Origin: Salvelinus alpinus
Taxonomy: Eukaryota > Chordata > Actinopteri > Salmoniformes > Salmonidae
DNA length: 64,000 bases
Reading direction: 5' to 3'
NCBI RefSeq assembly: GCF_045679555.1
Contig: NC_092089.1
Coordinates: forward strand, 7,298,506-7,362,505
Positions 1-64,000 of the stretch are shown piece after piece; positions within the stretch are counted from its first letter, which is position 1; the number at the start of each line of letters is the position of its first letter. Below the pieces are notes generated by a model. It was not told the origin of the DNA and ran no database searches. It saw only the letters and a list, made by a program, of their open reading frames with translations. The position numbers and the translations under genes were made by a program.

Positions 1-437
1 CTACAGAAAGATAGGGAGGGTGATGATCCATCTGATTGGAGAGACTACAGAAAGATAGGGAGGGTGATGATCCATCTGATTGGAGAGATTACACAAAGAT
101 AGGGAGGGTGATGATCCATCTGATTGGAGAGACTACACAAAGATAGGGAGGGTGATGATCCATCTGATTGGAGAGACTACACAAAGATAGGGAGGGTGAT
201 GATCCATCTGATTGGAGAGACTACAGAAAGATAGGGAGGGTGATGATCCATCTGATTGGAGAGACTACACAAAGATAAGGAGGGTGTTGATCCATCTGAT
301 TGGAGAGACTACAGAAAGATAGGGAGGGTGTTGATCCATCTGATTGGAGAGACTACACAAAGATAGGGAGGGTGTTGATCCATCTGATTGGAGAGACTAC
401 AGAAAGATAGGGAGGGTGTCGATCCATCTGATTGGTT
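1..437. repeat. 44-bp tandem repeat, about 10 copies
   Basis: Units of exactly 44 bp built around GATCCATCTGATTGGAGAG run from the left edge to about 435. The last unit passes without a break into the RNase H-coding fragment, whose frame reads DPSDW from the unit itself. The array therefore seems to be an expansion of a piece of retrotransposon coding sequence. Units differ by a few substitutions (tgatgatcc or tgttgatcc; cagaaag or cacaaag). Confidence 0.95.
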
Positions 438-690
438 TAAGAGAAGTCTGGATACTGTGTATCAGGATGTTGTGGCCATATACACAGATGGTTCAAAAGA
501 TCCAAGGACAGGAAGTACTGGGTCAGCGTTTGTAGAGCAGGAATATGGGGTGAAAGTCAGGAAACGTATTACAGATCATCTGGCTGTATATACGGTGGAG
601 ATGATGGCCGTACTGTTGGCCTGGCAGTGGGTGGAGGAAGGTATTTGCTCTGATTCATGTGCAGTGTTAAGGAGTCTCCAGTCCTTTATA
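420..690 (+). mobile_element. Retrotransposon RNase H domain fragment
   Basis: The open frame entered from the 44-bp array encodes an RNase H-like segment. IYTDGSK carries the first catalytic Asp (about 478-498), VYTVEMMAVLLA carries the catalytic Glu (about 586-621), and CSDSCAV carries the second Asp (about 649-669). The order D-E-D and the spacing fit the RNase H domain at the end of many non-LTR retrotransposon polyproteins. No reverse transcriptase or endonuclease is seen beside it, and the frame ends in a 59-bp repeat, so this is a dead fragment. The clade cannot be assigned by eye. It is not a host gene. Confidence 0.7.
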
Positions 691-797
691 TCATGTATCA
701 AACAAGACCTGATTCATGTGCAGTGTTAAGGAGTCTCCAGTCCTTTATATCACGTAGCAGACAAGACCTGATTCATGTGCAGTGTTAAGGAGTCTGT
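652..797. repeat. 59-bp tandem repeat, about 2.4 copies
   Basis: GATTCATGTGCAGTGTTAAG begins three copies, the last one partial. The first copy is the end of the RNase H reading frame, so a piece of the element was duplicated in place. Confidence 0.85.
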
Positions 798-814
798 TAG
801 GTAGTGTATACACT

Positions 815-1010
815 ACCTGTACTGACTGTTACTTCTTGATTTTGACCCCTCCTTTGTTCAGGGACACATTATTCCATTTCTGTTAGTCACATGTCTGTGG
901 AACTTGTTCAGTTTATGTCTCAGTTGTTGAATCTTGTTATGTTGATACAAATATTTAAGTTTGCTGAAAAATAAACGTATTTTTTTGCTGAGTTTAGTTG
1001 TATTGATGAT
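815..1010. mobile_element. Interspersed repeat of salmonid type
   Basis: This stretch contains sequence I recognise as high-copy in salmonid genomes: the run around CCCCTCCTTTGTTCAGGGAC and the end GTTTGCTGAAAAATAAACG followed by TTTTTTTGCTGAGTTTA. It has no coding capacity. It may be a non-autonomous DNA element or an end of one; the family name is not certain. Confidence 0.55.
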
Positions 1011-1281
1011 AAGGTTTTTATGGTTTTAAATTAGTACTAAAGACTGGCACCTTTAACCAGTGAAGTTTCTTTAAGATTGTACATTAGTTTAGCGTAGCTA
1101 CACTCTCTTGATTGAATCTAGTAAATACAAATGTTTTTACTCCCCTTTGTGGTCACTATGTGAAGTGTGAACACTAGCAAGCTACTGGCGCCAAGACTGG
1201 GAGTCGCGGCCACATGACAGCAGCATCTGTTCTGAGAAGCGGAGGCTCAGTGGGGGAAATAACGAAGCTATTAAAATAAAC
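1011..1281 (+). promoter_or_regulatory. seh1l: seh1l upstream region and 5' UTR
   Basis: This is single-copy sequence just before the seh1l start codon. A moderately GC-rich stretch at about 1185-1260 has no TATA box at a useful distance. The transcription start cannot be fixed from the sequence. The start codon context is aaacATGt, a moderate Kozak match with A at -3. Confidence 0.45.
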
Positions 1282-1392
1282 ATGTTTGTGGCTCGTAGCA
1301 TTGCAGCAGATCACAAAGATCTAATCCACGATGTTTCCTACGATTTTCACGGCCGGAGAATGGCAACTTGTTCAAGTGACCAAAGTGTCAAG
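1282..1392 (+). CDS. seh1l: seh1l exon 1 (codons 1-37)
   Basis: It encodes [10 protein letters not shown] to SSDQSVK, the first propeller blade, and ends in phase 0 at AAG|GTAAAA. The start ATG is the conserved Met of the family. Confidence 0.95.
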
Positions 1393-4300
1393 GTAAAAAA
1401 AACTAGTGAGCTAGCTAGCTAGTAGCAGGCTAGCTTGCTTGCTAACTCTTTACCTTATTGATATTGAACTAAACAGCTAATTCGGGAAACAAATTAACTG
1501 CAGCTAGCTAGTTTACTTGATTACTATTACCCATTTTTAGAGAAGTAATTCACTGACAATATTTGCAGTTTTAAAACAGTTAGCTAGCTAACGTTAACTA
1601 AGCTAGCCAGCTAGCTAACGTTAACTAAGCTAGCAAGCTAGATTGCAAGCCATGCAGCTAGCTTGCTATACTAGCTAGGATGTAAACAAAATGCCCAGAC
1701 TGTAACCAGAGCTTGCTTTAGTGAACCATTGTCAATGTTCTGCATCCTTCAGGTTTGGGACAAGAGTGAAAGTGGGGAGTGGCACTGCACTGCCAGCTGG
1801 AAGGCAAGTCTGTTTTATTTCTTACATGCCAAGATTTAAAAGTGTGTTTTAAAGTATTTGCTTTGAATTGTAGCTAGCTACTAGGCCTAGCTGTAGCTAG
1901 CTCCTCTCCCTTTTTGAAAGGACTTTCTTTGCTTATTCAATTCCGAAATGGGTCTGGAGAATGAAGGTTTGTTATTGACTGGTCTTTGCAGACACACAGC
2001 GGGTCAGTATGGAGGGTGACCTGGGCCCACCCTGAGTTTGGACAGGTGCTGGCCTCCTGCTCCTTTGACCGAACAGCCGCTGTGTGGGAAGAGATAGTTG
2101 GGGAATCTAACGACAAACAGAGGGGGCAGAGCCACTGGGTAAGACTCCTTTCAGCTTCGAGCCTGGTCCCACATCTATTTTTACTGTCTCAACAATTCCA
2201 CTTGTCTTTGTCCTGCCGATCTTGTACCAGGCTATTATCCAGCCACTGCTGTGAGGTGATTCTTTACCCAAGTTATCGGGTCAAAGAGACATGTGCCTTG
2301 GTGTGCAGTATCGGCAACACATTCTCGTTCTGTTTAGATAAAGAGGACGACTCTGGTGGACAGCAGGACGTCGGTGACGGACGTGAAGTTCGCTCCTAAA
2401 CACATGGGTCTGATGCTGACGACGTGCTCAGCAGACGGGGTGGCGAGGATCTACGAGGCTCCAGACGTGATGAACCTCAGCCAGTGGTCCCTGCAGCACG
2501 AGATCTCCTGTAAACTCAGCTGCTCCTGTATCTCCTGGAACCCCTCCAGGTCAGCTTCACTGAGTCCATAGATTTAGGCCCAATTCACTCCAGGTGAAAC
2601 CAGTCAGTGATTTTAAGATTAATATCACTTTATTTGTCAATCGTACACAATGTCCAATGAACTGAAATGTTGACTTCTGCTTTGATGAACCAATGGCAGT
2701 GTTGCTGATTGTACACTGCGCAACACACTGTAACACCCCTGTGTCACATTCTCTATAGCAGGGGTATTTAACTCTAACCTGACGAGGTCCTGAGCCTGCT
2801 GGTTTTCTGTTCTACCCGATAATGAATTGCACGTACCTGGTGTCCCCGGTCTAAATTAGAACAATGACACAATGCAGTGACACTGGCTTCGAGGTCCAGA
2901 GTCGAGCTTTAGAGTTTCTCAGGATGTCACTTGAGTTTTCCACTGCTGTGAAAATGCATTTGGAGCTTCAGCTGTAGATAATAATGGGCTATTGTATTGA
3001 TGCCCTATTAACATGTTACCTAGTTTAATAACTGTCTATTTATCCTTCAGCTGTAGATAATAATGGGCTATTGTATTGATGCCTATTAGCATGTTACCTA
3101 GTTTAATAACTGTCTATTTATCCTTCAGCTGTAGATACTAATGGGCTATTGTATTGATGCCCTATTAACATGTTACCTAGTTTAATAACTGTCTATTTAT
3201 CCTTCAGCTGTAGATAATAATGGGCTATTGTATTGATGCCTATTAGCATGTTACCTAGTTTAATAACTGTCTATTTATCCTTCAGCTGTAGATACTAATG
3301 GGCTATTGTATTGATGCCTATTAGCATGTTACCTAGTTTAATAACTGTCTATTTATCCTTCAGCTGTAGATACTAATGGGCTATTGTATTGATGCCCTAT
3401 TAACATGTTACCTAGTTTAATAACTGTCTATTTATCCTTCAGCTGTAGATACTAATGGGCTATTGTATTGATGCCTATTAGCATGTTACCTAGTTTAATA
3501 ACTGTCTATTTATCCTTCAGCTGTAGATACTAATGGGCTATTGTATTGATGCCTATTAGCATGTTACCTAGTTTAATAACTGTCTATTTATCCTTCAGCT
3601 GTAGATACTAATGGGCTATTGTATTGATGCCCTATTAACATGTTACCTAGTTTAATAACTGTCTATTTATCCTTCAGCTGTAGATACTAATGGGCTATTG
3701 TATTGATGCCTATTAACATGTTACCTAGTTTAATAACTGTCTATTTCTCCTTCAGCTGTAGATACTAATGGGCTATTGTATTGATGCCTATTAACATGTT
3801 ACCTAGTTTAATAACTGTCTATTTCTCCTTCAGCTGTAGATACTAATGGGCTATTGTATTGATGCCTATTAACATGTTACCTAGTTTAATAACTGTCTAT
3901 TTCTCCTTCAGCTGTAGATACTAATGGGCTATTGTATTGATGCCCTATTAGCATGTTACCTAGTTTAATAACTGTCTATTTATCCTTCAGCTGTAGATAC
4001 TAATGGGCTATTGTATTGATGCCTATTAGCATGTTACCTAGTTTAATAACTGTCTATTTATCCTTCAGCTGTAGATACTAATGGGCTATTGTATTGATGC
4101 CTATTAGCATGTTACCTAGTTTAATAACTGTCTATTTATCCTTCAGCTGTAGATACTAATGGGCTATTGTATTGATGCCTATTAGCATGTTACCTAGTTT
4201 AATAACTGTCTATTTCTCCTTCAGCTGTAGATACTAATGGGCTATTGTATTGATGCCTATTAACATGTTACCTAGTTTAATAACTGTCTATTTCTCCTTC

Positions 4301-7300
4301 AGCTGTAGATACTAATGGGCTATTGTATTGATGCCTATTAACATGTTACCTAGTTTAATAACTGTCTATTTCTCCTTCAGCTGTAGATACTAATGGGCTA
4401 TTGTATTGATGCCTATTAACATGTTACCTAGTTTAATAACTGTCTATTTCTCCTTCAGCTGTAGATACTAATGGGCTATTGTATTGATGCCTATTAACAT
4501 GTTACCTAGTTTAATAACTGTCTATTTCTCCTTCAGCTGTAGATACTAATGGGCTATTGTATTGATGCCTATTAGCATGTTACCTAGTTTAATAACTGTC
4601 TATTTCTCCTTCAGCTGTAGATACTAATGGGCTATTGTATTGATGCCTATCAACATGTTACCTAGTTTAATAACTGTCTATTTATCCTTCAGCTGTAGAT
4701 ACTAATGGGCTATTGTATTGATGCCTATTAGCATGTTACCTAGTTTAATAACTGTCTATTTATCCTTCAGCTGTAGATACTAATGGGCTATTGTATTGAT
4801 GCCTATTAGCATGTTACCTAGTTTAATAACTGTCTATTTATCCTTCAGCTGTAGATACTAATGGGCTATTGTATTGATGCCTATTAGCATGTTACCTAGT
4901 TTAATAACTGTCTATTTATCCTTCAGCTGTAGATACTAATGGGCTATTGTATTGATGCCTATTAGCATGTTACCTAGTTTAATAACTGTCTATTTATCCT
5001 TCAGCTGTAGATACTAATGGGCTATTGTATTGATGCCTATTAGCATGTTACCTAGTTTAATAACTGTCTATTTATCCTTCAGCTGTAGATACTAAGGGGC
5101 TATTGTATTGATGCCTATTAGCATGTTACCTAGTTTAATAACTGTCTATTTATCCTTCAGCTGTAGATACTAATGGGCTATTGTATTGATGCCCTATTAA
5201 CATGTTACCTAGTTTAATAACTGTCTATTTATCCTTCAGCTGTAGATACTAATGGGCTATTGTATTGATGCCTATTAACATGTTACCTAGTTTAATAACT
5301 GTCTATTTATCCTTCAGCTGTAGATACTAATGGGCTATTGTATTGATGCCCTATTAACATGTTACCTAGTTTAATAACTGTCTATTTATCCTTCAGCTGT
5401 AGATACTAATGGGCTATTGTATTGATGCCCTATTAGCATGTTACCTAGTTTAATAACTGTCTATTTCTCCTTCAGCTGTAGATACTAATGGGCTATTGTA
5501 TTGATGCCTATTAGCATGTTACCTAGTTTAATAACTGTCTATTTATCCTTCAGCTGTAGATACTAATGGGCTATTGTATTGATGCCTATTAGCATGTTAC
5601 CTAGTTTAATAACTGTCTATTTATCCTTCAGCTGTAGATACTAATGGGCTATTGTATTGATGCCTATTAGCATGTTACCTAGTTTAATAACTGTCTATTT
5701 ATCCTTCAGCTGTAGATACTAATGGGCTATTGTATTGATGCCTATTAGCATGTTACCTAGTTTAATAACTGTCTATTTCTCCTTCAGCTGTAGATACTAA
5801 TGGGCTATTGTATTGATGCCCTATTAGCATGTTACCTAGTTTAATAACTGTCTATTTATCCTTCAGCTGTAGATACTAATGGGCTATTGTATTGATGCCC
5901 TATTAACATGTTACCTAGTTTAATAACTGTCTATTTATCCTTCAGCTGTAGATACTAATGGGCTATTGTATTGATGCCCTATTAACATGTTACCTAGTTT
6001 AATAACTGTCTATTTCTCCTTCAGCTGTAGATACTAATGGGCTATTGTATTGATGCCCTATTAACATGTTACCTAGTTTAATAACTGTCTATTTCTCCTT
6101 CAGCTGTAGATACTAATGGGCTATTGTATTGATGCCTATTAACATGTTACCTAGTTTAATAACTGTCTATTTATCCTTCAGCTGTAGATACTAATGGGCT
6201 ATTGTATTGATGCCTATTAACATGTTACCTAGTTTAATAACTGTCTATTTATCCTTCAGCTGTAGATACTAATGGGCTATTGTATTGATGCCTATTAACA
6301 TGTTACCTAGTTTAATAACTGTCTATTTCTCCTTCAGCTGTAGATACTAATGGGCTATTGTATTGATGCCTATTAGCATGTTACCTAGTTTAATAACTGT
6401 CTATTTATCCTTCAGCTGTAGATACTAATGGGCTATTGTATTGATGCCTATTAGCATGTTACCTAGTTTAATAACTGTCTATTTATCCTTCAGCTGTAGA
6501 TAATAATGGGCTATTGTATTGATGCCTATTAGCATGTTACCTAGTTTAATAACTGTCTATTTATCCTTCAGCTGTAGATACTAATGGGCTATTGTATTGA
6601 TGCCCTATTAACATGTTACCTAGTTTAATAACGGTCTATTTATCATTGTCTCCTTAGCTCTCGCGCCCACCCTCCCATGTTAGCAGTGGGAAGTGATGAC
6701 AGCAACGTGATGTACGGTGGGAAGGTTCAGATCTACGAGTACAATGAAAACACTAGGTCAGTCCTATTACATTATTAGTACAATGAAAACACTAGGTCAG
6801 TCCTATTACATTATTAGTAATGAAAACACTAGGTCGGTCCTATTACATTATTAGTATAATGAAAACACTAGGTCAGTCCTATTACATTATTAGTAATGAA
6901 AACACTAGGTCCTATTACATTATTAGTACAATGAAAACACTAGGTCAGTCCTATTACATTATTAGTAATGAAAACACTAGGTCCTATTACATTATTAGTA
7001 ATGAAAACACTAGGTCAGTCCTATTACATTATTAGTATAATGACAACACTAGGTCAGTCCTATTACATTATTAGTATAATGACAACACTAGGTCAGTCCT
7101 ATTACATTATTAGTAATGAAAACACTAGGTCAGTCCTATTACATTATCAGTACAATGAAAACACTAGGTCAGTCCTATTACATTATCAGTACAATGAAAA
7201 CACTAGGTCAGTCCTATTACATTATCAGTATAATGAAAACACTAGGTCAGTCCTATTACATTATCAGTACAATGAAAAAACTAGGTCAGTCCTATTACAT

Positions 7301-10300
7301 TATTAGTACAATGAAAACACTAGGTCAGTCCTATTACATTATTAGTAATGAAAACACTAGGTCAGTCCTATTACATTATTAGTAATGAAAACACTAGGTC
7401 AGTCCTATTACATTATCAGTATAATGAAAACACTAGGTCAGTCCTATTACATTATTAGTATAATGACAACACTCGGTCAGTCCTATTACATTATTAGTAA
7501 TGAAAACACTAGGTCAGTCCTATTACATTATTAGTAATGAAAACACTAGGTCAGTCCTATTACATTATCAGTATAATGAAAACACTAGGTCAGTCCTATT
7601 ACATTATTAGTAATGAAAACACTAGGTCCTATTACATTATTAGTAATGAAAACACTAGGTCAGTCCTATTACATTATTAGTAATGAAAACACTAGGTCCT
7701 ATTACATTATTAGTACAATGAAAACACTAGGTCAGTCCTATTACATTATTAGTAATGAAAACACTAGGTCCTATTACATTATCAGTATAATGAAAACACT
7801 AGGTCAGTCCTATTACATTATTAGTAATGAAAACACTAGGTCCTATTACATTATTAGTACAATGAAAACACTAGGTCAGTCCTATTACATTATTAGTAAT
7901 GAAAACACTAGGTCAGTCCTATTACATTATTAGTAATGAAAACACTAGGTCAGTCCTATTACATTATCAGTATAATGAAAACACTAGGTCAGTCCTATTA
8001 CATTATTAGTATAATGACAACACTCGGTCAGTCCTATTACATTATTAGTAATGAAAACACTAGGTCAGTCCTATTACATTATTAGTAATGAAAACACTAG
8101 GTCAGTCCTATTACATTATCAGTATAATGAAAACACTAGGTCAGTCCTATTACATTATTAGTAATGAAAACACTAGGTCCTATTACATTATTAGTAATGA
8201 AAACACTAGGTCAGTCCTATTACATTATTAGTAATGAAAACACTAGGTCCTATTACATTATTAGTACAATGAAAACACTAGGTCAGTCCTATTACATTAT
8301 TAGTAATGAAAACACTAGGTCCTATTACATTATCAGTATAATGAAAACACTAGGTCAGTCCTATTACATTATTAGTAATGAAAACACTAGGTCCTATTAC
8401 ATTATTAGTACAATGAAAACACTAGGTCAGTCCTATTACATTATTAGTAATGAAAACACTAGGTCAGTCCTATTACATTATTAGTAATGAAAACACTAGG
8501 TCAGTCCTATTACATTATTAGTATAATGACAACACTAGGTCAGTCCTATTACATTATTAGTATAATGACAACACTAGGTCAGTCCTATTACATTATTAGT
8601 AATGAAAACACTAGGTCAGTCCTATTACATTATCAGTAGAATGAAAACACTAGGTCAGTCCTATTACAATATTAGTATAATGAAAACACTAGGTCAGTCC
8701 TATTACATTATCAGTATAATGAAAACACTAGGTCAGTCCTATTACATTATCAGTATAATGAAAAAACTAGGTCAGTCCTATTACATTATTAGTACAATGA
8801 AAACACTAGGTCCTATTACATTATTAGTACAATGAAAACACTAGGTCAGTCCTATTACATTATTAGTACAATGAAAACACTAGGTCCTATTACATTATTA
8901 GTACAATGAAAACACTAGGTCAGTCCTATTACATTATTAGTAATGAAAACACTAGGTCAGTCCTATTACATTATTAGTAATGAAAACACTAGGTCAGTCC
9001 TATTACATTATCAGTATAATGAAAACACTAGGTCAGTCCTATTACATTATACAGGTGGACCAGGTGGTTACATGAACCCCCAGTTCCCTTGGGAGAAATA
9101 CAGCTGATCTGTTTTCTACCGTATGATGTTGTAATCGTTGTCTGTTCTAGTATTAAATCAATTCTAGACTTTTAGTTCACTTTTACCGACATCACATTAT
9201 CATGTTGTTAGAGATTCCTCTACTTTACGAGGGAAATCCTCTCATCTTTTGATCAGGAAATATGCGAAAGCCGAGACATTGATGACCGTGACTGATGCGG
9301 TGCATGACATAGCCTTCTCCCCTAACCTGGGGCGGTCCTTCCACGTGCTCGCCATAGCAACCAAAGATGTTCGGATCTTTAAGTTGGTACCTTTGCGGTG
9401 AGTGTATAAATGTAAATGTTTATTTTAAAACAACTTTTTACTAAGGTTTTCTGTCTTTATAGGAGTACATATTGAGTTTTCTAATAGATATTAGCTGTAT
9501 ATATATATTTTTAAAACGTGCTGCATTGTCTAAGTAGTAGATCACAGCCGTTCGGAGCTTGTACAGTGTCCATATATTATTCTGACCTGTTCTGCATCTC
9601 TCTTGTCCGACAGTAAGGAGAGCAGCTCAACAGGCCCTACTAAAGGGAGTTATTCTAGGGATTATTCTGAGCTGTTCTGCATCTCTCTCTCTTGTCTGAC
9701 AGTAAGGAGAGCAGCTCAACAGGCCCTACTAAAGGGAGTTATTCTAGGGATTATTCTGAGCTGTTCTGCATCTCTCTTGTCCGACAGTAAGGAGAGCAGC
9801 TCAACAGGCCCTACTAAAGGGAGTTATTCTAGGGATTATTCTGACCTGTTCTGCATCTCTCTTGTCCGACAGTAAGGAGAGCAGCTCAACAGGCCCTACT
9901 AAAGGGAGTTATTCTAGGGATTATTCTGAGCTGTTCTGCATCTCTCTTGTCCGACAGTAAGGAGAGCAGCTCAACAGGCCCTACTAAAGGGAGTTATTCT
10001 AGGGATTATTCTGAGCTGTTCTGCATCTCTCTTGTCCGACAGTAAGGAGAGCAGCTCAACAGGTCCTACTAAAGGGAGTTATTCTAGGGATTATTCTAGG
10101 GATTATTCTGACCTGTTCTGCATCTCTCTTGTCCGACAGTAAGGAGAGCAGCTCAACAGGCCCTACTAAAGGGAGTTATTCTAGGGATTATTCTGACCTG
10201 TTCTGCATCTCTCTTGTCCGACAGTAAGGAGAGCAGCTCAACAGGCCCTACTAAAGGGAGTTATTCTAGGGATTATTCTGACCTGTTCTGCATCTCTCTT

Positions 10301-13300
10301 GTCCGACAGTAAGGAGAGCAGCTCAACAGGCCCTACTAAAGGGAGTTATTCTAGGGATTATTCTGAGCTGTTCTGCATCTCTCTTGTCCGACAGTAAGGA
10401 GAGCAGCTCAACAGGCCCTACTAAATTTGAGGTTCAGATCGTGGCCCAGTTCGACAACCACAACTCCCAGGTGTGGAGAGTCTCCTGGAACATCACCAGC
10501 ACCTTGCTGGCCTCGTCGGGAGACGACGGCTGTGTCCGACTCTGGAAAGGTGATGTATCTAGACTGAAAAGGCTGTGTCCCACTCTGGAAAGGTGATCTA
10601 TCCTAGTATAGACTGAAAAGGCTGTGTCCGACTCTGGAAAGGTGATCTATCTAGTATAGACTGAAAAGGCTGTGTCCCACTCTGGAAAGGTGATCTATCT
10701 AGTATAGACTGAAAAGGCTGTGTCCCACTCTGGGAAGGTGATCTATCTAGTATAGACTGAAAAGGCTGTGTCCCACTCTGGAAAGGTGATCTATCTAGTA
10801 TAGACTGAAAACAGAATGGATGACGTAGTGCACAAAAAACAGAATGGATGACGTAGTGCACAAAAAAACAGAATGGATGACGTAGTGCACAAAACACAGA
10901 ATGGATGACGTAGTGCACAAAAAAACAGAATGGATGACGTAGTGCACAAAAAACAGAATGGATGACGTAGTGCACAAAAAACAGAATGGATGACGTAGTG
11001 CACAAAAAAACAGAATGGATGACGTAGTGCACAAAAAAACAGAATGGATGACGTAGTGCACAAAAAACAGAATGGATGACATGGTGCACCAAAAACAGAA
11101 TGGATGACGTAGTGCACCAAAAACAGAATGGATGACGTAGTGCACCAAAAACAGAATGGATGACGTAGTGCACCAAAAACAGAATGGATGACGTAGTGCA
11201 CAAAAAACAGAATGGATGACGTAGTGCACAAAAAAACAGAATGGATGACGTAGTGCACAAAAAACAGAATGGATGACGTAGTGCACAAAAAACAGAATGG
11301 ATGACGTAGTGCACAAAAAACAGAATGGATGACGTAGTGCACAAAAAAACAGAATGGATGACGTAGTGCACCAAAAACAGAATGGATGACGTAGTGCACA
11401 AAAAAACAGAATGGATGACGTAGTGCACCAAAAACAGAATGGATGACGTAGTGCACAAAAAACAGAATGGATGACGTAGTGCACAAAAAAACAGAATGGA
11501 TGACGTAGTGCACCAAAAACAGAATGGATGACGTAGTGCACCAAAAACAGAATGGATGACGTAGTGCACAAAAAAACAGAATGGATGACATGGTGCACAA
11601 AAAACAGAATGGATGACATGGTGCACAAAAAACAGGGACCTGTTTCAGCCTTTCAAAACTTCAGGCTAAAATGTTACAAACGTTTGAGAGTCCATCTTTT
11701 AAATGACTTAACTAGTTTATTATGTCCTGCAACTTAACCATGACCACTAGAGTTGGCCAGGCAGCAGGGTTGGGACCAGGCTAAAAGTCTATCCAGTCAG
11801 TTTACATTTACATTTACATTTAAGTCAGTTAGCTGACGCTCTTATCCAGAGCGACTTACAAATTGGAAAGTTCATACATATTCATCCATATTCATCCTGG
11901 TCCCCCCGTGGGGAATGAACCCACAACCCTGGCGTTGCAAGCGCCATGCTCTACCAACTGAGCCACACGGGACCGTGTGGCCCGTGTGGCTCAGTTTAAA
12001 GCCAATGGTTTAGCTGAAACGAACTAGAAGTGTCCATCTACTGGTGAACTGTGTAAAGTTCCCCACACATTGACACTGTGTCGTTGGTTCCCATCTTCTG
12101 GTCCCCAGCCAACTATATGGACAACTGGAAATGTACCGGCATCCTGAAGGGAGACGGGAGTCCAGTCAACGGGTCGTCAGGACAACCCGGTGCCATGAAT
12201 ACCATGGTGGGCTGCACTGTCCAGACCTCCCAGAATGCACTGAACGGCTCTGCTGCAGGAAGGTAGGAGGCCGCGCCCGCTGGTCGGCCCGGCCAGAGCT
12301 GGCGACTGACTGCTTTACTCTCTCTGGGCCTGACTGACCCTGCAGCACTGACCCTGACCCCCCCCCCCTCCCTGGGTCAACTGATCACAACTGACCCTGA
12401 CCCCCCCCCTCCCTGGGTCAACTGATCACAACTGACCCCGTGTGTTGCACTCATGCAAAGAGCTTGGCTTGTGGCAAGGCCCCAGCAGGTCAGGCCCAGC
12501 AGGTCAGACCCAGCAGGTCAGACCCAGCACGTAGGCCCTGTGGAAGGCGTGTGTGCTCGTTATTAACGGATTGTTTGGGAGGGCTACAGTTTAATGTTCG
12601 TACAACAGCGGACTGAGGTTTTGATTGTACAATAATTGTTGGTGATTGTTTGTTGACACAATTTTATGTTGATGGAACATGAATGTTATTTTGAAGAATA
12701 TCATTTCTTTTTTTTTACATTTTAGATTAGTTACACTTACAGATGTCTGTCATCCTCACATAATGCCCCAGAAACCATCAGCTTTTCAATACATGACATA
12801 CCAGGGCCAAACATACAGCCTTGCTAAATTTAATAATTTACTATTTTGATGTAATCTTATAATAGCATGTATAGAATGTTTGGAGGGCATATTGATAAAT
12901 AATAAATTTTCATCTTTTCAATACGTTTTTTTATTATTTTTTAACCAAAACGTTGCCAAAGTCTTTGCATGGTGGAGGAATGTCTGGAATATAATCTGGT
13001 AATAATCCCTATTAACCTGCTGGTAATCTGCAATTAATTTGAATGAAATAATGACTGAAGGCCGGTCAACATGCTAGTGCTTTAATAACACACACAGTTA
13101 ATATTGCTGAGTTTATATTCAATACTCCTCCTAGTACTGTATATTAACATTCAGTTTCCAGACATTATACTCTCCTAGTACTGTATATCAACATTCAGTT
13201 TCCAGACATTATACTCTCCTAGTACTGTATATCAACATTCAGTTTCCAGACATTATACTCTCCTAGTACTGTATATTAACATTCCGTTTCCAGACATTAT

Positions 13301-16300
13301 ACTCTCCTAGTACTGTATATCAACATTCAGTTTCCAGACATTATACTCTCCTAGTACTGTATATTAACATTCCGTTTCCAGACATTATACTCTCTCCTAG
13401 TACTGTATATGAACATTCAGTTTCCAGACATTATACTCTCTCTCCTAGTACTGTATATGAACATTCAGTTTCCAGACATTATACTCTCCTAGTACTGTAT
13501 ATTAACATTCAGTTTCCAGACATTATACTCTCTCTCCTAGTACTGTATATCAACATTCAGTTTCCAGACATTATACTCTCCTAGTACTGTATATTAACAT
13601 TCCGTTTCCAGACATTATACTCTCCTAGTACTGTATATCAACATTCAGTTTCCAGACATTATACTCTCCTAGTACTGTATATTAACATTCCGTTTCCAGA
13701 CATTATACTCTCTCCTAGTACTGTATATGAACATTCAGTTTCCAGACATTATACTCTCTCTCCTAGTACTGTATATGAACATTCAGTTTCCAGACATTAT
13801 ACTCTCCTAGTACTGTATATTAACATTCAGTTTCCAGACATTATACTCTCTCTCCTAGTACTGTATATCAACATTCAGTTTCCAGACATTATACTCTCCT
13901 AGTACTGTATATTAACATTCAGTTTCCAGACATTATACTCTCCTAGTACTGTATATTAACATTCAGTTTCCAGACATTATACTCTCTCTCCTAGTACTGT
14001 ATATGAACATTCAGTTTCCAGACATTATACTCTCCTAGTACTGTATATTAACATTCAGTTTCCAGACATTATACTCTCCTAGTACTGTATATTAACATTC
14101 AGTTTCCAGACATTATACTCTCTCTCCTAGTACTGTATATTAACATTCAGTTTCCAGACATTATACTCTCCTAGTACTGTATATTAACATTCAGTTTCCA
14201 GACATTATACTCTCCTAGTACTGTATATTAACATTCAGTTTCCAGACATTATACTCTCTCCTAGTACTGTATATTAACATTCAGTTTCCAGACATTATAC
14301 TCTCCTAGTACTGTATATTAACATTCAGTTTCCAGACATTATACTCTCCTAGTACTGTATATTAACATTCAGTTTCCAGACATTATACTCTCCTAGTACT
14401 GTATATTAACATTCAGTTTCCAGACATTATACTCTCTCTCCTAGTACTGTATATGAACATTCAGTTTCCAGACATTATACTCTCCTAGTACTGTATATTA
14501 ACATTCAGTTTCCAGACATTATACTCTCCTAGTACTGTATATTAACATTCAGTTTCCAGACATTATACTCTCTCTCCTAGTACTGTATATCAACATTCAG
14601 TTTCCAGACATTATACTCTCCTAGTACTGTATATTAACATTCCGTTTCCAGACATTATACTCTCCTAGTACTGTATATTAACATTCAGTTTCCAGACATT
14701 ATACTCTCTCTCCTAGTACTGTATATCAACATTCAGTTTCCAGACATTATACTCTCCTAGTACTGTATATTAACATTCCGTTTCCAGACATTATACTCTC
14801 TCTCCTAGTACTGTATATTAACATTCAGTTTCCAGACATTATACTCTCCTAGTACTGTATATTAACATTCAGTTTCCAGACATTATACTCTCTCTCCTAG
14901 TACTGTATATTAACATTCAGTTTCCAGACATTATACTCTCCTAGTACTGTATATTAACATTCAGTTTCCAGACATTATACTCTCTCTCCTAGTACTGTAT
15001 ATCAACATTCAGTTTCCAGACATTATACTCTCCTAGTACTGTATATTAACATTCCGTTTCCAGACATTATACTCTCTCTCCTAGTACTGTATATTAACAT
15101 TCCGTTTCCAGACATTATACTCTCCTAGTACTGTATATTAACATTCCGTTTCCAGACATTATACTCTCCTAGTACTGTATATTAACATTCCGTTTCCAGA
15201 CATTATACTCTCCTAGTACTGTATATTAACATTCAGTTTCCAGATATTATACTCTCTCCTAGTACTGTATATTAACATTCAGTTTCCAGACATTATACTC
15301 TCCTAGTACTGTATATTAACATTCAGTTTCCAGACATTATACTCTCTCCTAGTACTGTATATTAACATTCAGTTTCCAGACATTATACTCTCTCCTAGTA
15401 CTGTATATTAACATTCAGTTTCCAGACATTATACTCTCCTAGTACTGTATATCATCATTCAGTTTCCAGACATTATACTCTCTCTCCTAGTACTGTATAT
15501 CAACATTCAGTTTCCAGACATTATACTCTCCTAGTACTGTATATTAACATTCAGTTTCCAGACATTATACTCTCCTAGTACTGTATATTAACATTCAGTT
15601 TCCAGACATTATACTCTCTCTCCTAGTACTGTATATTAACATTCCGTTTCCAGACATTATACTCTCCTAGTACTGTATATTAACATTCAGTTTCCAGACA
15701 TTATACTCTCTCCTAGTACTGTATATTAACATTCAGTTTCCAGACATTATACTCTCCTAGTACTGTATATTAACATTCAGTTTCCAGACATTATACTCTC
15801 TCTCCTAGTACTGTATATTAACATTCCGTTTCCAGACATTATACTCTCCTAGTACTGTATATTAACATTCAGTTTCCAGACATTATACTCTCTCCTAGTA
15901 CTGTATATTAACATTCAGTTTCCAGACATTATACTCTCCTAGTACTGTATATTAACATTCCGTTTCCAGACATTATACTCTCCTAGTACTGTATATTAAC
16001 ATTCAGTTTCCAGACATTATACTCTCTCTCCTAGTACTGTATATGAACATTCAGTTTCCAGACATTATACTCTCCTAGTACTGTATATTAACATTCAGTT
16101 TCCAGACATTATACTCTCCTAGTACTGTATATTAACATTCAGTTTCCAGACATTATACTCTCTCTCCTAGTACTGTATATCAACATTCAGTTTCCAGACA
16201 TTATACTCTCCTAGTACTGTATATTAACATTCCGTTTCCAGACATTATACTCTCCTAGTACTGTATATTAACATTCAGTTTCCAGACATTATACTCTCTC

Positions 16301-19300
16301 TCCTAGTACTGTATATCAACATTCAGTTTCCAGACATTATACTCTCCTAGTACTGTATATTAACATTCCGTTTCCAGACATTATACTCTCCTAGTACTGT
16401 ATATTAACATTCAGTTTCCAGACATTATACTCTCTCTCCTAGTACTGTATATTAACATTCAGTTTCCAGACATTATACTCTCTCTCCTAGTACTGTATAT
16501 TAACATTCAGTTTCCAGACATTATACTCTCCTAGTACTGTATATTAACATTCCGTTTCCAGACATTATACTCTCTCTCCTAGTACTGTATATCAACATTC
16601 AGTTTCCAGACATTATACTCTCCTAGTACTGTATATTAACATTCCGTTTCCAGACATTATACTCTCTCTCCTAGTACTGTATATTAACATTCCGTTTCCA
16701 GACATTATACTCTCCTAGTACTGTATATTAACATTCCGTTTCCAGACATTATACTCTCCTAGTACTGTATATTAACATTCCGTTTCCAGACATTATACTC
16801 TCCTAGTACTGTATATTAACATTCAGTTTCCAGACATTATACTCTCTCCTAGTACTGTATATTAACATTCAGTTTCCAGACATTATACTCTCCTAGTACT
16901 GTATATTAACATTCAGTTTCCAGACATTATACTCTCTCCTAGTACTGTATATTAACATTCAGTTTCCAGACATTATACTCTCTCCTAGTACTGTATATTA
17001 ACATTCAGTTTCCAGACATTATACTCTCCTAGTACTGTATATCATCATTCAGTTTCCAGACATTATACTCTCTCTCCTAGTACTGTATATCAACATTCAG
17101 TTTCCAGACATTATACTCTCCTAGTACTGTATATTAACATTCAGTTTCCAGACATTATACTCTCCTAGTACTGTATATTAACATTCAGTTTCCAGACATT
17201 ATACTCTCTCTCCTAGTACTGTATATTAACATTCCGTTTCCAGACATTATACTCTCCTAGTACTGTATATTAACATTCAGTTTCCAGACATTATACTCTC
17301 TCCTAGTACTGTATATTAACATTCAGTTTCCAGACATTATACTCTCTCCTAGTACTGTATATTAACATTCAGTTTCCAGACATTATACTCTCCTAGTACT
17401 GTATATTAACATTCAGTTTCCAGACATTATACTCTCTCCTAGTACTGTATATTAACATTCAGTTTCCAGACATTATACTCTCTCCTAGTACTGTATATTA
17501 ACATTCAGTTTCCAGACATTATACTCTCCTAGTACTGTATATCAACATTCAGTTTCCAGACATTATACTCTCCTAGTACTGTATATTAACATTCAGTTTC
17601 CAGACATTATACTCTCCTAGTACTGTATATTAACATTCAGTTTCCAGACATTATACTCTCCTAGTACTGTATATTAACATTCAGTTTCCAGACATTATAC
17701 TCTCCTAGTACTGTATATCAACATTCAGTTTCCAGACATTATACTCTCCTAGTACTGTATATCAACATTCAGTTTCCAGACATTATACTCTCCTAGTACT
17801 GTATATTAACATTCCGTTTCCAGACATTATACTCTCCTAGTACTGTATATCAACATTCAGTTTCCAGACATTATACTCTCCTAGTACTGTATATTAACAT
17901 TCCGTTTCCAGACATTATACTCTCTCCTAGTACTGTATATGAACATTCAGTTTCCAGACATTATACTCTCTNNNNNNNNNNNNNNNNNNNNNNNNNNNNN
18001 NNNNNNNNNNNNNNNNNNNNNNNNNNNNNNNNNNNNNNNNNNNNNNNNNNNNNNNNNNNNNNNNNNNNNNNCTCCTAGTACTGTATATTAACATTCAGTT
18101 TCCAGACATTATACTCTCCTAGTACTGTATATTAACATTCAGTTTCCAGACATTATACTCTCTCCTAGTACTGTATATTAACATTCAGTTTCCAGACATT
18201 ATACTCTCCTAGTACTGTATATTAACATTCAGTTTCCAGACATTATACTCTCCTAGTACTGTATATCAACATTCAGTTTCCAGACATTATACTCTCCTAG
18301 TACTGTATATTAACATTCCGTTTCCAGACATTATACTCTCCTAGTACTGTATATTAACATTCAGTTTCCAGACATTATACTCTCCTAGTACTGTATATTA
18401 ACATTCCAGTTTCCAGACATTATACTCTCTCCTAGTACTGTATATTAACATTCAGTTTCCAGACATTATACTCTCTCCTAGTAACATGTTGGATATTAAC
18501 ATTCAGTTTCCAGACATTATACTCTCTCCTGTACTGGACTGTTTCCCAGTACTCTGTCCCAGTACTGTATATTACATTCAGTTTCCAGACATTATACTCT
18601 CCTAGTACTGTATATTAACATTCAGTTTCCAGACATTATACTCTCCTAGTACTGTATATTAACATTCAGTTTCCAGACATTATACTCTCCTAGTACTGTA
18701 TATAACATTCAGTTTCCAGACATTATACTCTCCTAGTACTGTATATTAACATTCAGTTTCCAGACATTATACTCTCCTAGTACTGTATATGAACATTCAG
18801 TTTCCAGACATTATACTCTCCTAGTACTGTATATTAACATTCAGTTTCCAGACATTATACTCTCCTAGTACTGTATATTAACATTCAGTTTCCAGACATT
18901 ATACTCTCCTAGTACTGTATATTAACATTCAGTTTCCAGACATTATACTCTCTCTCCTAGTACTGTATATGTAACATTCAGTTTCCAGACATTATACTCT
19001 CTCCTAAGATTACTGTATATTAACATTCAGTTTCCAGACATTATACTCTCCTAGTACTGTATATTAACATTCAGTTTCCAGACATTATACTCTCTCCTAG
19101 TACTGTATATTAACATTCAGTTTCCAGACATTATACTCTCCTAGTACTGTATATTAACATTCAGTTTCCAGACATTATACTCTCCTAGTACTGTATATTA
19201 ACATTCAGTTTCCAGACATTATACTCTCCTAGTACTGTATATTAACATTCAGTTTCCAGACATTATACTCTCTCTCCTAGTACTGTATATGAACATTCAG

Positions 19301-22300
19301 TTTCCAGACATTATACTCTCCTAGTACTGTATATTAACATTCAGTTTCCAGACATTATACTCTCCTAGTACTGTATATTAACATTCAGTTTCCAGACATT
19401 ATACTCTCTCTCCTAGTACTGTATATCAACATTCAGTTTCCAGACATTATACTCTCCTAGTACTGTATATTAACATTCCGTTTCCAGACATTATACTCTC
19501 CTAGTACTGTATATTAACATTCAGTTTCCAGACATTATACTCTCTCTCCTAGTACTGTATATCAACATTCAGTTTCCAGACATTATACTCTCCTAGTACT
19601 GTATATTAACATTCCGTTTCCAGACATTATACTCTCTCTCCTAGTACTGTATATTAACATTCAGTTTCCAGACATTATACTCTCCTAGTACTGTATATTA
19701 ACATTCAGTTTCCAGACATTATACTCTCTCCTAGTACTGTATATTAACATTCAGTTTCCAGACATTATACTCTCTCCTAGTACTGTATATTAACATTCAG
19801 TTTCCAGACATTATACTCTCTCCTAGTACTGTATATTAACATTCAGTTTCCAGACATTATACTCTCTCCTAGTACTGTATATTAACATTCAGTTTCCAGA
19901 CATTATACTCTCCTAGTACTGTATATCAACATTCAGTTTCCAGACATTATACTCTCCTAGTACTGTATATTAACATTCGTTTCCAGACATTATACTCTCC
20001 TAGTACTGTATATTAACATTCCGTTTCCAGACATTATACTCTCTCCTAGTACTGTATATTAACATTCCGTTTTCCAGACATTATACTCTCTCCTATTGTA
20101 CTGTATATTAACATTCCGTTTCCAGACATTATACTCTCCTAGTACTGTATATTAACATTCCGTTTCCAGACATTATACTCTCCTAGTACTGTATATTAAC
20201 ATTCAGTTTCCAGACATTATACTCTCCTAGTACTGTATATTAACATTCGTTTCCAGACATTATACTCTCCTATACTGTATATTAACATTCAGTTTCCAGA
20301 CATTATACTCTCCTAGTACTGTATATTAACATTCAGTTTCCAGACATTATACTCTCTCCTAGTACTGTATATTAACATTCAGTTTCCAGACATTATACTC
20401 TCTCCTAGTACTGTATATTAACATTCAGTTTCCAGACATTATACTCTCCTAGTACTGTATATCATCATTCAGTTTCCAGACATTATACTCTCTCTCCTAG
20501 TACTGTATATCAACATTCAGTTTCCAGACATTATACTCTCCTAGTACTGTATATTAACATTCAGTTTCCAGACATTATACTCTCCTAGTACTGTATATTA
20601 ACATTCAGTTTCCAGACATTATACTCTCTCTCCTAGTACTGTATATTAACATTCAGTTTCCAGACATTATACTCTCCTAGTACTGTATATTAACATTCAG
20701 TTTCCAGACATTATACTCTCTCCTAGTACTGTATATTAACATTCAGTTTCCAGACATTATACTCTCTCCTAGTACTGTATATTAACATTCAGTTTCCAGA
20801 CATTATACTCTCCTAGTACTGTATATTAACATTCAGTTTCCAGACATTATACTCTCCTAGTACTGTATATTAACATTCAGTTTCCAGACATTATACTCTC
20901 CTAGTACTGTATATTAACATTCAGTTTCCAGACATTATACTCTCTCCTAGTACTGTATATTAACATTCAGTTTCCAGACATTATACTCTCCTAGTACTGT
21001 ATATTAACATTCAGTTTCCAAATTATACTCTCCTAGTACTGTATATAACATTCAGTTTCCAGACATTATACTCTCCTAGTACTGTATATTAACATTCAGT
21101 TTCCAGACATTATACTCTCCTAGTACTGTATATTAACATTCAGTTTCCAGACATTATACTCTCCTAGTACTGTATATCAACATTCAGTTTCCAGACATTA
21201 TACTCTCCTAGTACTGTATATGAACATTCAGTTTCCAGACATTATACTCTCCTAGTACTGTATATTAACATTCAGTTTCCAGACATTATACTCTCCTAGT
21301 ACTGTATATTAACATTCAGTTTCCAGACATTATACTCTCCTAGTACTGTATATTAACATTCAGTTTCCAGACATTATACTCTCCTAGTACTGTATATTGG
21401 TTCATAAGAAAAGCCTAATAACCTCTCACCTGAGGTGACTATTCTGCCTTAAAATGCACTCCGTTCAGAAAGGCCTCTGTTAACCTGTTACGTTGTGACG
21501 GCATTGTATCGTGTTACGTTTCTCTGTTTTTTTAAATGACAACCTTTTTCTGTACTCTTGTCAATCTTTGATAAATGCATCGTATTGTGATTTTGTTCAT
21601 GACTGTGTGTAATGTACAATTTCATTCAGACAATCTAATTTTAAATGAAATAGTTTTTCGCTTGCGTATTATTGTCCCATTTTCAATAAGGACTCATCCC
21701 TGTGTGGTCTATTGGACGTGAAGGACGCTGCTCGTTGCACACAGGGACGGCCAGAGGATCCCCTTTAGCCCTCGCCGGCGGAGCCCGACTGCCCCGAAGA
21801 CACTCCACCAGCCTGTTAATCTGAAGCCCGTTGACCAGCGAGCCCCCTGGCGACCAGCGAGCCCCCTGGCGACCAGCGAGCCCCCTGGCGACCAGCGAGC
21901 CCCCTGGCGAGCACCCTGGCGACCAGCGAGCACCCTGGCGACCAGCGAGCCCCCTGGCGAGCACCCTGGCGACCAGCGAGCCCCCTGGCGACCAGTGAGC
22001 CCCCTGGCGACCAGCGAGCTCTCTGGTGACCATGCATGGACCAGGATGCCACTGCTTCGGCCATACTTACTTCTAATAGGTGTTGCTTTATTTTAGATCA
22101 GATTGTATTTGTCACATGTGCTGTAGTAGACCTTACAGTGAAATGCTGATTTAAAAGCCCTTAACCAACAATGCAGTTTTAAGAAAATACCTTTAAAAAA
22201 AGTTAGCGGTAAGAAAAACAAAGAGCAGCAGTAAATAACAATACCAGCACAGATCTGTAGAACTTCTAAATGAATACCTCACCACAGTGTCTTCTGTTGT

Positions 22301-23042
22301 GTTCATGTCTCTGGTCTGCTGAATACCTTACCACAGTGTCTTCTGTTGTGTTCATGTCTCTCTGGTCTGCTGAATACCTTACCACAGTCTTCTGTTGTGT
22401 TCATGTCTCTGTGTTCTGCTGAATACCTTACCACAGTCTTCTGTTGTGTTCATGTCTCTGTTCTGCTGAATACCTTACCACAGTGTCTTCTGTTGTGTTC
22501 ATGTCTCTCTGGTCTGCTGAATACCTTACCACAGTCTTCTGTTGTGTTCATGTCTCTGTTCTGCTGAATACCTCACCACAGTCTTCTGTTGTGTTCATGT
22601 CTCTGTGTTCTGCTGAATACAGTTTAGCTTCTGCACCTCCTCTTACCCTTCCCTTTTTCTGTTCTTTACAGCCACCGTAGCCTGTTCACGTTTGTTCCCC
22701 TTTTTCCTATTTTAATTCACTTCTCATTTCTCTGTTTTTGTTTATTTCTTTGTATCCCATTGTTGTCCTGTTTCCTGTCTGTTCCCTGTTCCTGTCTGTT
22801 GTTTCAGGTATTTCTTCCCCCCTCTGGATGCCCCCAGGGCAGGGTCCAGGTACGGCCACCTGCTGCCCCCCCCCTCTCTGATAGAGCACTCTGATGCCCA
22901 GTTCAGCCCCCCCCGGTTCCCCCACAGCCAGCTCCCCCAGTCCCCCCTGTCCATCCATGGCCAGCCCCCCCAATCCCCTCTGTCCCTGCACAGACTGTAC
23001 TCGCACTCTAGAGCCCTCAACACCCTGCCTGAACACCACTGA
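1282..23042 (+). CDS. seh1l: Seh1-like nucleoporin / GATOR2 subunit, full gene (9 exons)
   Basis: Joining nine exons (1282-1392, 1753-1803, 1992-2138, 2338-2549, 6658-6756, 9257-9397, 10395-10549, 12109-12262, 22808-23042) gives one frame of 1305 nt, 434 residues plus stop. Near-identity to vertebrate SEH1L is plain: [20 protein letters not shown] at the start, [11 protein letters not shown] in the last blade, [10 protein letters not shown] at the end. Seh1 is a WD40 protein with an open six-bladed propeller. In the nuclear pore it pairs with Nup85 in the Nup107-160 Y complex and also acts at kinetochores. In GATOR2 it pairs with Mios and supports mTORC1 signalling by amino acids. Exons 1-8 encode the propeller; exon 9 encodes the proline-rich tail of the long isoform (human long form about 421 residues). 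Introns 4-8 are dominated by minisatellites, and intron 2 is GC-AG. Confidence 0.95.
1400..1690. repeat. AGCTAGCTAGCTAA-rich palindromic low-complexity DNA in seh1l intron 1
   Basis: GCTAGC and AACGTTAACTAAGCTAGC motifs recur irregularly, with two near-copies at about 1588-1633. This kind of GCTAGC-rich DNA is common in fish introns. More GCTAGC repeats appear in intron 2 at about 1870-1902. No gene is seen. Confidence 0.7.
1753..1803 (+). CDS. seh1l: seh1l exon 2 (codons 38-54), GC donor
   Basis: This 51-nt exon encodes [17 protein letters not shown]. The acceptor is CCTTCAG. The donor is AAG|GCAAGT: a C replaces T at position +2, and the rest matches the strong context typical of GC-AG introns. 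The join to exon 3 ([11 protein letters not shown]) is in phase 0 and fits the known protein exactly. Confidence 0.93.
1992..2138 (+). CDS. seh1l: seh1l exon 3 (codons 55-103)
   Basis: It encodes [16 protein letters not shown] to RGQSHW and covers the second WD repeat ([11 protein letters not shown]). The acceptor is TTTGCAG and the donor TGG|GTAAGA; both ends are in phase 0. Confidence 0.95.
2338..2549 (+). CDS. seh1l: seh1l exon 4 (codons 104-174)
   Basis: It encodes [20 protein letters not shown] to SCISWNPS and covers the third WD repeat ([14 protein letters not shown]). The acceptor is GTTTAG. The donor is CCAG|GTCAGC, phase 2, splitting a Ser codon. Confidence 0.95.
2755..2935. mobile_element. 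Interspersed repeat in seh1l intron 4, MITE-like
   Basis: The motif AGCAGGGGTATTTAACTC leads into CCTGCTGGTTTTCTGTTCTA and CTGGCTTCGAGGTCCAGAG. I recognise this order from a common teleost/salmonid repeat. The left end resembles hAT-type MITE termini, but the right end does not pair well with it here, so the class is uncertain. The flanking part of the intron, 2550-2754 and 2936-2966, holds no other recognised feature. Confidence 0.5.
2967..6640. repeat. 77/78-bp minisatellite filling seh1l intron 4, about 47 copies
   Basis: Each unit reads CTTCAGCTGTAGATACTAAT, then GGGCTATTGTATTGATGCC, then the segment ending CTAGTTTAATAACTGTCTATTTATC or TTTCTC. Each unit contains a branch-point-like TTTAATAAC, a pyrimidine-rich run and CAG|C, which looks like a 3' splice site. 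The last, diverged copy runs straight into the real exon 5 acceptor. Variants (cctatta or ctatta; tatcc or tctcc; aac or agc) are mosaic along the array. Confidence 0.97.
6658..6756 (+). CDS. seh1l: seh1l exon 5 (codons 174-207)
   Basis: It encodes [20 protein letters not shown] and [12 protein letters not shown]. The acceptor is TCTCCTTAG, 17 bp after the intron 4 array, and the donor is CACTAG|GTCAGT. Both ends are phase 2. The last 14 bases of the exon plus its donor are the first copy of the array that follows. Confidence 0.95.
6741..9048. repeat. 33-39-bp minisatellite seeded by the exon 5 donor, roughly 60 copies
   Basis: The units contain AATGAAAACACTAG|GTCAGT followed by CCTATTACATTATTAGT. 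The first copy is the real exon 5/intron 5 boundary, so every full unit repeats the coding end (NENTR) and the donor. A shorter variant lacks GTCA and reads CTAGGTCCTATTA. A rare ACACTCGG variant occurs near 7467 and 8017, showing a block duplication of about 551 bp. Confidence 0.97.
9257..9397 (+). CDS. seh1l: seh1l exon 6 (codons 207-254)
   Basis: It encodes [20 protein letters not shown] then [20 protein letters not shown] and FKLVPL, a WD repeat. The acceptor is TTGATCAG and the donor TTGCG|GTGAGT, phase 2. Confidence 0.95.
9584..10427. repeat. 84-bp tandem repeat seeded by the intron 6/exon 7 acceptor, 10 copies
   Basis: Ten copies of TCTCTTGTCCGACAG|TAAGG followed by AGAGCAGCTCAACAGGCCC and TACTAAA. 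The tenth copy is the real acceptor and the first 33 nt of exon 7. In the other nine, exon-like sequence passes at ACTAAA into GGGAGTTATTCTAGGGATTA. Using an upstream acceptor and reading on would reach the stop TAA formed by the next CAG|TAA. Confidence 0.95.
10395..10549 (+). CDS. seh1l: seh1l exon 7 (codons 254-306)
   Basis: It encodes [20 protein letters not shown] then [11 protein letters not shown] and [12 protein letters not shown], the last canonical WD repeat. The acceptor is TTGTCCGACAG. The donor AAAG|GTGATG is phase 1. Arrays built from its own two ends flank the exon on both sides. Confidence 0.95.
10528..10806. repeat. 48-bp tandem repeat seeded by the exon 7 donor, 6 copies
   Basis: Units of GGCTGTGTCCCACTCTGGAA then AG|GTGATCTATCTAGTATAG and ACTGAAAA. 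The first copy is the real end of exon 7 (GCVRLWK) with its donor. The remaining five lie in intron 7 and each repeats a donor-like AAAG|GTGATC. Confidence 0.95.
10808..11632. repeat. 28-bp minisatellite in seh1l intron 7, about 30 copies
   Basis: Unit ACAGAATGGATGACGTAGTG followed by CACAAAAA, varying in the A-run length and in CACC versus CACA. It abuts the 48-bp array. Each unit holds a TGACGTAG box, similar to half of a CREB/ATF site. Long minus-strand open frames here are only the result of a unit without stops. After it, 11633-11800 is single-copy intron with nothing recognised. Confidence 0.96.
11801..11980 (-). mobile_element. tRNA-derived SINE copy
   Basis: On the minus strand it begins with a tRNA-like head, TGGCTCAGTTGGTAGAGCAT, carrying an A-box-like motif, then a B-box-like stretch (GTTCATTCC). 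It ends in the tail AGTCGCTCTGGATAAGAGCG (imperfect here) and repeated AAATGTAAATG. A second copy of the same family lies at 54610-54765 in the same orientation. Confidence 0.8.
11958..11994. other. 14-bp perfect inverted repeat with 9-nt loop
   Basis: CTGAGCCACACGGG at 11958-11971 is the reverse complement of CCCGTGTGGCTCAG at 11981-11994. It lies at the tRNA-like head of the SINE, so a short inverted copy of the SINE start was made at its edge. Confidence 0.85.
12109..12262 (+). CDS. seh1l: seh1l exon 8 (codons 306-357)
   Basis: It encodes [20 protein letters not shown] to LNGSAAGR. The acceptor is GGTCCCCAG and the donor GGAAG|GTAGGA, phase 2. Reading through the donor gives AGG TAG, an immediate stop, so retaining intron 8 would yield a 357-residue protein ending in the propeller. 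That is close to the length of the human short isoform (about 360). Confidence 0.95.
12335..12545. repeat. Short duplicated GC-rich repeats in seh1l intron 8
   Basis: Two copies of TGACCCTGACCCCCCCC then TCCCTGGGTCAACTGATCACAACTGACC, followed by three copies of CCAGCAGGTCAG. This is low-complexity DNA with no gene. Confidence 0.7.
12546..13111. other. Single-copy part of seh1l intron 8
   Basis: AT-rich intron sequence without an exon, a tandem array or a repeat family that I recognise. Confidence 0.6.
13112..21398. repeat. 46-bp minisatellite of about 8.3 kb in seh1l intron 8
   Basis: Units of CTCCTAGTACTGTATATTAA followed by CATTCAGTTTCCAGACATTATACTCT, with one to three extra CT pairs before CCTAG and variants ATCAAC, ATGAAC and CCGTTTCC. 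There are about 180 copies, interrupted by a gap of 100 N. The rare ATCATCATTC variant at about 15450, 17040 and 20460 marks block duplications of about 1.6 kb. Many single-base indels appear only after the gap (18.4-21.1 kb). Confidence 0.98.
17972..18071. other. Assembly gap of exactly 100 N
   Basis: One hundred N inside the 46-bp array, flanked on both sides by units of the same array. The round length means the true size is unknown. Confidence 0.99.
21399..21831. other. Single-copy part of seh1l intron 8
   Basis: Between the 46-bp and 19-bp arrays. I see no exon or recognised element. Confidence 0.6.
21832..22030. repeat. 19-bp GC-rich tandem repeat, about 10 copies
   Basis: Units of GACCAGCGAGCCCCCTGGC, with some copies lacking the GACCAGC part. 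Open frames in three phases on the minus strand come from the repeat itself. Confidence 0.95.
22088..22265. mobile_element. Salmonid-type interspersed repeat fragment
   Basis: The order GTATTTGTCACATG, GTAGACCTTACAGTGAAATG, CCCTTAACCAACAATGCAG and AAGAGCAGCAGTAAATAACA is one I recognise as very common in salmonid DNA. A second fragment of the family is at 52797-52930. The class is not certain. Confidence 0.6.
22268..22620. repeat. About 48-bp tandem repeat in seh1l intron 8, 7 copies
   Basis: Units of CTGAATACCTTACCACAGT then (GT)CTTCTGTTGTGTTCATGTCT and CTGTTCTG. It lies about 190 bp upstream of the exon 9 acceptor. Confidence 0.93.
22808..23042 (+). CDS. seh1l: seh1l exon 9 (codons 357-434 and stop)
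   Basis: It encodes the long-isoform tail: [30 protein letters not shown], a proline/serine-rich stretch and [10 protein letters not shown], then TGA. Human long-form SEH1L has the same beginning (YFFTPLDSPRAGSR) and a similar end (RPLNPLPE). The acceptor is TTGTTTCAG. The last 31 bases including the stop are the first unit of the tandem array in the 3' UTR. Confidence 0.93.
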
Positions 23043-23307
23043 CCCTCTAGAGCCCTCAACACCCTGCCTGAACACCACTGACCCTCCAGAGCCCTCAACA
23101 CCCTGCCTGAACACCACTGACCCTCCAGAGCCCTCAACACCCTGCCTGAACACAACACCCTCCAGAGCCCTCAACACCCTGCCTGAACACCACTGACCCT
23201 CCAGAGCCCTCAACACCCTGCCTGAACACAACACCCTCCAGAGCCCTCAACACCCTGCCTGAACACCACTGACCCTCCAGAGCCCTCAACACCCTGCCTG
23301 AACACGG
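23011..23307. repeat. 39-bp tandem repeat copying the seh1l stop codon, 8 copies
   Basis: Units of GAGCCCTCAACACCCTGCCT then GAACACCACTGA and CCCTCCA. The first copy is coding ([10 protein letters not shown], stop). Later copies lie in the 3' UTR and most keep the stop-like ACTGA; three are shortened to GAACACAACACCC or diverged. Confidence 0.95.
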
Positions 23308-23680
23308 CTGACTGTGAAGGTACTCTTCTTCTTAGTGACTAATCAAAAGAAGACCATCCCCTCTCCCAGAACAGTTTGGTTGGTGCATAAAACCAGGTGA
23401 ATCTTGATAAGCAAAAATGTAATGATTTCTTAGACATTTTGTTTACGATAGTCCCTCCATAATATAAACAGCCCTGGTGCTGACTGACAATTCTCCTCCC
23501 CGGCAGTCTGCCTCCCCGGCAGTCGGCCCGGATGTAGTCACCCAGAGTTGTGAGTGATGATTCCCTAGATATATTTGATCTCTGTTTTTATTTCATTAAA
23601 AACCAACATGCTGGTTTACTACGGTGCCTGTGGTTCAAACTCACATCACTGTGTTGTTATAAGACCGCGGCTCTGTGTGT
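23308..23680 (+). other. seh1l 3' UTR / downstream, single-copy
   Basis: No gene is seen. An ATTAAA-containing run near 23594 is a weak alternative polyadenylation signal. Confidence 0.5.
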
Positions 23681-23767
23681 GTTGTTCCTGTGTGTGTAGT
23701 TCCCGTGTGTGTGTAGTTCCCGTGTGTGTGTAGTTCCTGTGTGTGTGTGTAGTTCCTGTGTGTGTTT
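23680..23767. repeat. TG-rich microsatellite with GTAGTTCC interruptions
   Basis: Four units of roughly GTAGTTCCYGTGTGTGTGT. Low-complexity DNA. Confidence 0.9.
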
Positions 23768-23837
23768 AATTTCAAGCCTAATGTTATTGCATTAATCAAA
23801 TGGGGGATAGTTGATGCATATGAGATGGATTTGAAAG

Positions 23838-23843
23838 AATAAA
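23838..23843 (+). terminator. Candidate polyadenylation signal AATAAA for seh1l
   Basis: AATAAA lies about 0.8 kb after the seh1l stop codon. It is the first perfect AATAAA that I find after the stop. The cleavage site cannot be proved without transcripts. Confidence 0.4.
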
Positions 23844-23934
23844 TGCTCATTTAAATGTCTCTACTGACTATAGCATCACCACAGTAACATTTAAACCCAA
23901 CGCTGTTATACAATGTAGCTGTGTATCCGATGCA

Positions 23935-24455
23935 CGTGTGCACTCACTATGTGCCATCCATGAATTACCATGTGAATCAGCCTTTACACTCACTATGTGC
24001 CATAAATGACTACCATGGGAATCAGCCTTTACACTCACTATGTGCCATCCATTAATTACCATGTGAATCAGCCTTTACACTCACTATGTGCCATCCATTA
24101 ATTACCATGTGAATCAGCCTTTACACTCACTATGTGCCATCCATGAACTACCATGTGAATCAGCCTTTACACTCACTATGTGCCATCCATTAATTACCAT
24201 GTGAATCAGCCTTTACACTCACTATGTGCCATCCATGAATTACCATGTGAATCAGCCTTTACACTCACTATGTGCCATCCATGAATTACCATGTGAATCA
24301 GCCTTTACACTCACTATGTGCCATCCATGAATTACCGTGTGAATCAGCCTTTACACTCACAATGTCACATCCATAAATGACTACCATGTGAATCAGCCTT
24401 TACACTCACAATGTCACATCCATAAATGACTACCATGTGAATCAGCCTTTACAAT
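23935..24455. repeat. 46-bp tandem repeat between the genes, about 11 copies
   Basis: Units of GTGAATCAGCCTTTACACTC then ACTATGTGCCATCCATGAATTACCAT, with diverged units at both ends. Confidence 0.95.
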
Positions 24456-24519
24456 AATAGTGATCCAGAGGCATCACATGGTCTGAGCCTGGATTCTGAT
24501 TTTGAAACCCCTGAGCACT

Positions 24520-24840
24520 ACATTCTAACACTGTGTTTCTCTCATGATACTATCAGACTGGGGGTCCTGAACACTTTACATTATAACACTGTGTTTCTCT
24601 CATGATACTATCAGACTGGGGGTCCTGAACACTTTACATTATAACACTGTGTTTCTCTCATGATACTATCAGACTGAGGGTCCTGAACACTTTACATTCT
24701 AACACTGGGTGTCTCTCATGATACTATCAGACTGGGGGTCCTGAGCACTTTACATTCTAACACTGTTTCTCTCATGATACTATCAGACTGGGGGTCCTGA
24801 ACACTTTACATTCTAACACTGTGTTTCTCTCATGATACTG
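24520..24840. repeat. 58-bp tandem repeat between the genes, about 6 copies
   Basis: Units of ACACTGTGTTTCTCTCATGA then TACTATCAGACTGGGGGTCC and TGAACACTTTACATT. Confidence 0.95.
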
Positions 24841-25289
24841 TCTGTCGTTCTCATACTGTACACAAATCACAGCAAGTATCTCTGAAGTCTATAGAAAGAT
24901 GGGAGTCGGTCAGAATTGGTATGGTGTGTTTACTGTGCAGCTGTCAGCGAGCCAAGTGATGGTTGCAGCTGCTGTGGGGAACAGATGATACTCCTGTAAG
25001 TTCCTGACCACTCCTTAGGATTTATGATACGGTATGGATGCTATTGAATCTGCAACAAGTTCTACACATTTTTTATATATATCACATACATTTCATGAGA
25101 AAAAGAATATACAATTTAACTATATATCACAATTAGTTGATGAGAAGCACTTCAATCCAATGCATACTTTCAGAATGTAAGGACATTGATCTGGTTAGTA
25201 TATATATATTGGTCTCTACAATTGAACTAATTATAGTTAAATGACAGGATAACAATCCAATGGTGATACACCCTTTCACATGGTCAAAG
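24841..25289. other. Intergenic single-copy DNA
   Basis: AT-rich DNA between the seh1l 3' region and the cep192 promoter. I see no coding sequence or clear element. Confidence 0.55.
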
Positions 25290-25420
25290 AGGTTAGTCCA
25301 ATCAAAACGTCCGTCCCGCCCACGGTGATGGTCGCTTAGCGCGGGCTTCCTGTGATTGATCCAACGGAATACTGTGTTTCTCCGAGGCTACTGGTCCGGT
25401 TTGTTACCGATTATATGTTA
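25290..25420 (+). promoter_or_regulatory. cep192: Candidate cep192 promoter
   Basis: Base composition shifts to GC/CpG-rich just upstream of the cep192 5' UTR. A CCAAT box (CCAATC, 25298-25303) is followed by a GC-box-like TCCCGCCCA at about 25314-25322. There is no TATA box, which fits a housekeeping cell-cycle gene. This is inference from motifs only. Confidence 0.45.
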
Positions 25421-25674
25421 CACTTATAACTGGCTATGAAAACACGGGATTGTTTTTAACTTTTCGTTACTTGTGTTGTGAAATAATTACTTAAACGTGT
25501 CGCTACTTTAGAAACAGTAACGTTACGGTGTGGACTACTCGTCTTGCGGCTCCGTCTCGTACATTTCTGCGAGTCGGTTTTAACTCGGGAGAGAGAAGCT
25601 TCTTCATTTGTTGTGAAAATTGGAGTGCTGTTTACTTGAGGTATTTTGGTAAAGTACTGGCCTTAAACTATTCA
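25421..25674 (+). other. cep192: Probable non-coding first exon of cep192
   Basis: A strong donor ATTCA|GTAAGT follows 25674, with a weaker GAG|GTATTT after 25640. The next good acceptor (CTCCACTCAG, ending 26104) opens the exon that carries the start codon, so a spliced 5' UTR is likely. The 5' end is unknown. The intron between, 25675-26104, holds no other feature. Confidence 0.45.
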
Positions 25675-26104
25675 GTAAGTTAAAAAACGGTTTATTTGTG
25701 TGTACACCCACTTTGGCTAAAGTGTTTGTAGCTAACTAACTAGCCTTGACAAACTTTCCTCTGTGTCAACACAAGTTTGTTTTGCCAGGCCATAACGACA
25801 ACTGAGTGGCTACATTGAGGTATCTAACGTTAGCTACTATATCTGTCCATCTAATATTCATCTAGTTGGAACAATGTGGCAGTCTCTTGGTTTTGATTAA
25901 CTTGTTGCTTGAGTTTGGACCGGAGTCAAATGACTACTTCAGCGTCTTTGACATTGCCGTCATGTGAACATCACAAGGATGAATCTACATGGCAGTTTTA
26001 GTTCTGACTACAACCCACTTGCCACTATGAACTGAGGTGTTGCTCGTCCGACTGACATGTTTATCAGCAATTGTGATGAATGTTTTTTCCCCCTCTCCAC
26101 TCAG

Positions 26105-26158
26105 TTGATGGTCTGCAGTAGAACCTGAGGTAGCGGGCCTAACCGTAGCCCCGACATC
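26105..26158 (+). other. cep192: cep192 5' UTR in the start-codon exon
   Basis: This is the stretch between the acceptor CCACTCAG (ending 26104) and the ATG at 26159. It has no upstream in-frame ATG that would compete. The context gacatcATGacc is acceptable. Confidence 0.55.
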
Positions 26159-26325
26159 ATGACCGAGAGTTTCAGCAACATCGAGGATGAGGCGTTCCCC
26201 AGTTTCCTGTCTAGCTCTGTGGGCAGCAGCCGTGCCACCCTGGGTAACGTCACCCTGGCCTCCACCCTGGGGCTGCCCGTAGCTGCCTCCACCATGGCTA
26301 AAATTAGAGCTGGGGCTGACAACAG
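26159..26325 (+). CDS. cep192: cep192 coding exon 1 (codons 1-56)
   Basis: It encodes [20 protein letters not shown] then [20 protein letters not shown] and ADNR. It aligns by eye with the human start (EESFPSFL, ENVTLSSNLGLPVAVSTLA, TDNR). The donor is ACAG|GTGGGT, phase 2. The Ser-Thr at 44-45 matches the Plk1 docking site. Confidence 0.94.
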
Positions 26326-29300
26326 GTGGGTCAGCAGCACCACTTACCACCTCAACATCAACAACAATGTTAGTGGAACACAAGGCCCTGCAGAACTATA
26401 TGGGTTCTGGCTCAGTAACTTCTAATACAGTGTTACCATTATGTAGCTCTGATCAGTGTTCATAACAATCTGACTACTAAAAATGACTAATTTCTCTCCA
26501 GAGTAAATGCTGTCCAGGCGTCATATCTGGAGGACGGTCGGCTCTCTCTGGCTAACTCTCAGTCCTACAACAAGGAACAGGGGAAATTTGCCCTCAGCTT
26601 CAAAGATGAGCTGTGAGTATCAAAGAGTTTTAGCAGCAGTGAAAGTCATGTCATGCAGGACTCTATGCTGACTTGTTTTCCAAGGAGCACATGTGCTCCG
26701 AAGTTGAAAAATGTAAGGAGCAGATAATGATATTCAGGAGCAAGGTGAATTTTTCCCCCAGGTATTAATGATAAGAATTGTCAGCAATTACAAAATACAG
26801 GGTTAAGGAGGACCGGAGAAGTACAGGGTTAAGGAGCCCCCGGAGAAGTACAGGGTTAAGGAGCCCCCGAGAAGTACAGGGTTAAGGAGCCCCGGAGAAG
26901 TACAGGGTTAAGGAGCCCTGGAGAAGTACAGGGTTAAGGAGCCCCCGGAGAAGTACAGGGTTAAGGAGCCCCGGAGAAGTACAGGGTTAAGGAGCCCCCG
27001 GAGAAGTACAGGGTTAAGGAGAAGTACAGGGTTAAGAAGTACAGGGTTAAGGAGAAGTACAGGGTTAAGGAGGACCGGATAAATACAGGGTTAAGGAGCC
27101 GTGGGATAAGTACAGGTTTAAGGAGAAGTTAAGGAGCCCCCGGAGAAGTACAGGGTTAAGGAGCCCCTCCCCCATGTTTTCTTCAGTGAATGATGTTGCT
27201 AACATGGATCCCCTCTCTGTCTCTCTCTCCACCTCTCAGAGATAATGCAGATGACTTCATAGCAGCCCACCGGTTCTCAGACATGCTGGTGAAGGTGAAT
27301 CTGGACGAGACCGAGTCCAGGACTAGAGCCTCCTCCCTCGGCCACAACACACAGACTGGACCTCTCCCTGGAAGACACTCTGAACATGGAGACGGTAACA
27401 CTGTACCATTTACCTTGGTTTGCGTTTCTGTGTGGCTCAGTTGGTAGAGCATGGTGCATGCAATGCCAGGGTCGTGGGTTCGATTCCAGGGGCCACCCAT
27501 AAGTCAAATGGTATCCACGCGTCACTAAGTGGCTTTGGATAAAAGCATCTGCTAAATGACATTTTTTATTTTTATTATTAGTAGTAGTGGTATTATTAGT
27601 AGTGGTAGTATTATTAGTATTAGTGGTATTATTAGTAGTGATATTATTATTATTATTAGCAGTAGTAGTAGTATTATTGGTATTACTAGTATTACTATTA
27701 TTATTATTATTTTATTTTTTATTGGGTTGAGAGGTAAACCTGATGTACCACGTGGTCTTGATTAACTCTCCGTCCTTCACTAGTTGATAGATCAGTGATG
27801 TCCATCAGGCTGGTCTCCGTCCTTCACTAGTTGATAGATCAGTGATGTCCATCAGGCTGGTCTCTGTCCTTCACTAGTTGATAGATCAGTGATGTCCATC
27901 AGGCTGGTCTCTGTCCTTCACTAGTTGATAGATCAGTGATGTCCATCAGGCTGGTCTCCGTCCTTCACTAGTTGATAGATCAGTGATGTCCATCAGGCTG
28001 GTCTCCGTCCTTCACTAGTTGATAGATCAGTATGTCCATCAGGCTGGTCTCCGTCCTTCACTAGTTGATAGATCAGTGATGTCCATCAGGCTGGTCTCCG
28101 TCCTTCACTAGTTGATAGATCAGTATGTCCATCAGGCTGGCCTCCGTCCTTCACTAGTTGATAGATCAGTGATGTCCATAAGGCTGGTCTCCGTCATTCA
28201 CTAGTTGATAGATCAGTATGTCCATCAGGCTGGTCTCTGTCCTTCACTAGTTGATAGATCAGTGATGTCCATCAGGCTGGTCTCCGTCATTCACTAGTTG
28301 ATAGATCAGTGATGTCCATCAGGCTGGTCTCCGTCCTTCACTAGTTGATAGATCAGTGATGTCCATCAGGCTGGTCTCCGTCCATCAGGCTGGTCTCCGT
28401 CCTTCACTAGTTGATAGATCAGTGATGTCCATCAGGCCGGTCTCTGTCCTTCACTAGTTGATAGATCAGTGATGTCCATCAGGCTGGTCTCCGTCCTTCA
28501 CTAGTTGATAGATCAGTATGTCCATCAGGCTGGTCTCCGTGTTTCACTAGTTGATAGATCACCATCAGGCTGGTCTCCGTCCTTCACTAGTTGATAGATC
28601 AGTGATGTCCATCAGGCTGGTCTCCGTCCTTCACTAGTTGATAGATCAGTGATGTCCATCAGGCTGGTCTCCGTCCTTCACTAGTTGATAGATCAGTGAT
28701 GTCCATCAGGCTGGTCTCCGTCCTTCACTAGTTGATAGATCAGTGATGTCCATCAGGCTGGTCTCCGTCCTTCACTAGTTGATAGATCAGTGATGTCCAT
28801 CAGGCTGGTCTCTGTCCTTCACTAGTTGATAGATCAGTGATGTCCATCAGGCTGGTCTCCGTCCTTCACTAGTTGATAGATCAGTGATGTCCATCAGGCT
28901 GGTCTCCGTCCTTCACTAGTTGATAGATCAGTGATGTCCATCAGGCTGGTCTCCGTCCTTCACTAGTTGATAGATCAGTGATGTCCATCAGGCTGGTCTC
29001 CGTCCTTCACTAGTTGATAGATCAGTGATGTCCATCAGGCTGGTCTCCGTCCTTCACTAGTTGATAGATCAGTGATGTCCATCAGGCTGGTCTCTGTTCT
29101 TCACTAGTTGATAGATCAGTGATGTCCATCAGGCTGGTCTCCGTCCTTCACTAGTTGATAGATCAGTGATGTCCATCAGGCTGGTCTCTGTTCTTCACTA
29201 GTTGATAGATCAGTGATGTCCATCAGGCTGGTCTCTCCTTCACTAGTTGATAGATCAGTGATGTCCATCAGGCTGGTCTCTGTCCTTCACTAGTTGATAG

Positions 29301-32300
29301 ATCAGTATGTCCATCAGGCTGGTCTCCGTCCTTCACTAGTTGATAGATCAGTGATGTCCATCAGGCTGGTCTCCGTCCTTCACTAGTTGATAGATCAGTA
29401 TGTCCATCAGGCTGGCCTCCGTCCTTCACTAGTTGATAGATCAGTGATGTCCATAAGGCTGGTCTCCGTCATTCACTAGTTGATAGATCAGTATGTCCAT
29501 CAGGCTGGTCTCTGTCCTTCACTAGTTGATAGATCAGTGATGTCCATCAGGCTGGTCTCCGTCATTCACTAGTTGATAGATCAGTGATGTCCATCAGGCT
29601 GGTCTCCGTCCTTCACTAGTTGATAGATCAGTGATGTCCATCAGGCTGGTCTCCGTCCATCAGGCTGGTCTCCGTCCTTCACTAGTTGATAGATCAGTGA
29701 TGTCCATCAGGCCGGTCTCTGTCCTTCACTAGTTGATAGATCAGTGATGTCCATCAGGCTGGTCTCCGTCCTTCACTAGTTGATAGATCAGTATGTCCAT
29801 CAGGCTGGTCTCCGTGTTTCACTAGTTGATAGATCACCATCAGGCTGGTCTCCGTCCTTCACTAGTTGATAGATCAGTGATGTCCATCAGGCTGGTCTCC
29901 GTCCTTCACTAGTTGATAGATCAGTGATGTCCATCAGGCTGGTCTCCGTCCTTCACTAGTTGATAGATCAGTGATGTCCATCAGGCTGGTCTCCGTCCTT
30001 CACTAGTTGATAGATCAGTGATGTCCATCAGGCTGGTCTCCGTCCTTCACTAGTTGATAGATCAGTGATGTCCATCAGGCTGGTCTCTCCTTCACTAGTT
30101 GATAGATCAGTGATGTCCATCAGGCTGGTCTCCGTCCTTCACTAGTTGATAGATCAGTGATGTCCATCAGGCTGGTCTCCGTCCTTCACTAGTTGATAGA
30201 TCTGTGATGTCCATCAGGCTGGTCTCCGTTCTTCACTAGTTGATAGATCAGTGATGTCCATCAGGCTGGTCTCTGTTCTTCACTAGTTGATAGATCAGTG
30301 ATGTCCATCAGGCTGGTCTCCGTCCTTCACTAGTTGATAGATCAGTGATGTCCATCAGGCTGGTCTCCGTCCTTCACTAGTTGATAGATCAGTGATGTCC
30401 ATCAGGCTGGTCTCCGTCCTTCACTAGTTGATAGATCAGTGATGTCCATCAGGCTGGTCTCCGTCCTTCACTAGTTGATAGATCAGTGATGTCCATCAGG
30501 CTGGTCTCTCCTTCACTAGTTGATAGATCAGTGATGTCCATCAGGCTGGTCTCCGTCCTTCACTAGTTGATAGATCAGTGATGTCCATCAGGCTGGTCTC
30601 CGTCCTTCACTAGTTGATAGATCTGTGATGTCCATCAGGCTGGTCTCCGTTCTTCACTAGTTGATAGATCAGTGATGTCCATCAGGCTGGTCTCCGTCCT
30701 TCACTAGTTGATAGATCAGTGATGTCCATCAGGCTGGTCTCTGTTCTTCACTAGTTGATAGATCAGTGATGTCCATCAGGCTGGTCTCTCCTTCACTAGT
30801 TGATAGATCAGTGATGTCCATCAGGCTGGTCTCCGTCCTTCACTAGTTGATAGATCAGTGATGTCCATCAGGCTGGTCTCCGTTCTTCACTAGTTGATAG
30901 ATCTGTGATGTCCATCAGGCTGGTCTCCGTCCTTCACTAGTTGATAGATCACCATCAGGCTGGTCTCTGTCCTTCACTAGTTGATAGATCAGTATGTCCA
31001 TCCGGCTGGTGTGCTATGTTAGCTAACAAACCAACTAACTGAATTTCTCATCTCCCTATCAGATCTCTCTATGGGGCGGCTGGCCTTCACCAACCTGGTT
31101 AATAGGGACTTTATGGATCTAAAGGTATCACACACTCTCAATGTTGTCTCACTCGCTTTTAGAGGGGTCTCCTTGCCCCTGTCCAGGCCTTTAGGGTCCA
31201 GTATGGGTGGTAGCCACCTCTCCCTCCCCCTGTCCAGGCCTTTAGGGTCCAGTATGGGTGGTAGCCTCCCCCTGTCCAGTCCTTTAGGGTCCAGTATGGG
31301 TGGTAGCCTCCCCCTGTCCAGGTCTTTAGGGTCCAGTATGGGTGGTAGCCACCTCTCCTCCCCCTGTCCAGGCCTTTAGGGCCCAGTATGGGTGGTAGCC
31401 ACCTCTCCCTCCCCCTGTCCAGGCCTTTAGGGTCCAGTATGGGTGGTAGCCACCTCTCCTCCCCCTGTCCAGGCCTTTAGGGTCCAGTATGGGTGGTAGC
31501 CACCTCTCCTCCCCCTGTCCAGACCTTTAGGGTCCAGTATGGGTGGTAGCCACCTCTCCCTCCCCCTGTCCAGGCCTTTAGGGTCCAGTATGGGTGGTAG
31601 CCTCCTCCTGTCCAGGTCTTTAGGGTCCAGTATGGGTGGTAGCCTCCCCCTATCCAGACCTTTAGGGTCCAGTATGGGTGGTAGCCACCTCTCCCTCCCC
31701 CTGTCCAGGCCTTTAGGGTTCAGTATGGGTGGTAGCCTCCCCCTGTCCAGGATTTTAGGGTCCAGTATGGGTGGTAGCCACCTCTCCCTCCCCCTGTCCA
31801 GTCCTTTAGGGTCCAATATGGGTGGTAGCCTCCTCCTGTCCAGACCTTTAGGGTCCAGTATGGGTGGTAGCCTCCCCCTGTCCAGGCCTTTAGGGTCCAG
31901 TATGGGTGGTAGCCTCCCCCTGTCCAGACCTTTAGGGTCCAGTATGGGTGGTAGCCACCTCTCCTCCCCCTGTCCAGGTCTTTAGGGTCCAGTATGGGTG
32001 GTAGCCACCTCTCCCTCCCCCTGTCCAGGCCTTTCGGGTCCAGTATGGGTGGTAGCCTCCTCTCCCTCCCCCTGTCCAGACCTTTAGGGTCCAGTATGGG
32101 TGGTAGCCTCCTCTCCTTCCCCCTGTCCAGGCCTTTAGGGTCCAGTATGGGTGGTAGCCTCCCCCTGTCCAGGCCTTTAGGGTCCAGTATGGGTGGTAGT
32201 CTCCCCCTGTCCAGACCTTTAGGGCCCGGTACATGATACCAGAATGTAGTTGTAATCCTGTCTCTGGGATCCAGGTCCGATCCCTCCCCCTGTCCAGGCC

Positions 32301-35300
32301 TTTAGGGGCCAGTATGGGTGGTAGCCTCCTCCTGTCCAGGTCTTTAGGGTCCAGTATGGGTGGTAGCCTCCCCCTATCCAGACCTTTAGGGTCCAGTATG
32401 GGTGGTAGCCACCTCTCCCTCCCCCTGTCCAGGCCTTTAGGGTTCAGTATGGGTGGTAGCCTCCCCCTGTCCAGGATTTTAGGGTCCAGTATGGGTGGTA
32501 GCCACCTCTCCCTCCCCCTGTCCAGTCCTTTAGGGTCCAGTATGGGTGGTAGCCTCCTCCTGTCCAGACCTTTAGGGTCCAGTATGGGTGGTAGCCTCCC
32601 CCTGTCCAGGCCTTTAGGGTCCAGTATGGGTGGTAGCCTCCCCCTGTCCAGACCCTTAGGGTCCAGTATGGGTGGTAGCCACCTCTCCTCCCCCTGTCCA
32701 GGTCTTTAGGGTCCAGTATGGGTGGTAGCCACCTCTCCCTCCCCCTGTCCAGGCCTTTAGGGTCCAGTATGGGTGGTAGCCTCCTCTCCCTCCCCCTGTC
32801 CAGACCTTTAGGGTCCAGTATGGGTGGTAGCCTCCTCTCCTTCCCCCTGTCCAGGCCTTAAGGGTCCAGTATGGGTGGTAGCCTCCCCCTGTCCAGGCCT
32901 TTAGGGTCCAGTATGGGTGGTAGTCTCCCCTATGGGTGGTAGCCTCCCCCTGTCCAGGCCTTTAGGGTCCAGTATGGGTGGTAGTCTCCCCCTGTCCAGA
33001 CCTTTAGGGCCCGGTACATGATACCAGAATGTAGTTGTAATCCTGTCTCTGGGATCCAGGTCCGATCCCTCCCCCTGTCCAGGCCTTTAGGGGCCAGTAT
33101 GGGTGGTAGCCACCTCTCCCTCCCCCTGTCCAGACCTTTAGGGCCCGGTACATGATACCAGAATGTAGTTGTAATCCTGTCTCTGGGATCCAGGTCCGAT
33201 CCCTCCCAGGCACCGTAGACGACCAGAGTCTGGCAAGTGACGGAGCCGACAGCGACCGCTTCAGTGGGAGTGTCTCCAGCTTCCTGGCCAATGAGAAGCT
33301 CATGTCTATGGACAGCATGAACAGTGATGTCACAGGTGAGGCCCCACCCCTGTCCTAGCTCAACATGAAGCTTATTCAGGAAGATGCAGCGTTACTGACC
33401 ATTCACATAGAAATGGATAGTGTAGAACAGACATGGGTTTCTTTGCATTGTCAAAAGGAATAGGAAGTTGTGCCAGCTCTATGCATTTAATTTCTATCTA
33501 CAACAATGTGAACGTTCACCTTTCTGAACACCTCTCTGATGGGGGTTATAGCTGTGTATTGTGTCTGAACACCTCTCTGGTGGGGGTTATAGCTGTGTAT
33601 TGTGTCTGGACACCTCTCGGGGGGGGGGGGGGGGGGTTATAGCTGTGTATTGTGTCTGAACACCTCTCTGGTGGGGGTTATAGCTGTGTATTATGTCTGA
33701 ACACCTCTCTGGTGGGGGTTATAGCTGTGTATTGGGTCTGAACACCTCTCTGGTGGGGGTTATAGCTGTGTATTGTGTCTGAACACCTCTCTGGTGGGGG
33801 TTATAGCTGTGTATTGTGTCTGAACACCTCTCTGGTGGGGGTTATAGCTGTGTATTGTGTCTGAACACCTCTCTGGTGGGGGTTATAGCTGTGTATTGTG
33901 TCTGAACACCTCTCTGGTGGGGGTTATAGCTGTGTATTGGGTCTGAACACCTCTCTGGTGGGGGTTATAGCTTTGTTTTGTGTCTGAACACCTCTCTGGT
34001 GGGGGTTATAGCTTTGTTTTGGGTCTGAACACCTCTCTGGTGGGGGTTATAGCTGTGTATTGTGTCTGAACACCTCTCTGGTGGGGGTTATAGCTGTGTA
34101 TTGTGTCTGAACACCTCTCTGGTGGGGGTTATAGCTGTGTATTGGGTCTGAACACCTCTCTGGTGGGGGTTATAGCTGTGTTTTGTGTCTGAACACCTCT
34201 CTGGTGGGGGTTATAGCTGTGTATTGGGTCTGAACACCTCTCTGGTGGGGGTTATAGCTGTGTTTTGTGTCTGAACACCTCTCTGGTGGGGGTTATAGCT
34301 GTGTATTGGGTCTGAACACCTCTCTGGTGGGGGTTATAGCTGTGTTTTGTGTCTGAACACCTCTCTGGTGGGGGTTATAGCTGTGTATTGGGTCTGAACA
34401 CCTCTCTGGTGGGGGTTATAGCTGTGTATTGTGTCTGAACACCTCTCTGGTGGGGGTTATAGCTGTGTATTGTGTCTGAACACCTCTCTGGTGGGGGTTA
34501 TAGCTGTGTATTGTCTGAACACCTCTCTGGTGGGGGTTATAGCTGTGTATTGTGTTTGTTGTTCTATTGATGATTGCTGTTTGTCTGTTTGATCCCCAGA
34601 TGACGATATCGACGTGAACGACCTGCAGGATGAAGATCTGGACCGGTTCTTAAACAAGCTGGTTAGCCCTGCCATGCAGAGAGGACGGGTGGAGGGACAG
34701 GAGATACCTGTGGCTGTAAGGTTTCCTCTCCGTCTGCTTTCTCCCCGTCTCCTCTCTTCCTCCCCTCTCTCCCCCTGCTTTCTCCCCTCTCTCCCCCTGC
34801 TTTCTCCCCTCTCTCCCCCTGCTTTCTCCCCTCTCTCCCCCTGCTTTCTCCCCTCTCTCCCCCTGCTTTCTCCCCTCTCTCCCCCTGCTTTCTCCCCTCT
34901 CTCCCCCTGCTTTCTCCCCTCTCTCCCCCTGCTTTCTCCCCTCTCTCCCCCTGCTTTCTCCCCTCTCTCCCCCTGCTTTCTCCCCTCTCTCCCCCTGCTT
35001 TCTCCCCTCTCTCCCCCTGCTTTCTCCCCTCTCTCCCCCTGCTTTCTCCCCTCTCTTCCCCTGCTTTCTTCCCGTCTCCTCTCCTCTGCTTTCTCCTCGT
35101 CTCGACACATGTTATTTTTATGTTTGTTTCTTCATTCATAATAATATTGTATTGATTTTCAGGACCAGCCAGCCAACCAATACTATTCATTTCAGCCCAG
35201 TTCCACAGAACCACAGAAGAACAGATACCAGTTCCTGGATGACTATGATCAGGTGGATACAACTCCTCCATGACACAATTACTTGTATTACGTTCCAGAC

Positions 35301-38300
35301 GGGCTGGCAGACAGGCAGGCAGACACACAGGCGGGCGGGCAGACACACAGGCGGGCGGGCAGACACACAGGCGGGCGGGCAGACACACAGGCGGGCGGGC
35401 AGACACACAGGCGGGCAGACAGGCAGTCCATTAGCATCGACTAATCAGCCGGTTAGACTTATTTTCAGCCGGTAACTTTTTCCACTTCATTAACTAAGAT
35501 ACTTTTTTATAAAAGTTTGAATTCGCTAGTCCGTCAATCCCTCTCCCGCTAGAATGAACGACAAGCATCTTCTAGAGATCTGTTGATAGGACAGGCGCCA
35601 AGCATCTTCTAGAGATCTGTTGATAGGACAGGCACCAAGCATCTTCTAGAGATCTGTTGATAGGACAGGCGCCAAGCATCTTCTAGAGATCTGTTGATAG
35701 GACAGGCGCCAAGCATCTTCTAGAGATCTGTTGATAGGACAGGCACCAAGCATCTTCTAGAGATCTGTTGATAGGACAGGCGCCAAGCATCTTCTAGAGA
35801 TCTGTTGATAGGACAGGCACCAAGCATCTTCTAGAGATCTGTTGATAGGACAGGCACCAAGCATCTTCTAGAGATCTGTTGATAGGACAGGCACCAAGCA
35901 TCTTCTAGAGATCTGTTGATAGGACAGGCACCAAGCATCTTCTAGAGATCTGTTGATAGGACAGGCACCAAGCATCTTCTAGAGATCTGTTGATAGGACA
36001 GGCACCAAGCATCTTCTAGAGATCTGTTGATAGGACAGGCACCAAGCATCTTCTAGAGATCTGTTGATAGGACAGGCGCCAAGCATCTTCTAGAGATCTG
36101 TTGATAGGACAGGCACCAAGCATCTTCTAGAGATCTGTTGATAGGACAGGCACCAAGCATCTTCTAGAGATCTGTTGATAGGACAGGCGCCAAGCATCTT
36201 CTAGAGATCTGTTGATAGGACAGGCGCCAAGCATCTTCTAGAGATCTGTTGATAGGACAGGCACCAAGCATCTTCTAGAGATCTGTTGATAGGACAGGCA
36301 CCAAGCATCTTCTAGAGATCTGTTGATAGGAGAGGCACCAAGCATCTTCTAGAGATCTGTTGATAGGACAGGCGCCAAGCATCTTCTAGAGATCTGTTGA
36401 TAGGACAGGCACCAAGCATCTTCTAGAGATCTGTTGATAGGACAGGCGCCAAGCATCTTCTAGAGATCTGTTGATAGGACAGGCACCAAGCATCTTCTAG
36501 AGATCTGTTGATAGGACAGGCACCAAGCATCTTCTAGAGATCTGTTGATAGGACAGGCACCAAGCATCTTCTAGAGATCTGTTGATAGGACAGGCGCCAA
36601 GCATCTTCTAGAGATCTGTTGATAGGACAGGCACCAAGCATCTTCTAGAGATCTGTTGATAGGACAGGCACCAAGCATCTTCTAGAGATCTGTTGATAGG
36701 ACAGGCACCAAGCATCTTCTAGAGATCTGTTGATAGGACAGGCACCAAGCATCTTCTAGAGATCTGTTGATAGGAGAGGCACCAAGCATCTTCTAGAGAT
36801 CTGTTGATAGGACAGGCACCAAGCATCTTCTAGAGATCTGTTGATAGGACAGGCACCAAGCATCTTCTAGAGATCTGTTGATAGGACAGGCACCAAGCAT
36901 CTTCTAGAGATCTGTTGATAGGAGAGGCACCAAGCATCTTCTAGAGATCTGTTGATAGGACAGGCACCAAGCATCTTCTAGAGATCTGTTGATAGGACAG
37001 GCGCCAAGCATCTTCTAGAGATCTGTTGATAGGACAGGCACCAAGCATCTTCTAGAGATCTGTTGATAGGACAGGCACCAAGCATCTTCTAGAGATCTGT
37101 TGATAGGAGAGGCACCAAGCATCTTCTAGAGATCTGTTGATAGGACAGGCACCAAGCATCTTCTAGAGATCTGTTGATAGGACAGGCACCAAGCATCTTC
37201 TAGAGATCTGTTGATAGGACAGGCACCAAGCATCTTCTAGAGATCTGTTGATAGGACAGGCACCAAGCATCTTCTAGAGATCTGTTGATAGGACAGGCAC
37301 CAAGCATCTTCTAGAGATCTGTTGATAGGACAGGCACCAAGCATCTTCTAGAGATCTGTTGATAGGACAGGCACCAAGCATCTTCTAGAGATCTGTTGAT
37401 AGGACAGGCACCAAGCATCTTCTAGAGATCTGTTGATAGGACAGGCACCAAGCATCTTCTAGAGATCTGTTGATAGGACAGGCACCAAGCATCTTCTAGA
37501 GATCTGTTGATAGGACAGGCACCAAGCATCTTCTAGAGATCTGTTGATAGGACAGGCACCAAGCATCTTCTAGAGATCTGTTGATAGGACAGGCACCAAG
37601 CATCTTCTAGAGATCTGTTGATAGGACAGGCACCAAGCATCTTCTAGAGATCTGTTGATAGGACAGGCACCAAGCATCTTCTAGAGATCTGTTGATAGGA
37701 CAGGCACCAAGCATCTTCTAGAGATCTGTTGATAGGACAGGCACCAAGCATCTTCTAGAGATCTGTTGATAGGACAGGCACCAAGCATCTTCTAGAGATC
37801 TGTTGATAGGACAGGCGCCAAGCATCTTCTAGAGATCTGTTGATAGGAGAGGCACCAAGCATCTTCTAGAGATCTGTTGATAGGACAGGCACCAAGCATC
37901 TTCTAGAGATCTGTTGATAGGACAGGCGCCAAGCATCTTCTAGAGATCTGTTGATAGGACAGGCACCTGTCAGTCACAAAGCGTGCGATGACAGGAAAAC
38001 GCATTGTGTCCCTCGTCCAATATGTGTGCGCTGTTGTTGGTTGCAGTCTAATTTCTTTCCAGGTCATTTCCACGTCTCTCGTAATGTAAGTGGTAACGAT
38101 GAGTTGAAACCCTCCACTGAGCCTAATTAGAGTTTTTTTTGGCACATTTATTTTATTTAAGTGTTTCTCGCAGCCAGACATGCGGAGTAGTGGGGCATAG
38201 TAGGCTATTTACTGTGCTGTGATTGACAGCTGAGCAGCCAGTGTTGACTAGGTGGGCTGTGATTGACAGCTGAGCAGCCAGTGTTGACTAGGTGGGCTGT

Positions 38301-41300
38301 GATTGACAGCTGAGCAGCCAGTGTTGACTAGGTGGGCTGTGATTGACAAATGAGCAGCCAGTGTTGACTAGGTGGGCTGTGATTGACAGCTGAGGAGCCA
38401 GTGTTGACTAGGTGGGCTGTGATTGACAAATGAGCAGCCAGTGTTGACTAGGTGGGCTGTGATTGGCAACTGAGCAGCCAGTGTTGACTAGGTGGGCTGT
38501 GGTTGACAGCTGAGCAGCCAGTGTTGACTAGGTGGGCTGTGATTGACAGCTGAGCAGCCAGTGTTGACTAGGTGGGCTGTGATTGACAGCTGAGCAGCCA
38601 GTGTTGACTAGGTGGGCTGTGATTGACAAATGAGGAGCCAGTGTTGACTAGGTGGGCTGTGATTGGCAACTGAGCAGCCAGTGTTGACTAGGTGGGCTGT
38701 GGTTGACAGCTGAGCAGCCAGTGTTGACTAGGTGGGCTGTGATTGACAGCTGAGCAGCCAGTGTTGACTAGGTGGGCTGTGGTTGACAGCTGAGCAGCCA
38801 GTGTTGACTAGGTGGGCTGTGATTGACAGCTGAGCAGCCAGTGTTGACTAGGTGGGCTGTGATTGACAGCTGAGCAGCCAGTGTTGACTAGGTGGGCTGT
38901 GATTGACAAATGAGGAGCCAGTGTTGACTAGGTGGGCTGTGATTGGCAACTGAGCAGCCAGTGTTGACTAGGTGGGCTGTGGTTGACAGCTGAGCAGCCA
39001 GTGTTGACTAGGTGGGCTGTGATTGACAGCTGAGCAGCCAGTGTTGACTAGGTGGGCTGTGATTGACAGCTGAGCAGCCAGTGTTGACTAGGTGGGCTTT
39101 GATTGACAGCTGAGCAGCCAGTGTTGACTAGGTGGGCTGTGATTGACAGCTGAGCAGCCAGTGTTGACTAGGTGGGCTGTGATTGACAGCTGAGCAGCCA
39201 GTGTTGACTAGGTGGGCTTTGATTGACAGCTGAGCAGCCAGTGTTGACTAGGTGGGCTGTGATTGACAGCTGAGCAGCCAGTGTTGACTAGGTGGGCTGT
39301 GATTGACAAATGAGGAGCCAGTGTTGACTAGGTGGGCTGTGATTGGCAACTGAGCAGCCAGTGTTGACTAGGTGGGCTGTGGTTGACAGCTGAGCAGCCA
39401 GTGTTGACTAGGTGGGCTGTGATTGACAGCTGAGCAGCCAGTGTTGACTAGGTGGGCTGTGATTGACAGCTGAGCAGCCAGTGTTGACTAGGTGGGCTTT
39501 GATTGACAGCTGAGCAGCCAGTGTTGACTAGGTGGGCTGTGATTGACAGCTGAGCAGCCAGTGTTGACTAGGTGGGCTGTGATTGACAGCTGAGCAGCCA
39601 GTGTTGACTAGGTGGGCTTTGATTGACAGCTGAGCAGCCAGTGTTGACTAGGTGGGCTTTGATTGACAGCTGAGGAGCCAGTGTTGACTAGGTGGGCTGT
39701 GATTGACAAAAAAAATGTGTTCTTAACTGACCTGCCTCGTTAAATGAAGATATAATAAATAAACATCTGGACAAGTAAAGCAAGGATTGTCTAGGTTTCT
39801 TTTCCTGGGATGTCGGGGCTTGTCAGACAAGAAGAAGGTCACGGTTAGCGTCACTTTAGCGTCAGTGTAGCTTACCGCATCTCGCTGACAGAGCTTTTGG
39901 GAAGTGTGTTTGTCAGTGCTCTGTGTAAGTTGACTATGCCAACAATTTGGAATTTCCAACACATGAATGTTTATTATAAAAACAAGAAGTGACCGTCACT
40001 TTCCTCAACTCTTAGCCAGGAGTACCAGTTTATTACTGGCCACCCATTCCAAAACAAATTGCAGCTCTTTGTTAAGGGTTTCAGTGACTTCATTAGCTGG
40101 GGTTGCTGATGCATATATGATTGAATCATCAGCATGCTTTGTTTTAATGCCAGTGGCAGGTCATTGGTAAAAATAGAGAAGAGGAGAGGTCCTAGAGAGC
40201 TGCCCTGCAGTACACCACACCGTTTTACATTAGAGAAGCTTCCATTATAGAAAAGCCCCTGAGTTCTATTAGATTGATATATTGTGGATTCAGAGCCGAG
40301 GTTGAAAAGCCTTAACAGGTTATGGTCAATATCAAAGAAGATCGATTAAATGTTAAAGTTTTAATGTTCTTATTCCTGATCATATATCCAAAACAACTAA
40401 CAATACACTGAATTCATGTTAATTTATTTAAATTTTAAAGTAATGTCTTTCTATACAATTCCACAAATGTTTCCAATCTGGGAGGTAAACTCGATAAAGT
40501 ATTGAATAATTTGGTGTGTATTTTGGATCGAATCAAGGCAGTAGAATGTACCAGATTCCACAAATTTCGACCACCTCTGGCTCAGGGGGGCCTGGTTGGC
40601 TACGTCTCTGGCTCGGTGGGGCCTGGTTGGCTTCGTCTCTGGCTCGGTTGGGCCTGGTTGGCTCCGTCTCTGGCTCGGTTGGGCCTGGTTGGCTCTGGCT
40701 CGGTTGGGCCTGGTTGGCTACGTCTCTGGCTCGCGGGGCCTGGTTGGCTACGTCTCTGGCTCGCCGGGGCCTGGTTGGCTACGTCTCTGGCTCGCCGGGG
40801 CCTGGTTGGCTACGTCTCTGGCTCGGGCGGGGTCTGGTTGGCTACGTCTCTGGCTCGGGCGGGGTCTGGTTGGCTACATCTCTGGCTCGGCAGGCCCTGG
40901 TTGGCTACGTCTTCTATTTGGTTGGCTATTCCTATGTACTAGTGGAAAACACTGGTATATTGAAACCTTATTTATGGAGACTAAGAGCAGCTCTGTCATA
41001 CACTTGTCAGCCAATGAATCTTGTTCACAACTAGTATTCTTTATTCATCTTCCTGTACCAACTAAACAGTATACGGGTGTTCTATTTCAGCCTGGTTTCA
41101 CTAAGATTGGATTGTTTGTCCTGTCATGAGGGTTTCCAGATGCCTGACGTGCGGCTGGCTGCTACAGGGATGGACTCGTGTCCTGGTAGTGATGAGGAGG
41201 ACACTGAGGATGAGCTGGAGGCAGCTAGGGGACACAGTTCTACCAGACACAGACTACTGCTGTCCAGCACCTCCCGACAGCTGGTATGATATGTCGCTCT

Positions 41301-44300
41301 CTGTCTGTTTCTCTATCTCACTGCTTCTGTCTGACCTGTTCAGTAGAAAACACAAAGCTGAACAACGTTACAAAACAGTCTCAAACCAATCAGTATTTGA
41401 TAAGTTGATGTTAACGTTTGGTTTTCAAAATGTTTTCTCCCCAAATAGTCCTACTGAACACAGCCCTGTTTTATCCTGTCAGACCAGAGATCATGGGTTA
41501 TGTCTGTCTGTGTTAGGTGGGAGAGAGCCACCGTCCCAGCTTCAGACCTGGGCTGGAGGGAGGCAGCTCTGACGAGGAAGCTTACTCTGGTCGTAACTCT
41601 CCTCTAACTGGGTACGAACACAGATACTCTGCGGAGGGCCAAGTCATCAACACTGTAACAGGTAACAGACACTGAACAAAAATAGGAAATGTGTTGGTCC
41701 CATGTTTCATGAGCTGAAATAAAAGATCCCAGAAATGTTTCATACTCACAACAAGCTTATTTCTCTCTAATTCTGTGCACAAATTTGTTTACATCCGTGT
41801 TAGTGAGCATTTCTCCTTTTGCCAAGATAATCCATCCACTTGACAGATGTGGCATATCAACAAGCTGATAAAACATCATGATCATTACACAGGTGCACCT
41901 TGTGCTGTGGACAATAAAAGGCCACTCTTAAATGTGCAGTTTTCTCACCCAACATGATGTCTCAAATTTTGAGGAAGGTTACAATTGGCATGCTGTCTGC
42001 AGAAATCTCCACGAGCTGTTGCCGGATAATTGAATGTTAATTTCTCTATCATAAGCTACCTCTAACGCCATTTTAGAGAATTTGACAGTACGTCCAACTT
42101 CATAACCGCAGACCACGTGTATGGCGTTGTGTGGGAGAGTGGTTTGCTGATGTCAACGTTGTGAACAGAGTGCCCCATGGCGGCGGTGGGGTTATGGTCT
42201 TGGGCAGGCGTAAGTTACAGACAACAAACACAATTGCGTTTTTTCGATGGCAATTTGAATGCACAGAAATACAGTGATGAGATCCTGAGGCCCATCGTCG
42301 TGCCATTCATCCGCCGCCATCGCCTCATGTTTCAGCATGATAATACACAGCCCCATGTCACAAGGATCTGGACACAATTCCTGGAAGCTGAAGATGTCCC
42401 AGTTCTTCCATGGCCCTGCGTACTCACCAGACATGTCACCCGTTGCGCTTGTTTGGGATGCTCTGTATCGACGTGTACGACAGCGCGTTCCAGTTCCCGC
42501 CAAAAAATCCAACCAACTTCACACAGCCATTGAAGATGAATGGGACAATATTCTACAGCCTGATCACTGACCAATCAACAGCCTGACCAATCAACAGCCT
42601 GATCAACTCTATGTGAAGGAGATGTGTCTCGCTGCATGAGGAAAATGGTGATCACACCAGATACTGACTGGTTTTCTGATCCACGCCCCCTACCTTTATT
42701 ATTTTAATGTATCTGTGACCAACAGATGCATATCCTAGTGAAATCCATAGATTAGGTCCTCTTGAATTTATTTAAATTGACTGATTTCCTTATATGAACG
42801 TGCTAATCTCTGGGTGGACGTTGGGGACCTCTGGGTGGACGTTGGGGACCTCTGGGTGGACGTTGGGGACCTCTGGGTGGACGTTGGGGACCTCTGGGTG
42901 GACGTTGGGGACCTCTGGGTGGACGTTGGGGACCTCTGGGTGGACGTTGGGGACCTCTGGGTGGACGTTGGGGACCTCTGGGTGGACGTTGGGGACCTCT
43001 GGGTGGACGTTGCGGACCTCTGGGTGGACGTTGCTGACCTCTGGGTGGATGTTGCTAACCGGTCATCTGTTCTTCACCAGGAGGAGGAGGCGACGGGAGC
43101 AGTGGGAGTGAGGACGGAGGGAGCGATGGCGTGTCCACTCTACCCCTCTCCTCCTCCTCGGCCCAGACCACCTACGATGTGCTGCGGGGGCTGGGGATCC
43201 TGGGGGCCAGCGTGCCGGGAGAGAATGCCCAGGACCTGATGGGGGACCGTGTGGGGCCGGTGGGGACTGGAGAGACCAGCTCTGGGCCCCAGAGTACGTC
43301 CCCTGTCAACTGGAGTATGTCCTTAGACAGACAGGAGGCACTGGTGAGTCTTCTGTTGGCCATTTTTCCATTACAACACCGGTGTGGACTGAGACTTTGT
43401 ACGTGGCAGGAGTTGGACCTAGAGGCCAGGAGTTCCTCCGGGTCAGGTCACGCTGTCAGGAAAAACTCCTGGCCGCCCACTACCCTGTTCTGTGCTATTT
43501 ACCGGCAGTGATACGGTCACCGGACATAATACGGTCATCTGTGTCACCGGCAGTGATACTTTTACATACAACATAGACACTTGTATAATCTTGTCCCCTC
43601 CATTAATGTGTGTGGGGTTTGGTTGTGCAGGATGCCATGGACAGTACAGAGTCTGGGGTGGCAGGGGAGGGTCACGGTGTCTTGGACTCTATATACCTGA
43701 GGACTGGTGCTGGACACTGGAGACCCCAGGACATGACCTCTCACCTCCAGACCACACAGAGCAGCTTCCACCTCTCTCAGGTACACTTACACACCAATAC
43801 ATTTAGAACATGCTGCCCCTCGGGTTTAAACATTTGAAGAATCCCAACATCTCCTAGTTAAATTAAGGTAAAGATTTTAAAAATCATACGGTGTTAGTGA
43901 GTGCTGCCCTTCTATACCAGGTGCTTCCTTCGCTTAGTGATGATGAGGAGGAGGAGGGGAGGGGGAGGCCTGCTGCCCTGGGGCCAAGAGGAGGTCCATG
44001 TGGGGACTCCTCTGCACCTCCTGGTCCTCCTGGCCTGTCAGACACGAGTCAGGGTGAGAAGGAAACTCTCTCCACCTCTCTGGAGGCTAAGTACCTCTCT
44101 CAGAGCTTCCACCAGGAGGACTCCTCTGACAGCGACTGGAACCACTGTCCTGATAACCTGGACTTCCAACCGGGTAAGTCCCAAACTGCTCCCCGCGTAG
44201 TGGTCCGGTACAAACGGCTCCCCGCGTAGTGGTCCGGTACAAACGGCTCCCCGTGGAGTGGTCCGGTACAAACGGCTCCCCGCGTAGTGGTCCGGTACAA

Positions 44301-47300
44301 ACGGCTCCCCGCGTAGTGGTCCGGTACAAACGGCTCCCCGCGTAGTGGTCCGGTACAAACGGCTCCCCGTGGAGTGGTCCGGTACAAACGGCTCCCCGCG
44401 TAGTGGTCCGGTACAAACGGCTCCCCGTGTAGTGGGGGGCGGCGGGTGGCCTGGTTGTTAGAGCGTTGGGCCAATAACCGAAAGGTTGCTGGAAGGTAAA
44501 AATCTGTTCTTCTGCCCCTGAACACGGCAGGCCGTCATTGTAAGTAAGAATTTGTTCTTAACTGACTTGCCTAGTTAAATAAGATCCCTGGGCGGACGGG
44601 TCAGATCCCTGGGCGGACGGGTCAGATCCCTGGGCGGACGGGTCAGATCCCTGGGCGGACGGGTCAGATCCCTGGGCGGACGGGTCAGATCCCTGGGCGG
44701 ACGTGTTTAATATCTAATCAACTAGATCCAGGATCCTTACAGGGGCCATGTTTAATATCTAATCAACTAGATCCAGGATCCTTACAGGGGTCATGTTTAA
44801 TATCTAATCAACTAGATCCAGGATCCTTACAGGGGTCATGTTTCATATGTAATCAACTAGATCCAGGATCCTTACAGGGGTCATGTTTAATATCTAATCA
44901 ACTAGATCCAGGATCCTTACAGGGTTCATGTTTAATATCGGATGTAGCAACTAGATCCAGGACCCTTACAGGGGTCATGTTTAATATCTAATCAACTAGA
45001 TCCAGGATCCTTACAGGGGTCATGTTTAATATCTAATCAACTAGATCCAGGATCCTTACAGGGGTCATGTTTAATATCTAATTTAACTGACTAATGCTTA
45101 ATATATGATGTAACAACTTACACTGCTATAAATTCATGGACAGAAAAGTGCGATGACATGAAAACAATTGTCTGATTTTATTGGTAATGACTTAACAGCT
45201 GTACCAAGTTGTCCAGCTGTAGTAAATCCTCACTGGTACCCTAGTTTACAGAACAGGGGTCTCCATCAGGTCTGTGTTTCATTGTCCTTCCTGTGTGTGT
45301 GTCTGTGAGAGGCTGGATCACAGTGTGGTCTACCAGAACGAGGCCTGTGTGTTTCATTGTCCTTCCTGTGTGTGTGTGTGATCCAGCCTCTCATAGTGTG
45401 GTCTACCAGAACGAGGTCTGTGTGTTTCATTGTCCTTCCTGTGTGTGTGTGTGTGTGTGTGATCCAGCCTCTGTGTGGTCTACCAGAACGAGGCCTGTGT
45501 GTTTTCATTGTCCTCCCTGTGTGTGTCTGTGATCCAGCCTCTCACAGTGTGGTCTACCAGAACGAGGTCTGTGTGTTTCATTGTCCTCCCTGTGTGTGTG
45601 TGTGATCCAGCCTCTCACAGTGTGGTCTACCAGAACGAGGTCTGTGTGTTTCATTGTCCTCCCTGTGTGTGTGTGTGATCCAGCCTCTCACAGTGTGGTC
45701 TACCAGAACGAGGAAGGGAAGTGGGTGACTGATCTGGCTTACTACTCGTCCTTTGAGAAGGAGGTGGATGGACACCAGCTGCCGGAGGTAGCAGACCAGT
45801 TCCAGGCTGAGGACTTCGTTCCAGGCAGTAAGTAGAGAAGTTATTGGCAAACTGTTGTTTTTAGCTGAAAATGGAAATAGGGATTTGTGTGTTGTTCCTT
45901 TGGTCATGATGACTAGGTGTTGGTGTTCCACACCGTACCGTCGGTACGGACGATCCATTATTAAAACTGCTTGTTTGGATTCTGAATGCTGATTGAATAA
46001 ACAGTATCAGCCTAGCGGTTAGTTTGGTACAGCCTGTGGGGTTAGTATCAGCCTAGTGTTTAGTTTGGTACAGCCCCTCCGGCTGTTAGTATCAGCCTAG
46101 CGTTTAGTTTGGTACAGCCGGGGGGGTTAGTATAAGCCTAGCGTTTAGTTTGGTACAGTGGGGGGTTAGTATCAGCCTAGTGTTTAGTTTGGTACAGCCG
46201 GGAGGTTAGTATCAGCCTAGCGTTTGGTACAGCCGGGGGTTAGTATCAGCCTAGTGTTTAGTTTGGTACAGCCGGAGGGTTAGTATCAGCCTAGCGTCTA
46301 GTTTGGTACAGCAGGGGGGTTAGTATCAGCCTAGCGTTTAGATTGGTACAGCCGGGGGGTTAGTATCAGCCTAGCGTTTAGTTTGGTACAGCCGGAGGGT
46401 TAGTATCAGCCTAGCGTTTAGTTTGGTACAGCCGGGGGGGGTTAGTATCAGCCTAGCGTTTAGTTTGGTACAGCCGGGGGGGTTAGTATAAGCCTAGCGT
46501 TTAGTTTGGTACAGTGGGGGGTTAGTATCAGCCTAGTGTTTAGTTTGGTACAGCCGGGAGGTTAGTATCAGCCTAGCGTTTGGTACAGCCGGGGGGTTAG
46601 TATCAGCCTAGTGTTTAGTTTGGTACAGCCGGAGGGTTAGTATCAGCCTAGCGTTTAGTTTGGTACAGCCGGGGGTTAGTATCAGCCTAGTGTTTAGTTT
46701 GGTACAGCCGGAGGGTTAGTATCAGCCTAGCGTCTAGTTTGGTACAGCAGGGGGGTTAGTATCAGCCTAGCGTTTAGTTTGGTACAGCCGGGGGGTTAGT
46801 ATCAGCCTAGCGTTTAGTTTGGTACAGCCGGAGGGTTAGTATCAGCCTAGCGTTTAGTTTGGTACAGCCGGGGGGGTTAGTATCAGCCTAGCGTTTAGTT
46901 TGGTACAGCCGGGGGGTTAGTATCAGCCTAGTGTTTAGTTTGGTACAGCCGTGGGGTTAGTATCAGCCTAGCGTTTAGTTTGGTACAGCCGGGGGGTTAG
47001 TATCAGCCGAGCGTTTAGTTGGGGGTTAGTATCAGCCTAGCGTTTAGTTTGGTACAGCCGGGGGGTTAGTATCAGCCTAGCGTTTAGTTTGGTACAGCCG
47101 GGGGGTTAGTATCAGCCTAGCGTTTGGTACAGCCGGGGGGTTAGTATCAGCCTAGTGTTTAGTTTGGTACAGCCGGGGGGGTTAGTATCAGCCTAGTGTT
47201 TAGTTTGGTACAGCCGGAGGTTAGTATCAGCCTAGCGTTTAGTTTGGAACAGCCGGGGGGGTTAGTATCAGCCTAGCGTTTGGTACAGTGGGGGGGTTAG

Positions 47301-50300
47301 TATCAGCCTAGTGTTTAGTTTGGTACAGCCGGGGGTTAATATCAGCCTAGCGTTTAGTTTGGTACAGCCGGGGGGGTTAGTATCAGCCTAGCGTTTAGTT
47401 TGGTACAGTGGGGGGGTTAGTATCAGCCTAGTGTTTAGTTTGGTACAGCCGGGAGGTTAGTATCAGCCTAGCATTTAGTTGGGGGTTAGTATCAGCCTAG
47501 CGTTTAGTTTGGTACAGCCGGGGAGGTTAGTATCAGCCTAGTGTTTAGTTTGGTACAGCCGGGGGTTAATATCAGCCTAGCGTTTAGTTTGGTACAGCCG
47601 GAGGGTTAGTATCAGCCTAGTGTTTAGTTTGGTACAGCCGGAGGGTTAGTATCAGCCTAGCGTCTAGTTTGGTACAGCAGGGGGGTTAGTATCAGCCTAG
47701 CGTTTAGATTGGTACAGCCGGGGGGTTAGTATCAGCCTAGCGTTTAGTTTGGTACAGCCGGAGGGTTAGTATCAGCCTAGCGTTTAGTTTGGTACAGCCG
47801 GGGGGGGTTAGTATCAGCCTAGCGTTTAGTTTGGTACAGCCGGGGGGGTTAGTATAAGCCTAGCGTTTAGTTTGGTACAGTGGGGGGTTAGTATCAGCCT
47901 AGTGTTTAGTTTGGTACAGCCGGGAGGTTAGTATCAGCCTAGCGTTTGGTACAGCCGGGGGGTTAGTATCAGCCTAGCGTTTAGTTTGGTACAGCCGGAG
48001 GGTTAGTATCAGCCTAGCGTTTAGTTTGGTACAGCCGGGGGTTAGTATCAGCCTAGTGTTTAGTTTGGTACAGCCGGAGGGTTAGTATCAGCCTAGCGTC
48101 TAGTTTGGTACAGCAGGGGGGTTAGTATCAGCCTAGCGTTTAGTTTGGTACAGCCGGGGGGTTAGTATCAGCCTAGCGTTTAGTTTGGTACAGCCGGAGG
48201 GTTAGTATCAGCCTAGCGTTTAGTTTGGTACAGCCGGGGGGGTTAGTATCAGCCTAGCGTTTAGTTTGGTACAGCCGGGGGGTTAGTATCAGCCTAGTGT
48301 TTAGTTTGGTACAGCCGTGGGGTTAGTATCAGCCTAGCGTTTAGTTTGGTACAGCCGGGGGGTTAGTATCAGCCGAGCGTTTAGTTGGGGGTTAGTATCA
48401 GCCTAGCGTTTAGTTTGGTACAGCCGGGGGGTTAGTATCAGCCTAGCGTTTAGTTTGGTACAGCCGGGGGGTTAGTATCAGCCTAGCGTTTGGTACAGCC
48501 GGGGGGTTAGTATCAGCCTAGTGTTTAGTTTGGTACAGCCGGGGGGGTTAGTATCAGCCTAGTGTTTAGTTTGGTACAGCCGGAGGTTAGTATCAGCCTA
48601 GCGTTTAGTTTGGAACAGCCGGGGGGGTTAGTATCAGCCTAGCGTTTGGTACAGTGGGGGGGTTAGTATCAGCCTAGTGTTTAGTTTGGTACAGCCGGGG
48701 GTTAATATCAGCCTAGCGTTTAGTTTGGTACAGCCGGGGGGGTTAGTATCAGCCTAGCGTTTAGTTTGGTACAGTGGGGGGGTTAGTATCAGCCTAGTGT
48801 TTAGTTTGGTACAGCCGGGAGGTTAGTATCAGCCTAGCATTTAGTTGGGGGTTAGTATCAGCCTAGCGTTTAGTTTGGTACAGCCGGGGAGGTTAGTATC
48901 AGCCTAGTGTTTAGTTTGGTACAGCCGGGGGTTAATATCAGCCTAGCGTTTAGTTTGGTACAGCCGGAGGGTTAGTATCAGCCTAGCGTTTAGTTTGGTA
49001 CAGCCGGGGGGGTTAGTATCAGCCTAGTGTTTAGTTTGGTACAGCCGGGGGGGTTAGTATCAGCCTAGCGTTTAGTTTGGTACAGCCGTGGGTTTAGTAT
49101 CAGCCTAGCGTTTAGTTTGGTACAGCCGGGAGGTTAGTATCAGCCTAGTGTTTAGTTTGGTACAGCCGGGGGGGTTAGTATCAGCCTAGTGTTTAGTTTG
49201 GTATAGCCGGGGGGTTAGTATCAGCCTAGCGTTTAGTTTGGTATAGCCGGGGGGGTTAGTATCAGCCTAGCGTTTAGTTTGGTACAGCCGGAGGGTTAGT
49301 ATCAGCCTAGTGTTTAGTTTGGTACAGCCGGGGGGTTAGTATCAGCCTAGCGGTTAGTTTGGTACAGCCGGGGGGGTTAGTATCAGCCTAGCGTTTAGTT
49401 TGATACAGCCGGGTGGTTAGTATCAGCCTAGCGTTTAGTTTGGTACAGCCGGGAGGTTAGTATCAGCCTAGTGTTTAGTTTGGTACCGTGGGAGGGTTAG
49501 TATCAGCCTAGTGTTTGGTACAGCCGGGGGGTTAGTATCAGCCTAGCGTTTAGTTGGGGGTTAGTATCAGCCTAGCGTTTAGTTTGGTACAGCCGGGGGG
49601 TTAGTATCAGCCTAGTGTTTAGTTAGGTACAGCCGGGGGGTTAGTATCAGCCTAGCGTTTAGTTTGGTACAGCCGGGAGGTTAGTATCAGCCTAGTGTTT
49701 AGTTTGGTACAGCCGGGGGGTTAGTATCAGCCTAGCGTTTAGTTTGGTACAGCCGGGGGGTTAGTATCAGCCTAGCGTTTAGTTTGGTACAGCCGGGGGG
49801 TTAGTATCAGCCTAGCGTTTAGTTTGATACAGCCGGGTGGTTAGTATCAGCCTAGCGTTTAGTTTGGTACAGCCGGGAGGTTAGTATCAGCCTAGTGTTT
49901 AGTTTGGTACCGTGGGAGGGTTAGTATCAGCCTAGTGTTTGGTACAGCCGGGGGGTTAGTATCAGCCTAGCGTTTAGTTGGGGGTTAGTATCAGCCTAGC
50001 GTTTAGTTTGGTACAGCCCGGGGGTTAATATCAGCCTAGCGTTTAGTTTGGTACAGCCGGGAGGGTTAGTATCAGCCTAGCGTTTAGTTTGGTACAGCCG
50101 GGGGGGTTAGTATCAGCCTAGCGTTTAGTTTGGTACAGCCGGGGGGGTTAGTATCAGCCTAGCGTTTAGTTTGGTACAGCCGGGGGGGTTAGTATCAGCC
50201 TAGCGTTTAGTTTGGTACATCCGGGAGGGTTAGTATCAGCCTAGTGTTTAGTTTGGTACAGCAGGGGGGTTAGTATCAGCCTAGCGTTTAGTTTGGTACA

Positions 50301-53300
50301 GCCCGGGGGTTAATATCAGCCTAGTGTTTAGTTTGGTACAGCCGGGGAGGTTAGTATCAGCCTAGTGTTTAGTTTGGTACAGCCGGGGAGGTTAGTATCA
50401 GCCTAGTGTTTAGTTTGGTACAGCCGGGGGGTTAGTATCAGCCTAGCGTTTAGTTTGGTACAGCCGGGAGGGTTAGTATCAGCCTAGCGTTTAGTTTGGT
50501 ACAGCCGGGAGGGTTAGTATCAGCCTAGCGTTTAGTACAGCCGGGAGGGTTAGTATCAGCCTAGCGTTTGGTACAGCCGGGGGGTTAGTATCAGCCTAGC
50601 GTTTGGTACAGCCGGGGGGTTAGTATCAGCCTAGCGTTTGGTACAGCCGGGGGGTTAGTATCAGCCTAGCGTTTAGTTTGGTACAGCCAGGAGGGTTAGT
50701 ATCAGCCTAGCGTTTGGTACAGCCCTGGGGGTTAGTATCAGCCTAGCGTTTGGTACAGCCGGGGGGTTAGTATCAGCCTAGCGTTTGGTACAGCCGGGGG
50801 GTTAGTATCAGCCTAGCGTTTGGTACAGCCGGGGGGTTAGTATCAGCCTAGCGTTTGGTACAGCCGGGGGGTTAGTATCAGCCTAGCGTTTAGTTTGGTA
50901 CAGCCGGGAGGTTAGTATCAGCCTAGCGTTTAGTTTGGTACAGCCGGGAGGTTAGTATCAGCCTAGCGTTTAGTTTGGTACAGCCGGGGGGTTAGTATCA
51001 GCCTAGCGTTTAGTTTGGTACAGCCGGGAGGTTAGTATCAGCCTAGCGTTTAGTTTGGTACAGCCGGGGGGTTAGTATCAGCCTAGCGTTTAGTTTGGTA
51101 CAGCCGGGGAGGTTAGTATCAGCCTAGCGTTTAGTTTGGTACAGTCGGGGGGTTAGTATCAGCCTAGTGTTTAGTTTGGTACAGCCGGGAGGTTAGTATC
51201 AGCCTAGCGTTTAGTTTGGTACAGCCGGGGGGTTAGTATCAGCCTAGCGTTTAGTTTGGTACAGCCGGGAGGGTTAGTATCAGCCTAGCGTTTAGTTTGG
51301 TACAGCCGGGGGGGTTAGTATCAGCCTAGTGTTTAGTTTGGTACAGCCGGGAGGGTTAGTATATCAGCCTAGCGTTTAGTTTGGTACAGCCCGGGGGTTA
51401 ATATCAGCCTAGTGTTTAGTTTGGTACAGCCGGGAGGTTAGTATCAGCCTAGTGTTTAGTTTGGTACAGCCGGGGAGGTTAGTATCAGCCTAGTGTTTAG
51501 TTTGGTACAGCCGGGGAGGTTAGTATCAGCCTAGCGTTTAGTTTGGTACAGCCGGGGAGGTTAGTATCAGCCTAGCGTTTAGTTTGGTACAGCCGGGAGG
51601 GTTAGTATCAGCCTAGCGTTTAGTTTGGTACAGCCGGGAGGGTTAGTATCAGCTTAGCGTTTGGTACAGCCGGGGGGTTAGTATCAGCCTAGCGTTTGGT
51701 ACAGCCGGGGGGTTAGTATCAGCCTAGCGTTTGGTACAGCCGGGGGGTTAGTATCAGCCTAGCGTTTAGTTTGGTACAGCCAGGAGGGTTAGTATCAGCC
51801 TAGCGTTTGGTACAGCCCTGGGGGTTAGTATCAGCCTAGCGTTTGGTACAGCCGGGGGGTTAGTATCAGCCTAGCGTTTAGTTTGGTACAGCCGGGAGGG
51901 TTAGTATCAGCCTAGCGTTTAGTTTGGTACAGCCGGGAGGGTTAGTATCAGCTTAGCGTTTGGTACAGCCGGGGGGTTAGTATCAGCCTAGCGTTTGGTA
52001 CAGCCGGGGGGTTAGTATCAGCCTAGCGTTTAGTTTGGTACAGCCGGGGGGTTAGTATCAGCCTAGCGTTTAGTTTGGTACAGCCAGGAGGGTTAGTATC
52101 AGCCTAGCGTTTGGTACAGCCCTGGGGGTTAGTATCAGCCTAGTGTTTGGTACAGCCGGGGGGTTAGTATCAGCCTAGCGTTTGGTACAGCCGGGGGGTT
52201 AGTATCAGCCTAGCGTTTAGTTTGGTACAGCCGGGGGGTTAGTATCAGCCTAGCGTTTAGTTTGGTACAGCCGGGGGGTTAGTATCAGCCTAGCGTTTAA
52301 TTTGGTACAGCCGGGGGGATAGTATCAGCCTAGCGTTTAGTTTGGTACAGCCGGGGGGTTAGTATCAGCCTAGCGTTTAGTTTGGTACAGTCGGGGGGTT
52401 AGTATCAGCCTAGTGTTTAGTTTGGTACAGCCGGGGGGTTAGTATCAGCCTAGCGTTTGGTACAGCCGGGGGGTTAGTATCAGCCTAGCGTTTGGTACAG
52501 CCGGGGGGTTAGTATCAGCCTAGCGTTTGGTACAGCCGGGGGGTTAGTATTAGCCTAGCGTTTGGTACAGCCGGGGGGTTAGTATCAGCCTAGCTGTCTG
52601 CCTTTCTGACCTCGGAAACAATGTTTCACTTTAATGTAGATCTCTTCAGTACCAGACATGAACGGTTCCCAGCATACCTTTCTCTGAGCCAGGTGAAATC
52701 ACGCATCAACGTCATAATCATGGACTTCTATAAGTAAATGTCAATAGAAAACCAGCTCAAACTAATGCAGCCTAGTGTCCTGTCATTCCAGAATTAAATC
52801 AAAGTGTATTTGTCAAGTCCCCCGAATACAACAGGTGTAGACCTTACAGTCAAATGCTTACGTACAGGCTCTAACCAACAGTGCAAAAAAGGTATTAGGT
52901 GAACAATAGGTAGGTAAAGAAATAAATGTTTGAAGTGACTGAGTTAGCTGAAGATGGCGTGGCTAGCAAGCGACCAGAACGCTATCCAGCCTGCATAGAA
53001 CGAATGAACAGTCCTTTTTCATAGCAACTATGCTGAAATAATTAACGACTAGTTTGCGTCTGTAGCAACATTACCAAAAAATAACTATCTCTTCCTGTGA
53101 AATAATGAAATTGTATGACTTATCAAAATAACGTTTTTAATGAAAATATGTAATCATTGTTTAATATGTGACTGACCCTCCACTGTTGTCGACGGGCCGA
53201 ACCCCATTTACCTGTGACTGTATTCATGATACAGCACTGCCTAGCGTGACTTACTGCTTCATTCAATGTTGGAAGAGTCCAAATCTCCAGTGTGCTGGAG

Positions 53301-56300
53301 TTGTCCTGTTTTATTGTGTTCCAGGTAACACCATAGACAGATCAGGAGTTGTCCTGTTTTATTGTGTTCCAGGTAACACCATAGACAGATCAGGAGTTGT
53401 CCTGTTTTATTGTGTTCCAGGTAACACCATAGACAGATCAGGAGTTGTCCTGTTTTATTGTGTTCCAGGTAACACCATAGACAGATCACCAGTTGTCCTG
53501 TTTTATTGTGTTCCAGGTAACACCATAGACAGATCAGGAGTTGTCCTGTTTTATTGTGTTCCAGGTAACACCATAGACAGATCAGGAGTTGTCCTGTTTT
53601 ATTGTGTTCCAGGTAACACCATAGACAGATCACCAGTGTGCTGGAGTTGTCCTGTTTTATTGTGTTCCAGGTAACACCATAGACAGATCAGGAGTTGTCC
53701 TGTTTTATTGTGTTCCAGGTAACACCATAGACAGATCAGGAGTTGTCCTGTTTTATTGTGTTCCAGGTAACGCCATAGACAGATCACCAGTGTGCAGGAG
53801 TTGTCCTGTTTTATTGTGTTCCAGGTAACGCCATAGACAGATCAGCAGTTGTCCTGTTTTATTGTGTTCCAGGTAACACCATAGACAGATCACCAGTGGG
53901 CTGGAGTTGTCCTGTTTTATTGTGTTCCAGGTAACACCATAGACAGATCAGGAGTTGTCCTGTTTTATTGTGTTCCTGGTAACACCATAGACAGATCACC
54001 AGTGGGCTGGAGTTGTCCTGTTTTATTGTGTTCCAGGTAACACCATAGACAGATCAGCAGTATGCTGCAGTTATCCTGTTTTATTGTGTTCCAGGTAACG
54101 CCATAGAGAAGATCAGCAGTATGCTGCAGTTATCCTGTTTTATTGTGTTCCAGGTAACGCCATAGAGAAGATCATAGAGGACCAGAAGGAGTTTGAGAAG
54201 GAGAACCAGTTCATGCAGGAGGAGGTGATGGAGCCTGCCTCCACCAGCCCAGGTCTCCTATCTGACACGTCCTGGAGACTCCCAGCCAGCAGCCACATCC
54301 TGATGAGGGCCAGCCAGGTGTCCCAGGAGCTGGACAGAGGGAACCAGAGCTACCTCCGTCTGTCTCTGGGGACCTTCTTCCAGCAGCGCTCTGAGGCCCT
54401 GGGCTGTCTAGGGGACGACCGGGAGGACGATACAGTCAAACGGGTATGGGACTTGTTCATTGTCCTATCGACGCCGCTCTGTAGCCACTGCTCTACTCTT
54501 TCACTATTCACGTAGTTTCTTAGGGTTGGAGTCCTTTTAGTTGAGGAATACGAGGCTTTGGTCTGGTAGACCTGCCCGCGGTGCGTAGAGACAGTAGGTT
54601 TGGAGTCCGTTTACATTTACATTTACATTTAAGTCATTTAGCTGACGCTCTTATCCAGAGCGACTTACAAATTGGAGAGTTCATACATATTCATCCTGGT
54701 CCCCCCGTGGGGAATGAACCCACAACCCTGGCGTTGCAAGCGCCATGCTCTACCAACTGAGCCACTCCTTTAGTTGAGGAGTCCGTTTAGTTGAGGAATA
54801 CGAGGCTTCGGTCTGGTAGACCTGCCCGCGGTGCGTAGGGACAGTAGGGTTGGTGTCCTTTTAGTTGAGGAATACGAGGCTTCGGTCTGGGAAACCTGCC
54901 CGCGGTGTGTAGGGACAGTAGGGTTGGTGTCCTTTTAGTTGAGGAATACGAGGCTTCGGTCTGGGAAACCTGCCCGCGGTGTGTAGGGACAGTAGGGTTG
55001 GTGTCCTTTTAGTTGAGGAATACGAGGCTTCGGTCTGGGAAACCTGCCCGCGGTGCGTAGGGACAGTAGGGTTGGTGTCCTTTTAGTTGAGGAATACGAG
55101 GCTTCGGTCTGGGAAACCTGCCCGCGGTGCGTAGGGACAGTAGGGTTGGAGTCCGTTTAGTTCAGGAATACGAGGCTTCGGTCTGGTAGACCTGCCCGCG
55201 GTGCGTAGGGACAGTAGGGTTGGTGTCCTTTTAGTTCAGGAATACGAGGTTTCGGTCTGGGAAACCTGCCCGCGGTGCGTAGGGGCAGTAGGGTTGGTGT
55301 CCGTTTAGTTGAGGAATACGAGGCTTCGGTCTGGGAGACCTGCCTGTGGTGCGTAGGGACAGTAGGGTTGGTGTCCTTTTAGTTGAGGAATACAAGGCTT
55401 TGGTCCGGGAGACATGCCCGCGGTGCGTAGAGACAGTAGGGTTGGTGTCCTTTTAGTTGAGGAATACGAGGCTTCGGTCCGGGAAACCTGCCCGCGGTGT
55501 GTAGGGACAGTAGGGTTGGTGTTCTTTTAGTTGAGGAATACGAGGCTTCGGTCTGGGAGACCTGCCCGCGGTGCGTAGGGACAGTAGGGAAGCCATGTTT
55601 GAGACTACCACTGAGGGTTTAAGACTGTGATCATCACCCTTCTGACTTGACCAGTCTGTTGTTGTATCTTCTCTCCAGCCGTCGTTTGGTTACGTCATCA
55701 CCTCTCCAGAGAAGAGGGAACCGTTTCCTCTGATTCAACCATCAGACTTCCTGTCTCAGGACGGCTCGGTCCACAACGACACCCTCACACACACTGACCA
55801 CGACCACACCATGAACACAGGTACGTACCGTCTGGACGTCCAAGATGCTTATTCCTGATTCCCACTGTGAGGCCGGCCAGGCCAGCCAGTAGGACACTTA
55901 TTCCTGATTCCCACTGTGAGGCCAGCCAGTAAGACACTTATTCCTGATTCCCACTGTGAGGCCAGCCAGTAAGACACTTATTCCTGATTCCCACTGTGAG
56001 TCCGGCCAGGCCAGCCAGTAAGACACTTATTCCTGTTTCCCACTGTGAGGCCAGCCAGTAAGACACTTATTCCTGATTCCCACTGTGAGTCCGGCCAGGC
56101 CAGCCAGTAAGACGCTTATTCCTGATTCCCGCTGTGAGGCCGGCCAGTAAGACACTTATTCCTGATTCCCACTGTGAGGCCGGCCAGCTCAGCCAGTAAG
56201 ACGCTTATTCCTGATTCCCACTGTGAGGCCAGCCAGTAAGACACTTATTCCTGATTCCCACTGTGAGGCCGGCCAGCTCAGCCAGTAAGACACTTATTCC

Positions 56301-59300
56301 TGATTCCCACTGTGAGGCCGGCCAGCTCAGCCAGTAAGACACTTATTCCTGATTCCCACTGTGAGGCCAGCCAGTAAGACACTTATTCCTGATTCCCACT
56401 GTGAGGCCAGCCAGTAAGACACGTATTCCTGATTCCCGCTGTGAGGCCGGCCAGGTCAGCCAGTAACACACTTATTCCTGATTCCCACTGTGAGGCCAGC
56501 CAGTAAGACATTTATTCCTGATTCCCACTGTGAGGCCGGCCAGTTCATTTTTACTTGGTTTGGCATCATTTTTCTTACTTGATCAGTCATCATCTTTATT
56601 CCTAATTTTAAACTCAAATCAGTCATAATCAGAGTATCACATATGGTGGTTGATACTTCCAATGTGTTGTTCTTGTAGAGGACTTGGACAAGACTGTGGA
56701 GGCGGCTGCAGACAGGGTGTCACCTACAGGAGATGACGAGCCAGAGCCTTGTGAATCAGCCTCCCGCCTCCCCGAAGCCCTGCTCTCCCCCAGCCAGAGC
56801 CTTCCCTCAGCCTCCCCCCTCCCTGAGGCCCTGCTCTCCCCCAGCCAGACCCTTCCCTCAGCCTCCCCCCTCCCTGAAGCCCTGCTCTCCCCCGGCCAGA
56901 GCCTTCCCTCAGCCTCCCCCCTCCCCGAGGCCCTGCTCTCCCCCAGCCAGAGCCTTCCCTCAGCCTCCCCCCTCCCTGAAGCCCTGCTCTCCCCCGGCCA
57001 GAGCCTTCCCTCAGCCTCCCCCGGCAGCCTGGGCCCCAGCCCCGGCAGCAGCACAGACCAGTCTAACCTCACGCTGTCTATCAGCACCATCGCCTCGGCC
57101 ATCTCAGATGCCTCCATCTCCTCAGAGCCCTCCCAGCTGGCTGCCATGATCATGGAGCTGTCAAAGAGGAGTAGGATACAGAGGCAACAGCAGAAAGGTC
57201 TGCCGGGTCCAGACCCAGGTATCCCATATTCATAAGTACATCTGAAATTCTACTCTTTAATTCTGTGTGTTTGTTGGAAGGTGATGTCAGCACCACTAGA
57301 ACACAGTTCATGAAAAATGTAAAGGAGATTTGATTCTGATTCCCAGCCTCTGTCCTGGAAGAACAAACACCCAGCCCTAACCAGGTTCAACTGGACCAGC
57401 CCAGCCCTAACCAGGTTCAACTGGACCAGAGAATCCTGCTGGAGACTCTACAGAGGAGCCAGTGTGCCGGAGACCTGCTGGAGACTCTACAGAGGAGCCA
57501 GTGTGCCGGAGACCTGAGTGCCTTCGACATTGAAAAGTACCTGAAGCAGACAGAGGTATCCACCAGCAGCGACAGCGACCAGTCAGGCTCCTCCCACTAC
57601 ACCTTTGACTTCCTCAGCTGGGCCGACAGCCTCAACTCCTCCCGCAGGAAGTCCCAGGCCGCATCGCTTGTTGTTACTGTGGAGAACGAGAGCTCGGGTT
57701 ATCAACACCAGGCTACCGAATACCAGGCTAGCACCAAGGGAGCTATCTCCTCTGGCGTAGAGGCTAAGGCAGGTTTGACACAAGGTTACCCTGCTGCTAC
57801 GACCCATCCAGTCTCTGCTGGGCTACATCCAGGTTCTGGCCAGAGTGGACCAGGACCAGCTAACAAGACGGAGGTGAGGAGGAGTTCCATCCCCCGTCCC
57901 AGGGCCAGCTCCATCCCTACAGCGTCTGGTAACCCAGGGAGGAGGTCTGTGGTCTCTGGTCAGTACTCCTCAACCACCTCCTCCACAGCCAAACCAGCTG
58001 CCGACAGGAAGTCCGCAGGGAATAACAGTGAGCCCCAGCCAGCTGGTGTACTGAGCAACACAGAGAGTGGTGGGGCTGAACTAGGAGCAGTCCGTCCAAC
58101 ACCTAACAACACCCCAGCACAGAAGGTTGAGGACCGCTCCTCAGCTGCTGCCCCAGGCCCTAAGACCTCCCCTGGTCTGAGGAAGGGTCTGTCGGGGCCT
58201 CCGTCCCTCAGAGACATCACATCCCCCTCCCAGAGAGCCAGGAGGAGCACAGCGAAGACCCACGCTACAGGGAGCAGTACAGCCCAGCAGGAGAACCCCA
58301 GTGGCCTGGAGAAGAGTGTTGGAGAAGCTCCTCCCAGCGCTGTGGCCAAACGTGTTGGTTTTACTTCCTCCTGTCACAGCCCCCAGCCTGCTGCTGCCCA
58401 CAGGACAGACGGTCAGTCTCTGGTCCAATCAACCACATTATTCAGCTGTTCTTTAACTCATTTAAGAGAGAAATAAACGCGTTTGTAAAGCTTAGCTTAG
58501 TTTCCATCCCATTTTGTTCCTGGTCCTTCCGGCTGGGTTCAGGTTTTTCAATGTTGATTATAGTTTATTTGAGGTAATTTCCTGGTCTTGTGTTCTGCAG
58601 ATAATGATAATGGAGGATTTAGTTCATTGGTTAAGGAGTGTATTAATGTCCTGGTCAGGTGGTGGATAGTAATGTGTTGTATTAATATCCTGGTCAGGTG
58701 ATGGATAGTAATGTGTTGTATTAATGTCCTGGTCAGGTGGTGGATAGTAATGTGTTGTATTAATGTCCTGGTCAGGTGATGGATAGTAATGTGTTGTATT
58801 AATGTCCTGGTCAGGTGGTGGACAGTAATGTGTTGTATTAATGTCCTGGTCAGGTGGTGGATAGTAATGTGTTGTATTAATGTCCTGGTCAGGTGATGGA
58901 TAGTAATGTGTTGTATTAATGTCCTGGTCAGGTGGTGGATAGTAATGTGTTGTATTAATGTCCTGGTCAGGTGGTGGATAGTAATGTGTTGTATTAATGT
59001 CCTGGTCAGGTGATGGATAGTAATGTGTTGTATTAATGTCAGGTGATGGATAGTAATGTGTTGTATTAATGTCCTGGTCAGGTGGTGGATAGTAATGTGT
59101 TGTATTAATGTCCTGGTCAGGTGATGGATAGTAATGTGTTGTATTAATGTCCTGGTCAGGTGATGGATAGTTATGTGTTTTATTAATGTCCTGGTCAGGT
59201 GATGGATAGTAATGTGTTGTATTAATGTCCTGGTCAGGTGATGGATAGTAATGTGTTGTATTAATGTCCTGGTCAGGTGATGGATAGTAATGTGTTGTAT

Positions 59301-60420
59301 TAATGTCCTGGTAATGTGTTGTATTACTGTCCTGGTCAGGTGATGGACAGTAATGTGTTGTATTAATGTCCTGGTCAGGTGATGGATAGTAATGTGTTGT
59401 ATTAATGTCCTGGTCAGGTGATGGATAGTAATGTGTTATATTAATGTCCTGGTAATGTGTTGTATTAATGTCCTGGTCAGGTGATGGATAGTAATGTGTT
59501 ATATTAATGTCCTGGTAATGTGTTGTATTAATGTCCTGGTCAGGTGATGGATAGTAATGTGTTATATTAATGTCCTGGTAATGTGTTGTATTACTGTCCT
59601 GGTCAGGTGATGGACAGTAATGTGTTGTATTAATGTCCTGGTCAGGTGGTGGATAGTAATGTGTTGTATTAATGTCCTGGTCAGGTGATGGATAGTAATG
59701 TGTTGTATTAATGTCCTGGTCAGGTGGTGGACAGTAATGTGTTGTATTAATGTCCTGGTCAGGTGGTGGACAGTAATGTGTTGTATTAATGTCCTGGTCA
59801 GGTGATGGATAGTAATGTGTTGTATTAATGTCCTGGTCAGGTGGTGGACAGTAATGTGTTGTATTAATGTCCTGGTCAGGTGGTGGACAGTAATGTGTTG
59901 TATTAATGTCCTGGTCAGGTGATGGATAGTAATGTGTTGTATTAATGTCCTGGTCAGGTGGTGGATAGTAATGTGTTGTTCTCTACAGATGTGTTTCCAG
60001 GTACTCCTATGCATCATGCCGGAGGCCCAGAGCAGAGCCAGTGTACCTTCAGACCCTCCACCTCTCCTCTCACCCACTCCTCCCCCTCACAGACCTCCTT
60101 CCCCAGCCAAGAAGGGTACACTGCTGCTTCAAATCAACCAATCCATCAATCAATGATTAAATCAATCAGTTGTGTCAGGTTGTTGCCCTCTACTGTGTAC
60201 CTCCTAGTTGCAGTTTATCCTAAATCTTGTATTTCTCTCTGGTCTCTGGTGCCTCTCCAGGACTGTCTCTCCCCCCTCCTCCAGGGTAGGGGACAGAAGA
60301 CCTCCCAGTGATCTCACTCCTCCCCAGTCTGAGTGGAGCTGTTCCAGTCCCAGCCTCAGCAGACTGACGTACATCTCTCTGAATGACAGCACTGACATCC
60401 CAACACCTGACAGACACAAG
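26159..60420 (+). CDS. cep192: Centrosomal protein 192, 5' part of gene (19 coding exons; continues past window)
   Basis: Nineteen exons join into 4266 nt, 1422 codons, without a stop; the final splice is in phase 0 at 60420. Cep192 (SPD-2 family) is the scaffold of the pericentriolar material. It recruits Plk4 for centriole duplication and Aurora A and Plk1 for centrosome maturation and spindle assembly. Recognised landmarks: the N-terminus [20 protein letters not shown] with a conserved Ser-Thr pair at 44-45 (Plk1 polo-box docking site in human, T44); the acidic [15 protein letters not shown] at about 212-228 (Plk4-binding region); [20 protein letters not shown] at about 602-621 (Aurora A-binding region); [78 protein letters not shown]. 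The C-terminal PapD/ASH-like domains are not in the window (human protein about 2500 residues). Almost every intron carries a minisatellite. Confidence 0.93.
26502..26612 (+). CDS. cep192: cep192 coding exon 2 (codons 56-93)
   Basis: It encodes [20 protein letters not shown] then [10 protein letters not shown]. Human has QASYLVEGRFSV and LQLSFQDD. The acceptor is CTCTCCAG and the donor GAGCT|GTGAGT; phase 2 at both ends. Confidence 0.93.
26790..27165. repeat. 26-bp tandem repeat in cep192 intron 2, about 14 copies
   Basis: Units of GGAGAAGTACAGGGTTAAGG then AGCCCC, with variable lengths between copies. It ends about 75 bp before the exon 3 acceptor. Before it, 26613-26789 is single-copy intron. 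Confidence 0.94.
27240..27394 (+). CDS. cep192: cep192 coding exon 3 (codons 93-145)
   Basis: It encodes [20 protein letters not shown] then [11 protein letters not shown] to SEHGD. The acceptor CCACCTCTCAG follows a (CT)n pyrimidine tract. The donor is GACG|GTAACA, phase 1. Confidence 0.88.
27429..27562 (+). mobile_element. tRNA-derived SINE copy
   Basis: The head GTGTGGCTCAGTTGGTAGAG has an A-box-like motif, and GGTTCGATTCC is a clear B box. The tail AAGTGGCTTTGGATAAAAGC ATCTGCTAAATGACA is typical of fish SINEs. It sits 34 bp after the exon 3 donor and ends in a T-rich/ATT microsatellite. Confidence 0.85.
27563..27720. repeat. Irregular (TTA)n/(AGT)n microsatellite
   Basis: Runs of TTATTATTAGTAGTAGT type directly after the SINE, probably grown from its tail. 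Confidence 0.9.
27770..31010. repeat. 47-bp minisatellite in cep192 intron 3, about 69 copies
   Basis: Units of CTTCACTAGTTGATAGATCA then GTGATGTCCATCAGGCTGGT and CTCCGTC. Marker variants (GGCCTCCG with CCATAAGG; the duplicated CCGTCCATCAGG; GTGTTTCAC with ATCACCATC) recur in the same order near 28.14 kb and 29.41 kb. This gives a higher-order period of about 1.27 kb. Confidence 0.97.
31063..31124 (+). CDS. cep192: cep192 coding exon 4 (codons 145-165)
   Basis: A 62-nt exon encoding [20 protein letters not shown] after the split Asp codon. The acceptor is CCCTATCAG and the donor AAAG|GTATCA, phase 0. Support comes from frame continuity; I cannot recall a matching human segment. Confidence 0.82.
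31160..33160. repeat. 39-52-bp minisatellite in cep192 intron 4, about 45 copies
   Basis: Units of CTGTCCAGGCCTTTAGGGTC then CAGTATGGGTGGTAGCC and a variable ACCTCTCCCTCCCC. The unit end TCCCTCCCCCTGTCCAG|G resembles an acceptor. A rare GGGTTCAGT unit near 31711 and 32435 shows a block period of about 724 bp. Two copies of the true exon 5 acceptor region (near 32230-32285 and 33005-33070) are embedded. Confidence 0.96.
33194..33335 (+). CDS. cep192: cep192 coding exon 5 (codons 166-213)
   Basis: It encodes [20 protein letters not shown] then [20 protein letters not shown] and SMNSDVT, Ser/Asp-rich. The acceptor is CTGGGATCCAG; the same acceptor sequence occurs twice upstream in the array. 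The donor is ACAG|GTGAGG, phase 1. Confidence 0.88.
33515..34555. repeat. 41-bp minisatellite in cep192 intron 5, about 25 copies
   Basis: Units of CTGGTGGGGGTTATAGCTGT then GTATTGTGTCTGAACACCTCT. One unit contains an uninterrupted run of 18 G at 33619-33636. Confidence 0.97.
34600..34715 (+). CDS. cep192: cep192 coding exon 6 (codons 213-251), acidic Plk4-binding region
   Basis: It encodes [20 protein letters not shown] then VSPAMQRG and EIPVA. The acidic stretch matches human DDDIDDEMFYDDHLEAYFEQ. In human that segment binds the cryptic polo box of Plk4 and brings it to the mother centriole. The acceptor is GATCCCCAG and the donor GCT|GTAAGG, phase 0. Confidence 0.92.
34725..35095. repeat. 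22-bp pyrimidine-rich repeat after the exon 6 donor, about 16 copies
   Basis: Units of CTTTCTCCCCTCTCTCCCCC TG. The + strand is almost pure pyrimidine for about 370 bp with one G per unit. Open frames on both strands here come from the repeat. Confidence 0.96.
35163..35252 (+). CDS. cep192: cep192 coding exon 7 (codons 252-281)
   Basis: It encodes [20 protein letters not shown] then [10 protein letters not shown]. The acceptor is TTGATTTTCAG and the donor CAG|GTGGAT, phase 0 at both ends. Confidence 0.87.
35305..35425. repeat. 20-bp tandem repeat in cep192 intron 7
   Basis: Five to six units of AGACACACAGGCGGGCGGGC. The short stretch after it (35426-35563) shows nothing. Confidence 0.93.
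35564..37968. repeat. 38-bp minisatellite in cep192 intron 7, about 63 copies
   Basis: Units of CAAGCATCTTCTAGAGATCT then GTTGATAGGACAGGCACC. It is very homogeneous: nearly all variation is CACC versus CGCC and GACAGG versus GAGAGG. Low divergence suggests recent expansion or active homogenisation. Confidence 0.97.
38207..39715. repeat. 40-bp minisatellite in cep192 intron 7, about 38 copies
   Basis: Units of GTGGGCTGTGATTGACAGCT then GAGCAGCCAGTGTTGACTAG. The period is exactly 40 bp with no indel in the array. Variants (ACAAATGAGG, GGCAACTGAG, GGTTGACAGC, GGCTTTGATT) recur in ordered blocks. Between it and the 38-bp array, 37969-38206 is single-copy intron. Confidence 0.97.
39712..39765 (+). 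mobile_element. HpaI-type SINE tail fragment
   Basis: TGTTCTTAACTGACCTGCCTCGTTAAATGAAG is the diagnostic 3' end of this salmonid SINE family (compare 44434-44584), here without its body. Confidence 0.6.
39990..40265 (-). mobile_element. Non-LTR retrotransposon reverse transcriptase fragment, frameshifted
   Basis: On the minus strand, [20 protein letters not shown] (about 40160-40222) is a typical RT motif. It is followed in another frame by [20 protein letters not shown] (about 40080-40140), which carries the catalytic ADD box, and [17 protein letters not shown] (about 40030-40080). One frameshift between the two blocks and missing flanks show a dead copy. The clade cannot be named by eye. 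Confidence 0.8.
40266..40570. other. Single-copy part of cep192 intron 7
   Basis: AT-rich intron. It may include more of the retrotransposon, but I see no certain motif. Confidence 0.5.
40572..40915. repeat. About 30-bp tandem repeat in cep192 intron 7, 11 copies
   Basis: Units of CTCTGGCTCGGTTGGGCCTG then GTTGGCTACGT, with variants CGGTGGGG, CGCCGGGG and CGGGCGGGGT. Open frames in three phases are repeat artefacts. Confidence 0.94.
41140..41283 (+). CDS. cep192: cep192 coding exon 8 (codons 282-329)
   Basis: It encodes [20 protein letters not shown] then [11 protein letters not shown] to SSTSRQL, acidic and Ser-rich. The acceptor GGTTTCCAG keeps the frame. The stronger-looking CTATTTCAG 49 bp upstream would bring an in-frame TGA, so it was rejected. 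The donor is CTG|GTATGA, phase 0. Confidence 0.82.
41517..41661 (+). CDS. cep192: cep192 coding exon 9 (codons 330-378)
   Basis: It encodes [20 protein letters not shown] then [20 protein letters not shown] and GQVINTVT. The acceptor is CTGTGTTAG and the donor ACAG|GTAACA, phase 1. A Tc1 element starts nine bases after the donor. Confidence 0.88.
41671..42799 (+). mobile_element. Tc1/mariner-type transposon, internally deleted and 3'-truncated
   Basis: The left end is ACTGAACAAAAATAGGAAAT then GTGTTGGTCCCATGTTTCAT. Transposase-derived stretches follow: near 42165-42330 a block reading close to GVMVLG and [16 protein letters not shown] (catalytic-core context), and near 42400-42560 the C-terminal part ([20 protein letters not shown]). 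Several hundred bases are missing at about 42115-42122, where CACGTGTA joins TGGCGTTGTG. The right terminal repeat is cut off after TTCCTTATATGAAC. Frameshifts and stops make it inactive. It resembles the abundant Tc1 family of salmonids. Confidence 0.88.
42800..43065. repeat. 21-bp tandem repeat in cep192 intron 9, about 12 copies
   Basis: Units of CTCTGGGTGGACGTTGGGGA C. Because 21 is a multiple of three, two + strand frames stay open through it. It abuts the broken end of the Tc1 copy and stops about 15 bp before the exon 10 acceptor. Confidence 0.95.
43081..43343 (+). CDS. cep192: cep192 coding exon 10 (codons 378-465)
   Basis: It encodes a Gly/Ser-rich start ([20 protein letters not shown]) and then [20 protein letters not shown] to [11 protein letters not shown]. 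The acceptor is TTCTTCACCAG and the donor CTG|GTGAGT, phase 0. Confidence 0.88.
43631..43780 (+). CDS. cep192: cep192 coding exon 11 (codons 466-515)
   Basis: It encodes [20 protein letters not shown] then [15 protein letters not shown] to QSSFHLSQ. The acceptor is TTGTGCAG and the donor CAG|GTACAC; phase 0 at both ends. Confidence 0.87.
43921..44173 (+). CDS. cep192: cep192 coding exon 12 (codons 516-600)
   Basis: It encodes [20 protein letters not shown] then [20 protein letters not shown] and [11 protein letters not shown]. Acidic and Ser-rich clusters dominate. The acceptor is CTATACCAG and the donor CCGG|GTAAGT, phase 1. Confidence 0.88.
44180..44433. repeat. 29-bp tandem repeat after the exon 12 donor, about 8 copies
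   Basis: Units of CTCCCCGCGTAGTGGTCCGG then TACAAACGG, starting about 10 bp into intron 12. Confidence 0.95.
44434..44584 (+). mobile_element. HpaI-type SINE, internally shortened
   Basis: The head GGTTGTTAGAGCGTTGGGCC is followed by ATAACCGAAAGGTTGCTGG, then the body TTCTGCCCCTGAACACGGCA and the tail AAGAATTTGTTCTTAACTGA CTTGCCTAGTTAAATAAG. The part with the family's HpaI site (GTTAAC after CGGCA) is missing. This family is restricted to salmonids, which supports the host assignment. Confidence 0.82.
44584..44705. repeat. 21-bp tandem repeat, 6 copies
   Basis: Units of GATCCCTGGGCGGACGGGTC A, directly after the SINE tail. Confidence 0.95.
44706..45090. repeat. 45-bp tandem repeat in cep192 intron 12, about 8 copies
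   Basis: Units of TTTAATATCTAATCAACTAG then ATCCAGGATCCTTACAGGGG TCATG. After it, 45091-45280 is single-copy intron. Confidence 0.95.
45281..45715. repeat. 60-70-bp tandem repeat seeded by the exon 13 acceptor, about 6 copies
   Basis: Units of TGTGTGATCCAG|CCTCTCAC then AGTGTGGTCTACCAGAACGA G, followed by GTCTGTGTGTTTCATTGTCC and a (TG)n stretch. The last copy is the real acceptor and first bases of exon 13 (SHSVVYQNE). The first copy has a 9-bp core in inverted orientation at 45309-45317. Confidence 0.95.
45684..45827 (+). CDS. cep192: cep192 coding exon 13 (codons 600-648), Aurora A-binding region
   Basis: It encodes [20 protein letters not shown] then [15 protein letters not shown] to EDFVPG. 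Human has [20 protein letters not shown]. This part of vertebrate Cep192 binds Aurora A. The acceptor GTGATCCAG is the last of several copies. The CACAG 10 bases further on would break the frame. The donor is GGCA|GTAAGT, phase 1. Confidence 0.94.
45995..52592. repeat. About 41-bp minisatellite filling cep192 intron 13, about 165 copies
   Basis: Units of GGTTAGTATCAGCCTAGCGT then TTAGTTTGGTACAGCCGGGG, with a variable G-run and a frequent form lacking TAGTT. Rare variants recur in the same order: TTTAGATTGG near 46341 and 47707, and TTTGGAACAGCC near 47241 and 48606. This gives a higher-order period of about 1365 bp. At 45828-45994 the intron is single-copy. Confidence 0.97.
52593..53280. other. 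Single-copy part of cep192 intron 13, with one repeat fragment
   Basis: No exon is seen. A fragment of the interspersed repeat also present at 22088 lies at about 52797-52930. Confidence 0.6.
52797..52930. mobile_element. Salmonid-type interspersed repeat fragment
   Basis: The order GTATTTGTCAAGTCCCCCG, AATACAACAGGTGTAGACCT, TACAGTCAAATGCTTACGTA and CTAACCAACAGTGCA matches the family at 22088-22265. Confidence 0.65.
53290..54165. repeat. 50-60-bp tandem repeat seeded by the exon 14 acceptor, about 17 copies
   Basis: Units of GTCCTGTTTTATTGTGTTCC AG|GTAACACCATAGACAGATC with a short variable end (AGGAGTT, ACCAGTGTGCTGGAGTT). The last copy is the real acceptor of exon 14. Each unit puts an acceptor-like TTTTATTGTGTTCCAG directly against a donor-like GTAAC. 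Confidence 0.96.
54154..54443 (+). CDS. cep192: cep192 coding exon 14 (codons 648-744)
   Basis: It encodes [20 protein letters not shown] then [16 protein letters not shown] and [30 protein letters not shown]. Human has [20 protein letters not shown]. The acceptor GTGTTCCAG is the last copy of the array; the one 59 bp upstream shifts the frame to a stop. The donor is CGG|GTATGG, phase 0. Confidence 0.93.
54527..55600. repeat. 73-75-bp tandem repeat in cep192 intron 14, about 13 copies
   Basis: Units of TTTTAGTTGAGGAATACGAG then GCTTCGGTCTGGGAAACCTG, CCCGCGGTGCGTAGGGACAG and TAGGGTTGGTGTCC. A SINE (54610-54765) sits in the first unit only. Confidence 0.95.
54610..54765 (-). mobile_element. 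tRNA-derived SINE inside the tandem array
   Basis: Same family and orientation as 11801-11980: minus-strand head TGGCTCAGTTGGTAGAGCAT, tail AAGTCGCTCTGGATAAGAGC and AAATGTAAATG repeats. The copy is cleanly bounded by array sequence. Confidence 0.82.
55679..55820 (+). CDS. cep192: cep192 coding exon 15 (codons 745-792)
   Basis: It encodes [20 protein letters not shown] then [20 protein letters not shown] and HDHTMNT. Human has PSFGYFIRSPEKREPIALIR. The acceptor is TTCTCTCCAG and the donor ACAG|GTACGT, phase 1. Confidence 0.94.
55845..56545. repeat. 40-52-bp tandem repeat in cep192 intron 15, about 16 copies
   Basis: Units of GGCCAGCCAGTAAGACACTT then ATTCCTGATTCCCACTGTGA, some with an extra GGCCGGCCAGCTCA. 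56546-56678 is single-copy. Confidence 0.95.
56679..57218 (+). CDS. cep192: cep192 coding exon 16 (codons 792-972), with coding minisatellite
   Basis: It encodes [20 protein letters not shown], then five in-frame copies of a 17-residue Pro/Ser-rich unit ([17 protein letters not shown]), then [40 protein letters not shown] and RQQQKG. The last block matches human [20 protein letters not shown]. The acceptor is TTCTTGTAG and the donor CCAG|GTATCC, phase 1. Confidence 0.92.
56756..57020 (+). repeat. cep192: 51-bp coding tandem repeat, 5 copies (17 residues each)
   Basis: In-frame repeat inside exon 16, variants [14 protein letters not shown] and SPGQSLP. The open minus-strand frames over it are shadows. 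Confidence 0.95.
57347..58411 (+). CDS. cep192: cep192 coding exon 17 (codons 972-1327)
   Basis: Largest exon, 1065 nt. It begins [18 protein letters not shown] with two internal in-frame duplications: [10 protein letters not shown] twice and [13 protein letters not shown] twice (39 bp). Then come [20 protein letters not shown] (human LDMEKYLKKTEVS) and [13 protein letters not shown], followed by a long low-complexity Ser/Pro/Ala-rich region and [14 protein letters not shown] (human KHVTFENHR). It is likely disordered. The acceptor is TGATTCCCAG and the donor GACG|GTCAGT, phase 1. Confidence 0.92.
58620..59985. repeat. 39-bp minisatellite in cep192 intron 17, about 35 copies
   Basis: Units of GTCCTGGTCAGGTGATGGAT then AGTAATGTGTTGTATTAAT, some shortened to CCTGGTAATGTGTTGTATT. 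It runs to within a few bases of the exon 18 acceptor; the last unit's ATGTGTTG passes into TTCTCTACAG. 58412-58619 is single-copy. Confidence 0.97.
59989..60115 (+). CDS. cep192: cep192 coding exon 18 (codons 1327-1369)
   Basis: It encodes [20 protein letters not shown] then [22 protein letters not shown]. Human has [16 protein letters not shown]. The acceptor is TTCTCTACAG and the donor GAAGG|GTACAC, phase 2. Intron 18 (60116-60260) is short and array-free. Confidence 0.93.
60261..60420 (+). CDS. cep192: cep192 coding exon 19 (codons 1369-1422), last exon in window
   Basis: It encodes [20 protein letters not shown] then [23 protein letters not shown]. Human has VSRLTYVSEPESSYP. The acceptor is GCCTCTCCAG and the donor AAG|GTATAG, phase 0. 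The last 26 bases plus the donor are the first unit of the array that follows. Confidence 0.92.
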
Positions 60421-63055
60421 GTATAGTAGGCATGACAGCATCCCAACACCTGACAGACACAAGGAATAGTAGGCATGACAGCATCCCAACACCTGACAGA
60501 CACAAGGTATAGTAGGCATGACAGCACGGCATCCCAACACCTGACAGACACAAGGTATAGTAGGCATGACAGCATCCCAACACCTGACAGACACAAGGTA
60601 TAGTAGGCATGACAGCACGGCATCCCAACACCTGACAGACACAAGGTATAGTAGGCATGACAGCATCCCAACACCTGACAGACACAAGGAATAGTAGGCA
60701 TGACAGCATCCCAACACCTGACAGACACAAGGTATAGTTGGCATGACAGCATCCCAACACCTGACAGACACAAGGAATAGTAGGCATGACAGCACGGCAT
60801 CCCAACACCTGACAGAGACAAGGTATAGTTGGCATGACAGCATCCCAACACCTGACAGACACAAGGTATAGTAGGCATGACAGCATCCCAACACCTGACA
60901 GACACAAGGTATAGTTGGCATGACAGCATCCCAACACCTGACAGAGACAAGGTATAGTTGGCATGACAGCATCCCAACACCTGACAGACACAAGGTATAG
61001 TTGGCATGACAGCACGGCATCCCAACACCTGACAGAGACAAGGTATAGTTGGCATGACAGCATCCCAACACCTGACAGACACAAGGTATAGTATGCATGA
61101 CAGCATCCCAACACCTGACAGAGACAAGGTATAGTTGGCATGACAGCATCCCAACACCTGACAGACACAAGGTATAGTATGCATGACAGCATCCCAACAC
61201 CTGACAGAGACAAGGTATAGTTGGCATGACAGCATCCCAACACCTGACAGACACAAGGTATAGTTGGCATGACAGCATCCCAACACCTGACAGACACAAG
61301 GTATAGTATGCATGACAGCATCCCAACACCTGACAGAGACAAGGTATAGTTGGCATGACAGCATCCCAACACCTGACAGACACAAGGAATAGTAGGCATG
61401 ACAGCACGGCATCCCAACACCTGACAGACACAAGGTATAGTAGGCATGACAGCATCCCAACACCTGACAGACACAAGGTATAGTTGGCATGACAGCACGG
61501 CATCCCAACACCTGACAGACACAAGGTATAGTTGGCATGACAGCACGGCATCCCAACACCTGACAGACACAAGGTATAGTAGGCATGACAGCATCCCAAC
61601 ACCTGACAGACACAAGGTATAGTAGGCATGACAGCATCCCAACACCTGACAGAGACAAGGTATAGTTGGCATGACAGCACGGCATCCCAACACCTGACAG
61701 ACACAAGGTATAGTAGGCATGACAGCACGGCATCCCAACACCTGACAGACACAAGGTATAGTTGGCATGACAGCACGGCATCCCAACACCTGACAGACAC
61801 AAGGTATAGTAGGCATGACAGCATCCCAACACCTGACAGACACAAGGAATAGTAGGCATGACAGCACGGCATCCCAACACCTGACAGACACAAGGTATAG
61901 TTGGCATGACAGCATCCCAACACCTGACAGACACAAGGTATAGTATGCATGACAGCATCCCAACACCTGACAGAGACAAGGTATAGTTGGCATGACAGCA
62001 TCCCAACACCTGACAGACACAAGGAATAGTAGGCATGACAGCACGGCATCCCAACACCTGACAGACACAAGGTATAGTAGGCATGACAGCATCCCAACAC
62101 CTGACAGACACAAGGTATAGTATGCATGACAGCACGGCATCCCAACACCTGACAGACACAAGGTATAGTAGGCATGACAGCATCCCAACACCTGACAGAC
62201 ACAAGGAATAGTTGGCATGACAGCATCCCAACACCTGACAGACACAAGGTATAGTAGGCATGACAGCACGGCATCCCAACACCTGACAGAGACAAGGTAT
62301 AGTTGGCATGACAGCACGGCATCCCAACACCTGACAGAGACAAGGTATAGTTGGCATGACAGCACGGCATCCCAACACCTGACAGACACAAGGTATAGTA
62401 GGCATGACAGCACGGCATCCCAACACCTGACAGACACAAGGTATAGTTGGCATGACAGCATCCCAACACCTGACAGACACAAGGTATAGTAGGCATGACA
62501 GCATCCCAACACCTGACAGACACAAGGTATAGTTGGCATGACAGCATCCCAACACCTGACAGACACAAGGTATAGTTGGCATGACAGCATCCCAACACCT
62601 GACAGAGACAAGGTATAGTAGGCATGACAGCATCCCAACACCTGACAGAGACAAGGTATAGTTGGCATGACAGCATCCCAACACCTGACAGAGACAAGGT
62701 ATAGTAGGCATGACAGCATCCCAACACCTGACAGAGACAAGGTATAGTTGGCATGACAGCATCCCAACACCTGACAGACACAAGGTATAGTTGGCATGAC
62801 AGCATCCCAACACCTGACAGAGACAAGGTATAGTAGGCATGACAGCATCCCAACACCTGACAGAGACAAGGTATAGTTGGCATGACAGCATCCCAACACC
62901 TGACAGAGACAAGGTATAGTAGGCATGACAGCATCCCAACACCTGACAGAGACAAGGTATAGTTGGCATGACAGCATCCCAACACCTGACAGAGACAAGG
63001 TATAGTTGGCATGACAGCACGGCATCCCAACACCTGACAGACACAAGGTATAGTA
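60395..63055. repeat. 43/48-bp minisatellite seeded by the exon 19 donor, about 60 copies
   Basis: Units of CATCCCAACACCTGACAGAC ACAAG|GTATAGTAGGCATGA CAG, with a 5-bp CACGG insertion in some. Every unit repeats the exon 19 end and donor; retention of any copy gives GTA TAG, a stop. The three very long minus-strand open frames (about 930-945 codons) exist because the unit has no stop on that strand. Confidence 0.97.
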
Positions 63056-63500
63056 GGCAGAGACTGGACCTCGTATGGGCTTCTCTTTCAAAAACTCCTT
63101 TCCATGTCTCAGTGGGATTCCATCGGGCAATTTACAAATGACCAAGAGATCAATCGCACGTTGCCTGACCGAGGCCCGGCCTCTGGTCGTTCTCGCCTCT
63201 CTTCTTTGCGGAAGTGATCAGGACGGCTCCTGAAGCTCGCCTCGGTGTGACTTGAATTCCCGTCTTCCTGCTTAACAGTTCACAGGCAAACCTTGAGGTC
63301 AATGGAGTCGATAGTGTACAATACTTACCGAATGGAAAATGTGTTTTCTACTTCTGGTTCCGGTGGTAGATAATGTGACACGGCGAGCCATCGCGTCTTG
63401 GTTAACCCGTGCCGTGAGGCTTAAGCTAACATGGTTAGCTCGCTGGAAAGATTAATCTGACAACACGCAGTTCCCTTTGGCTAGCTTTCCATACCTGGAG
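63056..63500. other. cep192 intron 19, single-copy part
   Basis: I see no exon with a supporting match; the next cep192 exon is probably beyond the window. Confidence 0.55.
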
Positions 63501-63504
63501 AGGT

Positions 63505-63830
63505 AGAATCTAGCTGCCGTCTCAGCCCGCCGTGTGGGCTAGCTGCCGTCTCAGCCCGCCGTGTGGGCTAGCTGCCCTCTCAGCCCGCCGTGTGGGCTAG
63601 CTGCCCTCTCAGCCCGCCGTGTGGGCTAGCTGCCCTCTCAGCCCGCCGTACGGGCTAGCTGCCCTCTCAGCCCGCCGTGTGGGCTAGCTGCCCTCTCAGC
63701 CCGCCGTCTCAGCCCGCCGTGCGGGCTAGCTTCCCTCTCAGCCCGCCGTGCGGGCTAGCTGCCCTCTCAGCCCGCCGTGCGGGCTAGCTGCCCTCTCAGC
63801 CCGCCGTGCGGGCTAGCTGCCCTCTCAGTT
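63505..63830. repeat. 29-bp tandem repeat in cep192 intron 19, about 11 copies
   Basis: Units of GGGCTAGCTGCCCTCTCAGC CCGCCGTGT. The last 170 bp of the window show nothing further. Confidence 0.95.
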
Positions 63831-64000
63831 GGGAGACATCCCATGGTGGTTTTATGAAGGGAGCGCGTTGCTTACGCCCGGCCTCCAAGTCCTTAGTCCC
63901 ACCTTGGGACCTTTTTGTTGTTTGTTATTGTGCTTGAAGCTATTTCCCAGAAGCCTTTAGAGCTGCTGGAAAGCGTAGAGATGACATCACTCTCCTTTTT

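Follow-up and report, generated by a model that had tools for sequence, protein, structure and literature searches.

Tandem duplications of exon/intron boundaries that resemble minisatellites, termed "mirages," have been described in amphioxus in the Adh3, globin, troponin C, and PGBD5 genes (PMC3087553, PMC3902484). In the parts of those reports considered here, the units are 10 to 160 bp long, the quoted haplotypes carry 6 and 3 of them, and the duplications, described as leaving regular splicing undisturbed, are suggested to be general in cephalochordates. In human segmentally duplicated genes, variable internal tandem repeats at exon-intron boundaries have units of 30 bp on average repeated four times; the excerpted account gives alternative splicing as a possible outcome and states that the repeats are able to form novel introns (PMC2812944). 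Tandem duplication of segments carrying AG/GT is also a model of intron gain (Rogers 1989; Gao and Lynch 2009; both as quoted in PMC3087553), and the potato RdRp gene is presented, in the portion considered, as a case of it (PMC4974935). The arrays described below resemble mirages, as far as the quoted descriptions go, in that their units span the 5′ or 3′ exon boundary and many retain the AG/GT signals, and they share with the intron-gain model, as quoted, a short tandem duplication that carries splice-site signals. The kind of structure is already known from amphioxus, and its scale in a fish and its clustering at exon edges appear to be new.

The window, meaning the whole stretch of 64,000 bases that was analyzed, contains coding exons of two genes, and tandem arrays make up 45,442 of its bases (71%). 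The genes were fixed by reading frames that stay open across the joins of all 28 in-window exons and by matches to SEH1, Cep192 domains 1 to 5, Y_phosphatase, and mRNA cap methyltransferase.

1282..23042, + strand, seh1l coding exons 1 to 9; frame open over all joins, SEH1 match
26159..60420, + strand, cep192 coding exons 1 to 19; the gene runs beyond the window, to a stop at 120342 in window coordinates

The preliminary description held that several arrays have a real splice junction as one end copy, and this was borne out for all six junctions that it named: each lies inside an array, and the true junction is in the exon-side end copy. Contrary to what was stated there, the arrays do not begin right at exon edges; they extend 19 to 31 nt into the exon. 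The stop codon of seh1l, also said to seed an array, does lie within one, in the first copy, and the sequence after the stop is noncoding. A seventh duplicated junction, the cep192 exon 5 acceptor, had been overlooked.

6738..9050, + strand, seh1l exon 5 donor array; 38/39-bp unit, 62 copies (TRF), 19 exonic nt, true donor 6756/6757 in the first copy
9576..10425, + strand, seh1l exon 7 acceptor array; 85-bp unit, about 10 copies, 31 exonic nt, true acceptor 10394/10395 in the last copy
10528..10811, + strand, seh1l exon 7 donor array; 48-bp unit, 6 copies, 22 exonic nt, true donor 10549/10550 in the first copy
23006..23312, + strand, seh1l stop codon array; 39-bp unit, 8 copies, stop ending at 23042
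32225..33207, + strand, cep192 exon 5 acceptor duplication; three 64-base copies inside a larger array (32225-32288, 33010-33073, and 33144-33207, zero mismatches), true site 33193/33194
45273..45713, + strand, cep192 exon 13 acceptor array; 73-bp unit, 5.9 copies (TRF), 30 exonic nt, true acceptor 45683/45684 in the last copy
53297..54174, + strand, cep192 exon 14 acceptor array; 48/58-bp unit, 17 copies found (16 of 17 reading ttccag/GTAAC), 21 exonic nt, true acceptor 54153/54154 in the last copy
60396..63059, + strand, cep192 exon 19 donor array; 43-bp unit, about 60 copies, 25 exonic nt, true donor 60420/60421 in the first copy

Units crossing a true exon/intron boundary, the mark of mirages, occur in these 6 in-window arrays (the exon 5 duplication of cep192 was left out of the statistics, as TRF did not join its copies) and in 15 arrays outside the window. 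The 21 straddled junctions comprise both boundary types (11 donors and 10 acceptors), and the splice signals are retained: 46 of the 49 additional copies found at the seh1l exon 5 donor match the real 9-mer exactly, and GT is kept in 52 of 59 at the cep192 exon 19 donor. Unlike mirages, which the quoted reports treat gene by gene, the arrays here reach about 60 copies and straddle 21 of the 202 junctions examined, on several chromosomes; the exon-edge enrichment described below is without counterpart in the mirage descriptions quoted. In a second copy of seh1l, on C29, the donor of the 99-base exon 5 occupies that position too but no array straddles it, and the exon 5 intron is therefore older than the array. 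In this it differs from the novel introns attributed to the human boundary repeats in the account quoted. At seh1l exon 5, the one junction tested, no new intron was found at the duplicated site, where the C29 copy shares the intron position.

Chance expectations were derived from randomly placed array seeds, either uniform or never wholly exonic, and a junction was counted as straddled when at least 5 nt of the array lay on each side. In the window, arrays straddle 6 of 53 junctions, whereas uniform seeds would straddle 3.45 and never wholly exonic ones 4.38 (P = 0.12 to 0.27). The earlier argument that chance placement is improbable thus finds no support in the window alone, where an excess is not clear because arrays are so dense. 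If 15 nt or more are required on either side, the window yields P values of 0.002 to 0.006, at a threshold picked after the data were seen.

The confirmatory set consisted of DNA outside the window that was unseen in the preliminary description: the remainder of cep192, PTPN2-like and RNMT-like genes, the second seh1l copy, and 40 myosin and kinesin exons, with 149 junctions in total. The exons were defined by frames, splice signals, and family matches, and the set of 40 was drawn from the myosin and kinesin match lists before their DNA was viewed, with flanks of 400 bp for 20 exons and 130 bp for the other 20. Several boundaries were set by hand: the cep192 D22 acceptor was placed at 116977 and a site at 116870, inside an array, was discarded; the ends of cep192 D1, D17, D18, and D23 were adjusted; and the exon 4 donor of the C29 seh1l copy was placed at 11115. 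Before these corrections, 21 of 22 consecutive joins in the automatic cep192 exon chain were phase compatible, a figure that the method itself favors. The acceptors of L034, L036, L041, and L043 (site doubtful or not found), the RNMT-like first exon (no donor found), and, among straddlers, L086 (1 exonic nt) were left out of the counts, and the unit of L046 was set by hand to 39 in place of the 187 given by TRF. Going by the order of the human protein, several cep192 exons between the identified ones are presumably missing, and their junctions stand outside all counts.

In this set, 15 of 149 junctions are straddled against 5.13 or 5.92 expected under the two null models (P = 0.0001 and 0.0005), which upholds the proposed excess beyond chance. 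Array-dense DNA on C4 and C29 outside the window gave 11 of 73 (4.5 to 5.1 expected, P = 0.005 to 0.012), and the 40 exons elsewhere gave 4 of 76 (0.6 to 0.8 expected, P = 0.002 to 0.006). Most of the confirmatory sets are weak when taken singly, as for kinesin (P = 0.04 to 0.15) and myosin (P = 0.10 to 0.11). Array density alone, as a full explanation, fitted the window tests and was overturned by those on unseen DNA. That the straddlers reflect pure chance in an array-saturated block, in which arrays survive unless they fall in coding sequence, accords with the 6 straddlers of the window and is quite unlikely in view of the confirmatory excess, including that among the 40 exons. An assembly artifact in the arrays or their copy numbers is hardly credible: variants occur in many copies, yet the outermost exons remain open, the units of exonic arrays preserve the frame, and similar junction-array anatomy recurs on C4, C29, C13, C23, C9, and C7, although copy numbers may still err. 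The junction-straddling excess looks real and wider than the seh1l/cep192 locus.

The excess looks like part of a broader pattern. Across the 80 bp next to exons, array seeds are two to four times as dense as farther out, large arrays above all: their density is 5.5/kb at the junction, stays near 4/kb over the first 80 bp of the intron, and drops to about 2 and finally 1 (4.45/kb near exon edges versus 1.43 farther away). Four arrays in the window border exons without straddling the junction.

2966..6644, + strand, 78-bp array of 47 copies; ends 13 nt ahead of the seh1l exon 5 acceptor
34726..35096, + strand, 22-bp array; begins 10 nt past the cep192 exon 6 donor
44182..44435, + strand, 29-bp array; begins 8 nt past the cep192 exon 12 donor
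58639..59979, + strand, 39-bp array; stops 9 nt short of the cep192 exon 18 acceptor

Dilution of intron interiors by transposons was considered as the sole cause of this density. Masking repeat-like DNA on C4, by similarity within the analyzed DNA only and so missing old transposons, lessened the contrast without abolishing it (5.6/kb near exons versus 2.55 at 80 to 300 bp, P = 0.0012), and dilution may contribute in part.

Is the junction itself special? The strong form of the preliminary proposal, in which the splice motif, the spliceosome, or R-loops make junction DNA prone to duplication, draws on the 2.5- to 2.9-fold excess outside the window and on the position of the junction, which lies mid-unit (fraction 0.30 to 0.62) in 16 of 21 straddlers (8.4 expected, Kolmogorov-Smirnov P = 0.014). 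It is nevertheless unlikely, since density is roughly level between the junction and a point 80 bp inside the intron and local density predicts nearly as many straddlers as are seen. With the 40 exons left out, 17 straddlers with at least 5 nt on each side compare with 16.0, 14.6, and 13.4 expected from the surrounding 100, 150, and 250 bp (P = 0.42, 0.27, and 0.17); outside the window, the corresponding figures are 11 against 8.2 to 10.7. At 10 nt or more on each side, 15 straddlers compare with 11.3, 10.4, and 9.5 (P = 0.12, 0.08, and 0.04), and there may be some junction-specific effect at this threshold. The mid-unit position would be explained in part by a need for enough intronic bases. 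Splice-like motifs in the 73 nonstraddling units are weakly elevated for donors (median best score, 2.3 versus 1.1; P = 0.045; acceptors, P = 0.27), and this was given no weight. R-loops as the origin were rejected on GC skew: coding-strand skew is positive for 6 of 15 straddlers (the PTPN2-like set was left out of the skew, motif, size, and identity analyses), 4 of 18 donor-near arrays, 12 of 23 acceptor-near arrays, and 54 of 101 arrays overall. The excess looks to cover the strip beside exons without clear junction specificity; of the earlier suggestion that junction DNA is prone to duplication, the excess outside the window stands, and the junction as a hot point is not supported.

The companion suggestion, that duplications which include a spare splice site are better tolerated, is weakly favored. 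At least 18 intronic nt are kept in 20 of 21 straddling units, against 14.4 expected (P = 0.002), a result that depends on the threshold, the same 20 units giving P values of 0.02 at 15 nt and 0.10 at 12 nt. Wholly exonic arrays in the window number 4 against 9.6 expected (P = 0.016), and in all 4 the unit is a multiple of three. The rarity of units with fewer than 18 intronic bases (1 of 21), the rarity of exonic arrays, and their lengths in threes suggest, from few cases, that an intact splice site on the exon side and an intact reading frame are under selection.

The high density could reflect initiation of arrays or their later fate. Exon edges might be mutational hot spots for tandem duplication, at nucleosome edges or through transcription- or splicing-coupled breaks, which would accord with the seed density near exons and with the seh1l exon 7 acceptor, where the two gene copies each carry an array but with unrelated unit lengths and ends (85 bp on C4 and 110 bp on C29). 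We consider hot spots possible and on balance doubtful: the exon 7 recurrence is one coincidence, the GC skew does not fit R-loops, and low-copy arrays lie mostly away from exons. Among arrays of 10 or more copies, 30 of 54 are within 60 bp of an exon edge, compared with 3 of 19 of those with fewer than 3 copies (Fisher P = 0.003), which runs against the idea that duplication starts at exon edges. Because exon-near arrays are large and not two-copy, growth or persistence is favored over initiation. The argument from size is weakened in that chance or transposon repeats may account for part of the low-copy TRF calls. Identity within arrays is equal near and far from exons (median 94 in both). 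The density profile would look no different if duplications simply arose more often at exon edges.

We slightly favor, over all else, the view that these are exon-edge minisatellites of the same kind as amphioxus mirages, persisting and growing in the strip that flanks exons. At exon edges, segments of 26 to 148 bp are seen in the sequence as tandem arrays of as many as about 60 copies, and the straddlers would be the exon-side fringe of the array-rich 80-bp strip. The strip may be rich since DNA at an exon edge could not undergo large deletion or displacement without harm to the exon, so that duplications there would persist and grow while the DNA of intron interiors turns over.

In a straddling array, the copy joined to the exon body keeps the site that fits the frame, and the remaining copies are near-perfect intronic decoys. 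Decoys were taken as copies with up to 4 substitutions from the real core and scored with frequency tables. The score of the real site is equaled or exceeded by 46 of 49 decoys at the seh1l exon 5 donor, 9 of 9 at its exon 7 acceptor, 52 of 59 at the cep192 exon 19 donor, and 4 of 4, 15 of 16, and 2 of 2 at the cep192 exon 13, 14, and 5 acceptors; at the seh1l exon 7 donor, 0 of 5 reach the real score, falling 0.1 lower. Used as an exon end, each of the 135 decoys tested at seven junctions (the six in-window ones and cep192 D3) would break the frame, 134 by a stop and 1 by a frameshift, and the decoys must therefore be ignored if the genes work. Exon definition, in which the closest complete site next to the exon prevails, would render them harmless.

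Near-perfect decoys in most copies, and an acceptor followed directly by GTAAC in 15 of 16 decoys at cep192 exon 14, might instead be read as function: banks of decoys or ratchets that buffer or regulate splicing, for example by recursive splicing at that exon. This is very unlikely, given the frame breaks, the lack of an exon 5 array in the second seh1l copy, and the homogeneity that array turnover alone can yield. Exclusion of the edge copy from homogenization, a further mirage trait, was seen at cep192 exon 14, where the real and adjacent copies are identical and the next copies examined have identities of 0.62 to 0.67 (ungapped), and was not seen at cep192 exon 19 (mean copy identity, 0.99) or the seh1l exon 7 acceptor (1.00).

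Whether exon edges, that is, the junctions and some 80 bp beside them, are the main nurseries of large minisatellites throughout the genome, acquiring or retaining tandem duplications and then amplifying them several times more than other noncoding DNA does, with several percent of junctions carrying banks of ignored, near-perfect decoys, we regard as a proposition just short of even. If the pattern is genome-wide, exon structure would be tied to where minisatellites arise or are kept. It would then offer a vertebrate with many naturally duplicated splice sites, up to dozens of them near-identical in a row and only one fitting the frame, as a test of site choice, and the model in which introns and exons change by tandem duplication would gain many raw states. 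At array-bearing exon edges, gene annotation and variant calls from short reads may, in that case, be unreliable.

The window (C4:7298506-7362505) holds the nine coding exons of seh1l and coding exons 1 to 19 of cep192, with a frame that is open across all joins, and belongs to a host genome of 2.37 Gb. This genome size and the presence of two seh1l copies are consistent with the salmonid origin given in the preliminary description. Among solved structures, the seh1l protein matches SEH1 chains at E about 1e-217, and the cep192 exons downstream match Cep192 domains 1 to 5. TRF arrays cover 45,442 of the 64,000 bases (71%), and the units of six arrays straddle true exon/intron junctions, the true site being in all six the copy that adjoins the exon.

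Straddled junctions in the window (TRF arrays)
seh1l: exon 5 donor, exon 7 acceptor, exon 7 donor
cep192: exon 13 acceptor, exon 14 acceptor, exon 19 donor

The preliminary description, which named these six junctions and put the seh1l stop codon (23042) within an array, was right about this anatomy. It erred in starting the arrays exactly on exon edges, as they overlap the exons by 19 to 31 nt. At the cep192 exon 5 acceptor, 64 bases over the site are present three times with zero mismatches. For cep192, too, the stop codon falls in an array, whose unit TRF sets at 23 bp (window coordinates 120317-120626, on chromosome C4 beyond the window end). Intron 2 of seh1l apparently uses a GC donor (AAG|gcaagt; 1801-1809). 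A transposon-like stretch in a cep192 intron (41691-42799), which may be Tc1-like, has similar DNA on chromosome C29.

Chance straddling, with at least 5 nt on each side of the junction, was estimated by collapsing arrays to single units (seeds) and dropping these randomly on the collapsed DNA, either anywhere (null A) or never wholly within an exon (null B). Six of the 53 junctions in the window are straddled against 3.45 (A) or 4.38 (B) expected (P 0.13/0.27), so the window alone shows no excess. The claim of straddling beyond chance does stand in pooled DNA from outside the window, which the preliminary description had not covered (15/149 against 5.13/5.92; P 0.0001/0.0005). The strength of this excess derives from pooling, and most single sets are weak.

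Straddled junctions outside the window (observed; expected A/B; P A/B)
Remainder of cep192 (C4, window coordinates 63060-120342; 23 recognised exons): 7/45; 3.25/3.63; P 0.04/0.07
PTPN2-like gene: 2/6; 0.56/0.70; P 0.09/0.13
RNMT-like gene: 1/10; 0.36/0.42; P 0.30-0.36
Second seh1l copy, C29: 1/12; 0.35/0.38; P 0.30-0.36
40 myosin and kinesin exons elsewhere: 4/76; 0.61/0.79; by family, kinesin P 0.04/0.15, myosin P 0.10/0.11

Distal C4, where the window is located, is array-dense over about the first 11 Mb of the 104-Mb chromosome. Among two-kb samples along C4 (L050-L069), the array fraction is 0.33-1.0 in 9 of 13 at 0.5-11 Mb, the others being near zero (2 and 6.5 Mb) or wholly or mostly N (6 and 9 Mb), and 0-0.29 in seven samples at 14-101 Mb. 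The analysed 100 kb of C29 is likewise array-dense, its arrays adding up to 71,059 bases, and coverage around 20 myosin exons elsewhere is 4%. Straddling arrays also occur outside both chromosomes, at a myosin donor (L046), a kinesin donor (L077) and two kinesin acceptors (L083 and L087). At kinesin exon L076, about 20 bases of the exon start recur as an isolated copy in the preceding intron (about 63-82), possibly a relic of a junction-spanning duplication.

In the second seh1l copy, on C29, the exon 5 donor has no straddling array, which indicates that the exon 5 array is younger than its intron. Both exon 7 acceptors bear arrays, with a unit of 85 bp (31 exonic nt) in the window and 110 bp (67 exonic nt) on C29, and since the units differ, the arrays probably arose twice. 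In the C29 intron, the last about 65 bases of exon 7 have a second copy about 5.7 kb downstream (L020, about 2531-2597), followed by a 24-bp array. After the C29 gene copy, a single degenerate array with a 39-bp unit runs for nearly 40 kb (39,535 bases and about 1,064 copies by TRF; L021-L025, C29:5427001-5477000).

One of the two readings in the preliminary description made junction-containing DNA itself prone to duplication, and the density of 108 seeds (each placed by how far its unit centre lies from the closest junction; five gene spans) does not clearly bear this out. Density is 5.5 per kb within 8 bp of a junction, 3.4-5.3 on the intron side at 8-80 bp, about 2 at 80-300 bp and about 1 beyond, and 0.3-1.1 deeper than 8 bp into the exon except for 2.0 at 80-150 bp. 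Between 8 bp on the exon side and 80 bp on the intron side of the junction it is 4.45 per kb versus 1.43 in the remainder; outside the window the values are 4.76 and 1.20 (P 2e-7, counts treated as independent). After masking C4 DNA with repeat-like similarity within the analysed sequence, this near zone on C4 has 5.6 per kb versus 2.55 at 80-300 bp (P 0.0012). Expectations from seeds within 100, 150 or 250 bp alone are close to the straddlers observed at 5 nt a side and somewhat below them at 10 nt, so the excess belongs to the exon-flanking strip and the junction is not clearly special.

Straddlers against local expectation (100, 150, 250 bp)
At least 5 nt a side: 17 vs 16.0, 14.6, 13.4; P 0.42, 0.27, 0.17
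At least 5 nt, outside window: 11 vs 10.7, 9.6, 8.2
At least 10 nt a side: 15 vs 11.3, 10.4, 9.5; P 0.12, 0.08, 0.04
At least 10 nt, outside window: 9 vs 7.8, 7.0, 6.0; P 0.36, 0.24, 0.12

At least 18 intronic nt are kept by 20 of the 21 straddling units (14.4 expected, P 0.002), a result that depends on the threshold (P 0.02 at 15 nt, 0.10 at 12 nt). Their exonic parts show no matching limit (17/21 with at least 18 nt, 14.4 expected, P 0.15). The intronic pattern is as expected if the exon-side copy must retain a complete splice site. Wholly exonic arrays are scarce in the window (4 vs 9.6 expected), and the four found in four gene spans all have units divisible by three.

In-frame coding minisatellites (n=4)
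56756-57022: unit 51 bp, cep192 exon 16
57370-57516: units 30 and 39 bp, cep192 exon 17
22909-22985: unit 33 bp, seh1l exon 9

The extra splice-site copies, or decoys, are near-perfect. At seven junctions 135 of them were tested, and every one would introduce a stop or frameshift if spliced; the genes can therefore work only if splicing takes the exon-side copy. Exon definition would select that copy over the decoys. In 16 of 17 copies of the cep192 exon 14 array (53297-54174), the acceptor immediately adjoins a donor-like sequence (ttccag|GTAAC), as in a recursive-splicing ratchet site.

In amphioxus, tandemly duplicated exon/intron boundaries go by the name of mirages; they are reported from Adh3, globins, troponin C and PGBD5, and splicing was normal where it was examined (PMC3087553, PMC3902484). 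As so described, they are of the same kind as the fish arrays, both being tandem copies of such boundaries. Internal tandem repeats at human exon-intron boundaries are likewise described (PMC2812944). Among the matches listed from the open-licence literature (titles and abstract starts), there was no report of exon-edge enrichment of minisatellites or of such arrays in salmonids.

An R-loop origin, offered as an example in the preliminary description, gains no support from GC skew, which is positive in 6/15 straddlers, 4/18 arrays near donors and 12/23 near acceptors. If exon edges merely bore more duplications, low-copy young arrays would be expected near exons too. Across four gene spans, arrays within 60 bp of an exon make up 30/54 of those with at least 10 copies, 8/28 of those with 3-10 and 3/19 of those with fewer than 3 (Fisher P 0.003, highest versus lowest class). 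Median copy number is 16.9 near exons versus 7.4 far from them (P 0.001), and median identity is 94 in both. Since the large arrays are the exon-near ones, persistence and growth are the favoured explanation of the exon-edge arrays. DNA at exon edges would not be freely deletable or displaceable, and duplications there would last.
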